DNA of 64,000 bases from Congeria kusceri (taxonomy: Eukaryota > Mollusca > Bivalvia > Myida > Dreissenidae). The notes beneath the pieces are model-generated. The model was not told the DNA's origin and ran no database searches. It saw only the letters and a list, made by a program, of their open reading frames with translations. Positions 1 to 64,000 of the stretch are shown one piece after another; positions within the stretch are counted from its first letter, which is position 1, and each line of letters starts with the position of its first letter. Position numbers and translations under genes: made by a program. Location of the stretch: assembly GCA_027627225.1 (NCBI GenBank), contig CM051026.1, positions 8,871,425 to 8,935,424 on the forward strand, written 5' to 3'.

Positions 1-204
1 GAAGGTTGAAATCATTTTAGGTAATGAAAATTAATATATTCTGGTGTGCATGACAAAACAATAAAACAGGCACTGAATTTATTATCATTAACTCAGATTT
101 AAGTGTTGAAATTTTTGGTTAAAATATTTCTCATTAGTGTTCAATCATTAATGAATTTGATCCAATAATAAAACAATCCAGAGAAAATGTGTTCCGAATT
201 CTAG

Positions 205-430
205 AAGGCCATAAGACCATATGGTCCCAAATAACACGTAGGTTGATTCCAAGTGCACTTGATCACAAGACAAACTGGTCAAAGACATATTGCTTGTAAG
301 ACAAAGTGGTCCCAAAGCAAATTGGTCAAGAGACAGATAGGACCTGAAACCAATTAGCGTCAAGAAAATTAGGTCCTAAAACAGTTGGGCCACAGGCCAA
401 ATCGGTCCCAAAACAAATCGGTTTCTGAAG
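205..430. repeat. Degenerate ~17-20 bp tandem repeat
   Basis: Diverged copies of a short unit around GGTCCCAAAACAAAT recur across this stretch, giving a ladder of GGTC/ACAAA blocks. It looks like an old minisatellite. Open frames crossing it are by-products of the repeat. The first 200 bases are AT-rich and show nothing else. Confidence 0.5.
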
Positions 431-499
431 GCATTGAATGTGTGTTTCCCAAAAAGCAAGCATATACAACACAACTCTAGTATATGTGCGTATAATTGT

Positions 500-860
500 A
501 TTTATTTATCATTCTTACATGATACTCGCTAATTTTTCTATAGACAAAGAACAAAATAATCGTTGTTAAAGTACCCCGAAACAATGCTAAATAAGTTCCG
601 ATTCTGAGCGCAGCATAGTAAAATGTAGTTCAAATTACAATTGCCAAAAAAAGTCAAAGCATGTTAAAAAAAAAATACAAAAATGCATTATCATTGTTTA
701 TCGGCCAGTAAACAACTCTGTGTCGTTCTGATGCGTGGCTATTAAACAACTTGGGCTAACGCTATCGTGGTTTAATGCCTACCCATCAGAACTCCAAATT
801 GTTGTTTATTGGCCGATAAACAACCATAAATCGAAAATTATTTCTTAATTAGCAACATTT
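500..860 (+). mobile_element. Palindromic MITE-like repeat, copy 1
   Basis: This stretch shares order and wording with 19010-19320 and 28515-28800: CTATAGACAAAGAACAAA, then a block around TTGTTTATCGGCCARTAAAC, a central TTCTGATGC / GCATCAGAA pair, and a terminal TTTCTTAATTAGCAACA-type end. The right half (about 688-825) is a large imperfect palindrome whose arms read TTGTTTATCGGCC and GGCCGATAAACAA. There is no coding capacity. Internal symmetry plus interspersed copies fits a non-autonomous DNA transposon. Superfamily and exact ends are not determined. Confidence 0.7.
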
Positions 861-1149
861 TAATATTAAACATGTGGTTAAAACAGTTTGAAAGGCAGTG
901 AGCAACAGTATAAGGGTCCAACCATCACCCAACCTAGAGTAAATAGTTTATATTTAGATTTATGTAAAGGACTGCTGTTCAACATAAACACCACATGCAA
1001 TGAAGCCTTAGTATTACCTGAACTCTCCAGGCTTTCGTTTCACTGTTTCAACTTTCATTTTGCATTGTTAGTTTAACCAGTTTATGCTGTATATATTATT
1101 TGAGATACTCAAGTCCAGTTGCTGAGTCGTAGTACTTAGTTTATATAAT

Positions 1150-1745
1150 AAATTCCATTTTTTGGGTAGAACCAGTTATTGGTGTCCGTTAGAAAGTTAG
1201 GACGTTCATTTCCTGGGTAGAACAAGTTCTTGGTGTGTTTGAGAATGTCAATTTCCTGTTTAGAACTATTTCTTGGTGCTTTGAGAAAGTTCACTTTCTG
1301 GGTAGAACCAGCAGTTGATGTATGTGAGAAAGCCCATTTCATGGGCAGAACCTGTACTTGGTGTGTGTGAAAAAGTTCATTTCCTGTGTAGAACCATTTC
1401 TTGGTGTCTAAGAGAAAGTTCGTTTCCTGGGTATAACCAGGTCTAGGTTTTTGTAAAAAAATCCATTTCATGGGTAGAACCAGTACTTGGTGTATTGAGA
1501 AAGTCCATTTCCCAGTTCTTGGGGTTTGTCAGAATATTCATTCCTGGGATATAATGGGTTCTTGGTGTCTTTGAGAAAGTTCACTTCCTAGGTAGAAACC
1601 AGCAGTAGGTGTATGTCAGTAAATGTCCATTTCATGGGTAAATTGTGTATGTCAGAAAGTCCATTCTTTGGAGAGAACCAGTTCTTGGTGTATGTGAGAA
1701 AGTTAATTTCATGGGTAGAACCAGTCTTGGTATTTGTGAAAAAGA
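1150..1745 (-). repeat. 43-bp minisatellite homologous to a SINE tail
   Basis: About 14 tandem units, mostly 42-43 bp apart (unit starts near 1164, 1215, 1258, 1300, 1343, 1386, 1429, 1472), carry GGGTAGAACCAGTTCTTGG on the plus strand. The reverse complement matches the body of the tRNA-derived SINE at 20130-20290 (CACCAAGTACTAGTTTTTCC followed by CAGGAAACGGACTC) and a lone fragment near 11565. The array therefore looks like tandem amplification of one SINE-tail module. Units differ by several substitutions, so it is not recent. Confidence 0.75.
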
Positions 1746-2390
1746 TCAGTTTAACCTACCCTGTCCGTGGAGCTGACAGATTATTCTGTTTGCGGGGCAA
1801 ACAGCATGTCAGTTTTGTAATGTGACTCATAAATGGTTCACAACCACAACTAACTAAACACTTCCTTAATTTGTTTTTATAGAAAATTAGACAAATTGTT
1901 GAAATGTGGTTTCTTTGAATTCAAAGTGTAATACAGAAATATGCTATTTAGACAGCAACCACATATGCAACTAAATAAAAGGAATTACGAGCCAAGAAAT
2001 TGCTCACTAAAAACATTTCCAGGCAGTTAATCAGCTGAAAGTCATAATAAAGGCAATATGAAGGACAATACCAATTTTGAGCATAGCATTTGACCAATTT
2101 GGTATGCAGGTAATTAATGGCAATTATAAGGCAACAATGAACAGGGAAAAATGCACGGCCACCATCTTAACGGAGGGGTTTCGGAAATGAAGGAGGAAAT
2201 TGACAGCAACACATTCACTCTGAGTTAATGAAAACAAACTATAATGACAGATACTTGCGCTAAGAAACAGTCCAAATCCATGAACTGATGACCATGTTAA
2301 ACAAACAACAGGGCAAGGACTGACACACTGGACAAGGCATAGGAAACACCAGCACCGCCACCAGATATCTATAGAGACAGCACAACACAT
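1746..2390. other. No gene seen
   Basis: AT-rich unique-looking sequence. Short open frames here have no recognisable domain and no splice context. Confidence 0.5.
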
Positions 2391-2399
2391 AATTATTGT

Positions 2400-2612
2400 A
2401 GCAACTGCAAACAGCGAATGGTCTCGACAGCTTCATACGCCTTTGGGAAGTGAGCACCATAGACGGACGCTATGTCAGCTTCTTTGTCGGCAACGGGTTC
2501 AGCACTTTCTCAGACACGATCTTCTTGGAGCTCCAGATAAGCATGTAACTAGCAAAGGGGTGAATGCCTGGGTGATGCAGAGCAATCTTACTCTCCACAG
2601 TGAATGACAACA
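2400..2612. other. GC-richer, coding-like segment of unknown strand
   Basis: This ~210-bp block is clearly less AT-rich than its surroundings and stays open in several frames. On the plus strand a possible acceptor (TTATTGTAG at about 2400) leads into about 49 codons open to the TAA after GATAAGCATG, including the string RLWEVSTIDGRYVSF. On the minus strand two frames also look protein-like, one containing ASVYGAHFPKAYEAVETI but with an internal stop. I cannot name a family or choose the strand. It may be a small exon or a decayed gene fragment. Confidence 0.2.
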
Positions 2613-2956
2613 GCCACTCGTACAGACATATTTTTTAATGCATATGTTCTGGGCATTTAATGTCATATTTTCACTTATGGCCAATTAAATTATTAGTAAT
2701 CTTGTGTGATATTAGATGTTTTTCACAATAATGCTTTTCTACACAACCTGGGTATTGACAAGCTTACCCGAATATTATGTTTTTACATCGTATTGATAAC
2801 CCGTATTTTGAACTAGAAAACACTAAATATGTTAATTATACAAACAACCAATGCCAAAAGAGTTGTGTTCGGCCTGATATCAACATAATCCGATTAAAAA
2901 AACAACAACATAGTATTATTTTATCTATGTGAAATATTATCGGTATTAACTGATTC

Positions 2957-3062
2957 AAATGATTTTCAAAGAAATAACCTTACAAATGTATCATTTGCTT
3001 GTGATGTTTAAATGATTTTCAAAGAAATAAACTTACAAATGTATCATTTGCTTGTGATGTTT
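2957..3062. repeat. 53-bp tandem duplication
   Basis: Two adjacent, almost identical copies (2957-3009 and 3010-3062) of a unit beginning AAATGATTTTCAAAGAAATA. One clear difference (CC versus AC in AAATAACC/AAATAAAC) suggests a fairly recent local duplication. Confidence 0.9.
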
Positions 3063-3063
3063 A

Positions 3064-4420
3064 AAACCCTTTGAAAACTGACAGTACTGAAGACAGAACC
3101 TTTCACAATCTGTGAAATGAATTGGCTCTGAAGGGCACTGAACAAATTGTTCTTCACCATTGGCCGCATATTGTTTTACAGCTCTATTGACAATGTATCC
3201 AGGAGCTTTTGGAAAAACACAATTATGTTGTGACAAACTAGTATCTCAAATCTGGAACACATCAACCAACTATACCAGCATGACCTGCATAGCAAATAGC
3301 AGCCTAAGTTTGATTGAGACTGATCGGAAATGAACAGGGAACACTGATGAACCCTCCCTACAATCTCTAGCATCAGCTGCAACATGTCCCACTTGGTACT
3401 GTCAAAACATACTATTTGTTATACTCAAAAGACGTTATTCACATGTTATGAATAATTTAAGGAAAATTGATATATACAGTTAAATGGTTTTGAAAACAAA
3501 TGTAAATGGCAGCATTAAATAATAATACTTGCATTTTTTATTTATATCATTGGAATAATAAAAATAAAAAAAACGTTCACACCTTTGCATAGTTTTATGT
3601 GGAATATAGATTAGTTTATATGTTTAGTTTTTCTCTACGCACATTTGTCATTAATTGCATGATCAACACAACACATCCCACATTAGATTTACGAACAGTG
3701 CCCATTGGATTACTGGCAAACACATTTTCCATATGTTGGACATGTGTGCATGTTTATATCACAAAAATTATGTATAGCTAATTGATTATGATTTCAATAT
3801 GAGTAGCTATTGTCAGTTTTCAAAGTCCACTGAAGGTCTGTGAATGGATTAGTTTCTTATGGACATCGGAATATGGATTAATAAATTTGAGTCTTGAAAT
3901 TTGGTTTTGTGTACATGTCATTGCATTATGTTCCAATTCTCAAATAAAGTCCCTTCTCCCTAATACGTTATGATTTGCTATCATTTCTTAAATATAAAGA
4001 ATATAACAAATATTACCAGTAATACATCCATGATTAGTATTATTATGTATTTTACGATCTAGTTAAGGTTTAATCTGTCTGTAATACATTTACATGTACA
4101 TATTGTTATAGCATTTAATAAATTGCTAAAGTAGTTCAATTTACACAAATGTAGGCTATTTTCAATGTAAAAAAAATAGGAAAAAAATTATTTACGGTCG
4201 CTGCAAATATTTTTAACCATATGCGGAAACATTCACATGTGGTGGATTTTAAACGATATAAAGCATCCAACAATTATTTCTACAGCATCAGTCATGACTC
4301 ATTTAAAGGTTACCCATTAATAATGGTCATTACCGAGTTATCGTACTGGATGAGTCTTAGGTTGAGTTATCCATGTTTGTCTAGACTATTTTTTCTATTT
4401 TCCTTATGTTTAACATGCTT
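3064..4420. other. No gene seen
   Basis: AT-rich intergenic-type sequence. No recognisable protein, RNA gene or clear repeat was found on either strand. Confidence 0.5.
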
Positions 4421-4424
4421 AGTT

Positions 4425-4625
4425 AGATACCATGTCGTCCGCATCCGCATAAAATCGCTCAGAGCGATTTCTTGTGGACGGCTTTTGCGGATGCGCTTTG
4501 CGGATACGGACTGCGTACATATGGAAACAGTCGAACTGTTTTTAACTTGTTCGATTTTTTGCAGATGCAGATTTGCGCAATGTGGATGTAGATACGGACA
4601 TATGGGAAAGCGCCCTAAAGCATTC
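4425..4625. repeat. Hairpin-rich GCGGATGC repeat (possible MITE)
   Basis: CGTCCGCATCCGCAT at about 4435 faces GCGGATGCGC and GCGGATACGGAC downstream, and AAATCGCTCAGAGCGATTT is a perfect internal hairpin. The right side repeats the theme in decayed form (GATGTAGATACGGACATATG). Dense inverted symmetry in an AT-rich background suggests a foldback element or MITE. No target duplication was identified. Confidence 0.4.
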
Positions 4626-4639
4626 TATCTTGGATGCTG

Positions 4640-5095
4640 AAATGCTGTATACTCATTGTTTCATTAATAAAAACAGATTTTCATTTCAATTTAACAATTA
4701 TGAATTAAGCAAATAGCAAATATAACATTCACTGACGATCACAATGTCTGCCATTTTGTTTGCAGCTGATCAGTCTACTATAACTTTAATTAGTGTACAT
4801 GTGTGTAAAACTTAATTATTGGACCTCAACCAATCTTATGTAATCATATGCAATGAATCCATCAAGAGTGTTTTTTCCTTAATAACCTTCACATACACGT
4901 AAATGGTTTGGTCCACCCTCTAGGTTAAAGTGGTTCCCTGCGCTTAAGTAGCACTGTGTGGAAAATTCTACTAAGTGATAAATGCGCGCCGGGAATCACG
5001 CTTGGGTTGATTTCTAACCATCGTGTTTCATTCATAACCACCGAGTTTCATACCATTTTGTACTCGGAGCAGTATAAAATATTTTTACCCCTTGA
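4640..5095. other. No gene seen
   Basis: AT-rich sequence between the hairpin-rich repeat and the first SINE. Nothing recognisable. Confidence 0.5.
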
Positions 5096-5096
5096 A

Positions 5097-5384
5097 ACCC
5101 GAACAAATGTTTGTTTGTTTGGATTTTTTGTCGTATTCAACAGTATTTCAGTCAGTTAACCTACTCGCACTTTTCCTGGGTAAGCTGGTTTACCAGTACT
5201 GAGTGCACATACTTATGTCAGTAACTGACAACTGCCCTACTTGAATCAGAGGTAGGGGGAGAATGGCCGTAGAAATAATTTCATGACCAATCCCCACAAA
5301 AGTTATATGTCCGGGCTGGGAATGGTACCCGCGATCCTCGGAATTGTAGTCCAGCACTCTACCAACTGAGCTAGCCGGCTCGGC
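5097..5384 (-). mobile_element. tRNA-derived SINE, copy 1
   Basis: Read on the minus strand, 5384 downward gives a tRNA-like head: TAGCTCAGTTGGTAGAGTGC (A-box) and GGGTACCATTCCC (a B-box decayed from GGTTCGANTCC). The body continues to about 5097 and matches 44340-44580 over its length, including blocks around CAGTTAACCTACTCGCACTT (plus strand), TGGTTTACCAGTACT, GTGCACATAC and ATTTCATGACCAAT. Two diverged copies with the same head-body arrangement define a SINE family, like the tRNA-headed SINEs known from bivalves. Non-coding; would have been transcribed by RNA polymerase III and mobilised by a LINE in trans. Confidence 0.8.
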
Positions 5385-5655
5385 AAATATTTAGGATCGC
5401 GGCAATTTCAGTGGGTCGGTTGGGAAAGGGAAAAAAAAGTAATTTTATTTTTGGCCTAATGGAAATTACTTCCCTAATCATTGAAGGATTCTTTAAAGAA
5501 TCATCAGAACATTGGCTTCCTATTGCACTATAAATTATATTATTTTATAGAAATGCGCTTTACTAAGAACTGAGCATTAAATAAATAAAAATAATATCAT
5601 ACGCAATAAGATATTTGATAAAAACAAATTAGCAAAAATGTCAGCAAAAATTAAA

Positions 5656-5745
5656 ACCCCTAGCAGGTATTGAACTCACAACTTAGGAACCATTCGCAGA
5701 AATGACAGTAGACAGCGCTTTAATCAACTGCGCCATCATGCTTGG
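5656..5745 (-). tRNA. tRNA-like sequence with long variable region (pseudogene or SINE head)
   Basis: On the minus strand TGGCGCAGTTGATTAAAGC resembles a D-arm/A-box and GAGTTCAATACC a T-arm/B-box. The distance between them is longer than in a class I tRNA, as in Ser/Leu types. The stems do not pair well enough for a working cloverleaf and no T-run terminator follows, so it is probably a pseudogene or the head of another SINE. Confidence 0.45.
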
Positions 5746-5759
5746 TAGGAAGTCATGCG

Positions 5760-6525
5760 TTAACTCTGGTTATACCAAATGCTCACAATTCTGACATCAA
5801 AATGTAAACAGGAAAAGGGCCAAACAAACACAACCCATATTATAAATTGATTTTTATCTCAGAATGCGTAAACTCTTTTCCCATTATATCTACCATGTTA
5901 TAACCGTTATCATATGCCAGCATTTATCTATCAATTTCAGATTTTATTCTAAAAATTGCCCCCTTGAGGCCCTTTTCGATGACATAGTCCCTTTAACCCA
6001 CAGATGTGGTGCTAAATCCATTTCATTTTAATACTTATGTTGTATCAAATACTCAGACTAAGCTCTACAATAAGAACATGTTAAGCGTTCAAACTCATCG
6101 CTGTGCAAATCAGTCTGTCACCAGGTAGAATTGTCAATTATTCTGCCTAGAGCAGGTTATCTCCCTTTGACCATTTCAGATTTTGCATGTATTTTTAAAC
6201 TGGTTCAGTATGTGTGGCACATTTTCCAACATACGTTAAATCCTAACCCTAACCGTAAACTTAAACTGCCAACTGTTGAGCGTTTCAACATATCAATTAT
6301 GAAATTGTAAAATTAAAGATTATAACTGCTAGAGAAAATCCTTACTAACTGCATAACATTTTACTTTCAACCCTAACCCCAGTAAACTTAAAGAATACCA
6401 ATATATTAGAAAATTAAAAAAGAACCTAGATCAGAAAATATTAATTCAATCAATTCACATCAATTGTAAAACACCAATTGCATGATGCAGTAATAAATGC
6501 TATGAGGTCACAGAGTGAGAACATA
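5760..6525. other. No gene seen
   Basis: AT-rich. Two telomere-like CTAACC repeats near 6240 and a single AACCCTAACCCC near 6370 are too short to be an interstitial telomere block. Confidence 0.5.
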
Positions 6526-6528
6526 GTG

Positions 6529-6601
6529 CAGCCAGTCCGGGACTCGAACCCGGGACCTCTCGCTAACATGGCGAGTGCTCTCCCAACTGAGCTAACCCGG
6601 C
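6529..6601 (-). tRNA. tRNA-like gene, TGT anticodon position, probable pseudogene
   Basis: The minus strand from 6601 gives D arm GCTC...GAGC, anticodon stem CTCGC/GCGAG, loop CATGTTA, and a perfect T arm CCGGG-TTCGAGT-CCCGG. Both internal promoter boxes are intact (TAGCTCAGTTGGGAGAGC and GGTTCGAGTCCCG). Against function: position 33 is A rather than U, the acceptor stem GCCGGGT/ACTGGCT has at least two mismatches, and no poly-T terminator follows. The loop would read TGT (Thr), but a SINE head or tRNA pseudogene is more likely than a working tRNA. Confidence 0.6.
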
Positions 6602-6961
6602 AGGTGCACAATCACTCCCCTATTGTGACCTTTAACAGTTTACACCAGTTACATGTATGTAATGATATTCAGGATTCATATTAATTTTATTTTTTCTAAA
6701 ACACAGTTTTGAAATTTTTATATCTTCTTATAATGATCTATTATTTATCTTAAGTTTATTATGTCAAACTATACTTGTATAACACTCACAAATCCTCGTC
6801 TTGAAAAGCAGCTCAGCTGACCAACATTTAAGTGACATATCATTATATATTTTCATCAATGTGTTCATCAACATTATCATTGTCATCATGATCGTCATGA
6901 AGAGAATCACTATCATCACACGAGCAACAAGATAATCATCAGACTAATCACCAACTCCATA

Positions 6962-7004
6962 ATCATCATCATCATCATCATTGTCAACCTCATTCTCATC
7001 ATTG

Positions 7005-7035
<31 letters not shown>

Positions 7036-7216
7036 TGTCATATCATCATCATCATCATCATCATTGTCATCATCATCATTGTCATCATCATCATCGTCAT
7101 CATCATCATCATCATTGTCATCATCATCATCATCATCATTGTCAACCTCATTCTCATCATTGTCATCATCATCATCATCATCATTGTCATCATCATCATC
7201 ATCATCATCATCATTG

Positions 7217-7247
<31 letters not shown>

Positions 7248-7560
7248 CATCATCATCATTGTCATCATCATCATCATCATTGTCATCATCATCATCATCA
7301 TCATCATTGTCATCATCATCACCATCATTGTCATCATCATCATCATTGTCATCATCATCATCATCATTGTCATCATCATCATTGTCAACCTCATTCTCAT
7401 CATTGTCATCATCATCATCATTGTCATCATCATCATCATTGTCATCATCATCATTGTCATCATCATCATCATTGTCAACCTCATTCTCATCATCATCATT
7501 GTCAGCATCATCATCATTGTCATCATCATCATTGTCATCATCATCATCATCATCGTCATC

Positions 7561-7592
<32 letters not shown>

Positions 7593-7812
7593 CATTGTCA
7601 TCATCATCATTGTCATCATCATCATTGTCATCATCATCATCATCATCATCGTCATCATCATCATCATTGTCAACCTCATTCTCATCATTATCATCATCAT
7701 CATTGTCATCATCATCATCATCATTATCACCATCATCATCATCATTGTCATCATCATCATCATCATTGTCTTCATCATCATCATCATCATTGTCATCATC
7801 ATCATCATCATT
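6962..7812. repeat. (CAT)n compound microsatellite, ~850 bp
   Basis: Runs of CATCATCAT are interrupted by TGT (giving CATTGTCAT) and, about six times, by the module TTGTCAACCTCATTCTCATC, so there is a higher-order unit of roughly 100 bp. All three frames stay open on each strand as polyhistidine, polyserine or polymethionine. That is a property of the triplet and not evidence of a gene. Confidence 0.95.
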
Positions 7813-7829
7813 TCCACAACCACAATCAT

Positions 7830-9110
7830 TATTTTTCTGTGATCACCATTAATCAGTAACAGAAGATATCACATACTTATTAGAAAACTGGTCATAGTAC
7901 ACTTCTTAACGACAACACGCATTCACACAGCACAATGGTTTATGCAGATGAATAATATGCTACCAAAACAACGTGCAGTAGCCATTATACACTGACAAGT
8001 GATATTAAAAGTGGTTCAGATATAACAGGTAACATTTCTGATAATGTTTTCAGTTTGGTGAATACTAATACCCTGCATACTCCTCAAAGAGTCAAATTGT
8101 CTCAACATCTGCTAGATGCTTTGGTGAGAATTTCCATGATCAAACATGAACTGTCATTGTCATTTATCATGACTGAAAGAATTGTTATTGACACATGAAC
8201 AATAGGGAACAAAACTATAAAACAGGATTTTAAACTGTGTTTGCCATTAAAAGAAATGTAAAATGATTAAATAAATTTTGAGCATTAACGGTTACTGCAT
8301 GTACAATTAATAAAGTACTAAAATAGGTTACAACAGTAATTTAGGCTGTATAAAAAGGAACATATTACAGTAAAAGCAGTGCATCTGGTAGGTTGTAATG
8401 AACAGATATGGTCATCTGCAGGAGGGCATTGTAGGAAACGAAGGTGTTGTCAGAGACTAAGTGAATTTGCAGAACGGCGGCTACTTAACAAGCGACAGAA
8501 ACAGGCTGCATTATTAACATGTGCAAGGTCAATAACATATTTTGTTATTTAGTGTGTATAACACATGTAGTCAGACATGCCTAAGTCTGCTTGCGTAGTA
8601 GAACCAGTACATATTGTTTTCAAGTATGAGCATCAATGCAATTTTTCAAACGTTACCTTTAATAAATCACCTCAGTCCAATTTTTTAAACTGTATTAAAA
8701 ATAACAGGCATAACTTTCTATTTTTATCAATCAAAATAATTTCAATATCATGTTACAACACAAAATATAATTTATTGTGATTATCTGGCATACAATTTTC
8801 ATTCAAACTTTTATATGTCTTTACATTACTATTAATGCACATGATATATATATATATATATGATACTAGTGGACTTAAGCTAGTCATGTTATAACATATT
8901 TAAGACCCTCACATATAACTTTAAAGTTGCATCTTTAATCCTTTCTTCTCAGAGTTATTGTACAAAAATAACAGACATTTTGTTCAAGAATTTAACCTTG
9001 TATATTTCACCATTGCTTTAAAATAACCCCACAAGTTGATCAACCAACTCATATCAATAATGCAGGGGAGATAACTGTGGTTGTTTCAGTTTGAGGAGTC
9101 TAACAGAGTT
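7830..9110. other. No gene seen
   Basis: AT-rich. The only distinct item is a short (TA)n run at 8844-8862. Confidence 0.5.
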
Positions 9111-9118
9111 TTCTCCCT

Positions 9119-9437
9119 GTAATTGTAACACCCAATTAATCAGCACTTGGAATTACTGTCACAGTTTTCTACTGAAATTATTAGACCATCTACTTATTAC
9201 TTTATAAGAATTTGGAGTCTTTTTGAGTTCTCTCCCTGGAATTGTAACTAATCTGCACTAGGAATTACTGTCACAGTTTTCTACTGAAATTATTAGACCA
9301 GCTACTTATTACTTTATAAGAATTTGGAGTCTTTTTGAGTTCTCTCCCTGGAATTGTAACTAATCTGCACTAGGAATTACTGTCACAGTTTTCTACTGAA
9401 ATTATTAGACCAGCTACTTATTACTTTATAAGAATTT
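9119..9437. repeat. ~112-bp tandem repeat, three units
   Basis: Units start near 9125, 9241 and 9353. Each contains GGAATTACTGTCACAGTTTT and GACCAGCTACTTATTACTTT. The second and third are nearly identical while the first is diverged, indicating stepwise local duplication. Confidence 0.9.
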
Positions 9438-9439
9438 AA

Positions 9440-11320
9440 CACATTAATTGTTAACCCATGTCATGCGTTCATACAAACTATAATTCCAAGAGAATAACTG
9501 TCCTGTTGTTTTCAGCAGCATCCCATTCAGTTTCAGTATGGTTGTACTCTAACTACAATACTTACAGATATGATTTTGGTTTTCTATAATCAAAGATTCA
9601 AGTTTATATACAAAGACTGAATGAATTGCAACTGGAAATGCGAGATGCATTTGCCCCAATCTACAACCATAACAACAGAAATCAGCCTCAGAATCTCACA
9701 AACAACATTGTCAAGTAACAGAGCAAGACTGCAGTGGACGGATAGGAATCAATCACTGAAAATGTAAACGAAGGAATACAAATAAAAATTTGGTTGGAAG
9801 ATCTCAGAACCGCTTGCTGCGCAAAGTATTGACAAAATATAATTAATTAAACTTATCTGTCTAACTCATTGTCCACAAAAGTTTTATTTTGATTTCATTT
9901 CATGAAAGGTAATGATCGAATTGAAATTCCAAGTGTTATTTAAAAATGTCTACCTCTCCAAACATTAAATTACTTTCCACTTAAAATTTAGCAAGTTTAA
10001 ATAAGATCAGTGGTGAAATGGGTGATACAGGGAATATAAGAACAGGATTTAGTTTACCTAACAGGATCAATAACTGGTTTTACTTGCCAGACCTGACTAG
10101 TTTCAACAGATTACATGTGAATGTTTGGTCAACACTGGTTTAACTATTAAGGCTTATTTGTGAATGAAATACAATTTGGTGACGGACAGAAGTCAACGCA
10201 TAAGAGGTTCTTTATACCGATAGCTTACCGATCATGTTGAATTGTATGCTTAATTGTTTAATTGTTAATAGACATTTCCAACTTTGACAAATCTGATGTT
10301 GAAAACTTAATCCGATTAGAAGTATGTAAACTTTGGGGTTGTCTCAAGTTTGTATAATTTGACGACGCAATAAAATGTGTGTTTATGGACTGATAAAAAA
10401 CATGTTAGTTGGGTGTTTCACATATGCACGCAACAAACTTAACACTTCGTCCTTGCTTTGTGTAAAAAACGGTAGTTTATATGATATATTTCAGTATGCA
10501 ATATATAACAAGACGTTACGCGTAATAAACATGCCGTTTCTTGATCTTACACTAGTTAGGATGCGTAGCACTTGTATGTCGTGCTTTTTGGTAAACTAAT
10601 GTTAATTTATATTTATGAGTTTAAATTTGAAAGAAATATCATTAAGGTAAGAAATAGATATGCAATATGTAACATACAGTTAAATTATATGTTTCACTTG
10701 TTTTCTTGTAGTTCATTAACTGATGTATTTTAAATACACACTGAATTGTAAACACCAATATTTTACAGTCGTTCATTTTATCCACATGATGTAACGGTAA
10801 TGCAACTTTGTGTCACATGATATTCACGTGATTCTTGAAATCAACAAAGAGCATGTGCGTAGCAGTGTAGTACTATATATATTTCTGTATTGGTTTCTTA
10901 TGTTTTAATAGATATACTGTAACACACTGATTGTTGTGGACTTCATATACACAATTTATCTGATTTATTTATAATGTTCACCACTAAAGGAAGACCCTAC
11001 CAAACATACATGCTGATCATTTTATACAATGTTTAACAATTAATAATTTAGAAACCTTTCCTGTTCCCCCGTTCCAAAACAGGTTAGCGGACTATATAAA
11101 ATGACCAACGTTTCAAGAAAAGAATGGTATGCGAGGTCAGTGTGACAAATTGGGGCTATTGACGTAACATCACATACCATCATATCACTTAAAACATAAA
11201 ATATATCATTCCAAGTAAGATTTACCGTTCTTCTTATGTTTTTTCTGTGTGATGATATATATCCAAACATAAATCAATTGATCGCACATATTAATCAGCC
11301 AATATTGTGCGTGTGTTAAA
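9440..11320. other. No gene seen
   Basis: Nearly 1.9 kb of AT-rich sequence with only short open frames lacking recognisable motifs. No RNA gene or repeat was identified. Confidence 0.5.
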
Positions 11321-11323
11321 ACC

Positions 11324-11412
11324 GAGCATCATGCTCTTTAGGTCGAGCATCATGCTAAATAGTACAAGGCTGTAAGAAGAGCATGATGCTCAGTCTAACG
11401 ATCATGATGCTC
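11324..11412. repeat. Cluster of four 13-bp palindromes
   Basis: GAGCATCATGCTC (11324-11336), GAGCATCATGCTA (11345-11357), GAGCATGATGCTC (11379-11391) and GATCATGATGCTC (11400-11412) occur within 90 bp. Each is a palindrome around an odd central base. The first pair and the second pair are reverse complements, so the cluster as a whole is also an inverted repeat. It could be a foldback element or a protein-binding cluster. No function is assignable. Confidence 0.8.
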
Positions 11413-11554
11413 GTTTCTATGAGCATATGCAGGTGTCAGTCCACACATTTCAGGTCTCTCTATCTAATTAAGACATTACACACATGACAAAAACCTAAGC
11501 ATATTCCAATCCGCTTTAAATTATCAATTGAATGTACAGTAATGTAGTGAATCT

Positions 11555-11625
11555 TTCACACTTAGTACTGGTTCTACCCAAGAAACAGACTCGAGAATGT
11601 TTAAATAAGCCACATGCTGGTGACT
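11555..11625 (+). mobile_element. SINE-tail fragment
   Basis: TAGTACTGGTTCTACCCAAG followed by AAACAGACTCGAGAATGT and AATAAGCC matches the tail of the SINE at 20130-20290 (AAGTACTAGTTTTTCCCAGG, AAACGGACTC, ATAAGCC). No tRNA head lies upstream, so this is a truncated copy. Confidence 0.6.
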
Positions 11626-11681
11626 GAAACATTTGATCCTGCCAGATGATGGCCTGTGTCTAGAACAATCCTCGACACATC

Positions 11682-11742
11682 TAGGACTAGAATAGACCGG
11701 CTATGAGTCATAGTGTCTATGACTTTGGTTTATTCTAGTCCT
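11682..11742. repeat. Inverted repeat around AGGACTAGAATA
   Basis: AGGACTAGAATAGACC faces GGTTTATTCTAGTCCT about 27 bp downstream, with a smaller TATGAGTCATAG palindrome in the loop. This makes a strong stem-loop in an AT-rich region, possibly a small foldback element. Confidence 0.7.
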
Positions 11743-11759
11743 AACTGTTATATGCTCAT

Positions 11760-13272
11760 TTCAGATTAAGTACATTTCATGAATTATTATGTTTTTTAGT
11801 TAGCGGCGATAAACGAGCGATTTAGTACCGAAAATCAAGATGGGGTATAGCTTCTGACTCAGAAGAGTGGACTTACATATTAATATCATCTGTCGTCGTC
11901 GTCAACCATTTACTTTACAACTTCTCTGAAACCGCTTGGCGCCTTTAAATCTTACTTGGCAGGAATGTTCCTGATGACAAGTGTTACTTTGTAGACCTTG
12001 TAAGTGCCTTTAAATTAATCAGAGAAACACTGATCATGACGTTTTTGATTTATGCATACGAATTGCAGAGAAAAGTTTACCCTGTTCCATTACTGACTGA
12101 CAGTAAAATTACCTTAATAAGTATACAGTTATATTTTAACATAATTTATAATGACGGACAAAGGGACGTAACAAAAGAACTGTTTTTTGTTCATGAGGCG
12201 AATTTGTGCATAAGCATCAAAGTTGTTTAAAACCTTCAATTAAGGTATCTACCTTTTGTTCCATACTTTACGGGCTAAACGGTTATTTGTATATGCTATT
12301 TTAACAGTTAATGTTAATTAATGTAATAATTATCTGCATATCAACACCTCGTCAATGAACAATATCGCAGTAATCACGTACAAGTTTAAATAATATAAAC
12401 AGTTAGTTCAATGTTTATAAATGACATCGAAGACGAAGGTGAAATATCAAAATTTTATTCACACGCACAATATAAAGTTTGTTGTTATAACATGCTACAT
12501 AATAATAACAGTAGAACAATCATCACATATGTTTAATTATATCATCAATGCAATTTAAATAAATGTTTAAATACATGAAAAATAATTATATATCTTAATT
12601 GTCTCCATTGTCTGAAGATTAACATACATCAGTTACACAGAACAGAAAATGCATATGCATCCAACACTACAAGCAGGTAAGTTATTTATGTCTGATTGCA
12701 CAAGTATCAATGTTATAATAAACAATGTTAAATCATCATCAGTATAAAACTAAATACAAGTAACCAATTTAACATCATGTTTTCTTTTTATATGATTAAA
12801 CTAAACGATACTCAAATCATCAATGTCTTTTCAATGCAGAAAATTACAATAAATCCTTCATATTTCAAAACAAGTATTTATATACCATTACAGTGTCATG
12901 TTTTCAAGTAATTGATCAAATACATTTCTCACATATGTGTACAAATGACAGTCTAAAAATAGCAATTGTCATGTACATTTTACATGTATATATTTCTGCA
13001 CACACATTGACTCCTAAATTAAAATTGTACCAGGTATTTGTCCTTTAACATACATCATATATAACTTGTTAAGTTAAGGCAAATGCCAAAACACTTATTT
13101 GATACAAATAACGCAGACTATTGGTTCCAAAGTCATACGGTCATAATTATGATAAAAGTATATTATACAGAAATATAACACAGTACACAATATATCATTT
13201 CTAACTTACAAACTGTCATTTTAAGATAACCATATTTGTTATTACACAAATGTCTGATACATGTACAAGTAA
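11760..13272. other. No separate gene; may hold the TRIM-like 3' UTR
   Basis: This lies downstream of the minus-strand TRIM-like gene. It is very AT-rich and without repeats I can name. TTTTATT at about 12452 would read AATAAAA on the minus strand and is one candidate poly(A) signal, but AT-rich DNA offers several, so the transcript end is not fixed. Confidence 0.35.
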
Positions 13273-13273
13273 G

Positions 13274-13623
13274 CTATTGCTGTTTGAACACCAGGATGTT
13301 GTTGCCATATTGTCCCACAATGATGGAGGCTGTGTGCCTGTTGTAGCAGACTGACTCTGGGTCCTCCACTCCATCCCTGCCTGTAGCCAGAGTGGCCAGC
13401 TTCTTCCTGCCCTCCCTGTCCACCTGTATGATAGTCTTGGACAGGCCTCCACAGACCAACACCTGGCCTGCAGGTGTCACATGTACAGCCTGTGGCCATC
13501 GTAGTTCAGGGTCCTCCAATGTAGAGAGTACAGACCCATCCCTGGCCAGGGTGAGGAGCTTGTCCTGGGAGTAGTTGGTGATGTATATACGATCCCCAGT
13601 GGGACTCACAGCACACTGGCATA
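13274..13623 (-). CDS. TRIM-like exon 3: C-terminal propeller blades
   Basis: The acceptor is TTTTGCAG|TATGCC at 13624-13625 and the stop TAA lies after NNILVFKQQ at 13274. It adds about 116 residues with three further blade-like repeats (SPTGDRIYITNYSQDKLLTL, TPAGQVLVCGGLSKTIIQV, ASIIVGQYGNNILVF). Ending in a short ILVF strand is usual for this family, since a propeller closes with a terminal strand. Confidence 0.9.
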
Positions 13624-16600
13624 CTGCAAAACAGAGTCACATCAAGATATTAAATTACTTTAAATGTTTAATAATGTTAATACACAAACTGCAGTGACAT
13701 CGTATTATTAATGCGTCGTTAAACGGACAATTACGCGTCTTAAAGATCTGCATAAAATACAATAATAATAAATATTTTAGTGTGACAGGAAGGTTCTGTA
13801 TCAGTTTATTGCCTAAAAGTCTGACACGTTGACTGGTGAGTTAGAATTGCATTTACCACAATTACACAGATGGAAACGATTACACGGTACGGTGAACATG
13901 TACGCATGAATGTGTCAGCTGATGTAACTATATGCAGTAATAACAGATTTCCTATACATGTATACATAAATGTGTCAGCTGATGCAACTATGGCATATGC
14001 AGTATTAATAGATTTTCTATACATGTATACATGAATGTGTCAGCTGATGCAACTATGGCATATGCAGTATTAATAGATTTTCTATACATGTATACGTGAT
14101 TACTGACATCTGTGTTATTCTATAGCTGACACAGGCTGACATATTTATAACATGTACATGTACATTATAATAACAGAAGTTAAGCTTTTACAACAGGAAA
14201 TATGTTTCAAAACAACATAAAATAAAACTTTTCACTCTTGTTCTTCTACACAAGTAACAAAAGCCAGTTGTTATTTAAACAGTTTTACAAATACAAATCT
14301 ATTAATTTAACAAATTTCAACTACAACAATTTAAAGTTTATTTACTTCATATAACGTTTGGAAACACGATGAATTATGAAACAATAATGCACGTATATTT
14401 ACTTGAAAACCACAAAATATAAACAGCAGGTCACAGAGTGTGTCATTGATTTGCACTCACTGTCTATTTACAGACATGCCATGAAGTCAGGAGTGACAGT
14501 CAAAATGCCTGATAAGTTATATTTAAAAATCAATAATATTGAAAATCATTCTTTACTGCTTTTGTAAACTTAAACTGACACATGTACATTCTACAACTAT
14601 GCAGCCTTACAATTATCTTATAATACATATTTCTAATAATATCCGGATGAACCCGCCATGATTCTAACCTGTATATCTACTGGATGTATCCTGATACAGC
14701 TTGCTGACCAGTTTCCCACTCAGGGTGTACTTGTACAGTGCGGTCTCATCAGTGACATACAGCTCCCCCTGGTGGTGGGTGATACCTGCACAGGGATGTT
14801 GTAACTGAAGCTTCCTGCCCTTCACCAGCTGCCCATTGTTGACTGAGATAAACTGGATCTCATCTGTGTTAGCATCATTCACAGTAACAGCAACTTCACT
14901 GTGAGTTATATGACATATGTCCCGTGGAGAAGTAGACACATCACAATGAGTAAGCACCCTGTACTGCTGGTCCAGCAGCTTTAATTTCTTATTGTTGTCT
15001 ACAACAAGAATCTGGCCATCAGGGAGAACACATATGCCTCTGATACTGAATGCTGATGAATCACTTGGTATGCGCACATTATACTCTGACTTTCCTTTAA
15101 CAGTCAATACTTGGTCTGGGTTTCCCTGCACTGTCAATGGCTGGGTACTGTGTACAATCCTCCCCAGACCTGACAGTTTGGACAAGTACTGCTCAATGTC
15201 ACTGTTAGGCTGGAATGTTAGTGAATGTTCAACCTGAAAAGAGTTCTCTTGCAGATATGTTTCAGACTGTTGTATTTTATCATTACATTTCTTGCTCACT
15301 ATGAAGGAGAGTTCCTCTTTGCTCTTATCACTTATGTCCTGTATGGCCTCATGAAGTTTTTTCAATTGATCCCGAAGTCTGATGCAGTTCTCAACATCTG
15401 TCTTGAGAGAAGCTTGGAGGCTCGTCAGTGTTGCTTTCATTTCATTCAAGGTGTTTGTTTCTATCTTGTCTAAAGCTGCATTTATTTTTCGGCGTGTTTC
15501 TCTGACATATCGTAATTGTTCATCATATGACCCCTGCACAGACTGCATGCAGGCCTCCTGTTTCTTCTGCAGGCATTTCATTACTTCCAGAATAGTTTGG
15601 AGCGAGCCAGAAAGTTGCTGCAGGTCAGTGGACTGTGTTTTGACTGACTCAGAAATGAGTGTCACTTTAGTGCACAGTCTGAAAAACAAAACGACAGCAT
15701 ATATATTAAAGCACAAATAGATGAAATTAAATTATATTCAGACAAGATGACAATTCTTATTTCAAAGCATGTACCATGGGAATGTCATATATACAATAAC
15801 AAGAGCCGTCAGTAAAACAGTTATGCCCCATCTCTGTTAAAAGCAAATCATTAAAATATAAAGTTTGGTGAGGATTGGATGAAAACTGTTGGACATTTAA
15901 AGTCTATACTGATAAAAAGGCCAATTTTGATCAATCAAGGGCCAAACCTCTGTACTTCCTGGGGTAATTTGGCTGATTATTTTTCCTGTTTTTTTTCTGA
16001 AGATTGGATGAAAACTGTTGAACTTATAGAGCGGAAATGTCTAACTAGAACTCTGCGAGTCGGGTGTTTCGCCTGACGCAGCATAACTCAAGTACAATAA
16101 CAGCAATTACCCCGAAACTTAACTTAACATTCCTTTTATGCCTTTTCATAATGATTGCACAAAAACTTCTCAAGTTACTGTCTGAACAAGTCTTATTTAA
16201 ACTTTTTTTTAAAAAGGGGCATAACTCAAGTACGATAAGAGGGAATATGCCGAAAATGAAACTTAACCTTTTATGCCTACTAACACTTCCCTAAAGTTTC
16301 ATAGTGATTCGACAAAATCTTCTCAAGTTATTGTCTGCAAACAACTGCAGGGGACGCTGCTGACAACGCCGCCACAGCCAAAAGTACCCCCTATATGTCG
16401 CTTTTTAGGCGACACAAAAATACCAATTTTAGATCATTCAAGAACCATAACTCAATAATTCCTAGAGTGATTTGGCTGATTATCGAATTTGGTAGAGATA
16501 TTATGGCCAGAAACATTTTCATGAAGTTTGGTGAGGATTGGACAAAAATTGTTGGACTTGGACAGCAGAAAGAAAAGTGGTCTACCGACGGACACACCGA

Positions 16601-18190
16601 CATTAGCAAACCAATATACCCCGCCATTTCTGATGGGGGGCATAATTAGATGCACTCAATGTCTATTTTGTAAATAGTACACATGTATTTTTCTTCAAGC
16701 TTCAACATGGAGAATGCAAATAAATAGTCAGATTAATACAATGACTACTTTGTTTGAGGATAAGTGCAGAAAGCGCAGTAATGCATGTGTAACTGATAAA
16801 AAGCACAGGAAAATTACCCTAAAACTGACTTTGATGAATAAATTATATCTTACAAATCTGTTACATTAAATACATTAGATTCGTTACTTGAATGAATTTA
16901 ACATTGGTGTAAGATTATGCCACTGTGAGACTGTGAATACAGTAATACAATTAAATTTAATGAATGAACATGTTAAACACATACCCAAACAACACCTAGT
17001 ATAAATATAGGAAACACTCCACGTGCAAATTAATGCTAGACTTCTCTAGTCAGGTTTATGTGTCGAGGTTTCTGAGCTATTTACAGTCACGTGGTAATAC
17101 AGTAAACCACCAAAACTCATTAAACTTCAAAGATATATATTGATATTACTACCCAGTTATTCAGTTAATGTGTTAATCATTGGTATCTAGGTAAATACAG
17201 GTTGTTTACAGCTGTGATTTCTCATTTCTTGAGACTGTCATTATTTGTTATTGGTCTTAACTTGATTACACAGCTAATTATTAGTTTTTATTTCAATAAT
17301 GTTTTCGAAGATAAAACAAAATAAAATGTCAATAAAAAACTTATTAAAATTTAATATAGTCAAAATAACCAAGACGTCCAAAGTTTGTAAATCAAAGAAT
17401 ATCTCATTCTTAAAATTAATTAATATGATTTTTTTTGAAATTTGAAGTGATCCATGGAAAATACTGAATTAATGAATGGAAAATTATGAACTACAGGCTG
17501 TTTACAGCTGTGATTTCTCATTTCTTGAGACTGTCATTATTTGTTATTGGTCTTAACTTGATTACACAGCTAATTGTTAGTTTTTATTTCAATAATGTTT
17601 TCGAAGATAAAACAAAATAAAATGTCAATAAAAAACTTATTAAAATTTAATATAGTCAAAATAACCAAGACGTCCAAAGTTTGTAAATCAAAGAATATCT
17701 CATTCTTAAAATTAATTAATATGATTTTTTTTTAAATCTGAATTGATCCATGGAAAATACTGAATTAATGAATGGAAAATTATGAACTATGTTACTGTAA
17801 CACAGTTTATTGTTATTCCAAAAACAATTAGAGCAAACAACATTTTCTGAAATACCTGTGGTTAAGGAAAGCGCAATTAGTGCAGCACAGCTGACTGTGG
17901 TCATTGCAGAACATTTCCAATTGTTTATCTCTGTGAACTTCGCATTTCAACAGAAAATCCTCCACCTTCTTTGAAATTGGCCATTTGTTCATATCTCCCC
18001 TTCCATAAGGGGAATGTTTTTTAAACAACTGACCATGAAGATGATTACATTCTCCACAGTAAAACTTTAAACATGTTTCACAGTAAAATTCTGCGACTAC
18101 CTCAATAGATTGCTCTTCGCAGATCACACAACAAAAATCTTTAAATTCATCTGACCCTTTAGCAACAGTAGACATAGAAAATGTCGCCAT
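13274..18190 (-). CDS. RING-less TRIM/B-box protein with NHL-like propeller (3 exons, 564 aa)
   Basis: The coding sequence is the join of 18190-17856, 15678-14669 and 13623-13274 on the minus strand. That is 1695 nt, or 564 codons plus TAA. Both introns are GT-AG and keep phase (AACCACAG|GT...TTTCAG|ACTGTG; ATACAG|GT...TTGCAG|TATGCC). Visible order: two B-box zinc-binding regions (about residues 20-60 and 83-112), a coiled coil (about 119-260), then NHL-like propeller repeats (from about 320 to the end) with GICVLPDG, CAVSPTGDRIYITN and HVTPAGQVLVCG. There is no RING finger before B-box 1, so intrinsic E3 ligase activity is doubtful and a scaffold or sensor role is inferred. The design matches bivalve TRIM-like families, often highly multiplied and linked to immunity in the literature. 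No frameshift or premature stop was found. Confidence 0.9.
13904..14097. repeat. 60-65 bp minisatellite in TRIM intron 2
   Basis: Three units share GAATGTGTCAGCTGATG and CTATACATGTATAC. The GTGTCAGCT landmark recurs at 60 and 65 bp intervals. Copies two and three are nearly identical. The rest of intron 2 (13624-14668) is AT-rich with nothing recognisable. Confidence 0.9.
14669..15678 (-). CDS. TRIM-like exon 2: coiled coil and start of propeller
   Basis: The acceptor is TTTTTCAG|ACTG at 15679-15680 and the donor ATACAG|GTTAGA at 14668-14667. It encodes about residues 112-448. The first half has heptad-like, charge-rich sequence (SVKTQSTDLQQLSGSLQTIL, ETRRKINAALDKIETNTL) typical of TRIM dimerising helices. 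The second half has NHL-type blades with the pattern G-I/V-x-V-x-P-D-G-x-I/V-L-V-x-D. The apparent ATG at 15716 lies in the intron and is not the start. Confidence 0.9.
15799..16650 (+). mobile_element. Tandem-core element in TRIM intron 1, split by a second insertion
   Basis: It begins AACAAGAGCCGTCAG and ends with ACCGACGGACACACCGAC, then the hairpin CCCCGCC...GGGGGGCATAA. Monomer parts repeat: AAGTTTGGTGAGGATTGGAT, GGCCAATTTTGATCA(T)TCAAG, and TTTGGCTGATTAT appear on both sides of the nested insertion at about 16045-16420. This is the general plan of several elements in the window. Non-coding. Confidence 0.6.
16045..16420 (+). mobile_element. Nested tandem-core element
   Basis: It starts near a hairpin GTCGGGTGTTTCGCCTGAC and ends at CGCTTTTTAGGCGACACA. 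Two monomers of ~120 bp each carry GCATAACTCAAGTACRATAA, ACTTAAC...CTTTTATGCC and TTCTCAAGTTAYTGTCTG. The flanking halves belong to the surrounding element, which shows this one inserted later. Confidence 0.6.
16660..17200. other. Intron 1 sequence, nothing recognised
   Basis: AT-rich intronic DNA between the nested repeat and the 296-bp duplication. A single CACGTG at about 17089 is the only notable short motif. Confidence 0.5.
17205..17795. repeat. 296-bp tandem duplication in TRIM intron 1
   Basis: The segment starting TTTACAGCTGTGATTTCTCA at 17205 is repeated from 17501 with only scattered differences (for example CTAATTATTAG versus CTAATTGTTAG). The second copy ends about 60 bp from the exon 1 donor. 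High identity indicates recent duplication. Confidence 0.9.
17856..18190 (-). CDS. TRIM-like exon 1: two B-boxes
   Basis: Starts at ATG 18190 (MATFSMSTV) and carries residues 1-112. B-box 1 candidates are C21, C24, C37, C40, C45, C48, H52 and H59. B-box 2 candidates are C83, H86, C95, H98, C103, C106 and H111. The usual final histidine of B-box 2 would fall after the splice junction, where the joined protein reads LNHRLCTK, so that ligand is absent or replaced. The donor is CACAG|GTATTT at 17855. No in-frame upstream ATG was noted. Confidence 0.9.
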
Positions 18191-18404
18191 TTTGCTAACT
18201 GACTTTCAACAAACAAAAGTTTCAACTTAAATTCAGCTGAAATATTAAGTATCTCGTTTAAAATAAATTAATAGTCCAGAAAACACACATTAAATGCTAG
18301 TGTCAATAGTCAAGCAATAACAAATTTCCAACTGAACAAAAACCAAAATAACCTTCAAATGACGATCAGTGGACTGATACAAGTAAACAGTGTATCTATG
18401 TTAA

Positions 18405-18432
18405 CTGTCACGTGAGTATTAGGTCACGTGAG
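18405..18432. promoter_or_regulatory. Twin CACGTG E-boxes upstream of the TRIM-like gene
   Basis: Two copies of GTCACGTGAGTATT lie side by side, with CACGTG at 18409-18414 and 18425-18430, centred 219-238 bp upstream of the ATG at 18190. CTCACGTGAC on the gene strand is close to the GTCACGTGAC site of TFEB/MITF-type bHLH-zip factors and also suits USF or MYC/MAX. A regulatory role is inferred from position and duplication only. Confidence 0.45.
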
Positions 18433-18449
18433 TATTGGGTTACATTAAA

Positions 18450-19005
18450 CACTACACTGCGCCAAAGAAGGTTTGTAGCTGAATAGTAGGTTACAATAAA
18501 CTAGTTTTTATCACACAGACCAAATGCAGCTGGTTTAAACGTGTACTGATTAATGTCTATAGAATGTTTATTACCGGTATGTACGAGATTTCCCACACTG
18601 ACTATTTTATCACAGTTGTCACTTCCTTTTGCCAAAACACCATACTGACTTGATTTTTGTTCTTTAGTGATTTTAAAACAATTGCATTGTTAAAATCTTG
18701 CAATATAATTTAATCTTCAATAATGAAAATCTAAGAGAGACAAGTCCTGTCTTAAAACACTTTAATTGTCTGACCCATATTAACGACATACTGTCAGTAT
18801 CAAATGTGGGTTCCAACTGATTCTGTGAAGACTCACAATCAAACTTCAAATAAAATGCAGCAACGGAAAAAAAAAATTGTATATATTTACCATTTTTACA
18901 AGATCAACTTCATTGGAAAGCATCTGAACAATTAATTATGCCCATTTTAAAAAGTTTTTCAACTTCCATGTAGTGTTTTCAGAGAACAGGTTGTTTAAAG
19001 CAAAT
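18450..19005. other. No gene seen
   Basis: AT-rich upstream region of the TRIM-like gene. No further gene or repeat recognised. Confidence 0.5.
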
Positions 19006-19009
19006 TATT

Positions 19010-19320
19010 CACAATGAATTACAATTCTAACATGTCTTGTGCAGTTTTCTATAGATAAAGAACAAAATTCACAGTTGTGTAATTACCAATAAACAACCCC
19101 CCAAAATACTTCAGAAACTGTCAAATATAGTTTGCATTGTAATTGCAAAAACAATGTTGTTAGGTCATGTTACAATTGAAATAACTTTCGCATTATCGTT
19201 GTTTATCGGCTATAAAACACACAGCCTTGTGGTTTAATTCATTTGCATCAGAACACAAAATCGCTGTTGATTAGCCAATGAACAACTCTAAATGCAAAAA
19301 TATTTCTTAATTAGCAACAG
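19010..19320 (+). mobile_element. Palindromic MITE-like repeat, copy 2
   Basis: Same layout as copies at 500-860 and 28515-28800: TTTTCTATAGATAAAGAACA, GCATTATCGTTGTTTATCGG, GTGGTTTAATTC, GCATCAGAAC, and the end ATTTCTTAATTAGCAACA. It lies in the same orientation as the others. Confidence 0.7.
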
Positions 19321-19324
19321 ATGC

Positions 19325-19700
19325 CGGAGGATGACTGACCACAATATATCTCAGTTCGAGATTAGTGGGCTAAAAATCTGTTGGGTGCAACCACACTACA
19401 TTTGGGCAGCGTTTCACTGCTTTAGCAACTGTTATTGTTGATCTCCATGTCATCTTACCTTGGCAATACCTCGGGTTGCAATCCTCAACTCAATAGCTAC
19501 CACAACCAAGGTCACTTCTGTCGCTACAGGTCCTGTGTCTGGCTCGAGTTCCATTCCAGCTGTTTACTCCCTGGCTGACCAATCTATTTTATGTACATCA
19601 CTGCCAGGCCCATCTGTTCGGGTATACAACTAAATAATATTGGCACTCATGTGGATGTTGTGTTAATAATTATAAGTGAAGACTTCATCAAGCTTTATAT
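19325..19700. other. No gene seen
   Basis: Somewhat more balanced base composition than the surroundings but no protein motif recognised. The next repeat composite starts at about 19706. Confidence 0.4.
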
Positions 19701-19705
19701 TAACA

Positions 19706-20560
19706 AAAGCTGTCTCAGGACAGCGCGCTCAACTATTCAACCGCTTTGTCAGAGTTATCAGCCTTTATCACTACAAAAAAAGAGGCATACTTCTCCTAAA
19801 ATGCAAGTCACAGTTATATGCCTTGGTAAGTGACCGTATATAATGACCTTGAAGACATGTGTGATGTTTTAATTGATTATCTGTAGCAGATATAGAGATA
19901 ATTCTACTAAATTGCAGGTCAGAGCTATGGGCCTTGGAGAGTGACCTCATGAAGACATGTGTAAAGTTTCAACTCAATATCTGTAGTAGTTATAGAGATA
20001 TAGAGTTGTTGCACACTAACTTTAACCTAAATTTATAAGTATAAACAGGGGCATAATTCTGCTAAATTGCAGTTCAGAGTTATGGATCTTGGTCAGTGAC
20101 CAACATAATGACCACAAACATATATGAAGTCGCAATGGTGTAGTGGATAGGATGTCTGCCTTGGGACCAGGAGGTCCTGGGATCGATCCCCACTCAGGGA
20201 GCATTCTCAAAATCTTTCCAAAGACACCAAGTACTAGTTTTTCCCAGGAAACGGACTCAAAAGTGTCTCTATAAGCCAAAGACTTTCGATGCAATCAAGC
20301 TATCTGTAGTAATTATAGAGATATGGAGTTGCTGCACGCAATCTTTAACCTGAAGTACAAAAAGGGGCATAATTTTGCTAAATTGCAGGTCAGAGTTATT
20401 GGCCTTGGTCAGTGACTTTACATAATGACCCCAAAGACATTTGTGAAGTTTCTTTTAAATATCCGTAGTAGTTAGAGAGACATGTACTTTGTGCAAACAA
20501 TCCTTAACCTGAATTTTCTCTTGCACACAAACCTAAACCTGAATTTTCTAAGTGCAACAA
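19706..20560 (+). mobile_element. Tandem-core element, family A (~165-bp monomer), with SINE insertion
   Basis: It opens with AAAGCTGTCTCAGGACAGCG, CGCTCAACTATTCAACCGC, a hairpin-forming end seen again at 39295 and 39533. Monomers of ~165 bp carry GGGGCATAATTCTGCTAAAT, TGCAGGTCAGAGTTATGG, CTTGGTCAGTGACC, GAAGTTTCA and GAGATATGGAGTTG. The array is broken at 20130-20290 by a SINE. No protein is encoded. Confidence 0.75.
20130..20290 (+). mobile_element. tRNA-derived SINE inserted in a tandem-core array
   Basis: The head has A-box TGGTGTAGTGGATAGGATG and B-box GGGATCGATCCCC. The body runs GAGCATTCTC, CACCAAGTACTAGTTTTTCC, AGGAAACGGACTC, TATAAGCC. Flanking family A monomer sequence is interrupted in mid-unit, so the SINE is younger than that array. 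Its tail is the unit found tandemly amplified at 1150-1745 and singly near 11565. The target duplication is not clear. Confidence 0.8.
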
Positions 20561-20589
20561 GGCTTGCCACAGGATATGACGTATTCCCC

Positions 20590-21300
20590 CAAAGCATATG
20601 CTTGTCAGAGGAAGGCAACACAATGTCAGTTACATGTTGGCAAAAATTATGCTACTTACTAAAAGAGTTATGCTCCTTGTACTCTGCACTTCCTCTCGAT
20701 GTTCTCTATCAATATATAAAGTTTCATTTCAATCCCTTTAATGCTAATGGAGTTATGCTCCGCACAAGAAAAATAAACAAAGGGCAATAACTCTGTAAAT
20801 ATTGAAGAAACAGTTATGGCCTTTTTGCTCCGCACAAGAAAAATAAACAAAGGGCAATAACTCTGTAAATATTGAAGAAACAGTTATGGCCTTTTTGCTC
20901 TGCACTTCCTCTCATCAGCCTCTATCATTATATGAAGTTTCATTTGAATCCCTTCAACGCTAATGGAGTTATGCTCCGCACCAGAGAATTAATGCTTCAC
21001 ATACGAAAATAAGACAAAAAAAGAGTTGCGATCCTTGTGCTCTGCACTTCCTCTCATTGTCCTCTATTATTACATGAAGTTTCGTTTGAATCCAATCAAA
21101 ACTAACAGAGATATGATCCGCACAAGTAAATTAATGCTTCAAAAAAGGAAAAAAACAAAGGGCAATAACTCTGTAAATATTGAAGAAAGAGGTGTTGTCC
21201 TCGTGCTCTGCACTTCCTCTCACTGTCCTCTATCATTATATGAAGTTTCATTTAAATCCTTGAAATACTAATGGAGGTATGCTCTGCACAAGAAAACTTA
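20590..21300 (+). mobile_element. Tandem-core element, family B (~155-bp monomer)
   Basis: Repeated modules: GGGCAATAACTCTGTAAATA, TTGAAGAAACAGTTATGGCC, CTCTGCACTTCCTCTC, TGAAGTTTCATTTGAATCCC and AATGGAGTTATGCTCCGCAC. A 69-bp stretch is exactly repeated at about 20759 and 20828, a fresh internal duplication. Open frames here come from the repeat. Confidence 0.75.
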
Positions 21301-21369
21301 GAAATATGGAAATTCCACGAAAACCACATTTTTCCAACGAAATGCATAAAAGACAGCACAATAATGAAA

Positions 21370-22790
21370 TAAAGTTCTGGGTGCCATAAGCATTCCTAAG
21401 CGAGGTCTCTTTATAAGGTATCTATGTATGAAGTTTCAATAAAATATCGCAATGCGTTCTCAAATTATTGAGCAGAAATCGTTTTTGTATTTTTAGTAAC
21501 ATTGACATGGACCTTGATCTCACCCACCCCATATGCAATCCAAAGCGTGGTCTAGACACAAGGTATCTATGTATGAAGTTTCACTTAAATATCTTAAGAG
21601 GAAACAATTTGTCTATGTTTAGTAAAGGAAACTTTGACACCACCTACACTATATGCAATCCCAAGCGAGGTCTTGAAGTTTCATTAAAATATCTCTATGC
21701 ATTGTCAAGTAATTAAGCTAAAACCGTTTTTCTATTTTTAGCAATGATGACCCTGACCCCACCCACCACATATGCAATCCCAAGAGAGGTCCCAATATAA
21801 GGTATCTATGTATGAAGTTTGATTAAAACATCTTGATGTGTTTTCAAGTAATTAAGAGGAAACCATTTTCTATTTTTAGTATCTGTCACCTTGACCTTGA
21901 CCACACCCACACCCATATGCAATCTCATTCAAGGCTTCGATATAAGGTGCATATGTATGAAGTTTCATTAAAATATCTCGATGCGTTCTCAAGTTATTGA
22001 GCAGAGACCGTTTTTTAGTTACGGTGACCTTTATGTTGACCCCACCCCATATGCAATCATAAGCAAGGTCTCAATATAAAGTATACATGTAACAGTGACC
22101 TTGGCCATGACCTCACCCACTCCATATGCAATCTCAAGCAAGGTCTCGATATAAGGAATATACGTTCGAAGTTTCATTAAAATATTTCTATGCATTCTCA
22201 AGTTATTGTGTGGAAACCATTTTTCTATTTTTATTACAGGTTACTTTGGCCGTGACCCCACCCATCCCAAATGCAATCCCAGGCGAGATCTTGATATAAG
22301 GTATCTTTGTATGAAGTTTCACCAAAATATCTTGATGCATTCTCAAGTTATTGAGCGAAAACCGTTTTTCTATTTTCAGCAATAGTGACCTTGACCCCAA
22401 CCACCCCATATGCAATCCCAAGCGAGGTCTTGATATAAGGCATCTATGTATGAAGTTTCATTAAAATATCAATAATGCCTTCTGAAGTTATTGAGCGGAA
22501 ACCGTTTATCTATTTTTAGTAAGGGTGACCTTGACCCCACCCACCCCATATGCAATCCCAAGCGAGGTCTCAATATAAGGCATCTATTTATGAAGTTTCA
22601 TTAAAATATCTCGATGCGTTGTCAAGTTATTGAACGGAAACTGTTTTCCTATTTTTAGTAATGGTGACCTTGACTTTGACCCCACCCACCCCGTATGCAA
22701 TATAAAAGCAAGGTCTTGATATAAGGTATCTATGCATTAAGTTTCATTAAAACATTTTAATCCGTTCTCGAGTAAGAGAGCGGAAACAAA
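21370..22790 (+). mobile_element. Tandem-core array, family C (~140-bp monomer, about 10 copies)
   Basis: Each unit carries GTGACCTTGACCCCACCCAC, CCCATATGCAATCCCAAGCG, AGGTCTCGATATAAGG, TATGAAGTTTCATTAAAATA, CTCAAGTTATTGAGCGGAAA and CCGTTTTTCTATTTTTAG. Spacing between GTGACCTTGACCCC landmarks near 22385 and 22525 is 140 bp. Units vary by a few percent to about 20 percent. The same family recurs at 39600-39850, 40400, 41370-42030 and 57850-58060. Confidence 0.8.
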
Positions 22791-22854
22791 AAGTTGATGC
22801 CGCCACCCACTGTCCGCCTGCAGGCCCAACGACATACCCCAATCTAATAACAGA

Positions 22855-23098
22855 AATTATTCTTTGAAAAATTTGGTTAACAAATGGCAATAACTTCATA
22901 AATATTGAAGAAAGAGTTGTGGTCCTTGTACTCTGAACTTCCTCTCATTGTCCTCTATCATTAAATGCAGTTTCATTTGAATCCCTTTAATACTAATAGA
23001 GTTATGCTCCGCAAAATAAGCTTGACAGACAGACGGACGGACAGAGGGAAGAACCGACAGACGATGCGATAACCATATGCTCCCAAAGTTCCCGTCGG
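22855..23098 (+). mobile_element. Family B 3' end with GACGG-rich terminus
   Basis: A last family B monomer (GGCAATAACTTCATAAATAT, AGTTATGCTCCGCA) passes into GACAGACAGACGGACGGACA, then CATATGCTCCCAAAGTTCCC and GTCGGAAACATAATAA. This is a decayed form of the terminal hairpin seen intact at 43799-43827. Confidence 0.6.
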
Positions 23099-23104
23099 AA
23101 ACAT

Positions 23105-23432
23105 AATAATAAGGGGCATAATTCTGCTAAAATGCTGGCCACAGTTATGGGTATTGGCCAGTGACCTTATATAATGACCCTGAAGGCATGTGTGAAGTTT
23201 CAGTTGAATATCAGAATTCTGTAGTAGATACAGAGATATGGAGTTGTTTCACACAAACTTTAACCTGAATTTCTTAGTACAAAAAGGGGCATACTTCTGC
23301 TAAAATGCTGGTCACAGTTATGGGTCTTGGCCAGTGACCTTATATAATGACCCTGAAGCCATGTGTGAAGTTTCAATTGAATATCTGTAGTTACCGATAT
23401 ATGTGCTCGTTGCAAGCAAACCTTAACGAGAG
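23105..23432 (+). mobile_element. Family A array, second block
   Basis: Two ~165-bp family A monomers (GGGGCATAATTCTGCTAAAA, TGCTGGYCACAGTTATGGG, TGTGTGAAGTTTCA). With 19706-20560 they bracket families B and C, so the 19.7-23.4 kb region looks like a nest of elements inserted into one another. Confidence 0.7.
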
Positions 23433-23439
23433 CATTACG

Positions 23440-23780
23440 CAGACGAATAGGTGAGTAGTGTAGCTAGAGCTTATCAGTGAATAGTCGAGCTTAAAATGTA
23501 AGTACTCAACACGTCACCTGTACTCGTAAAGCAACAGAAGGGTGATTTTGGCAGGCAGATAATCGAACATTATCAAATATGTCCGCATAGGTTTTTTAAA
23601 CAGACATAAATACTGTTTGCATAAACATTTATCACACTACTTCAAAAGGTTTCTATTGCACGCATATTTTATTACCCATAATAGTCTACATTTAATGTTA
23701 CTCTGTATGTTTGTCAAGACCATATAGAGTTCATATGCTGACAGTAAATGCAGTCAAACATTGAGTTCTGTAACACTAAA
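23440..23780. other. No gene seen
   Basis: AT-rich sequence downstream of the repeat composite. Nothing recognised. Confidence 0.5.
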
Positions 23781-23785
23781 CTAAG

Positions 23786-23872
23786 TTACCAGGCCTGCTG
23801 AACAGTTGGCCTGTTACTGGGATTATTGCGTCCACAGCCTCTTCCTTGGTCTCCCCAGCCTGCCAATGACAT
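23786..23872 (-). CDS. Small RG/N-rich exon-like ORF (unrecognised)
   Basis: On the minus strand an acceptor-like ATCTTCAG precedes TATGTCATTG. The ATG frame at 23872 runs 28 codons to TAA at 23786 with the string GWGDQGRGCGRNNPSNRP. GC content is above the surroundings. It could be a terminal exon of a gene running in from the right, or a repeat-derived fragment. I do not recognise the family. Confidence 0.22.
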   Translation of the reverse strand: MSLAGWGDQGRGCGRNNPSNRPTVQQAW

Positions 23873-23879
23873 ACTGAAG

Positions 23880-24765
23880 ATGAACATAGAAATCAATGAG
23901 TACATAAAAACATACATTTTTACAAACTTTATTGTACTAATTCTGCTATGGTGGTTATGTTTTTTGTTGCATGGTTTTATTTTAGTGTCTGCCTTGAATT
24001 TGGACTATTAGGGACAAGGGCCCTCTAGGCTTGAAAAAGTGGGGACAAATTACAAAAATGTAGGGAGACAGACAAAAAAAGTTGTTCACCTCATGAATAT
24101 TCCAAAGCAGATTTTTGTTTGGAAATGTTCGTACTAGCTGTTTTCGTTCATGTTTGTTTTTATTTTCTGTTCGAAAAAGGATTGATACATAATACTGTGT
24201 TCTTAATTAATTCATAAAATTCTGTTGATCAATGTTACACTGCATTCTTAAATACCTTATAAACTTGCATTATTAATTTTAATTTGAACAAACAAAAAAA
24301 TCTGTTATAAAAACAAGGCGTTAATAATGAAACATGTTAAAACTACAAAGTGAACAGTGTGACGTCATCAATTAGCCGGGCTTCCAAAACTGCAAGCCAT
24401 TAGCAACACTCATAGCAACGGTGTCAGTAATTCGACTTCAAAAGTCTTTGATGTTTCTGCCGAAATGTGGCTGTCGTCTAGCAGTTTTTTGCTGAAAAGC
24501 TTGTTTCATGCTTACAATTATCGATTGATACTACTGTATCAGAACTGTTCAAGCACTGCCAATAAAGCGTTAATGAATTAGTATTCTAGTGAAAAAATCG
24601 TTATAAATTGATGTAACGATAAATGATATAAATTTTACTAAATACGCCGAATGACATACTTGCAAATTGTGTGCGCCCGCGGACCCGCTTACAAACATTT
24701 GATGGGGAAGTTTATTTTTGCGCCAATGGCGCACGGCCGCATCCACGGCAGAACACTGGCCCCAT
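23880..24765. other. No gene seen
   Basis: AT-rich, with a GC-richer patch near 24670-24750 (GCGCCAATGGCGC palindrome). No reading frame of interest. Confidence 0.5.
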
Positions 24766-24769
24766 GTAT

Positions 24770-24930
24770 ATGGACATATATCTTACGTGAATTCTGAATA
24801 CAATAAGAATTTTGTTATTTTTCTAAATGGTACATTACATTCATATCGATTTAATGTCTACTACTAATGTTCCTCCGCCTGCAAGTGTCATCGATGACCA
24901 GTGTTTATATTATTACAAATTTTTTTGCAA
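24770..24930. repeat. Interspersed repeat shared with 43940-44050
   Basis: CATTCATATCGATTTAATG, TACTACTAATGTTCCTCC and AGTGTCATCGATGACCA correspond to CATTCATATTGATCTTATTA, TACTACTAATTTTCCTGC and AGAGTCATTGACCACT at 43970-44030. They lie in the same orientation and are moderately diverged. Type unknown. Confidence 0.5.
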
Positions 24931-24975
24931 TCATTATAAAACTTCAGGTTAGCGTTAGTAGGCAAAAACGGAAGG

Positions 24976-24994
24976 TTAACCCTTGCAGTGCTGA
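24976..24994. repeat. Second piggyBac-like terminal sequence
   Basis: TTAACCCTTGCAGTGCTGA resembles the left end of the piggyBac element at 25228 (TTAACCCTTACTGCGCTGA) and is in the same orientation, 252 bp outside it. It may be the remnant end of an older related insertion. Confidence 0.45.
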
Positions 24995-25231
24995 GACCGG
25001 ATATATCGGGTCAAGCTATGGTTAACTTGGTCCATGATGAAACAAGATATTTCGACCAGATCTTGTATTCCTTATGTCCTCCACTTTTGGTCATTTTGCC
25101 ATAAATTCAAAACTGACATCCAATATGCTGTATATAAATCCAGTTCCTAATATAAAATTATGTTTAATTATTTCTATTTTCCAACCCCCCTTTACGCTGT
25201 ATACAAGAGAAAAATGCTGAAACCACATTAA

Positions 25232-27493
25232 CCCTTACTGCGCTGAATATGTATTTGGCTTATCAGCAGCCTGGTACTGATTATTTTTTGGAGAATTCCT
25301 GGTTTTACAGTCATGTTAGTTGACCTTCATTTTCACCATTATATGTTTATCTTTGATATATAAAACCTATATAATATGTGTAGGTAATTGAAAGACGGAC
25401 ATTTTGACACAACTTGTTTTCACCTGTCGTTATTTTTACACCAGTACAGGTGAGATAAACTTATAAATACAGGTAAAATTCAACAAATGAACGATTTTAT
25501 TAGCTTTATTATTAGAAATCTCTCTTTTTTATTTAATAAATAATAAAACAATGTCAGAGTACAACAAACAACTTGTAATTGTTAAATTTTGACATAAAAT
25601 AGACAAAAATACTGCCTAATTAACAATACAGGTAAATTGTTTTGACTGTCCATTATTGGTAAAGAGTAGCAACATTTTTCTTGAACAATGCATATTACAA
25701 AATACCCAGTTTACTCTGTAGAGCATCATTACATCAAATAATTGTTTAATATTTGTTTTTATTTATTAAAGATTTGATTATTTCATTATTAACAGGTATG
25801 CAAGGTAATTACAGGTAAATACAGGTGTGTTATGATATGTACTGGTTATACTCCATATAAAGTTCATTTTGTTACACAACAAAAACAGTGTCTTCTGCTG
25901 CCAGTCTGTCAAACAGTATAGGGGAACTGTAGTAGTTGTCTGTGTACAAACAGTACCCTTTGTTTAGCAGGTTGGACTTCCTTAGCAAGCCCATTACAAC
26001 TCCGTAAGAATGTCCGAGGGTGAGTTCGCTGTCCTCGGCATTAGGATCGGGGTCGTAATCTGCTCCTGTGTAAATGTCAAAGTCACACATGTAGCCTGAC
26101 TTGCTTTCACTTAGCACATAGAGTTTCACTCCAAACCTGTCGGGCTTGTTTGGGATGTACTGTCTGAACCGTAGTCGTCCCTTCCATGGCACCATACCTT
26201 CGTCCACCACGATGTTGCGATCCGGAGTGTACGTGTTCCTGAAGCGAGCTGTTACCACGTCGTAGATGGGCCTCACCTGAAACGACAGAATAACAAATAT
26301 GTTACTTTATTGTTTTACTTTGTTGAACTGATTGTATCTGTTGCTTTATATGTTAAAAATTTTAAAAGAAAATTTCATACAAAATGTGAGACAATAATTA
26401 GGTACCGTTCGGTTATCGAAATAGGCTGATAATTTGTTCATGTGACTTGTGTCAAATTTGAATGTAGATATGTAACATTGTTGTAAACACATATATGCAG
26501 AATAAATGTATAAACTTGTGGTATGTTTTTATTTCAAGATGGCAAATAAAATATGCATGTAAAGTGTTTAGTTATGAATATATACACACCTTGTACAACG
26601 GATCGAAGCCTTCTTGTTCACGAGTGGGTGCTGTCCTGTTGTCTGCCAAATGCAAAAATGACAACAAAGACAGAAACCTGTCTCGTGGCATCATATGGCT
26701 GAACTCTGGAGTGCAGACCTGCTGTTCAGTAGACCAGTAATTGCTGAGTGCAGGTTTGTCAACGAGTCCCATAACAATGGTCATGCCCAGAAATTTTCGT
26801 ATCTCAGGCCCAGTAGTGTCATACCAAGAGTTCATTCTCGAAAAACGAGACGGCTGCTTTTTGGCTCGTTGCTGTGCAAAATACCTATTCGTTTCGAATG
26901 CAATATGATCCATGTCCCCATCATTCAGAAACAACGAGAAATAGTCTAATGGAACTGAATCGATCTCCAAATCAACGCACAAACCACTTTCTGCAACGAA
27001 TGGTGGTACCAAGGCAAAGGTTCAACAACACTCGACGACCAATTTGCTAACATGTCACTTGGAGACTCTCTGTCGCCTTCAAACTGGTTAGCATCGTATT
27101 CTGGTAATTGTCCAGGCTGTACATCACGTATATCTTGCTCATCAAACCCTTCAAATTCCTCAAAATCACAATCGCTGTCCGAATTACCAAAGAATAGTTC
27201 TGCATCAAAACTAACGTCCGCCATTTTCTTTGTCTCGTTTTGGTCTGAATTTCAAGGCTTGTTGATTTTACATTTCGACGTCATAAAATCAAAAAATAAA
27301 GACCAATCATATCGTTTCAAATTAGGGAAGACCTTTTTTCATTGGTTAATACTGAAAAATACCGATGACATAAATCGGGGAAACTCCCGGAACTACTAAA
27401 ATTAGACCACTATTGAAAACAAGTATACTCGGTTCCCGTTCGTACTGCACTAAATCCCGGACCCGAGTTTACCCGGTTCCCGCGCAGTAAGGG
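25232..27493 (-). mobile_element. piggyBac-superfamily DNA transposon, decayed
   Basis: Perfect 12-bp terminal inverted repeats (CCCTTACTGCGC at 25232-25243, GCGCAGTAAGGG at 27482-27493) are flanked on both sides by TTAA, the target duplication diagnostic of piggyBac. The 2262-bp element holds a transposase remnant on the minus strand (25872-27224). The left 640 bp has no coding remnant but has six ACAGGTRW-type motifs (about 25446-25826) that could be subterminal sites. With the third catalytic Asp region missing it can no longer move on its own. Confidence 0.9.
25872..27224 (-). pseudogene. piggyBac-like transposase, frameshifted and truncated
   Basis: The ATG at 27224 opens an acidic N-terminus (MADVSFDAELFFGNSDSD) usual for piggyBac-derived transposases. 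Near 27005 the frame must shift by one base to continue as VPPFVAESG...VPLDYFSLFL, then NRYFAQQRA and RKFLGMTIVMGLV. An apparent GT-AG intron, 26589-26277, joins DPLYK to VRPIYDVV in phase. The DDE-type core has the first Asp in VVDEGMVPWKGR and the second in YTDNYYSS. The frame stops (TAA) at 25872 after AEDTVFVV, before the third catalytic Asp and the C-terminal Cys-rich domain. The cut-and-paste enzyme would be inactive. A further exon to the left was looked for and not seen. Confidence 0.85.
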
Positions 27494-27599
27494 TTAAAGC
27501 CGAAATTTTCATTTTCTGATGGGGCTACATGTACAAGTCAATGTTGGTAAAGAAGAATGGAAGTTTCATGTTGATGATCTAAAATGTATGCTGTAAAGT

Positions 27600-28390
27600 T
27601 TCATCAAGCTTCATCAAGAACTTTAGAAAATATGCAAGGAATACAAAACTTTAAAGCAAATTGTATTTTTAGCTCTTGTGGCCATTTTGTGCACTGAGGT
27701 AGAACCATTTGAATAACTTTTGATACAGGACAACTAAACGAACACTGGTGTGAAATTAATTGAAAATCTAGCAATAGGTCTAAAAGAATTCGCATTAGAC
27801 ATACTTATATTTTTAGCTATTGCGGCCATCTTGTGCAGTGGAGTGGAACCTTTTCACAATTTTGGTAGAGGACCATCCAACGAACATTTCTGTAGAGTTT
27901 CATCAAGATTGACTTAGAACTTTTGAAAATATGACAGGAAAACAAAACTTCAACAAAAATTCTATTTTTAGCTCTAGTGGCCATTTTGTGCAGTGAGGCG
28001 GAACCAATTGAATAAGTTTGGTAGAGTGTAAAGTTTCATCAAGATTAATCAAGAACTTTAGAAAATATGACAGGAATACAAAACTTTAACGCAAATTCTA
28101 TTTTTAGCTGTGGCCATTTTGTGCTGTGAGGCGGAACCATTTGAATAAGTTTGGTAGATGAACACTTAATGAACATTTGTGTAAAATAATTTGAAAATCT
28201 ATCCATAGGTTTAGAAGAAAATGGCGTTGAGACATAATTCTATTTTTAGCTCTGGTGGCCATCTTGTGCAGTGAAGTGCAACCATTTTACAGGTTTGGTA
28301 GAGAACATTCAAGGAACATTTCTACAAAGTTTCATGAAGATTGACAAAGATTTTTTTTAAATATGACAGGAATACAAAACTTTAACCGAC
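27600..28390 (+). mobile_element. Tandem-core array, family H (~125-155-bp monomer)
   Basis: About five units carry TATTTTTAGCTCTGGTGGCC, ATTTTGTGCAGTGAGGCGGA, ACCATTTGAATAAGTTTGG, AAAGTTTCATCAAGATT and AAATATGACAGGAATACAAA. Landmarks GTGGCCATTTTGTGC occur near 27678, 27823, 27977, 28101 and 28255. No terminal hairpin was identified, so the ends may be lost. Confidence 0.75.
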
Positions 28391-28514
28391 CGGTTTTTCG
28401 CTAATCCATAAGCCAAGATTTTTTGTTGAAAAATCTGGCTAAAATTATAGTTTTGTCAATCGAGTTTTGTCAATTGTTTGAAGAAACATGGCCATCACAT
28501 TAAACAATGATTCA

Positions 28515-28800
28515 ATATTAATCATTTGCAATTCTACCATGATACTGACTAATTTTTCTATAGACAAAGAACAAATTTTTTAAATTATAGTTGTAAAACT
28601 ACCTAATAAACAAGGCAAAAACTAATGTTCGCATTTTCGTTGTTTATCGACCAATAAACGACTCTTTGTTGTTCTGATGCCTGGCTATTAAGCCACTCGG
28701 AACAACGACCTCATGGTTTAATTCCTATGCATCAGAACTCCAAATTATGTTTATTGGCCCATAACCAACAATAAATTGAAACATATTTCTTAAATAAAAT
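28515..28800 (+). mobile_element. Palindromic MITE-like repeat, copy 3
   Basis: CTATAGACAAAGAACAAA, GTTGTTTATCGACCAATAAA, TTCTGATGCCTGGCTATTAA, TGCATCAGAACTCCAAATT and ATTTCTTAAAT follow the same order as copies 1 and 2. Confidence 0.7.
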
Positions 28801-28804
28801 AAAT

Positions 28805-29690
28805 TATACTTTGAAGCAATCCTGTTAGCCTTTAATAGTCCAAGTGCCGACAAAAGCTTATTACATCTTAACTAACTTCTAGAACATTCCTGAAAATCAT
28901 TCTATGTTTGGAGATGGGCTCTGCTTTGTTATGGTCTACAAACTTCACATTTTGGAGCAATGTCCGTAATATCTCTGTTCTCTGTATATTTTTAAAACAA
29001 AATATTCTAAAAGTAATTCTTCAGCGTTAATCCAACAATCAGAACGTAGATTAAGACATAGTCATATCCCATTTCCTTGGTTTTCATGAACATATGACAA
29101 TAACAAATATGTGATCCGTACGGATACCTCCATCTACGCAGCCTTTTTACATGGCGCCACGTTGTCTGAATGCATACAAATCAGTTTGCAAAAGATAAAT
29201 TGTCCTTTTATAATGTACTTTCTGCTAATATATTATCATATTCTAAGTTGAGCTATAACAAAATAGTTTCAGTCCTGACAAATAATCAACAAAGGGTAGT
29301 ATTCAAAACTTTCGTGCAATTATGAGTTATGGTTCTTGTATGCTTTACTTACACTTGCGATCGTAAATCATTCTGTGCAGAATAAACAGAAAGCCTATAA
29401 TCATTTTATAGACTGTTGGCGGAAGCCATCAATTTTTTGAGAGGGTAATTTACGAAACAGGCATTGTGCAAAACTACTATTCTTTGCAGGCTACAAGTCA
29501 GTATATCAAAACCTGAAAAGATGCTTCTTCAAAACAGCAAAAATTCAAGGATGTTTTGTTAGCTTTTTATTATTTAAGATAATGTATTTCAGATGTATTT
29601 TAATGTGTATATAATGTGGTTTATTACAATTACAGTGTCTAGACAAGATTCTGTGTTTGATAAACACATGTGCCCCCGATTGGTGCTGGG
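28805..29690. other. No gene seen
   Basis: AT-rich. No domain, RNA gene or repeat family recognised. Confidence 0.5.
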
Positions 29691-29699
29691 TAGTCCATT

Positions 29700-30256
29700 T
29701 CTTAATCCAGATTAGGTCAAGGTCAAATTGAGGTTGGGTGATATGGGTAAATGGGGAACGGTCATAAGTAAAAACTGTGTAAATATCCAAGTGTTGTAGT
29801 AAGCGGTGTTGGTGCTAGACGAAACAGTAAAATCTAGTTAACCAAGAAATGACACTTTCAAATTATTCTAAGTGCAAATTAGGTCAAGGTCAAAGTGAGG
29901 TTGAATGATAAGGGTGGATTGGGAATGGTCATAAGTAACAACTGTGTAAATATCTAAGTGTAGTAGTAAGCGGTGTTGCTGCTAAACGAAACGGTAAAAT
30001 CTAGTTAACCAAGAAATGGCACTTTTGAATCATCATAATTCCAAATTAGGTCAAGGTCAAAGTAAGGGTGGGTGATATGGGTGGATAGGGAATGGTCATT
30101 AGCAACAACTGTGTAAGTATCAAAGTGTTGTAGTAAGCGGTGTTGGTGCTAGACGAAACGGTAAAATCTACTTAACCTTGTCACGGACGGAAGGATGGAA
30201 GGAAGGAGGGACAGGAAGATCACTATATGCCTCCTTCATCAATTTGCCGGGGGCAT
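29700..30256 (+). mobile_element. Tandem-core element, family G (~166-bp monomer, three units)
   Basis: Units start at TTAGGTCAAGGTCAAA near 29713, 29878 and 30046 and share GGTAAATGGGGAACGGTCAT-like and GTAGTAAGCGGTGTTGGTGC modules. The 3' side has GTCACGGACGGAAGGATGG followed by TATGCCTCC...CCGGGGGCATAAAA, the shared terminal hairpin type. Confidence 0.75.
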
Positions 30257-30259
30257 AAA

Positions 30260-30820
30260 AAAAGTAAATTCATTAAAAACCCTCCACTAACCTCGGCATA
30301 AAAACAGTCAATTCATAAAAAATGTCCATTAAATTAAGGCGCTTCATCGGTTACTTTTCACTCGTTGTGAAAGTGTTATTTCTAGTTACTGATTCTTATT
30401 CTGAATATTTTGACAACAAATTACTGTAATGTGTTAATTTTAAACTGCAGTATGGAAAAGCTCGAGCAGGCATCGTATGACCTACTTTTGATTCAGTAGG
30501 CTACGCATCACTTACAATCGATGCTCCTAACTATCGCGCTTTATCCATTATTCTGCATGGCTCGTTGATGATTGATTTGCTTACTGGCATTTATATAATT
30601 CCGTTTGCATTCGATATACATGTCGTGTATACTATTAAATAGGAAGCCATATTATTAAGCTTAAGGTAGGAAAATAAAATTCATTCAAACAAATGTTTCC
30701 TTTTTTAGCAAAAATGCACTCATAATTCACATGATTTGTATTTCTGCCAAATAAAACTAAAAAATCTCGCATGCATTACAATATTATGCTTTCAACAATT
30801 ATTTGACTTTTTACCTTAAT
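30260..30820. other. No gene seen
   Basis: AT-rich spacer between two tandem-core elements. Confidence 0.5.
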
Positions 30821-30824
30821 TAGT

Positions 30825-31920
30825 GACCTTGAAGTTTCAGCTACAGACCTGGTTCTTAAATGCCACATGTTGTCTCATAATGCTTATCACTTCTGCCAAG
30901 AAATTTGAAAATGCTTCCCTGCCAGGCAAAATTATATTTCGGTCAAAGTCAATGACTTAAACGCTTATATTTGACCTTCAAGTGTGACCTTGACCTTGGA
31001 CCATAGGACCTGGTTGTTGCACGCCACATGCTGTCTCACTTCTGTCAAGTAATTTGAACATTCTTTCATGCCATACAAAATTATGCTCCGACAGAGTCCA
31101 TGGTATTAATCCTTATATTTGACCTTTGACCTTTAAGTGTGACCATGACCTCGGGCCTAGTTGTTACACAGGACACACCATCTTATAATGGGTATCACCA
31201 TCACCATCTGCCAAGTTATTGAAAAATCCTTCAATGCTGGACAGTAATTGCCTGGACAAGAATCTTAACATATATACATTAACTTGATCTTTGATCTTTA
31301 AGTGTGACCTTGACCTTGGGATAAAGCACATGATTCTTGCACGCCACACTCCGCTGCATGATGCTTATCGCTTGAACCAAGTTATTTGAAAATTCTTCCC
31401 TGCTGGATAATATTATGCTCCCATCAGTGTCTATGACTTAAAATTTTATATTTGACCTTGGACCTTTAAGTGTGACCTTGACTTTGGACCAAGGGACCTG
31501 GTTTGTGCGCGCGACACACCATCTTAATGCTTAGCCCTTCTGCCAAGTTATTTGAAAATGCTTCTCTGCTGGGCAAAATTATGCTCCGGACTGTATCTAC
31601 AGCTTAAATTCTTATATTTGAAATTTGACCTTTAAGTGTAACCTTGACCTTGAACCTAGAGAATTGGTTCTTGCCCACGACACACCGTTGCACGATGCTT
31701 AACACTTGTGCTAAGTTATTTGAAATTCCTTCCATGCTGAACAACATTATGCTCCGGACAGGGTCTATGGCTTAAATTCTCATATTTGACCTTTGACCTT
31801 TAAGTGTGACTTTGAACTTGGACATAGGAACCTGGTCCTTGTGAGTGACACGCCGTCTCATTATGCTTAACATTTCTGAAAATCATCCAATGCTGGACAA
31901 AGTTATTGACCAGACAAAAA
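30825..31920 (+). mobile_element. Tandem-core element, family D (~168-bp monomer, about 6 units)
   Basis: Monomers carry TTTGACCTTTAAGTGTGACC, TTGACCTTGGACC, GGGACCTGGTTCTTG, TGCTTATCACTTCTGCCAAG, TTATTTGAAAATCCTTCC and AAAATTATGCTCCGGACAG. The GTGACCTTGACC landmarks are spaced ~165-170 bp. It runs directly into the 60-bp satellite at 31925, which supplies its 3' end. Confidence 0.75.
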
Positions 31921-31924
31921 TCCG

Positions 31925-32826
31925 AACATACGAACATACATACACACTTACATACGTACGTACCCATGGACAGGGTGAACACTATAAGCCCCAACATACA
32001 TACACACTTACATACGTACGTACCCATGGACAGGGTGAACACTATAAGCCCCTACATACATACACACTTACATACGTACGTACCCATGGACAGGGTGAAC
32101 ACTATAAGCCCGAACATACATACACATTTACATACGTACGTACCCATGGACAGGGTAAACAAAATAAGCCCGAACATACATACACACTTACATACGTACA
32201 TACCCATGGACAGGGTGAACACTATAAGCCTAAACATACATACACACTTACATACGTATGTACCCATAGACAGGGTGAACACTATAAGCCCGAACATACA
32301 TACACACTTACATACGTACGTACCCATGGACAGGGTGAACACTATAAGCCCGAACATACATACACATTTTTACATACGTACGTACCCATGGACAGGGTGA
32401 ACACTATAAGCCCGAACATACATACACACTTACATACGTACGTACCCATGAACAGCGTGAACACTATAAGCCCCAACATACAAACATACATATACACTTA
32501 CATACGTACATACCCATGGACAGGGTGAACACTATAAGCCCGAACATACATACACATTTTTACATACGTACGTACCCATGGACAGGGTGAACACTATAAG
32601 CCCCAACATACGAACATACATACACACTTACATACGTACATACCCATGGACAGGGTGAACACTATAAGCCCGAACATACATACACATTTTTACATACGTA
32701 TGTACCCATGGACAGGGTGAACACTATAAGCCCGAACATACGAACATACATACACACTTACATACGTACGTACCCATGGACAGGGTGAACACTATAAGCC
32801 CAAACATCATTGATGGTGGGGGCATA
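31925..32826 (+). repeat. 60-bp satellite ending in a tandem-core terminal hairpin
   Basis: About 14-15 near-identical units: ACATACATACACACTTACAT, ACGTACGTACCCATGGACAG, GGTGAACACTATAAGCCC. The last unit passes into CAAACATCATTGATGGTGGG, GGCATA, the C/G terminal hairpin of this element class. Each unit therefore includes the GGACAG...TATAAGCCC stretch that normally precedes the hairpin, so the satellite looks like repeated copying of the element's own 3' terminal module. The long open frames (repeats of YTLTYVRTHGQGE) come from a period divisible by three. Confidence 0.85.
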
Positions 32827-32829
32827 CAC

Positions 32830-33795
32830 AAGTTGCACATGATTCTAAAACAATTATATTTATTACTCGTCAAACAAGATTTAGTTTTGCATCAATGACT
32901 CAGCACCACATCTATGCATGTGAAAAGCAGTAAGTATTCTATTGTCAGAAGTTAGTGGAGGAAATAATGTTACATTTAACCATCTAAATGGCACTATACA
33001 TTATGCTGTTTTAATATATTGCTGTATTATGAGAGAGTCTCCATTATCAGAACAGCACAGCTTTCATTCTAACAAGGAATAAGCTCTCTTTATGAGTAAT
33101 AATACACCCATCATCTTGGCACATAGTACCAAATCATAACTGCGAAGAAATGTCTTAGAATAATAGCAACAGATACACTGGTATAGCTTAACAACTTGAC
33201 TATGAAATGAGCTGGATATACAGAGGCCACGCCACTGAATTTGATTGATTCTTAGTCCTTTTTACATCATCACAGTGTAAGGGTCTGCCCAAATCATAAT
33301 ATCATTTATGACAGATGTTCTTCCATGCAATAAAGAAAGACTTGATACAACAGTACACTCCCTAAATTACTGAATTTGCCCACAAAAAAAAGCATGAAAA
33401 ACATATTTTTATGAACACCCAAAACATGAAAAATTCTATTGCTAAATTGAAGAAACTTGGACTAAATTATATTTTGTTTGCTTCAAGTGGAGGACAACAC
33501 TTCTACTTGATATGAAAATTACAAAAATCAAAATGTTATAAACATATCCTCGACCTACACTCTAGAACTTAGGCTAATTATAAACATATTTTCTCATAGT
33601 GGAAGATACTGTTTTATTTGTCATATATGTCTAATACATTCTAATTTTCATTCATGCCAGCAATTATTTTCTTACACTGCTAATTTGTTAAAATGGCCAG
33701 ACAAATTCAGTTAACAATTATCTTAATTAACGTCGCTTATTTTGGATATGGAGCTGTACGATTGGTTTATTCATGGTATAGATATGAATAATAAT
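32830..33795. other. No gene seen
   Basis: AT-rich. Weak similarity to 44170-44300 (AGCTGGATAT region) is the only hint of repeat content. Confidence 0.45.
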
Positions 33796-33799
33796 TGAA

Positions 33800-34014
33800 T
33801 TCATCTCAAATTAATTTTGGGGTCCTAGAAGTTTTCTTATGGTGTCCAAAAATCTGGGTTACGAAAAGTCTCCTTACATAGGTCAGAACCGAAAAATCTG
33901 GGGTCTGAGAAGTTACATAACCGATCATCTTGGCCCTCTGTTATGTTAAAGGTAAAAATGATATCTCAATATTAATTTCAACACCTTCGTCTGTTTTAAA
34001 GACATTTCTTGTTT
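33800..34014 (-). mobile_element. Short copy of the element that carries the 41-bp satellite
   Basis: Read in reverse complement it follows 47152-47825: AACAAGAAATGTCTTTAAAA, TGATCGGTTATGTAACTTCT, CAGACCCCAGATTTTTCGG, and at the far side AAGAAAACTTCTAGGACCC, TTAATTTGAGATGAATT. Only about two diverged versions of the GGTCC...CCCAGATTTTT module are present here, against about 12 in the other copy. Confidence 0.8.
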
Positions 34015-34944
34015 CTTATATATTACTTCCACTAGAAAAATATATTGATATACCGTAATTTAATATGTATCTATATATTTACAGGAAATGCTGTCGATAT
34101 GCCCCTTTAAAATCTTTGTGTGACAGAAATCAGCAATATGTTACTATGCTACAGTGACCAATGGCACATAAGTACAATATAGTAGATTGAACCTATTTAT
34201 TTTAGGCCAGATTTTTTTTATTTCTTGGTTCTCTGACATTTTTGGAAAAGTGTCCAGTTGGAGTGGGGAAAAAATAAAAAAACAACAACACAGAATTTAG
34301 TAAATTAATGACTAGAATTTCACAAATGTAAACAGGCTTTGATATTAAAATCTTTATGCATTATTACTTACAAAAATCATATTACACAACATTAACTTAA
34401 TCACTACATGATAACCATGACATTAATACTTTTTTTTGCATTTCGGATAAAAGATTGAAACCCCTTCACAAGGTGATTGTTATGATACCGGTCATCTGGT
34501 CTATTCCATCGGCCTGTTTCTATATGTAATCTATGACATGAAACACATAATTTTGTAATTCGAAATTTTTTGCAGCTAACTATAACATGTGGTCTTTATG
34601 AATGATACTAATTATGGTGACAGCTGATTTAAAGGTTTCGCGAGTCTCATATATGAACACGAATTCGGACTAAATATGTTTAAAATGAAAGCTATAAATA
34701 TGTTTAAAATGAAAGCTATGTATTTGGATAGATTTTTATATCGATCAGGATCTAAATAGAATTTAGAAATTTTTTAGAATAGTGAAAGATACTGTTGGAT
34801 TTATCAACCAAATATTCAGAAATTAAGTGCATTTTTAATTCGTACAATATCAACTTCTGAGACTTCTGATTGGGTTGGTTTAATCTAAAAAAAAGTCTTT
34901 AAAATATAAATCTTAACATCATAAAGTTTATATAGATCTATATA

Positions 34945-34985
34945 TTTTTATCCCCCCCACCATCAATCAGGTGGGGGCATATTGT
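34945..34985. repeat. Isolated C-run/G-run terminal hairpin
   Basis: TATCCCCCCCACCATCAATC followed by AGGTGGGGGCATATTG forms a stem with a short loop and ends in GCATA like the 3' termini of the tandem-core elements. No recognisable monomers lie upstream, so it may be a solo end. Confidence 0.5.
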
Positions 34986-35625
34986 GTTGGCCCTATCCGA
35001 TACTGTTCTGTTCACGCTAGGCCACTACAATAATCATAGGTTAGCTATGTGACGTAATGGAATCGTCAAAATTTTGGAAAATAACTTCCGACGTAGTTCA
35101 GAAAGAATCTTCAATCTTGAAAATACAAACTCAATTCAATGTGTTAGACATCATGAAAAAAATGTTTTCGACGGAAGTGTAAGCAAGAATCTCAAGAAGA
35201 AAAATATGGAGTATAATGCCTACTGTACGGTATGAACAAATGTGTCCTCTTTTAAATACATTGTATTTCTAGGAACATCGTGAAAAAATGGAATGTAGCA
35301 GTGCTGGTAAATACCGTATTTTGGGCTAGGAAAATCACATCATTGGAAAGAGTGTCAAACTAGTATAGTGTGTTATGATTATTTTCAAATCGAACATCAG
35401 TTGATCTAATACATGTTGTATTATTGAAATATCAAATCAGGTAAGATTGTTTATCTGCTATTAGATCTAATGCATGTAGAAAGTATTTACCTTCAAATAT
35501 AAGCCGATAATGCTAGCAATGTTCTTAATTGTTTTATTTAGTAGTAATAACAAAAACTGAACGACACGGTTGAATGCGTGTTAACAGCCGTGTTCTGTTG
35601 GATGACTGGTGTTAAGTGCTTTAAC

Positions 35626-35703
35626 AAAAGACGGTAAACTGCAAGTGCAGCGACATCATTGAGACAAAGACGGTAAACTGCAAGTGCAGCGACATCATTG
35701 AGA
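35626..35703. repeat. 39-bp exact tandem duplication
   Basis: Two copies in direct succession of a unit containing GACGGTAAACTGCAAGTGCA and GCGACATCATTGAGACA, identical by eye except at the far edge. CTGCAAGTGCAG itself is near-palindromic. Confidence 0.9.
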
Positions 35704-38574
35704 CACGAATGACAAGTTGCTTACTAATCAATTAAGAATTTCACTTAAAAGCCAATTTCCGTGAGATACCGCCGATGCTGGCAAAAGTAACACCTATACG
35801 TCGCCTTTTCATGCAAAAATAATGAAAACCAAACAATTAACTAGGAAGGATTGTCTGAGTTCTCGATATGTGACAAATTGTGTTAAAAATCGGCTACGGA
35901 GCAACGAATAACAAACTTATTTGTCAGATCATACGCAAAAATACGAGTATCTTTCATAATATTTTATTAAAAAAACATGTTCTTCTGTCTGCCCGTTAGT
36001 TCATTTAGATGAGCAAAAGCACAGTGTAAAGCACATTTGCAGACAATTGATGAGCATGATTGTGTACGTGTAAGTTACTTAAAACATTCATTTCAAAAAG
36101 AGAAACTTCGGTAAATGATTAATGCAAATAATTTTCAATGTGTGTGCGTTGAAATGTAGTAGGCTACTGATATTACAAGTTGAACGATATTCAAGACATA
36201 AATAACATTGAATGTCAAATACGTATTTAGTGGTCAGGCACATCAAACAGGGACAATTTTCTGCCAAAACAGGTGCATGAGATACAGATGAACCAGCATG
36301 TCTTTCCAACATAATTTGTCAAAACAACTGCATTTGATGATGGCGATGATAATGATGACGATGATGATGATGATGATATGCAGAGATTTATTATATATAT
36401 TTGATACGGATCTGTAGCTGATCACTGCAGACCCATAGACATCATGGGGTTACAACTGCACAATCAAAAGTTTACGCCCCCCTAACACTAAATCCTGGAT
36501 CACCCCTGCGCCCGAACCATTTATTCATATAGATAGTAGTGTAAATATACACAGATTTACTGTACCAGTGAGTTGTCATTTCTTTGATGTGTTTTACCCT
36601 TTTCGGGAAAAAGATTAATCAAGAGCATGGTCAAGTTTCAATGCTCAATAATGCTCTATATCTATCCAATGTAGACTACGACGCTTACTGATGTTAAGCA
36701 CGTATTGCACGTGATAAACATACAGAAAGCGTTGTTCCGTCCCACATATAATGGACGCTTCCACAAATGTCTATCATAATCAAATTATTGTTCAATTTTA
36801 TCCAATCTTTTCAATTGGATATCACATGTTTAGCAATTAAAATATTTCACACAGGAGAGCATGTGGTATTTTTTATGATATTCAAATAGACTTGTGTTTA
36901 TGTTTGTGATATTAATGAATGGAAATTATTCCTCTACAATATTTGTGACCGAATTTAAACTATTCGTGGATAGGTATATATGCGGATCGTGTTACTCTAA
37001 TACCACGAATGTGGTAATGAAACTTACTGACAAGCTTTCATGAAGTGTAGCATCATTGCAGCATATTTTCTTCGATTGTTTATTCCCTGAGTGAATAGGC
37101 ATATCGTTCTTAAATGGAAAATGTAGATTTTCTGCATATCATAAAAATATTTAATTTTCACACGAACAACTATTCACGTTTTTCACCATCATTCAATTTA
37201 GATTATTTTTCTTAAAGTAAGGATATCTCAGTTCTCTGCGCTACTAAATTTAATACATATAAAATAGTTTCTTTTTGAAATGAATAAGTACAGATTTATT
37301 AAACTGATAGTAAATATATATTAATATATACTAAACTGTGGTATTATCTTTGCTTCTTCGTATTGAATACAGTGTAGATGTAAATTATAAAATACGAAGG
37401 TCCGGTCATGTCCATTACCGCGCAATAGGATTTGAGAAGAACAATGTCTACTTTAAAAATGAATACCGGACTAATTCAGTTTGAAACACTTAATTGATAA
37501 ACTAGATTAACAGTTTAATCTAACTATAAAAATCATACTATCAAAAATAAGACGTTTTTATCGCAAAGCCGACCATCTTCGAAGTCTGATACTGCGACAT
37601 GTGTTGTTGTTTTCTTGAATCTGATGTATGCATGTTAAAATTTCCGTATGTAAGAGTTCAACTAACATTTTATTCAATATTATATCCTTGCCTGCTTTAG
37701 AATGATCCGAATTGTAAAAAATAACAACACATTTTTTTTTCTCTAAAATGCGGGATTGTCGGAAAAGGCTGAACTTTCAGTGTAATATTTCCAATCATTG
37801 AATTTGCAACATGCAACAACACAAAATCATTGTTTTTACATTCGATACATTTTTGTAATCTGTATCTCTAAACATTTGTTGAATTTGTTGGACGTGTGTT
37901 TGTAATTAGTCGAGTAGTAAGCATCAACGGCACGCCAAAAAATACACTACGACGTCATCTCCAGAAGTAACGTCAAATTAAGCCACAACGCTTATACAGT
38001 AGTCGTGTTTGACGTTGTAGCGTAAACATATGTATGGTTGTAAGATTTTAAAAATATTACACCTTAAAATTTAACAAATGGCCTATTCAGTGATACAAAT
38101 TTTCGTTAATTTTCAAATTGAGGCCTAAATTGACCCTTAACGCACCTACTCCTTATGCACATTCAATGCAAGAGAAGAGTAAAATACACAAATAGCCAAC
38201 ACAATTTAGACCGATGGAGGTAATAACAATCCAGTACAATACACTTTACTCTTATATTAATAATGAACTTTACTTTCACATTTAATACCTATAAATATTT
38301 AAAAATTAAGACTTTATGTTTTGTTTAGATCCAGAAAAAGATAGATATATTGCAGACATGTTTGCAGTTGATAGAACAAACATGGAGGGATTTTCTATTT
38401 ACAAGCAAGCAGTGCATGAAGAAAAATTATGAATGGACATGGAAGAATTCTCTAATATGCACAAATACACGAGAGCAAATTCTTGCTATTGCTTTATATT
38501 TTTACCAATTAAAACTTTGACAGACTGTGCAGGACCACAACTATTTCACAGATCAAGTCAGACCAGAATTATGA

Positions 38575-39155
38575 GAATTACAGCCCAATCGTGATTGTAC
38601 TAATAGTCACCGGACCGACGTGATGACTTGTATAATCGCATTTTCCATATTTCTTAAAAATACGGAACATCTTTCTGTAATTTCAGTATTACTGCATAAT
38701 TTTACTCATAATCATAACAAAGGATTACTGTGTATTAAAACATATTAACTATAATATCAGGTTGAATTTAAATATTAATTCAATAATTATTATTTTATAA
38801 ACAACAGACATATTGGTTGTGTAAAATTTTGCCTAAATTACGCAACGACCTATCAGATAAGTTTGTAGCACAATGTGTCTCAACTTACGCGCTGCATTAT
38901 GCGAAACAAAGGATGGTGGCTGTCACCCGTGTCAAAACATCCGCCTGTCAGTAATTTGTATAATCACATCTTTTTCACACATATTTGTCATCGGACCATG
39001 ATAATTGTTCGTATAATTGCATTTTGGGTATAAACGCGATTATATCATCTTTTTTCACACTGAATAGCGATGGCAAAATGACGGGACTGCAGCAGTTGTT
39101 AGTAGTACACCATCTTTTCACATAATCGCAATTTGCATAATCGTGGTTCTACTGT
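38575..39155. mobile_element. Possible pogo/Tc1-like MITE
   Basis: The right end reads CATAATCGTGGTTCTACTGTA, so inward it is TACAGTAGAACCACGATTAT, a pogo-type terminus. A weaker counterpart, TACAGCCCAATCGTGATTGT, lies at about 38579. TATAATCGCATTT-like motifs recur inside (about 38630, 38957, 39013, 39127). Suggestive but diverged. Confidence 0.4.
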
Positions 39156-39291
39156 AAACGTATACACAAATAATTATCAATTGTATCCACAATTAATTGT
39201 TGATATTTTAAAAACTGTAAACAATAAACCTCTGCAAAACAAGATGGTTACTACAGACTACAACAGCTCTTTGGTAATATAATGCTAAAAC

Positions 39292-39527
39292 GAGAGCTGT
39301 CTCAGGACAGTGCGCGACTATTCAACCGCTTTGTCAGAGTAACTGCCCTTTATCACTACAAAAAAGGGGCTTAATTATGCTAAAATGCTCGTCACAGTTA
39401 TGTGCCTTGGCCAGTGACCTTATATAATGACCTTGAAGACATGTGTAAAGTTTTAATTGAATATCTGTAGCAGATATAGAGATATGCAGTTTTTGCATGC
39501 AAACTTTAATCTGAGAGTACAACAAGA
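39292..39527 (+). mobile_element. Family A tandem-core element, short copy
   Basis: It opens GAGAGCTGTCTCAGGACAGT, GCGCGACTATTCAACCGC and holds just over one family A monomer (GGCTTAATTATGCTAAAATG, GCCAGTGACCTTATATAATG) before another copy of the same opening begins at about 39529. Confidence 0.7.
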
Positions 39528-39528
39528 G

Positions 39529-39850
39529 CTGTCTCAGGACAGAGCGCTCGACTATTCAACCGGTTTGTCAGAGTTATGGTCTTTATCACAACAAACCAGA
39601 AAAATAAGTTTCATTAAAAAATCTCAATGCGTTTTCAAGTAATTGAGCAGAAACAGTTTTCAATTTTTATTAGTTATTGAGCAGAAACAGTTTTTCAATT
39701 TTATGTAACAGTTAACTTTACCTTGACCCACACACCCCATATGCAATCTAAGGCGAGGTCTCGATATAAAGTATCTATGTATGACGTATCATCAAAATAT
39801 ATCAATGCTTTCTCAAGTTTCTATTCTAAGTAATGATGACCTTGACCGTT
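39529..39850 (+). mobile_element. Second opening hairpin followed by family C monomers
   Basis: AACAAGAGCTGTCTCAGGAC, AGAGCGCTCGACTATTCAAC is the best preserved opening in the window. It leads into family C units (ATTGAGCAGAAACAGTTTTT, CCCATATGCAATCTAAGGCG). This shows the same start joined to a different monomer family from the one at 39292. Confidence 0.65.
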
Positions 39851-39967
39851 ATAGAAAAGAATGAATAAAGTTGTCACTCTTTTTTCTTTGCAAAATTATA
39901 TTTATTCGCCAAAAATGGAATGGTTATTGTTTTGATAAATAATTGGTTGTCATCTGTTCAAAGCATA

Positions 39968-40138
39968 ATTACTTCGTGTTGTCCGACAATTCACAAAGCG
40001 CATAACTGTGTTAATTACTTCGTGTTGTCCGACAATTCACAAAGCGCATAACTGTGTTAATTACTTCGTGTTGTCCGACAATTCACAAAGCGCATAACTG
40101 TGTTAATTACCTCGTGTTATCCGACAATTCACAAAATA
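39968..40138. repeat. 46-bp tandem repeat, nearly four units
   Basis: ATTACTTCGTGTTGTCCGAC, AATTCACAAAGCGCATAACT, GTGTTA repeats at 46-bp intervals from 39968. The first three are identical and the last is diverged and truncated. Confidence 0.95.
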
Positions 40139-40399
40139 GCAATGGTATCTTACATGGTGTTTCAATAAGAGTTTAAAAAGTTAAACGCCGATTTCTCGAA
40201 AGATTCCTTACATGTTGTGTACTGGTTTATTAATCAGGATCGCGGCCCATTGTCTACTGCAGCCGCGGCCTCAATCTAACTGCAGTCGTAGGCCAATTTT
40301 CTTAACAGCTGAATACCAGTGAGAAATCTTCTTAAAGAAGTGATGATTTTCTACAACGATTTTAAACTGAGGCCCCTACTGCTACGCGCCTGTATTTTT

Positions 40400-41095
40400 A
40401 CTTACAATGATCCCACCCACCCCATATACAGTCCAAAGTCAGGCCTCGCTACAAGTTATCTATGAATGAAGTTTCATTACAATAGCTCAATCCGTTCTAT
40501 AGTCATTGAGATATGGAGTTGTTGCACGCAAACTTCAACCTGAATTTACAATTAGGGGCATAATTCTGCTAAATTACAGGTCAGAGCTATGGGCCTTGGT
40601 CAGTGACCTTATATAATGACCCTGGAGACATGTTTGAAGTTGCAATTGAATATATGTACTAGACATAGAGATATGGAGTTGTTGCAAGTAAACTTTAACC
40701 TGATTTTCTATGCACAAAAAGGGACATAATTCTGTAAATTGCAGGTAAGAGTAATGGGCCTTGGTCAGTGACCTCACATAATGATCCTACACACGTGTGA
40801 ACTTTCAATTAAATATCTGTAGTAGTTAAAGAGATATGTACTTCTTGCACGCAAACCTTAACCTGAATTTTCTATTGCAAAAAAATCTTAACTTTACTTT
40901 TAAGTACAAAAAGGGGCATAATTCTGCTAAAATGCTGGTCAAAATTATGGGTATTGGCCAGTGACCTTATATAATGACCATGAAGGTATGTGTGAAGTTT
41001 CAGTTCAAAATCTGTAGTAGATATAGAGATATGGAGTTGTTGCACGCAAACTTTAACCTGACATGAACTTTTAAGTACAAGAGTGCCGTTTTCAC
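40400..41095 (+). mobile_element. Family C fragment followed by family A array
   Basis: A partial family C unit (CCCACCCACCCCATATACAG) is followed from about 40500 by four family A monomers with GAGATATGGAGTTGTTGCAC and GGGGCATAATTCTGCTAAAT. GGGGCATAATTCTG at 40555 and GGGACATAATTCTG at 40721 give the 166-bp spacing. Confidence 0.7.
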
Positions 41096-41369
41096 AAAGA
41101 TACTTCCGTCAAAGAAGCTGTTTTGGGGTTAAGATTCAATGACTGAAGAGAAACAATAAAAAAAACTAATAGGGTATAGTCATGGTATTTGTGCATCTAA
41201 TTCATCTCCAAAGCCTCTCTCTAAGTGGTGAGTTGAGGTATCAAAACTATTCCGTATATAGTCTTAAATCTATAATCAAGATGCAAAAATAAACAAAAAA
41301 CGTAGAAATAATGTGAAAACCAAATTTTTCGAATCAAAATGCATAAGCCAGCACAAACATTTTTTTTTG

Positions 41370-42030
41370 AATTTGTGACCTTGACCCCAATCATCCCACA
41401 TGCAATCCCAAGTGAGATCTAGATATAAGGTATCTACATATAAAGTTTCATCAAAATATCTCGATGTCTTCTCAAGCATTGAGCGGAAGCTCGTTTGTCT
41501 ATTTTTTAGTAACCGTGACCTTGACCCCATCCACCACATATGCAATCCTAAGCGAGGTCTAGACAGAAGATATGTATGAAGTTTCATTAAAACATCTTAA
41601 TCATCTTAATGTGTTCACGAGCTATTGAGCGGAAAATGTTTTTTTAATTTTAAGTAAAAGTGACCTTGACCCCATCCACCCCATATGCAATCCCAAGCAA
41701 GGTCTTGATATAAGGTATGTATGTGTAAGGTTTCATTAAAATATCTCAATTCGTTCTCAAGTCATTGAGTGAAAACCGTTTTTCTATTTATAGTAACAGT
41801 GACCTTGACCCTGACCGTACCCATCCCATATGCAATCCCAACTGAGGTCTTGACATAAGGTATTTATAAATTAAATTTCATTAACAGATCTCAATGCATT
41901 CTCAAGTTATGGGAGGAAACAGTTTTTCTATTTTAAGTAACAGTGACTTTGACACCACCCACCCCATATGCAATCCAAAGCAAGGTCTTGCACTAAGGTA
42001 TCTATGTATGAATTTCAAAACAATAGCTCT
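41370..42030 (+). mobile_element. Family C array, second locus
   Basis: About five ~140-bp monomers with GTGACCTTGACCCCATCCAC, CATATGCAATCC, AAGTTTCATTAAAACATCT and CGAGCTATTGAGCGGAAA. Diverged from those at 21.4-22.8 kb. Confidence 0.75.
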
Positions 42031-42031
42031 A

Positions 42032-42250
42032 GGGACCTGATTCTTGTGCACGACACTCTCTCTCACTATGCTTGTCACTTCTGCCAAGTTATTTAAAAAT
42101 CCATCCATGTTGACAAAGATATGCTCCGGACAATATGGTAAGGATTGATTTCTTATATTTGACCTTTGACCTTGAATTGTGACCTTGACCTTGGACCTAG
42201 GGACCTGATTTTTGCGCGCGACACTCTGTCTCATCATGCTTATCACTTCT
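42032..42250 (+). mobile_element. Family D fragment
   Basis: GGGACCTGATTCTTGTGCAC, CTTCTGCCAAGTTATTTAAA, TATGCTCCGGACA and TTTGACCTTTGACCTTGAAT match the family D array at 30.8-31.9 kb. It abuts family C in mid-unit. Confidence 0.65.
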
Positions 42251-42254
42251 GTTA

Positions 42255-42838
42255 TTTGAAAATCCAAGAAAATGGAGAACAAGTGCAGACAAGATCTCTT
42301 AAGAAAAAAACTTCAAAGGGCCATAACTTCGCCCAAAACACGCCAACCACTACATGCCAACGCATTGCACAACTAGATGCGACCTGATCAATCCTGCGAA
42401 TTTTCATAAAAGTCCGACCAGGGGTTACGAAGAACAAGCACAGACAAGAGTCAACAAACTCAAAGTAACCTTAGCCCCTAAGGTCATAGAAACGCTACCT
42501 AAGATACATTTGTCACTAACTCAAAATGGTTGTAAATTAATGTAAAATCGTAAATGTCGCCTTAGCTTTAGTTAACTTCATCAGGCTCTTGGTGCTTCCT
42601 GAGAAGTGATTTTGATTGGATTGATTTTATATCAAATAACATGCATTTTTAATTTCATGACGCATAATGTCATGTCATGCAATATATTATATTAGTTAAA
42701 CAATATACTATTATACTCGTACATGTAATATAAAATAATATGATATCATACATGATATGATATGATATATGCTACGTTATGGTGTGCTATGATGTGTTAC
42801 GATATATGATATATGATGTATGATAATAAAATGTAATA
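42255..42838. other. No gene; simple ATGATAT-type repeats at right
   Basis: The left part has tandem-core-like wording (GGGCCATAACTTCGCCCAAA) without clear units. 42690-42838 is a degenerate ATGATATATG-type simple repeat. Confidence 0.5.
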
Positions 42839-42840
42839 TA

Positions 42841-43335
42841 CAGTCGACTTCTCATGCCTCCGCTTTCTTGATGGCTCGAAGTTTCTTCAAGGGACCAGTA
42901 CTTTTTGCTATATATTCATATAAATTTATGTTGTTGGGCTCAAGTTAACGAGGGTTGAATTTTCGAATGGTTCAAAGTGTTTGTCACATTCCCAGTTACA
43001 GTTTTCACACATTTGTTTGTTTGGCTTGAACACGCTTCGGTCACATAGAGACGTTAATATCTTCGATGCCATTGATTAGTTTAAAGTGTTAAGCAAATGC
43101 AATAACTGATTTCACAGCTTTCAAAAACTAAAACATATAATTAATTGTTTGTTGTTTGATAATAACCAGTACAGATATCTGAATACTTTTAAATTTGAGA
43201 TTTGAAAATAAGGCAGACAGATTACTGCCCATACATGTTGAATTACACATTTTCAAACTCCATTTAGCTCGAAGTTTCGAATGCTCTAAGTTTCCGAGCT
43301 GGTCCTTGCGCCTTCAAGCCATTGGTAGTTGACTG
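42841..43335. mobile_element. pogo-like MITE, 495 bp, TA target duplication
   Basis: Ends are CAGTCGACTTCTCATGCC and, on the other strand, CAGTCAACTACCAATGGC, each flanked by TA. Further in, GGCTCGAAGTTTC faces GAAACTTCGAGC, so the inverted repeats extend tens of bases imperfectly. TA duplication and CAGT termini fit the pogo/Tc1-mariner group. No transposase is present. It sits inside a degenerate ATGATAT repeat that continues on both sides. Confidence 0.75.
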
Positions 43336-43689
43336 TATGATATGTTATGATATATGATATGATATATCAGTACTATTTACATCATATTAAAATTTGGAAC
43401 ACAAAGCAATAACATCTACCAACTGAGATATGCCCACCCATCGTCTCTATTTCCTCTTGGTTGCTACAACATAAAGTGGTTAGGTATATAGAGAATATTT
43501 GTAGGTTTTCGGTGTGATAATGCATGATATCATCACTGGAAAGGGAGACAATTAATATTTTCACAAGCATTTGTGTGAGTGAAAATATATACATTTATTC
43601 CCTTTCCGGTGATGATATCAGGCAGGGGTCTCTCTCTGGTTTGGTGGAAGAGTACCTGTACCCTCAGGTGGGTGAATTTTAGAGTGGTT

Positions 43690-43830
43690 TTATACAGAAT
43701 TAAGTTTCGTTTGAACCCCTTCAATACTAATGGAGTTATGCTCCACACAAGAAGCGTGACGGACGGACGAACAGACGTATGGACGATGCGATTACTATAT
43801 GCCCCCGAAGTGCCCTTTGGGGGGCATAAA
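43690..43830 (+). mobile_element. Family B 3' end with intact terminal hairpin
   Basis: TTAAGTTTCGTTTGAACCCC and TAATGGAGTTATGCTCC (family B) lead to GTGACGGACGGACGAACAGA, then TATGCCCCCGAAGTGCCC, TTTGGGGGGCATAAAAA. This is the clearest example of the shared terminus. Confidence 0.75.
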
Positions 43831-43934
43831 AATTGTTTTTGGGATACACGGTACCAGTAGGTTTCAAACTCATGACTACAAAATCAAACACTTCAATATC
43901 CATGTGACACTAATCAGAGTATGTCGATGGCGCC

Positions 43935-44055
43935 CATGAATGTAACGGTACCTCATGTACATTTCATTCATATTGATCTTATTACTACTACTAATTTTCC
44001 TGCACCCGCGAAGAGTCATTGACCACTCTTTTTATGATAAATTATATACATTTGA
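43935..44055. repeat. Interspersed repeat shared with 24770-24930
   Basis: See the copy at 24770: ACATTTCATTCATATTGATC, TACTACTAATTTTCCTGC and GAGTCATTGACCAC are in the same order. Confidence 0.5.
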
Positions 44056-44336
44056 CAAATGTTTATAGAAGCACTGTTTTGCCATCATACTGAACAATGC
44101 TTAAATATTCATTGTTCATAAATGAACTTTATTTTTGAACATTGTATTGTTGACCGACTGTCGATACGCCCCTTAACATAACTGCAAGAATAAGGAAATG
44201 ACTTTGCATAATTGGAACACCTCTTTAGCTCTGCCATTTTGAAAATGAAATTAGCTGGATATCAATGGGTATGCCAACACATTTGATGTTTTGATGATTA
44301 TTATATACACAATCATAGTGTTAGGATGTGCCTAAA

Positions 44337-44641
44337 CATATCTGTTGGTTCGTTGTGTTTGGATTTTGTGCCATTTTGAACAGTATTTGGGGTTACCATT
44401 GCGGTCAGTTAACATACTCACACTTTTCCTCGGCAAGCTTAGCCTACCTAAGTGGTTTACCAGTACTAAGAGTGGTTTACGAGTACTAAGTGCACATACC
44501 TATGCCACTAACAACTGTCCTGCTTGAATGAGAGGTAGGAGGACAAATTATTTCATGACCAATACCCACACCAGTTATTAGGCTGGGCTGGGGCTCGGAC
44601 CCACGATCCCCGGATTGACAGCCCAGCGCTCTACCAACTGA
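44337..44641 (-). mobile_element. tRNA-derived SINE, copy 2 (5' truncated)
   Basis: The minus strand gives CAGTTGGTAGAGCGCTGGGC and GGATCGTGGGTCCGAGCCCC, better preserved boxes than in copy 1. The body 44337-44575 matches 5097-5315. The tRNA head breaks off at about 44641, where family F tandem-core sequence begins, so the head's first bases have been replaced. Confidence 0.8.
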
Positions 44642-44642
44642 G

Positions 44643-45017
44643 GGTTGGAGTTATATAAACCATGTGACCCCCCAGGGGCATGGCCAGTTTTGACCCCAAG
44701 GGCATCATTTGCACAATATTGTAGAGGACAACTCTATAATGTCACAATACCAAATATGAAAACTATGGCCCTAGCGGTTTCAGAGTAGAAGATTTTAAAA
44801 GTCATTTGGCCATTTAAGTCAATATAAACCATGTGACTCCCGAAGCGTGGCCCCTTTTGACCCCAGGGGCATAATTTCAACAATCTGTGTAGAGGACAAC
44901 TAGTAAATGTCACATATCAAATATGAAACCTGTGGGCCTAGCAGAGGAAAATATTTTTTAAATTGTTTTGCTATATATTCTGTATAAACCATGTGACACC
45001 CATTAGCATAATTTGAA
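44643..45017 (+). mobile_element. Tandem-core array, family F (~165-bp monomer)
   Basis: Two full units and a part: TATATAAACCATGTGACCCC, TTTTGACCCCAAGGGCATCA, TTGTAGAGGACAACTCTATA, ATGTCACAATACCAAATATG and CTATGGCCCTAGCGGTTTCA. Landmarks ACCATGTGAC at about 44660, 44828 and 44990. It ends in mid-unit at the next element. Confidence 0.7.
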
Positions 45018-46490
45018 CAAGGCCGTCCAAAGGAGAGCTATATCCCCCGCCGTGATCCTTCATTAGATTTTAAAAGTGACTTTGAAGTATCACACTGACC
45101 TTTATCTGGCGCAGTTGGACCAGATATGAAAGTACAGTTTCAGAAACTAGATATGGAGCTGACACAAAAATGGAAACACAAAGATTCGACTTTTAAGTGT
45201 GACCTTGACTGCTCCATGCCTTCTGCACATCGTAATGAACATATGAGCCAAGTTTTATGAAAATCCTTCAAAGGGCATAGGAGATATGGAGCAGGAACAA
45301 AAACGGAGTATCAAACATTTGACCTTCAATTGTGACCTTGACCTTGAGGTGGCATGACTGCCTCATGCCTTCTGCACACTGCCTTAATGTGATAAACATT
45401 TGAGGCAAGTTTCATGAAAATCCTTTACATGGCACAGGAGATATAGAACAGACATGAAAATACAGGCTCAAACATTCAACCTTCAAGTGTGACCTTGACT
45501 TTGAGTTGGTACGACTGGCTTATGCCTTCTGCACATGGTCTCAATCGGCAAATCATTTTAGCCAAGTTGAAAATCCTTCAAAATGTATAGAGGATATGGA
45601 GCAGACATGAAAAACAGACACGAAAATGGAGGCTCAAAAACTTAACCTTCAAGTGTGCTCTTGACCTTGCACTGGCTTGAAAGGCCCATGCCTTCTGCAC
45701 CTCGTCTAAATGACCAAAGCATTTGAGACAAGTTTCATGAAATATTTCAAAAGGCATAGGAGATATGGAGCGGACTGGAAATAAAGGCTCGAAGATTTGA
45801 CCTTCAAGTGTGACCTTGACCTTGAGCCAGCGTGACTGATCCATGCTTTCTGCACATCGTCTTAATGATCTAAACATTTGAGCCAAGTTTCATGAAAATC
45901 CTTCAAAGGGTAAAGGAAATACGGAGCGGACACGAAATGGAGGCTCGAACATTTGACCTTCAAGTGTGACCTTGACCTTGAGCTGGCTTGAAAGGCCCAT
46001 GCCTTCGGCACATCGTCTAAATGACCAAAGCATTTGAGCCAAGTTTCATGAAATATTTCAAAAGGCATAGGAGATATGGATCGGACACGAAATGGAGGAT
46101 CAAATATTTGACCTTCAAGTGTGACCTTGACCTTGAGCCGGCGTGACTGACTCATGCCTTTTGCAAATCGTCTTAATGACCTAAATATTTGAGCCAAGTT
46201 TCATGAAAATCCTTCAAAGGGTAAAGGAGATATGGAGCGGACACACAATGGAGGCTCAAACATTTGACCTTTAAGTGCAAACTTGACCTTGAGCCGGCGT
46301 GACTGACTCATGCCTTCTGCACATCGTCTCAATGATCTAAACATATGAGCCAAGTTTCATCCTTCAAAGGATATAGGAGATATGGAGCAGACACAAAAAT
46401 GTTACGGACAGACCGACGGACAGACAGACAAGTTGATTCCAGTATAACCCCCTTACAACTTCGTTGTGCGTGTTGTGCATGGTATAAAAA
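45018..46490 (+). mobile_element. Tandem-core element, family E (~157-bp monomer, about 8 units)
   Basis: It starts AACAAGGCCGTCCAAAGGAG, AGCTATATCCCCCGCCGTG. Monomers carry GAGATATGGAGCGGACACGA, ATTTGACCTTCAAGTGTGAC, CTTGACCTTGAGCCGGCGTG, CATGCCTTCTGCACATCGTC and GCCAAGTTTCATGAAAATCC. The 3' end has GGACAGACCGACGGACAGAC, AGTATAACCCCCTTACAAC and ends near GGTATAAAAA at 46486. This is a complete-looking element of ~1.47 kb. Long antisense open frames reflect the repeats. Confidence 0.8.
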
Positions 46491-46494
46491 TAGT

Positions 46495-47148
46495 GATGTT
46501 CTAGCATTCATAAATAATAAAATTCATAGACAAAATCAACATTGAATCATTTATTTTTCCTATCGTCCCTTGATAAACTGCTCCGATGTTCAGATAACAC
46601 AAGCAATCCAAATTTTCCATGTTGAAACATATTATTAAAAAAAGACCAAGCATCGCTCACCTAGCTACAGATGCATTTTGACAAACAAGGATTTAAATTA
46701 AAACGTGTGAAAGGTTTTCAATAAAGAAAATAAGGTCTTTTTTAATATTGTATTAAACGTGGTTTAAACCATTTCTGTAAATAGGTAAACGCTATAATTA
46801 TAGAAAAATTCAGAACAACAGACCATCCCAAAAGCTCATTTTGATTATTTGTACAATAATAAGGTCTAAACATTACAGTAGCACAAGTTGCATACAACCT
46901 TTTAAAAATGTGTAAACACACTCTAAACAATTGTACAACTGAGACATTTGCATTAAAGGTACTGGCAACCAGTATCAACAGAAATATTTTTTCACATGTG
47001 CCATCAATACAAAAATTCAACAGTGCAGCTCGTTTTAATCTTTAAATTACAAGAGAAACATCTACTGGTGGCAACGCATGGCTGCTGATTATATGATCTA
47101 GCTATGACAGATATTCCCGATAACTAGAGAAATGTGCTACTAATCATA
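46495..47148. other. No gene seen
   Basis: AT-rich spacer. No domain or repeat recognised. Confidence 0.5.
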
Positions 47149-47151
47149 AAT

Positions 47152-47825
47152 ATAACAAGAAATGTCTTTAAAAAAAGACAATTTGATGTTGAAATTAATA
47201 TTGAGATGTCATTTAAAAATTACCTAAACAGATGGCCAAGATGATCGGTTACGTGACTTCTCAGACCCCAGATTTTTTGGTCCCCACCAATATTAGACTT
47301 ATTGGACCCCAGATTTTTTGGTCCCCACCAATATTAGACTTATTGGACCCCAGGTTTTTTGGTCCCCACCAATATTAGACTTATTGGACCCCAGGTTTTT
47401 TGGTCCCCACCAATATTAGACTTATTGGACCCCAGGTTTTTTGGTCCCCACCAATATTAGACTTATTGGACCCCAGGTTTTTTGGTCCCCACCAATATTA
47501 GACTTATTGGACCCCAGGTTTTTTGGTCCCCACCAATATTAGACTTATTGGACCCCAGGTTTTTTGGTATCCACCAATATTAGACTTATTGGACCCCAGG
47601 TTTTTTGGTCCCCACCAATATTAGACTTATTGGACCCCAGATTTTTTGGTCCCCACCAATATTAGACTTATTGGACCCCAGGTTTTTTGGTCCCCACCAA
47701 TATTAGACTTATTGGACCCCAGGTTTTTTGGTCCCCACCAATATTAGACTTATTGGACCCCAGGTTTTTTTCCGACACTATAAGAAAACTTCTCGGACCC
47801 AAAAGTTAATTTGAGATAAATTTAT
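47152..47825 (+). mobile_element. AACAAG element with 41-bp satellite expansion
   Basis: It begins AACAAGAAATGTCTTTAAAA, AAAGACAATTT (hairpin). After TGATCGGTTACGTGACTTCT come about 12 units of 41 bp (47278-47770): GGTCCCCACCAATATTAGAC, TTATTGGACCCCAGGTTTTT. It closes with AAGAAAACTTCTCGGACCCA. The copy at 33800-34014 (opposite strand) has the same flanks with only about two decayed modules. Units differ at one or two sites. Confidence 0.9.
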
Positions 47826-47829
47826 TAAT

Positions 47830-49100
47830 TTAAAAATTAAATAAAATTATTAACAATGTCAGAAAATAATTTCTGGAATGATTTAAAAGTATTATGTATC
47901 AGACGAGTCTATATAGTAATTTATAGTACCGGTAATATACCATTCATGTTAGTTACATAATATAATAACGATTTGAAGTCAAATATGCATTTAAACTGTG
48001 TATCCCAATAAAAAGCAATAGTAAGGGAACATTCAACGACTTTTGAAATGTTAAGACTTTATATTTGATAACGCAAGATAAACATTCATAAGACTATGAC
48101 AATTTTAAATTATATCAGTAGAAATAGGATATATATGGGGTTCCTGTGTATAATTAGCATTGCAAATTGTGTATTCATGCTACGCGAATAACATTTCGAC
48201 GTACATGTATTCCGAATCTTCTTTCATAACATTTTATCAATAGAAAATGTAGGATTTTTTTTATAGATTAAATAACATCTACTGGAGAAGTTGATAGAAA
48301 GATGCAATTATAAATAATCGTTAATAAATCGTTACCACAATTTTAATTCAAATTAACAGTAAGTTTATAATATAAATTCCCCATTTATTGAAATTTTTAG
48401 GTTTATGATTCTCTTAACGCTATTATTGATGCATGTACGAGTACAATAACGCAACTATACAACGGTTGCTAGCTACGCGCGCTATTTTTAGAATGGCACT
48501 TCTGTTTCTGGAATGTGATGAACTCGCTAGAATCAATGGGCTATGTTGAACGGAAACACTGGACTGAGATTTATGAATGGGAACATTGCACAATTGCTAT
48601 TTATAGAGCATACAGCTTATATAAATGTTGGCTAAACGAAATAGTTATTTATTATATAAATGAATATAGCACTCTGTTTATGGCATACAATGAGAAAATA
48701 CGTTCATAATTAGCCTCAGTTGTAAAGTATATGTTGAAGATATGTGTATCACTTTTATGTAAACAATTATGTAAATTTTTTATCCCAAAAAGTATGCAAC
48801 AGTTATTGGTAAACCATTGTTTGAAGTTTGCATTCCCTAGAATTAGAAAATTTGCCCAATTCTATTGGCATTCAATTTTCTTGCTGCATAATTATCGCAA
48901 GAAAATCTGGGTCAAAAGTGATCTTAGACAGCTACGCCGAAAAAATTCAAATGCCTTAGCCTTAACAATTTTCAGAAAAATAAGAGGACCATGAATCTTG
49001 AAGATTCTTTGTGTTCTGATCAACCACGGTAGATAGAGCGCGAATTTGTTTAATGACGTCACGGTCAAGCTCTGTTTGTTTATGTGAATTTTGAAGAACT
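47830..49100. other. No gene recognised
   Basis: AT-rich. Two adjacent plus-strand open frames (48515-48709 and 48731-48994) have mixed amino-acid composition but no family signature and no clear splice sites. I would not call them genes. Confidence 0.4.
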
Positions 49101-49104
49101 CAGT

Positions 49105-49335
49105 TATGCAGTTTGAAGTACACACTTTGAATTGTGAACTATGAAGTGTAAATTGTGAAGCGTTAACTATGAAGTATGAAGAGTGAGTATAAATGTTAAA
49201 ATGTGAACTATGAAGTATGAAGTGCGTACTATGAAGTGTAAAGTATGAAATGTGAAATATATTATACTATATCGTATACTGTATAGTGTATTATGACGTG
49301 TGAAGTGTGAACTATGGACTGTGAACTGTGAAAGT
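49105..49335. repeat. Degenerate GTGAA/ATGAAGT short repeat
   Basis: Blocks such as TGAACTATGAAGTGTAAA, GAAGTATGAAGAGTGAG and GTGAACTATGGACTGTGAAC recur with a 7-9 bp rhythm, a decayed microsatellite. Confidence 0.7.
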
Positions 49336-49339
49336 CTAA

Positions 49340-50075
49340 AGTCACCACTGGGCTTTCGTACATACAGCATGAGGTTTTTACGACTTTTATCATAATCACG
49401 AGTCACACTGTACATGTTTGAAATATAACTGTACTAACAATCGTGTTTTCAATTCTGATATAGGTTATGGTTTGCGAATGGAAACAGTTAAAGGGACATA
49501 TTGATGGGAATTTGACAATAACATTTGTAAATAAAAGTTCATTGACAGAAAATTAAATAAAGCACTACTAACAATAATAGTCTTGATTACAGAAACAATT
49601 GACAAATGATTTAATATTACAGCAAAACATCCGAGACACTTTCACGGTCATTGCAATATTAGTAGTAGCTGTAGTAAAACTAATATGAATTATATGTACA
49701 TATTTTACCCTTACGGGCATGGACAACATTGATAACATTTATATAGCGCAGTAAAGCTCGCAATAAAGTGAAGCAACTTTGTATAGGTGCGTTCAAATCT
49801 TACTGGAAAACGTATCTAAAAACGTTTTATACAATTTCATATATACATTTTTGCTACTTGTAAAATATACTGTAGATAAATAGGAATATCTCGTTTTTTT
49901 ATTATGTATCTGCATTTTTGTACAATATGCCACTTTAAAGGAAACGTTTCATAATAACCTCATTATTGTAGTTAATAATTATTTGATAATATAGCTAAAA
50001 CAATGGTCATCCAAGAGACTTTTACCGGCATGGAAAAATTAGTACTAGTAATTGTAAAACAGGAATATTGATTTA
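49340..50075. other. No gene seen
   Basis: AT-rich. Nothing recognised. Confidence 0.5.
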
Positions 50076-50079
50076 ATCG

Positions 50080-50430
50080 ATGGCTGCTCCCGAACCCTGC
50101 ATTGACCTTGAAATGTGGCATTGACTTTACCCTATGGACCTGATTCATGAAAGACACCCTGACTTAATGAGACAAACATTTGTGTAAAGAGATTAAAAAA
50201 ACAACAACCATTAAAAACAATAACCATTGTATATTATATGTATAAGTTCGGAGAAGCAAAAAGCCAATTCCGGTGTTTGACCTTTAAATATACTCTTGAG
50301 CTTTGACCTACAGTCATGGTTCATGGCTTAACATGCTGCCTTACTAGACACGACACACTGGGACTGGGCGGGACGGGACAAAGTGAGTCCTGTATAGCCC
50401 CCCCCCCCATCATGATTGGCGGGGGTAAAT
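50080..50430 (+). mobile_element. Tandem-core element remnant with terminal hairpin
   Basis: ATTGACCTTGAAATGTGGCA, CCTATGGACCTGATTCATGA and GGGACTGGGCGGGACGGGAC are followed by TATAGCCCCCCCCCCCATCA, TGATTGGCGGGGGTAAATAA. The G-rich tail and hairpin match the shared terminus, although GCATA is replaced by GTAAATA. Confidence 0.55.
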
Positions 50431-50875
50431 AAGCAATAAAATATGGAAACACTTTCAGCTGGTATTTTGCGATTGTTATTGCTCAAAACAATCGTCCGGA
50501 TTGTGAATGTACAAAGTGGATAAATTGGCCAGAATATAGGTCTATAGATATGCACATTACAAAGGGCTGCTCAGGCAAGATTACCTAGTTTTAGGAAAGG
50601 CCTTAGGCTATATTAGTCGTGCACGACAAGTAAATGTATCTAAAATGATAAAAATTTAGAACATATTAACTAATCAAACAACTTCAAACTGCATCTGTCT
50701 CCATCACCATTTCACTGATATGTCAGTCACCACGTGACGAGATATAGAAAGATAATCATCCCAACAATGGTACACATTTACACTGAAATAGCATGTCACT
50801 GTCATTTAACGGGACCATTTTCATAGTTAACTTTTCAATTTCCTATTGCTGTAATGTTACATAAACGTTAAACAT

Positions 50876-51503
50876 CCAGGCACGTGTTACCATTATAATG
50901 TCTTACTACATGTAATACCTTTCACCAGCCAATGTGAATCACAAAAACATTGCCCTTATGTCCGCTTTACAAATTATTGCAAAATGTTGGCAGTGATATT
51001 TTTTGTGTGTGAAATCAGGGCTTTTATTGGCTAATTTTATAGCCATTATATTCCCAGTGGCAAAAAGTGTCGTTTTTTCCTAAATCATGCAGTCCCAAAG
51101 TTCGCAATTATTGGATTGACTTTCAGATGTTTGGAAATAAGAGGTGTTCAATGCAGAAAAAATACTGTTGAAGTTTTAATAACCGTTTTACTGATTTGTT
51201 TTTGTTCAGAACATTCTTTTTTTTAATGTAGTTTTATCAATAATTCTTCACATTTTATTAATCAAACAATTATACTTTTCCCCAATTTTATGTGAATTGA
51301 TGCTAAAAGTCCCAATTTCATGGATATAGGTCATATTTCCAAAATGGTGAAAAGCCCTGGAACAAATATTAACGATGTAGCCCAGATGTGCTATGCAGTT
51401 TTTATTTAGACAAAACTGAATTTTTCAATCAAAAATATCAATGAAATGAAATGAAACATCATAATAAAACGTGTATTGGCACTTTATTGTGACACGTGCC
51501 TGG
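50876..51503. mobile_element. MITE with CCAGGCACGTGT ends, carrying a nested element
   Basis: The left end CCAGGCACGTGTTACCATTA and the right end (reverse complement) CCAGGCACGTGTCACAATAA form an inverted repeat of at least 12 exact bases. The target duplication is unclear. A second element sits inside at 51016-51359. No transposase coding. Confidence 0.6.
51016..51359. mobile_element. Nested hAT-like MITE
   Basis: Ends CAGGGCTTTTATTGGC and (reverse complement) CAGGGCTTTTCACCAT give a 10-bp exact inverted repeat of hAT style. The presumed 8-bp duplication (TGTGAAAT / GAACAAAT) is poor, so the assignment is tentative. Confidence 0.5.
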
Positions 51504-51509
51504 TGACAT

Positions 51510-52090
51510 ACGGGGTCATTTCATGCAGATATATAGACAATCACAGTCCAGAGTCTGCAATATTTAGCATGCGACGTAGTAAACTAGTTTAAATCCACAT
51601 CACCGATATATAACTTGGTGATAAATAATTTAAGTCAATAATCTGACCACCAACGTTTTTAAGATATTAAATTGTAGACGTTGATCCAAGACGTCCTGTG
51701 ATACATTGAGCCTTTACTCACTCTGTCAGGTGATTTTAAGACATATCATTCATTGACGAGGTGAAAGAGTGAATGATAACCTGATTATGCTGACTGAAAT
51801 AGTATCATCCCACTTTGGGTTTTTAATTTGGTCACAGTAATAGGAACAGGGATTGCGCAATCAATTGTCCGTATTGCCCAGCTTGTCCCAGAGCCTGTAC
51901 GGACGAGTGACATCTTGCCACAATTACTGATAAATACTGTACATTACGGACGAGCAGCAAAATCATTTGTCAAAAAACAGATGAGTAAGGCAATATGAGA
52001 TTTCGCAACCCCTGGTAGATATCGCATATAAAGGTTTTCATATGCAACAAACCTTGGGTGCAGTTTGGCTGCAGTTGGCAGTCATCAAAG
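51510..52090. other. No gene seen
   Basis: No gene recognised. It lies downstream (minus strand) of the exon-like segment at 52093-52164 and could be its 3' UTR. Confidence 0.4.
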
Positions 52091-52092
52091 CA

Positions 52093-52164
52093 CTAATCAC
52101 TGGGCGGTCCTTCAAAGTTCCAGTCCCATGTACAGGTGACATCTGAGGTGTAGCCTTCAACACT
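52093..52164 (-). CDS. Possible terminal coding exon (24 codons, unrecognised)
   Basis: On the minus strand a good acceptor (GTCTGTTATTACAG, ending at 52165) opens 23 codons and TAG: SVEGYTSDVTCTWDWNFEGP then PSD. Base composition is clearly less AT-rich than on either side. It would be the last exon of a minus-strand gene whose upstream part should lie to the right, but I could not find a convincing partner exon in this window. Family unknown. Confidence 0.35.
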   Translation of the reverse strand, partial: SVEGYTSDVTCTWDWNFEGPPSD

Positions 52165-52169
52165 CTGTA

Positions 52170-53090
52170 ATAACAGACGAACATTGTATATATCAAATAC
52201 AACCAACTTCATAGTTCATAACACTGAAATCAATGTAGAATTCAGAAAATTTCTGTTCACTAAAGCACTTCCTGGTAAGTTGTGAGACGAGCAGTAATTT
52301 ACTACCTGGGTACCTACCACTGAATTACCAGGGTACCAAAAATGTTTTTTTCCCTATTACAGAAACCAATCACCATTGATTTATTGTATCGAATAGCATA
52401 TTTATACAGGCATTTGAAACACTTAATGCCTTAACTTTGAGTTAAGTATTCATATAGTAACTATGAAAATGTTTTGTACTAAGATATTACTGTATAGTAC
52501 CAATATATGTATTGGTATGTAATAAATTGTGCTCAGTGGAAATTGAAAACATAAATACATTGAAGTTTTCAACTTTATGTTACTTTTAAGCTTAGAATGA
52601 TATAGTTTTCTTGCTACATTAATTGTTCTTATTTTGACTACATAGCTAAATAAAAAATTGTGAATGGTTCGGACGGCTTCAACCAAGCATCAGACAGCAT
52701 CCTCCAAACTGTCCACACCATGGAATTCAAATAAATATGAAATGTAAAAAACAAATTTATTGGACAATATTTATCATCTATTTAGATTTGCAGTAATATT
52801 GTGTCCTATTTAAATACGCAAATAAAAAATATCTGTTGAAAATAGAACTACTCTTTTTTAGGTTTCAGAACTTATATAAAAAAAACCTGTCACGCAAACA
52901 CGAGAAGACATGCATGAACTATTATTATATTTATATCAACACGAAACAGCATATGAACACCCCAAGATCTCCGACATTTGTTCAATTCTTACAGAGCATG
53001 TAAATATGATCTTGTATGCTGTTGCTGTCTTGCAAGACATTCATTTAAGTTTCATTGAAAATGGATATTTTGATATAACCATTGTTAATC
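52170..53090. other. No gene recognised
   Basis: AT-rich. A GC-richer patch at about 52668-52735 is open on both strands but has no recognisable motif or convincing splice sites. Confidence 0.45.
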
Positions 53091-53428
53091 TGGCAGTGTT
53101 CATTCTGGGGTAAGTTGCAGGCAGGCCAATGGCCCATCAGCCACAAAGGGGAAATGTCAAGAAACATCAAATTACTCCTTTCATTGTGCAATAACCACAC
53201 AAATGTATCTAACCAACCTTTCTGAGATTTGTGAACGTCAACGTTTTTGAAAGATTTATCAGGTTTTTTCAACTCAACCTGCAGATGAAGTACGGCTACG
53301 GCCGAATCAATGAATGTTTTCTCGCCCTCATTTTCAACGATGTTCTCATTTTGCCTACGAGTTTTGGTGGAAATGTGAAAAAAAAAAATTCCATCAATGC
53401 TCACTGTTTCTGCTTTCCGCTTTGACAA
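53045..53428 (-). pseudogene. hAT-associated zinc-finger protein fragment
   Basis: The ATG at 53428 opens MSKRKAETVSIDG, then TKTRRQNENIVENEGEK, VAVLHLQVELKKPDKSFKNV and KGWLDTFVWLLHNERSNLMF. This layout resembles the N-terminus of ZNF862-like / TTF-type zinc-finger proteins derived from hAT transposons, in which a Cys pair should follow LMF. Here it reads LDISPLW and the frame runs out through the terminal repeat, so the zinc finger and everything after it is deleted. The ORF crosses the element end at 53094, confirming it is a remnant. Confidence 0.55.
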
Positions 53429-53736
53429 CTTTGACCATATCTGCCAATGAAATCACTAGTTATAAAACAGTGCGCGCAGTAGCCTGGCAACGGTTAATTT
53501 CCATTAACTATCAGGCTATACGATGTTTACAATTTGCAATACAATTTACGATGAATTCATTCGAAAAAAAATCGCCTGCAGACGGAATTTCCTGTGCGCC
53601 TGTTATATTTATCATTATATTTATCGCCTGTTATATTTATCAAGCGCCAAAATGGCGCACGGACAGTATTTTTGTTGCGCCCATTTATTTTTCTTTCGCG
53701 GGAATCCCGCAAAGGCGAGGCCCAGAATGAACACTG
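53094..53736 (-). mobile_element. Internally deleted hAT-like element
   Basis: The ends are CAGTGTTCATTCTGGG at 53094-53109 and CCCAGAATGAACACTG at 53721-53736, an exact 16-bp inverted repeat of hAT style. The element holds the start of a zinc-finger ORF on the minus strand. No matching 8-bp flanks were found (TAATCTGG and ATCAGGCA). At 643 bp it is far too short to encode a hAT transposase. Confidence 0.65.
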
Positions 53737-53836
53737 ATCAGGCAAACAGTTTTGCACGCTAATTGCAAGACAAAACACTTCTTGACTTGGTTGAGATTGC
53801 AAAAACAGAATTCATGTAAACTTGAATGTATAAAAA

Positions 53837-54336
53837 CAAGAGCTGTCAGAGGACAGTGCGCTCTACTATTCGAAGTAGTTCAGTTGGTGCATATTTTGGA
53901 AAGTGGAGGGGGCATACATTTGTTAAAATACAAAACTTTTAAGTGAAGCCTTGTATAGTTAATAAATTTTTGAAACAAAAATTTTAACAACAAAGTCTAT
54001 GTAAAAAGTGGGCTAACTGTCAAAATACAAAACAGATTTATGGGTAATGTTGCCCCTGATACTACAGTTGATGACAAAGGTTAGTTCCAAGTTTCAAGTG
54101 AATAACTATGTAGTTTTTAAGTTACAAAACTGTTGAATATAAACTTCAAAAACTTCAAAAAGTGACATAACTCTGTCAAAATACAAAACAGAGCTATGGG
54201 GAATGTTCACCCTGATTCTGGTGTTGCTGACGAAGGTATATTCCAAGTTTCAAGTGAATAGCTTTTGTAGTATTGACGTTACAAAACGTTTGAATATAAA
54301 CATCAACCAGAAAATCTATGTGAAAAAGGAGCATAA
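53837..54336 (+). mobile_element. Tandem-core element, family I (~160-bp monomer)
   Basis: It opens ACAAGAGCTGTCAGAGGACA, GTGCGCTCTACTATTCG, the same start as family A. About three monomers carry GTGACATAACTCTGTCAAAA, TACAAAACAGAGCTATGGGG, CCTGATTCTGGTGTTGCTGA and TTCCAAGTTTCAAGTGAATA. Its right side passes into the duplicated block at 54337. Confidence 0.7.
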
Positions 54337-54916
54337 CTTTGTCAAAATACAAAACAGTGTTATAGATGTGGCGATAATTATGATATGGTTAGTGATTACG
54401 ACGACCACAGCAATGAAGACAACGATGCTGTTGCTTCCGATGCTGATGATGATAATGAATATGACGACGGTGACGATGATGATGACATTGATGAAGAAGA
54501 TTAAGAATAAGACAACGCTATGGCGAACACGATAATGATAATGATGAAGAAGACAATGATGACTATGACAATGATGATGGTGACTATGATGATAATGATG
54601 AAGAATTAAATATGAAATTTTTTCTATTTTTGGAACTATTTTGCTGCATTTTCACATTTGCAGACATTAAAGTTTTGAAAGTGAACTGTCTTTGCATAGA
54701 GGTGTGTATACTTAACAACACTGCTTTTAAATGAATTGACTCCCAATTAAAAGTAGACCAAAGTAAATCGGATATGCCGAGAGTTTACCACAGCGTCCCA
54801 AGCTCGGAACAGGCTGTGCTAACCTAAGTTGTAATGTCCAAACTATGTTTTAAGTTATAGTATTTAGTGTTTCTTTTTCTGACTGTTTTTCGTGATCAAC
54901 AACCATTCAAAATGCC
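54337..54916. repeat. 580-bp direct repeat, copy 1
   Basis: From CTTTGTCAAAATACAAAACA to AACCATTCAAAATGCC. It is nearly identical to 55765-56344 (only isolated changes such as GCTTCCGATG versus GCTTCTGATG), 1428 bp apart. It includes a GAT-rich tract at 54400-54605. Confidence 0.95.
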
Positions 54917-54919
54917 AAC

Positions 54920-55760
54920 AAATCCTGTTTCAACGCCTTTAAAGTGTCCTTTTTATGATACAAACATGCATCTATTTGTGAAAAATATTTATGCGCAGTA
55001 ACATATTACACCGCACAGAAAGCATTCAACCTTCATCCGAACATTGGTGGATTTTCCCTAATTACTTGCAACCCCGATAGATATAATAGAGTTTACAATT
55101 TGCAACTACAAACGAAATCACTTTCTATAAATCAGTCATGCAGCATTCCTAATATGGAACATTGTCCAAATTTTACTTCAAGGCCAAAACATCCAGCATT
55201 ATCTGTGCTTCTCAAGTTTATAAAGACAAGACCAGACAAAACTACTTTTATTTATGCTCGGAGATACATCACAAGGAAACATTTGCTATTTATAGCTATT
55301 GACCGACTTAAATATTCAATAATTGCTAACGCACAAACGCTGCATGGACGGTGTTCAGGAGGACCAAAATATATTGATTGATGCTTGTTGTAACGTTGTC
55401 TGCATGCAAAGCACGTACTGTAGATCACCGTTATTTCGAACACCATTAATCTGAATTCCTTGTTATTTCGTTGTTGTTTTTTGTACTTTAGTTGGATTTA
55501 CATTTGTTAGTTAATCAGTTCACATTCACTTGTAACAGATTCTAAATAAACTATATTGCGCCGTGTACAATAGTCAGAATGTCAGTGGAAATAATAAATA
55601 AGGAAAGCATCACTATTATATATATATACAGTTTGGCGATTTTTGCAACAATAACGTTATCTAGAAATGCTTAATTCAAACAATCATTATTTCGAAGTAT
55701 TTGTATTGGTACCGACTACGTCCAAATAACGAGGTTAGACTGTACCAGGTTTTTCAAGGG
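54920..55760. other. Spacer between the 580-bp repeats, no gene recognised
   Basis: AT-rich, with a (TA)n run at about 55614-55628. An open frame at 55100-55381 shows no known motif. Confidence 0.45.
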
Positions 55761-55764
55761 CAAG

Positions 55765-56344
55765 CTTTGTCAAAATACAAAACAGTGTTATAGATGTGGC
55801 GATAATTATGATATGGTTAGTGATTACGACGACCACAGCAATGAAGACAACGATGCTGTTGCTTCTGATGCTGATGATGATAATGAATATGACGACGGTG
55901 ACGATGATGATGACATTGATGAAGAAGATTAAGAATAAGACAACGCTATGGCGAACACGATAATGATAATGATGAAGAAGACAATGATGACTATGACAAT
56001 GATGATGGTGACTATGATGATAATGATGAAGAATTAAATATGAAATTTTTTCTATTTTTGGAACTATTTTGCTGCATTTTCACATTTGCAGACATTAAAG
56101 TTTTGAAAGTGAACTGTCTTTGCATAGAGGTGTGTATACTTAACAACACTGCTTTTAAATGAATTGACTCCCAATTAAAAGTAGACCAAAGTAAATCGGA
56201 TATGCCGAGAGTTTACCACAGCGTCCCAAGCTCGGAACAGGCTGTGCTAACCTAAGTTGTAATGTCCAAACTATGTTTTAAGTTATAGTATTTAGTGTTT
56301 CTTTTTCTGACTGTTTTTTGTGATCAACAACCATTCAAAATGCC
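55765..56344. repeat. 580-bp direct repeat, copy 2
   Basis: Second copy of the block at 54337. A plus-strand frame, open from about 55675 to TAA at 55932, reads KGKLCQNTKQCYRCGDNYD followed by an Asp/Glu-rich tail ending DDDIDEED. In copy 1 the same frame is closed just upstream. The acidic tail is explained by the GAT-rich tract, so I do not call a gene. Confidence 0.95.
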
Positions 56345-56489
56345 TATGTACTTTTCTAATAAAAATTCAAAACCCATCTTCATGTACTGTTCAACTACAC
56401 ATTACCTCTACAATGAAGACACTTTTCAAGAAAATCCATTGGATACTCTGGGAGGAGTTGCATTCAAAATGAATTTTCCCTTTACAATA

Positions 56490-57603
56490 CACTACGTCTA
56501 GCGTGATTTCTGCCTTCTGCGACGCACCACCATGATTCAGCCCAGCGTGACACACTACTATAGTCACCGCGATACACCGTGGAACACTGTGGAACGCGGT
56601 GATGTCGCCGTGGCGAATCGCGGTGACCGCGGTGACAGTCTCAATAAAAAATGTTGATAAGAAATCGCCGTGGATCGCGGTGATTTTAGCGAGTCATAAT
56701 TTCACATTGAGCTTTTTAAAAAATATTTTACATTTTATTTCAGGTACGACCAAGAACGTGGTTTTCGGAAAATACGGAACATTATGACAAAACGGGAAAA
56801 TGAAAATATGCGTCAGTCAAATCACAAAGACCTCATCAAATTCGTTGTCCGATTCTATGACAAATCTTTGCATTTTTAATATGACTATCAAAACAATTGA
56901 TTAACATGTCGGTAAAAAACGTGATTTTATAACAATGATTGACATAACCAACACCTTTGTTCTCTGTAAAAGTTCGAAAGGCGGAGCTATGCACGTGCTC
57001 TTTCATAATAGGACGATTGCCACTGAGTAACAAACACGCGATTGGTTAAGCATGTCGCTTCTCTAAACAAAAGAAGCCAATTTTATCGCCGAGAAAGGTG
57101 TTATTTTATGGTTTCTTGTCGGCTTTACTTTGAAGACGTCAAACTGTCAATTCACGCAGATTGCGAATTTTCGCGAGACTTGTATTAATGCCCTTGACTC
57201 TTTGTTTACGATTTCACAACACAACTGCGAACATGGAACTTTGGAATAAATTATCAAAATAAAAAAGAGATCAAAATAAAAAAGATTAAAGTTGCAAACG
57301 GTGATTATATTAATTGGTAAGTATCGGTTAATAGAAGACGATTTGTACTTTGCGAATAGTATACGGTCTGAAATATCGAACTGTACTTGTTCATTCACAT
57401 GTACCTGTATTTCACCGCGACCCACCGCGACCGCAGTGGTCCACCGTGAGATTGATTTCCCGATAACGCCCGCGGTGCTCACCCACTATCACCGCGATTC
57501 TATCGCGATGGAACCACCTTTTAATCGCGGTGATTTTCCACGCTGACGAAAAATTGTCCACGGTGGGTCTGTGTTTTAGGCAGAAATCACGCTAGACGTA
57601 GTG
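56490..57603. mobile_element. CACTA-like non-autonomous DNA transposon, 1114 bp
   Basis: Perfect 25-bp terminal inverted repeats begin CACTACGTCTAGCGTGATTT (56490-56514; complement at 57579-57603) and are flanked by TA on both sides. The outer ~200 bp at each end are GC-rich and packed with subterminal motifs CGCGGTGA / TCACCGCG (for example near 56555, 56595, 56620, 56665, 57410, 57490, 57527), while the middle is AT-rich. CACTA start, 2-bp duplication and subterminal repeats fit the CACTA/Mirage/Chapaev group. No transposase domain is seen. Perfect TIRs suggest recent activity. Confidence 0.85.
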
Positions 57604-57609
57604 TACATA

Positions 57610-58265
57610 CAGGAAAATAATGAAAGGGCCATAACTTGCAAATGGAGGAGAAAAATTTAAATCCTCATTTATACTCACAAGTACACGTCCTATCTGGCCC
57701 ATATTCGACCTCAAAAGAGACCTTATGGCTATACACAAACAGTGCAAGTCTCTGTCCTCCACATTGTTTCGTGCTCAGGTGAGCTAAAATGTGGTTGGAC
57801 AGAACAGAGTGATTACTATAAGGCATCTGCCAAAAATGTGCGGGGGGCCCTAATTAGTAATAAAAGGTATCCATGCTTGAAGTTGAATTACAATAGCTCA
57901 ATTGGTTCTCGAGTAATTGAGCGGTAACCCTTTTGCTATTTTTTGTAACGGTGACCTTAACAGTGACCCCATCCACCCCCTATGTAATCCCAAGCCAGGT
58001 GTGGATATAAGGTATCTATGGATAAAGTTTCATTAAAATATTTCAATTCGTTCTTAAATTAGAGAGCTGAAACCAAATGTTGACTACGCCTCAAAATGAA
58101 AAATTAACAAAGAGCAATAAATCCAGAATTATTAATTGCAGAGTAACCGTTCTTGTGCACTGCACTTCTCCTCAATGAGATCTATCAGCCTATGAAGTTT
58201 CAAGTTAATACCTCTTACAGTCTAAGAGTTATGCTCAAGGCAAAAACGAAGTAAAATTTATTACA
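57610..58265 (+). mobile_element. Mixed tandem-core fragments (families C and B and another)
   Basis: 57625-57790 has GAAAGGGCCATAACTTGCAA. 57880-58060 is a family C unit (GGTGACCTTAACAGTGACCC, GTATCTATGGATAAAGTTTC). 58090-58250 is family B-like (CACTGCACTTCTCCTCAATG, CTAAGAGTTATGCTCAAGG). Confidence 0.65.
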
Positions 58266-58299
58266 GTGCTGTCTGAAATTTACATGCAGTTTAAGTTGA

Positions 58300-58736
58300 T
58301 TTTAATAAGAAAATAAAGATGTCAAAGCGGAAAGCAGATACAGAGAGCATTGAGTGAACAGCTCTTGAATTTTCCACCGCCACTCCTAGGCAAAATGAGA
58401 ACATCGTTCAAAATGAGGACCAGAAAACATCCGTTGATTCGGCCCTACCCGTACTTCATCTGCAAGTTTAGTTGAACAAAACTGATAAGTCTTCCAAAAA
58501 CGTTGACGGTCACAATTTTCAGAAAGGTTGTTTTGAGAAATTTTTGTGGTTACTGTACAATGAAAAGAGTAATTTGATATTTTTTGACATTTGTAAAAAA
58601 ACATAATAAAAGTAACATGAAAAATAATTAGGGTAAAAATGTGTTGCCCCCGAGGAAATCCTTCAATGGTGCACTGACTTTGTGGCTGATGGGCCATTGG
58701 CCAACCCGCAACTCTGCCCAGAATGAACGCTGCAAC
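58300..58736 (+). pseudogene. Second decayed hAT zinc-finger copy
   Basis: On the plus strand ATGTCAAAGCGGAAAGCAGA (58319) opens MSKRKADTES, then a stop; further on RQNENIVQNEDQK, LPVLHLQV, DKSSKNVDGHNFQKG and LWLLYNEKSNL follow the same order as the copy at 53045-53428. Several stops and a frame change are present. The right end, CCCAGAATGAACGCTG at about 58721-58736, matches the hAT inverted repeat. An extra ~90 bp lies between the zinc-finger start and this end. Confidence 0.6.
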
Positions 58737-58739
58737 ATT

Positions 58740-59095
58740 AAATTTCATCGTTACGAGCACCCGTGTATTTATGTAACTGAAGTAAACTTTAAACGGATCC
58801 ACATCATATCTATAATCATTAGAGAAATACCGTTACTATCGTAGATAAGCTTACTCTGTGCAGATCTCAAGATGTCCAGCAGTATTAAAATCAATCAATA
58901 TACTTAGTGAGGAAACTTGGAACAATGCGTTGAAAATGGCACAATTTTTAAGAAGGGAGTTAACCTTGTAAGTTTGAATTAGGTTACACAACACCATTCA
59001 GCACAAATATAAGTCGTGCCAATATCTTGTTTTCTGAAGGATTTATCATTCCTTATATTCATTATGCTCCCCTGCCATGGATGAACTCCACCGTC
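58740..59095. other. No gene seen
   Basis: AT-rich spacer, nothing recognised. Confidence 0.5.
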
Positions 59096-59099
59096 ACGA

Positions 59100-59745
59100 T
59101 TGATCTAATTTGTTTTGACGTATGTCATGTTATGATTGATCTCAACTGGTATTATTCATCTCCTCTATAATTATTTATTTCATCAGTTATAAATAACTGA
59201 TTTCGCCTATTATGACTGCATGACTTCCTTTTGTATGACTGATATCAGCTGTTAAAATCGATCTCCCCTATAGTGACTGGTCTACCCTAAAATAATGTAT
59301 ATACCCTGTTATCTCCCATATTACAATTGATCTCACCTGGTATGAATTATCTCCTAATGATTGATCTCACATATAATGATTGATCTCACATGTTGTGACT
59401 GATCTCACCTGTGGCGATTAATCACACCTGTTACAATTGATCTTCCCATTTTATGATTTATCTCACCTGTTATGACTGATCTCCCCTGTTATGATTGATC
59501 TCCAATGTTACAATTTATCTCCCCTGTTGTTATTGAACTGCCCTGTTATGATTGATCTCCGTTATGATTGATCTCCCATGTTACAATTTATCTCCCCTGT
59601 TATGACTGATCTACCCTGCTATGACTGATCTCCCCTGTTATGATTTATATCACCTGTTATGATTGATCTCCCCTGTTATGATTGATCTCCCCTAATATGA
59701 TTGATCTCACCTGTTATGATTGATCTTCCATTTAACCTCTGAATT
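59100..59745. repeat. ~19-bp minisatellite (TGTTATGATTGATCTCCCC)
   Basis: About 30 degenerate units based on CCTGTTATGATTGATCTCC. The most regular part is about 59460-59720. Spacing drifts between 16 and 22 bp, so the array is old. Confidence 0.9.
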
Positions 59746-59749
59746 AAGT

Positions 59750-61335
59750 TGTTATGATTGCTTTTCACTATTACTTTTGAGAAGTCCTATTCTTGCCAAT
59801 CTGCCCCTGGTACAGTTGTATTGACTTACATCTCCTTTGATATGGTCTGTCGTGATTTTCCACTCGTGAAGCTTAAAGCTTGATCTTATAGAATCATTGC
59901 AGAAACATACAAACACGCAAAACATTTTGACTATTCAGAAATGTACAGTATATTATGTAAAGCTATTGATGCAATTTATATAATATTTAAATATGTTATA
60001 TATTTGTTTACCTCATTTAGATTCCTTTCAGTGTGTTTATGTATCTGTAATCGTCTACATTACATATATTGCGTCTACATTAAAGTACTATACTAATTAA
60101 TGGAGTGATTATCAAGTGTAGAGTCGCCATAATTCTTTGCAACATGATGTGAATGACATGTTAGAAAGGTATGAAAGACAGACATTTCTTAGAGGTATTA
60201 AAATATGATTTCGCCTCGAAGTATAAGTCTTACGCCATATTACAATTCAGTCGTTTGCTGCTGTTACTATTTACGCTCAAGAAGAGGAATTATATTATTT
60301 CATCAAAGCAGCACACATAAATTTGCTCCGTGTGCAATTGTTAAAAACGATGAACTACTCGTTTATATGTTAATACATTTGCTGTTATAACTCAAAATTG
60401 TTTGAAACGGATTAAAGTTAGTTCCAGAAAAGCACAGCTTATTCAGAATAAAATCGCAGTTCAAACGTTCGTGTCTAATGTACATAAACGACTTCGTGAG
60501 TCGTTGGCTTAGTTGGTCATACAGATTTCCTCACCCCAATACTTTCTGTCAACTAAGTTCGTTAATGTCGTTGAGCTGACCATAACTACCGAGTTACCTC
60601 CCTTTAAACTGCCATAAGATGCGACTTAAAAATAAACCTACTTCAATGCCAAAATCATGTATTATTAACCAACAACGAGTATCTCGATGTCCTCTTGCTT
60701 TGCCAATATGCGCGTAAACTGTCTCTCATTATACGTGTATCAGCTGTCAAGAAGTACAACTATGTATAAAGAAATCGCCTGAAATAATAATAATGCATAA
60801 AGTTGTAAACAGACGAACGGGTTAACGAACAGTAAGCACTCTGAGAGCACTGAGAGCTCAGACCTCTACCACCCGAGTAAACAATTTCAATTTCCAGTGA
60901 TGAATAAGGGATGATCACATTTAATGTAGTTTTTTCATATTTTTAGACATATGATTATTTCATAGAAAAAAAGTACATTAAAAGAAACTGGCACATATAT
61001 TGGATCAATATACAAAATTTCAGCGATTTTACTCTTTTCTGTTAAAAATGGAATGCATTTAAAATAGGCAACCCGGAGCACGTCAATTGGCATTCAATGA
61101 CATCGTTAACGTCATTTGCTTCAGGGAAGATTTGGCGCCTAGGAAATGTTCTCGTTTCAATATTATTATTTCACTATTATTCAATATTATCTGATATTTC
61201 AATTACTTTATCTTATCAATGATTCTTGTGTTGTGATCTCCGTAAAGAGGCCTTTCTCATCATGGTCTTGAGACAATATGATAACCAATCACATATACTT
61301 GTACAAAGCGCTTTTTGGCGTTTTGAATACCAATA
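59750..61335. other. No gene seen
   Basis: AT-rich. No recognisable gene, RNA or repeat. Confidence 0.5.
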
Positions 61336-61338
61336 TAT

Positions 61339-62313
61339 TAGGAATGGGACCGAATACTGAAATCAATATTCCAATATTCATTTTAGGTATTCAAATATAT
61401 TCTAATATTCGTTTTGTAAATACTACTATATACGGCACCCTGTCCGAATATTTACCTATCCGAAATATGTATACTACGTGTACCTAGTTGTTTTACCTTG
61501 TTTCAGTGGTAAATGAGCTATATAACTTTGTGAGTGTTAGGCAAATATAAAGAAATGTAAGATATTTTTTAATGTATTGTTAATGAATTTGTTAATCATT
61601 CCCTTTTTTTTCAGAACCATAAAGCTTGTATCTGCTGTGCAGATTACAGGTTGCATGGGTTTTGTCTAATGACTGCATACAGTACTTCCAAGCACGTGAT
61701 GGTGGCATGGTTTAATAATAAAGACTCGTGTATAATATACGGTGTTGATATAATGGAGAATAATGTATAAGAGTACGTATAATAAGATTGACCAGATCGT
61801 GCTAATTTTGTTAAAGAAATAGATTGGCTGATAATGGATTCATTTTGATTAGTTTACTTAGAGAGTAATTGTAATTTACTTTAAACAAGTTAACCATATA
61901 GATGTTGCTTAAGGACAATAAACAACAATGTACGCCTTGTGCAAACTGTGAAACCGTTATCACAACATGGCCCAGTTTTGTTATGTGTGGATACAATGCG
62001 TCATATTCGCGCCTCCTACAAACTGTTAACTCGCTGCCCTTGTAAAGACGTGGCCCCCCCTGCCAATTATCAATTCTCGTTAATTGGACATGTTTAGCAT
62101 GTGTTGTAAAAACGTTACACTGCCCCCGCCCACCTGCAAGGCAGGAAATACGACTGGAATTCATGCTAACTTTGCAATCAAACTGGGAAAAAACATGATT
62201 TTTTAAAGAAATTTTGTTCTTTAAATAAATAAGAAAATCAAATATTCGTATTCGTTTTTTATATTCTAATATTATCCAATATTTGAATATTCAAATATTC
62301 TGTCCCATCCCTA
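61339..62313. mobile_element. hAT-like non-autonomous element, 975 bp
   Basis: The left end TAGGAATGGGACCGAATACT and the right end (reverse complement) TAGGGATGGGACAGAATATT form inverted termini that continue into AATATTC-rich subterminal sequence. Flanks CAATATAT (61331-61338) and CAATGTAT (62314-62321) agree at 7 of 8 bases, the 8-bp duplication expected for hAT. The inside has an unrecognised minus-strand open frame (61811-62164) and no transposase motif. Confidence 0.8.
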
Positions 62314-62559
62314 CAATGTATTTAAAAAAATCAAAAACATTCTGCATTTTAAGTATGTCTGATTACATTACACATTTAGCATATAAACGTGTATAATGTT
62401 AACAAATGCATACATTATTTTACAGAATCAAGAAAAGAAATACCAGTTAGAAATATTTACAACGAGGCTTTGATAGTATTGCGAGCAATACGAGAGTCCC
62501 CTAAATACCTGTGAAAACCCCTGCTAATTAAACATTGTGCAATCCTGTCAAATCGCCCT

Positions 62560-63480
62560 TTATATGTAGATGTACAAAGTTTCATATTCAAATCACATTT
62601 GTCACTGCAGTATTAAGTCGTTTTATTTGTTATTTTAGTAACATTGACCAAACACACTTTTTGAGTTATTGCAGTACTAAAATGACAGGGCGATTATATA
62701 GTCCATTCTGTGTACCAGAGTTATTGCAGTACTAAAATGACAGGGCGATTATATAGTCCATTCTGTGTACCAGAGTTATTGCAGTACTAAAATGACAGGG
62801 CGATTATATAGTCCATTCTGTGTACCAGAGTTATTGCAGTACTAAAATGACAGGGCGATTATATAGTCCATTCTGTGTACCAGAGTTATTGCAGTACTAA
62901 AATGACAGGGCGATTATATAGTCCATTCTGTGTACCAGAGTTATTGCAGTACTAAAATGACAGGGCGATTATATAGTCCATTCTGTGTACCAGAGTTATT
63001 GCAGTACTAAAATGACAGGGCGATTATATAGTCCATTCTGTGTACCAGAGTTATTGCAGTACTAAAATGACAGGGCGATTATATAGTCCATTCTGTGTAC
63101 CAGAGTTATTGCAGTACTAAAATGACAGGGCGATTATATAGTCCATTCTGTGTACCAGAGTTATTGCAGTACTAAAATGACAGGGCGATTATATAGTCCA
63201 TTCTGTGTACCAGAGTTATTGCAGTACTAAAATGACAGGGCGATTATATAGTCCATTCTGTGTACCAGAGTTATTGCAGTACTAAAATGACAGGGCGATT
63301 ATATAGTCCATTCTGTGTACCAGAGTTATTGCAGTACTAAAATGACAGGGCGATTATATAGTCCATTCTGTGTACCAGAGTTATTGCAGTACTAAAATGA
63401 CAGGGCGATTATATAGTCCATTCTGTGTACCAAGTTTCATTATCATACGTTATGTTCTTTTAGAATTACTACAGTATTAA
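62560..63480 (+). repeat. 55-bp satellite, 14 near-identical units, inside a tandem-core-like element
   Basis: Units from 62665 to about 63434: GTTATTGCAGTACTAAAATG, ACAGGGCGATTATATAGTCC, ATTCTGTGTACCAGA, showing no variation by eye. Flanks contain ACAAAGTTTCATATTCAAAT (62576) and CCAAGTTTCATTATCATACG (63430), the AAGTTTCAT core of the tandem-core class, which the 55-bp unit itself lacks. The array therefore seems to have arisen from a shortened monomer, very recently or under homogenisation. Confidence 0.9.
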
Positions 63481-63484
63481 CTAT

Positions 63485-64000
63485 TTATTAAGCAGGGTTG
63501 TCAGGTTTCTGCCATGAGTGGAAAATACCATGGTAAAAACCGGAAAAAAACGGCAAGGAAAAAACTGGGTGGCAAAAACTGGCAAAAAATCAAAATAATT
63601 TATGTATAAAATTAATATAAAAAAACACAACAACAAACAAATACAGTTTAAATTTAATGAGATAGGGTTCAATGTGTTTATATATGCACCTGGTGTTCAT
63701 ATTAAGTGGGGGAAAGGAGAAGACAGACATTTGACTTGAATGCCATGTCTGAGTCAAGACACCTGTTATGCAGCAAAAAACAGGAGAACAAACTCCAACT
63801 CAGGTGATAATGGCCTCTTTATTATTGAACTGGGGATACTGGGGCTAGCTAATGGGGCTGCTAATCACTGGAATGTTCCTCAGGGGAACAATTAATGGGT
63901 TCCAGAACAAACAGGTACTGAAATTTCAGAGCATGCACCACATTGGATTGTAGTTGTGTGTTAGGCATTCATCTGGCACTTAACATTAATGGGCATGTCC
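63485..64000. other. No gene seen; short AAAACTGGCAAAAA repeats at left
   Basis: 63525-63595 has repeated AAAAACNGG / GGCAAAAA blocks. The last 300 bases are more balanced in composition but show no recognisable reading frame or element end. Confidence 0.45.

What the first reader, a model, noticed from the sequence alone, without database searches (positions are those of the whole stretch)
15799..63480. A class of mobile elements with one architecture but about ten unrelated tandem monomers
Elements at 15.8, 16.05, 19.7-23.4, 27.6, 29.7, 30.8, 39.3-42.2, 44.6, 45.0, 53.8 and 57.9 kb share a plan. Several have a 5' end AACAAG or ACAAGAGCTGTC followed by a hairpin. The middle is a tandem array of 120-170 bp monomers. 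Several have a 3' end rich in GGAC/GACAG, then a C-run/G-run hairpin and GCATA(A). The monomers otherwise differ. Established: tandem-core 'Pearl' elements in bivalves and Helitron/Helentron-like non-autonomous elements with central repeats. Inference: one mobilising machinery serves many core sequences, and cores of near-nucleosomal length are swapped between common ends.
Basis: partly seen in the sequence, partly recalled or inferred. Interest (0 to 1): 0.8.

Follow-up and report, generated by a model that had tools for sequence, protein, structure and literature searches.

The report
Clam non-autonomous Helentrons with tandem cores
These are protein-less jumping genes of a known rolling-circle type (non-autonomous Helentrons, the Pearl/HINE kind) in what looks like a bivalve genome; many of their supposedly unrelated repeat cores turn out to be relatives set in a fixed position next to one end.

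Summary
The repeats are real and most belong to mobile elements of a known kind: HINEs (non-autonomous Helentrons), like Cg_HINE and Pearl elements of bivalves. (1) The ends share a plan, not a sequence: each left end pairs best with its own right end (best of 720 pairings). Polarity is reversed: the GCATAA end is the Helentron 5' end, AACAAG its 3' end. (2) The cores are not 'about ten unrelated': six of eleven monomer families are linked by significant similarity, one box is near-matched in seven, and arrays mostly stop in one phase beside the left end. Genome-wide, AACAAGAGCTGTC occurs 12,443 times (reversed control 16); sampled copies carry J, C1, C2 or C2+C1 cores. Two nested insertions show filled and empty sites in A runs without duplication. 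A Rep/helicase element family has the same left-end plan with another sequence. Shared flanks with unrelated repeats are already in print for oyster (PMC7492417). Possibly new: the phase lock across families.

The parts
15798..16648 (-). E1: HINE with A-type monomers (about 146 bp). Strand is Helentron orientation; left (5') end GATGGGGGGCATAA (16632-16645), right (3') end AACAAGAGCC at 15798
   Evidence: subTIR TTATGCCCC/GGGGCATAA, p=0.0145; no stable 3' palindrome left
16049..16415 (-). E2: HINE with B-type monomers, nested in an A monomer of E1; subTIR TGTTTCGCCT/AGGCGACA
   Evidence: filled/empty site comparison; subTIR p=0.066
19702..23497 (-). E3: alpha-ended HINE with C1 core (19702-20555 and 23108-23497), interrupted by E3b
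   Evidence: right boundary shared with 39289 and 39521; left end GAATAGTCGAGC at 23479; subTIR p=0.003
20556..23107 (-). E3b: composite C3-C2-C3 element nested in a C1 monomer of E3
   Evidence: junctions CTAAGTGC|AACAAGG and CATAAT|AATAAGGGGC against intact C1 monomers; C3 left end shared with 43703-43815; its best end match (p=0.0115) is a near-palindrome AGCATATG and weak as a subTIR
27589..28401 (-). D-type array, four nhmmer hits; ends not found
29643..30262 (-). E5: HINE with 167-bp E monomers; right end ACAAGATTC + TGTGTTT/AAACACA hairpin; left end CGGGGGCATAAAAAA
   Evidence: TRF; hairpin p=0.007; subTIR 8 bp, p=0.079
30745..32830 (-). E6: F-type 168-bp array, then a 60-bp minisatellite (31931-32807) and left end GGTGGGGGCATAC; right end not found
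39289..39520 (-). E7a: alpha right end + C1 monomer
   Evidence: 87% identical to 19702-19900
39521..41061 (-). E7b: alpha right end, C2 repeats, other sequence at about 39850-40404, then C1 array; chimeric C2/C1 monomer, switch at about 40497-40510; left junction lies in a C1 monomer of E7a, left end not found
41363..42289 (-). C2 array joined abruptly to F monomers at about 42029; ends not found
43699..43831 (-). C3 remnant with GAC-rich module and left-end hairpin TATGCCCCC...GGGGGGCATAAAAA
   Evidence: hairpin p=0.003
44646..45016 (.). H-type repeats, BIV160-like; ends not found
   Evidence: primer bivR quoted in PMC5139131 matches with 3 and 1 mismatches, 0 expected
45017..46494 (-). E9: 156-bp I monomers; right end ACAAGGCCGTCC, left end GGTATAAAAATAG; the two ends do not pair detectably
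50100..50435 (-). decayed F element with left end CCCCCC...GGCGGGGGTAAATAA; array ends off-phase
   Evidence: sequence
53835..54380 (-). E10: alpha right end + J monomers; left end not found, a 580-bp duplicated stretch begins at 54337
57858..58243 (-). K: C2 followed by C3; ends not found

Best explanation
The elements are non-autonomous Helentrons (HINEs, Pearl-type) of what is probably a bivalve. In Helentron orientation (the minus strand here) the plan is: a T run; a subterminal repeat (subTIR) of about 8-13 bp; an inverted copy that closes a hairpin; a GTCC- or GGCGTC-rich short repeat; an array of 120-180 bp monomers; the inverted subTIR; a small palindrome; usually CTTGTT. They are inferred to be copied by the Rep-helicase of autonomous Helentrons, which nicks the 5' end, peels one strand and stops at the 3' palindrome; copies enter T runs without target duplication. 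Families arise by joint divergence of ends and core. Array length changes in whole monomers while the phase next to the left end stays fixed. New core combinations arise by nested insertion into the A run of a monomer (T run on the Helentron strand) and by recombination between related monomers in register. Shown here: anatomy, end pairing, boundaries, two filled/empty sites, phase lock, one in-register chimera, presence of Rep/helicase elements. Inferred: rolling-circle copying, use of such a Rep, direction of change.
For: End pairing: the true pairing of 6 right and 6 left ends is the best of 720 permutations, and stays best when any one element is dropped. Alpha left end folds as subTIR GCTCGACTATTC + GAA + GAATAGGTGAGC (L007). 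Boundaries: three window copies start at the same base with different flanks. Two filled/empty pairs in A runs, and a further left junction at the same monomer position. Genome: AACAAGAGCTGTC 6,135 + 6,308 against control 6 + 10; alpha-J 893 + 917 and alpha-C1 220 + 177, controls 0. Alpha left end within 2 mismatches in 17 of 17 J copies and 4 of 6 further copies taken by the alpha-C1 pattern. Phase: 0 of 1,500 random phases reach the observed similarity; last box 98-124 nt from the left subTIR in 17 of 17 J copies (7 flank groups) and 111-120 nt in 6 of 6 scored C1 copies, J elements being 428-1,097 bp long. PF14214 gives 39 matches; L061 carries Helitron_like_N and PIF1 in separate ORFs and its family has a T run + hairpin 5' end in three copies. 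Literature: PMC7492417 (abstract, Results, first part of Discussion read) and PMC4067079 (passages).
Against: I placed the six pairs of ends by eye, partly because they paired, so the permutation test is not fully independent; the 17 J copies are (their left end was sought with the pattern of E3). The loose AACAAG + hairpin signature is not above chance. Single subTIRs are short: E2 and E5 are marginal (p=0.066, 0.079), E9 shows none (p=0.88), E3b's match is a near-palindrome. Right-end hairpins are significant in 2 of 9. No Rep element with alpha, beta or gamma ends was identified in 101 kb around 30 Rep matches; two alpha subTIR matches were seen, L027 (in opposite orientation to the Rep) and L039 (1 mismatch, at the edge of the locus, next to C2-like sequence), and from the 12,443 exact ends I estimate about one by chance. 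One genomic empty-site search found nothing. Two arrays break the phase rule: E5 has no recognisable box, the 50.4-kb F copy ends elsewhere (read). The AP-endonuclease that names Helentrons was not seen in 9 ORFs scanned.
Confidence: 0.86

Rival explanations
1. One reading: one machinery with common ends; unrelated cores are exchanged freely between those ends.
For: One right-end start occurs with J, C1 and C2 cores; L073 carries C2 and C1 in one complete alpha element and the window has a C2/C1 chimera. Group 2 of Cg_HINE has related flanks with unrelated repeats (PMC7492417, section read).
Against: Ends differ between families and pair within elements. C1, C2, C3, F, I, J are linked by similarity. 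Array phase is fixed beside the left end even for the mutually dissimilar A, B, D, E (17 of 1,500 random phases reach it), which free swapping would not give.
Confidence: 0.12
2. MITEs: derivatives of a cut-and-paste DDE transposon with terminal inverted repeats.
For: An earlier paper filed Pearl and DTC84 as MITEs (PMC5139131, passages). A piggyBac-like transposase lies at 25.9-27.0 kb (PF13843).
Against: Inverted repeats are subterminal and asymmetric, with a palindrome on one side and a T run on the other; no target duplication beyond A's at the two filled/empty sites; no TTAA boundaries of piggyBac type (recalled) there.
Confidence: 0.04
3. Ordinary dispersed satellite DNA (BIV160 superfamily) spread by unequal exchange; the 'ends' are chance flanks.
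For: H is BIV160-like and three listed places show no ends; standalone arrays occur in oyster (PMC8268682, passages).
Against: Common boundaries in copies with different flanks and 12,443 copies of one end.
Confidence: 0.05
4. The shared boxes and fixed phase are convergent: a protein-binding site near the left end is kept by selection and amplified, without common descent of all monomers.
For: Boxes recur in families whose other sequence shows no similarity; TGACCTTGA is in five families, in E on the other strand.
Against: C1, C2, C3, F, I, J also share sequence outside the boxes. No binding data.
Confidence: 0.15

Closest known systems
Cg_HINE elements of Crassostrea gigas (PMC7492417; abstract, Results, first part of Discussion read)
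   Same: Left flank of subTIR, IR and GTCC-type short repeat; right flank of subTIR and palindrome; consensus repeats of 138-181 bp; T-rich insertion without duplication; some share flanks but not repeats; double arrays.
   Different: No oyster sequence was compared here. That paper gives a variable 10-500 bp spacer between short repeat and array and calls group 3 unrelated; here six of eleven core families are linked and most arrays stop in a fixed phase.
Pearl elements (CvA, CvE, CvG; Gaffney 2003, not seen, known through citing passages) and DTC84
   Same: Short central arrays of about 160 bp in modular bivalve elements; CvA repeats related to BIV160/Cg170 (PMC5139131, passage).
   Different: Sequences not available here, so membership by sequence was not tested.
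DINE-1 / HINE-Mo and autonomous Helentrons (PMC4067079, passages)
   Same: subTIRs, inverted repeat near the 5' subTIR, 3' palindrome, central repeats, TT insertion; at least 11 bp of identical subTIR defines a family, met by alpha (12 bp).
   Different: There the autonomous partner shares the ends; here none with alpha ends was identified.
BIV160/Cg170 satellite family (PMC5139131, passages)
   Same: H monomers match the published BIV160 primer; the family is said to share two conserved motifs despite divergence.
   Different: Whether its two motifs are the boxes found here was not tested.
Helitron-N3, N4, N28 and five more of C. gigas sharing Box 4 and Box 5 (PMC8268682, passages)
   Same: Eight entries share both end segments; eleven satellites are linked to such elements.
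   Different: Sequences not compared; that the satellites differ between the eight is my inference.

Membership tests
HINE (non-autonomous Helentron) | Subterminal inverted repeats shared by left and right end | tested here: met
   Best of 720 pairings over 6 elements placed by eye; alone p<0.05 in E1, E3, E3b (E3b near-palindromic), marginal in E2 and E5, absent in E9; alpha 12 bp in 17 of 17 J copies at <=2 mismatches
HINE (non-autonomous Helentron) | Inverted copy next to the 5' subTIR | tested here: met
   Alpha left end of L007 folds with subTIR and inverted copy as arms; 43.8-kb left end p=0.003; E2 p=0.047; other left ends not significant, E3's not seen
HINE (non-autonomous Helentron) | 3' palindrome | tested here: inconclusive
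   Of 9 right ends E3 and E5 p=0.007; E2, E7a, E7b, E10 p=0.06-0.20; E1, E3b, E9 none. CTGTC/GACAG is read in E3, E7a, E7b, E10
HINE (non-autonomous Helentron) | Insertion in T runs without target duplication | tested here: met
   Two filled/empty sites with both sides readable; one genomic empty-site search negative, a second did not complete
HINE (non-autonomous Helentron) | No coding capacity | tested here: met
   7 ORFs of 112-227 aa in or overlapping elements: no Pfam match above cut-off
HINE (non-autonomous Helentron) | Autonomous Helentron with the same ends | tested here: inconclusive
   39 PF14214 matches; 30 loci of about 3.4 kb examined, upstream sequence of three more families; a 5' end was reached in one family, which has the plan but another sequence
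HINE (non-autonomous Helentron) | Central tandem repeats and short microsatellite | tested here: met
   GAC-rich modules read
Canonical Helitron | 5'-TC and 3'-CTRR ends, A|T target (recalled) | tested here: not met
   Right end reads CTTGTT and left end starts in a T run
Pearl | Sequence similarity to CvA/CvE/CvG | not testable with these tools
   No oyster sequences at hand
BIV160 satellite | Monomer similarity | tested here: inconclusive
   H only: one 21-nt primer matches at 44689 and 44856; whole monomers not compared

The most novel reading that the evidence does not exclude
The segment from AAGTTTCATnAAAAT to about GAGTTATGGAGCGGAAAC, set about 50-62 nt inside the left short-repeat module, is a working part of the transposon's left end (a site for Rep or a host factor). 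The tandem array is then an amplified, iteron-like run of that site, so cores that look unrelated are one functional module diverging around fixed boxes.
Probability: 0.18. Interest if true: 0.6.

Novelty: new member of a known kind. Interest (0 to 1): 0.36.

Why it matters
It explains a large repeat class of this genome (over twelve thousand exact copies of one end) with a known mechanism, and corrects two ideas: that the ends are common and that the cores are unrelated. The phase lock gives a direct, cheap test of whether Helentron central repeats are passengers or part of the transposition machinery.

Tried and rejected
Loose AACAAG + hairpin counts: not above chance. First strict subTIR scan: mostly chance partners. 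Viral-contig scans for the end and for TGACCTTGACCTTTGACCT: one contig each, neither with similarity to the window nor tandem repeats. Rep families Hel1-Hel3 were looked at with extra upstream sequence and their ends were not recognised; Hel5 and Hel6 only within their loci. Regional strand clustering: 36 runs against 50.9 expected in the first 100 alpha places (p=0.0013; 0.010-0.037 thinned), but none in the 100 alpha-J places (p=0.32; 0.07-0.50 thinned); the lists overlap and no control element could be run, so no claim is made. The 47.15-kb AACAAG hairpin element with 41-bp repeats shows no inverted end pairing by eye and was left out. Text search for TGACCTTGACC: 44 papers, 30 listed; only PMC10743806 was opened (a primer), the rest judged by title. 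A search for Helitron orientation bias gave four papers, none opened. Searches behind the statement that I saw no report of a phase lock: with PMC7492417 (abstract, Results, first part of Discussion), PMC5139131 (outline, abstract, passages) and passages of PMC4067079, PMC8268682, PMC11136912, PMC8905726; of PMC4792442 only the outline.
Full report
What is in the window. Tandem Repeats Finder gives arrays with periods of 140-168 bp at five of the 11 listed places; the other six hold few or diverged copies. Self-comparison shows that many arrays are copies of each other: 19.7-23.4 and 39.3-42.0 kb share families I call C1 and C2, 57.9 kb has C2 and C3, and 30.8 and 42.0 kb share family F. I cut monomers from eleven families (A, B, C1, C2, C3, D, E, F, H, I, J). 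A bivalve is likely: the H repeats match a published BIV160 primer with three and one mismatches, none expected (primer from PMC5139131). I did not identify the species.

Ends. In the orientation used for Helentrons (minus strand here) the left end is T run, subTIR, inverted copy, GTCC- or GGCGTC-rich short repeat; the right end is subTIR, palindrome, usually CTTGTT. This is the layout reported for Cg_HINE (PMC7492417, Results read) and for DINE-1/HINE (PMC4067079, passages). For six elements with two placed ends (E1, E2, E3, E3b, E5, E9) I aligned each right end with the reverse complement of each left end: the true pairing has the highest total of all 720 permutations and stays highest when any one element is dropped. 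Alone, E1, E3 and E3b are below p=0.05, E2 and E5 are marginal (0.066, 0.079), E9 shows nothing (0.88); E3b's match is a near-palindrome and weak evidence. The ends were placed by eye, partly on this pairing, so the genome copies below are the independent test. At least three end types occur: alpha (GCTCGACTATTC), a TATGCCCCC type (E1, E5, the C3 and F elements) and that of E2 (GTGTCGCCTA). L005 and L010 show a further right end, AACAAGAGGGCC followed by GGCC, seen by reading and not counted. Hairpins exceed shuffles only in some ends (right ends E3, E5; left ends E2 and 43.8 kb; a solitary hairpin at 34.95 kb), and a bare 'AACAAG plus hairpin' is no more frequent than in shuffles.

Boundaries and empty sites. 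The copies at 19702, 39289 and 39521 begin at the same base although their flanks differ. E2 lies inside an A monomer of E1...GTCTAACTAG|AACTCTGCG...GGCGACAC|AAAAATACCAATTTT against an intact monomer ...GTCTATACTGATAAAAAGGCCAATTTT. E3b lies inside a C1 monomer...CTAAGTGC|AACAAGG...CATAAT|AATAAGGGGC against ...TTAGTACAAAAAGGGGC. The left junction of E7b is at the same place of a C1 monomer. All are in runs of A (T on the Helentron strand) and show no duplication beyond A's. One genomic empty-site pattern found no match; a second did not complete.

Genome-wide copies. AACAAGAGCTGTC has 6,135 forward and 6,308 reverse exact matches against 6 and 10 for the reversed pattern. With the J-type continuation of the subTIR there are 893 + 917, with the C1-type 220 + 177, controls 0. 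I examined 28 copies (8 loci and 20; 100 of 12,443 places were listed). Cores by nhmmer: J 17, C1 4 (three with one shared flank), C2 4 (three with one shared flank), unassigned 3. The three same-flank C2 copies lack the alpha subTIR; L006 has a variant of it. All 17 J copies have the alpha left end within two mismatches, elements being 428-1,097 bp long; by flanks they are seven insertions, some multiplied inside larger repeats. L060 (C1) has a diverged alpha left end, placed by eye. Of six further copies taken by the C1 continuation (of 397), four have C1 cores and an alpha left end within two mismatches (L070-L073; L073 carries C2 then C1), L074 has C1 and no left end found, L069 has no C1 core.

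Cores. Local alignment of circular consensus monomers against 200 shuffles per pair gives z above 4 on the same strand for 8 of 55 pairs, linking C1, C2, C3, F, I and J; one pair exceeds 4 on the opposite strand (C3-J). A, B, D, E and H are not linked by this test. A 14-mer, AAGTTTCATGAAAA, is matched within three mismatches on the same strand in 7 of 11 families (0 of 100 shuffled sets; with shorter words and fewer mismatches 1-2 of 100 sets reach the observed count).

Phase. For nine families with an identifiable array end on the left side, the last 70 nt before the GAC-rich module are more alike than segments cut at random phase (mean pair score 23.9 against 18.5 +/- 1.0, 0 of 1,500). With only A, B, D and E, which the pairwise test does not link, 17 of 1,500 random phases reach the observed value. 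The box starts 50-62 nt from the array end in 8 of 9; E has no recognisable box; in A, F and I the best match has 5-6 mismatches of 15. I placed the array ends by eye, a weakness. The decayed F copy at 50.4 kb is off-phase (read). Outside the window the rule holds without a placed array end: from the last box to the left subTIR it is 98-124 nt in 17 of 17 J copies (7 flank groups, assigned by eye) and 111-120 nt in 6 of 6 C1 copies, including the window's E3; one of these (L071) matches the box with 5 mismatches. Arrays therefore change by whole monomers and keep their phase to the left end.

Core exchange. At 40,404-40,620 one monomer changes from C2 to C1 at about 40,497-40,510, at matching positions of the two monomers, and L073 is a complete alpha element with C2 on the right and C1 on the left. 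Recombination between related monomers in register, and nesting, can account for mixed cores without a cassette-exchange machinery. This is inference from few cases.

Machinery. Helitron_like_N (PF14214) gives 39 matches. Two of them (L061, L062) belong to one family; L061 has Helitron_like_N with a Rep match and a PIF1 helicase in separate ORFs, L062 a PIF1 helicase ORF (9 ORFs scanned). Three copies of its 5' end read T run + TTTAGACTGTTGGC, loop, GCCAACA (the third is an 87-nt match): the left-end plan of the small elements with another sequence. In 101 kb around 30 Rep matches two alpha subTIR matches were seen: L027, in opposite orientation to the Rep, and L039, one mismatch at the edge of the locus; I take both as neighbours, not as ends of the Rep element. 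Seven ORFs in or overlapping the window's elements have no Pfam match above cut-off, and ten other long ORFs gave a piggyBac-type transposase in two pieces, an NHL match and a B-box.

Comparison with print. PMC7492417 already describes eleven Cg_HINE elements with thirteen repeat clusters, shared flanks with unrelated repeats, double arrays, T-rich insertion and no partner found; PMC8268682 (passages) reports eight Helitrons sharing both end segments; PMC5139131 (passages) says BIV160 and Cg170 share two conserved motifs. The kind is therefore known. In what I read I saw no statement of a fixed array phase across families; PMC7492417 reports a variable spacer there.

Verdict. Ordinary in kind, a good correction of the finding, with one observation (phase lock with shared boxes) worth a genome-wide test.

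Noticed in passing
33 sites, e.g. 21892, 29717, 45333, 50103: TGACCTTGA occurs 33 times against 0.64 expected, all 33 inside the core clusters, in families C1, C2, E, F, I (E on the opposite strand). From recall, TCAAGGTCA is an extended half-site of nuclear receptors of the NR5A/ERR type; no binding was tested.
   Followed up: partly
window 15861-58243; G000:C1 0.4-18.5 Mb: 12 of 13 core clusters in the window lie on one strand. The first 100 alpha places on contig C1 show fewer strand runs than chance (36 against 50.9, p=0.0013; 0.010-0.037 thinned), but the sparser alpha-J list does not (p=0.32). No control element could be run.
   Followed up: partly
47154-47830 and 33790-34013: Two inverted relatives (about 77% identical) starting AACAAGAAATGTCTTT, with a 7-bp hairpin at 47154; the copy at 47.2 kb holds twelve 41-bp repeats. 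No inverted end pairing seen by eye.
   Followed up: partly
14664-15731 and 17828-18205, minus strand: NHL and B-box matches suggest a TRIM-like gene; E1/E2 lie between the two pieces.
   Followed up: partly
25872-27021, minus strand: piggyBac-type transposase (PF13843) in two ORFs.
   Followed up: partly
54337-54916 and 55765-56344: 580-bp direct duplication, 99.7% identical, one copy starting in the J repeats of E10.
   Followed up: no
20126-20290 and 44570-44640: tRNA-like SINE sequence inside C1 repeats; a similar one on the other strand next to the H repeats (read).
   Followed up: no
31931-32807: 60-bp minisatellite between the F array and its left end, in the place of the usual short GAC-rich repeat; it may be that repeat expanded.
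   Followed up: no
34945-34985: Solitary hairpin CCCCCACC/GGTGGGGG like the left end of the F elements (p=0.003).
   Followed up: no
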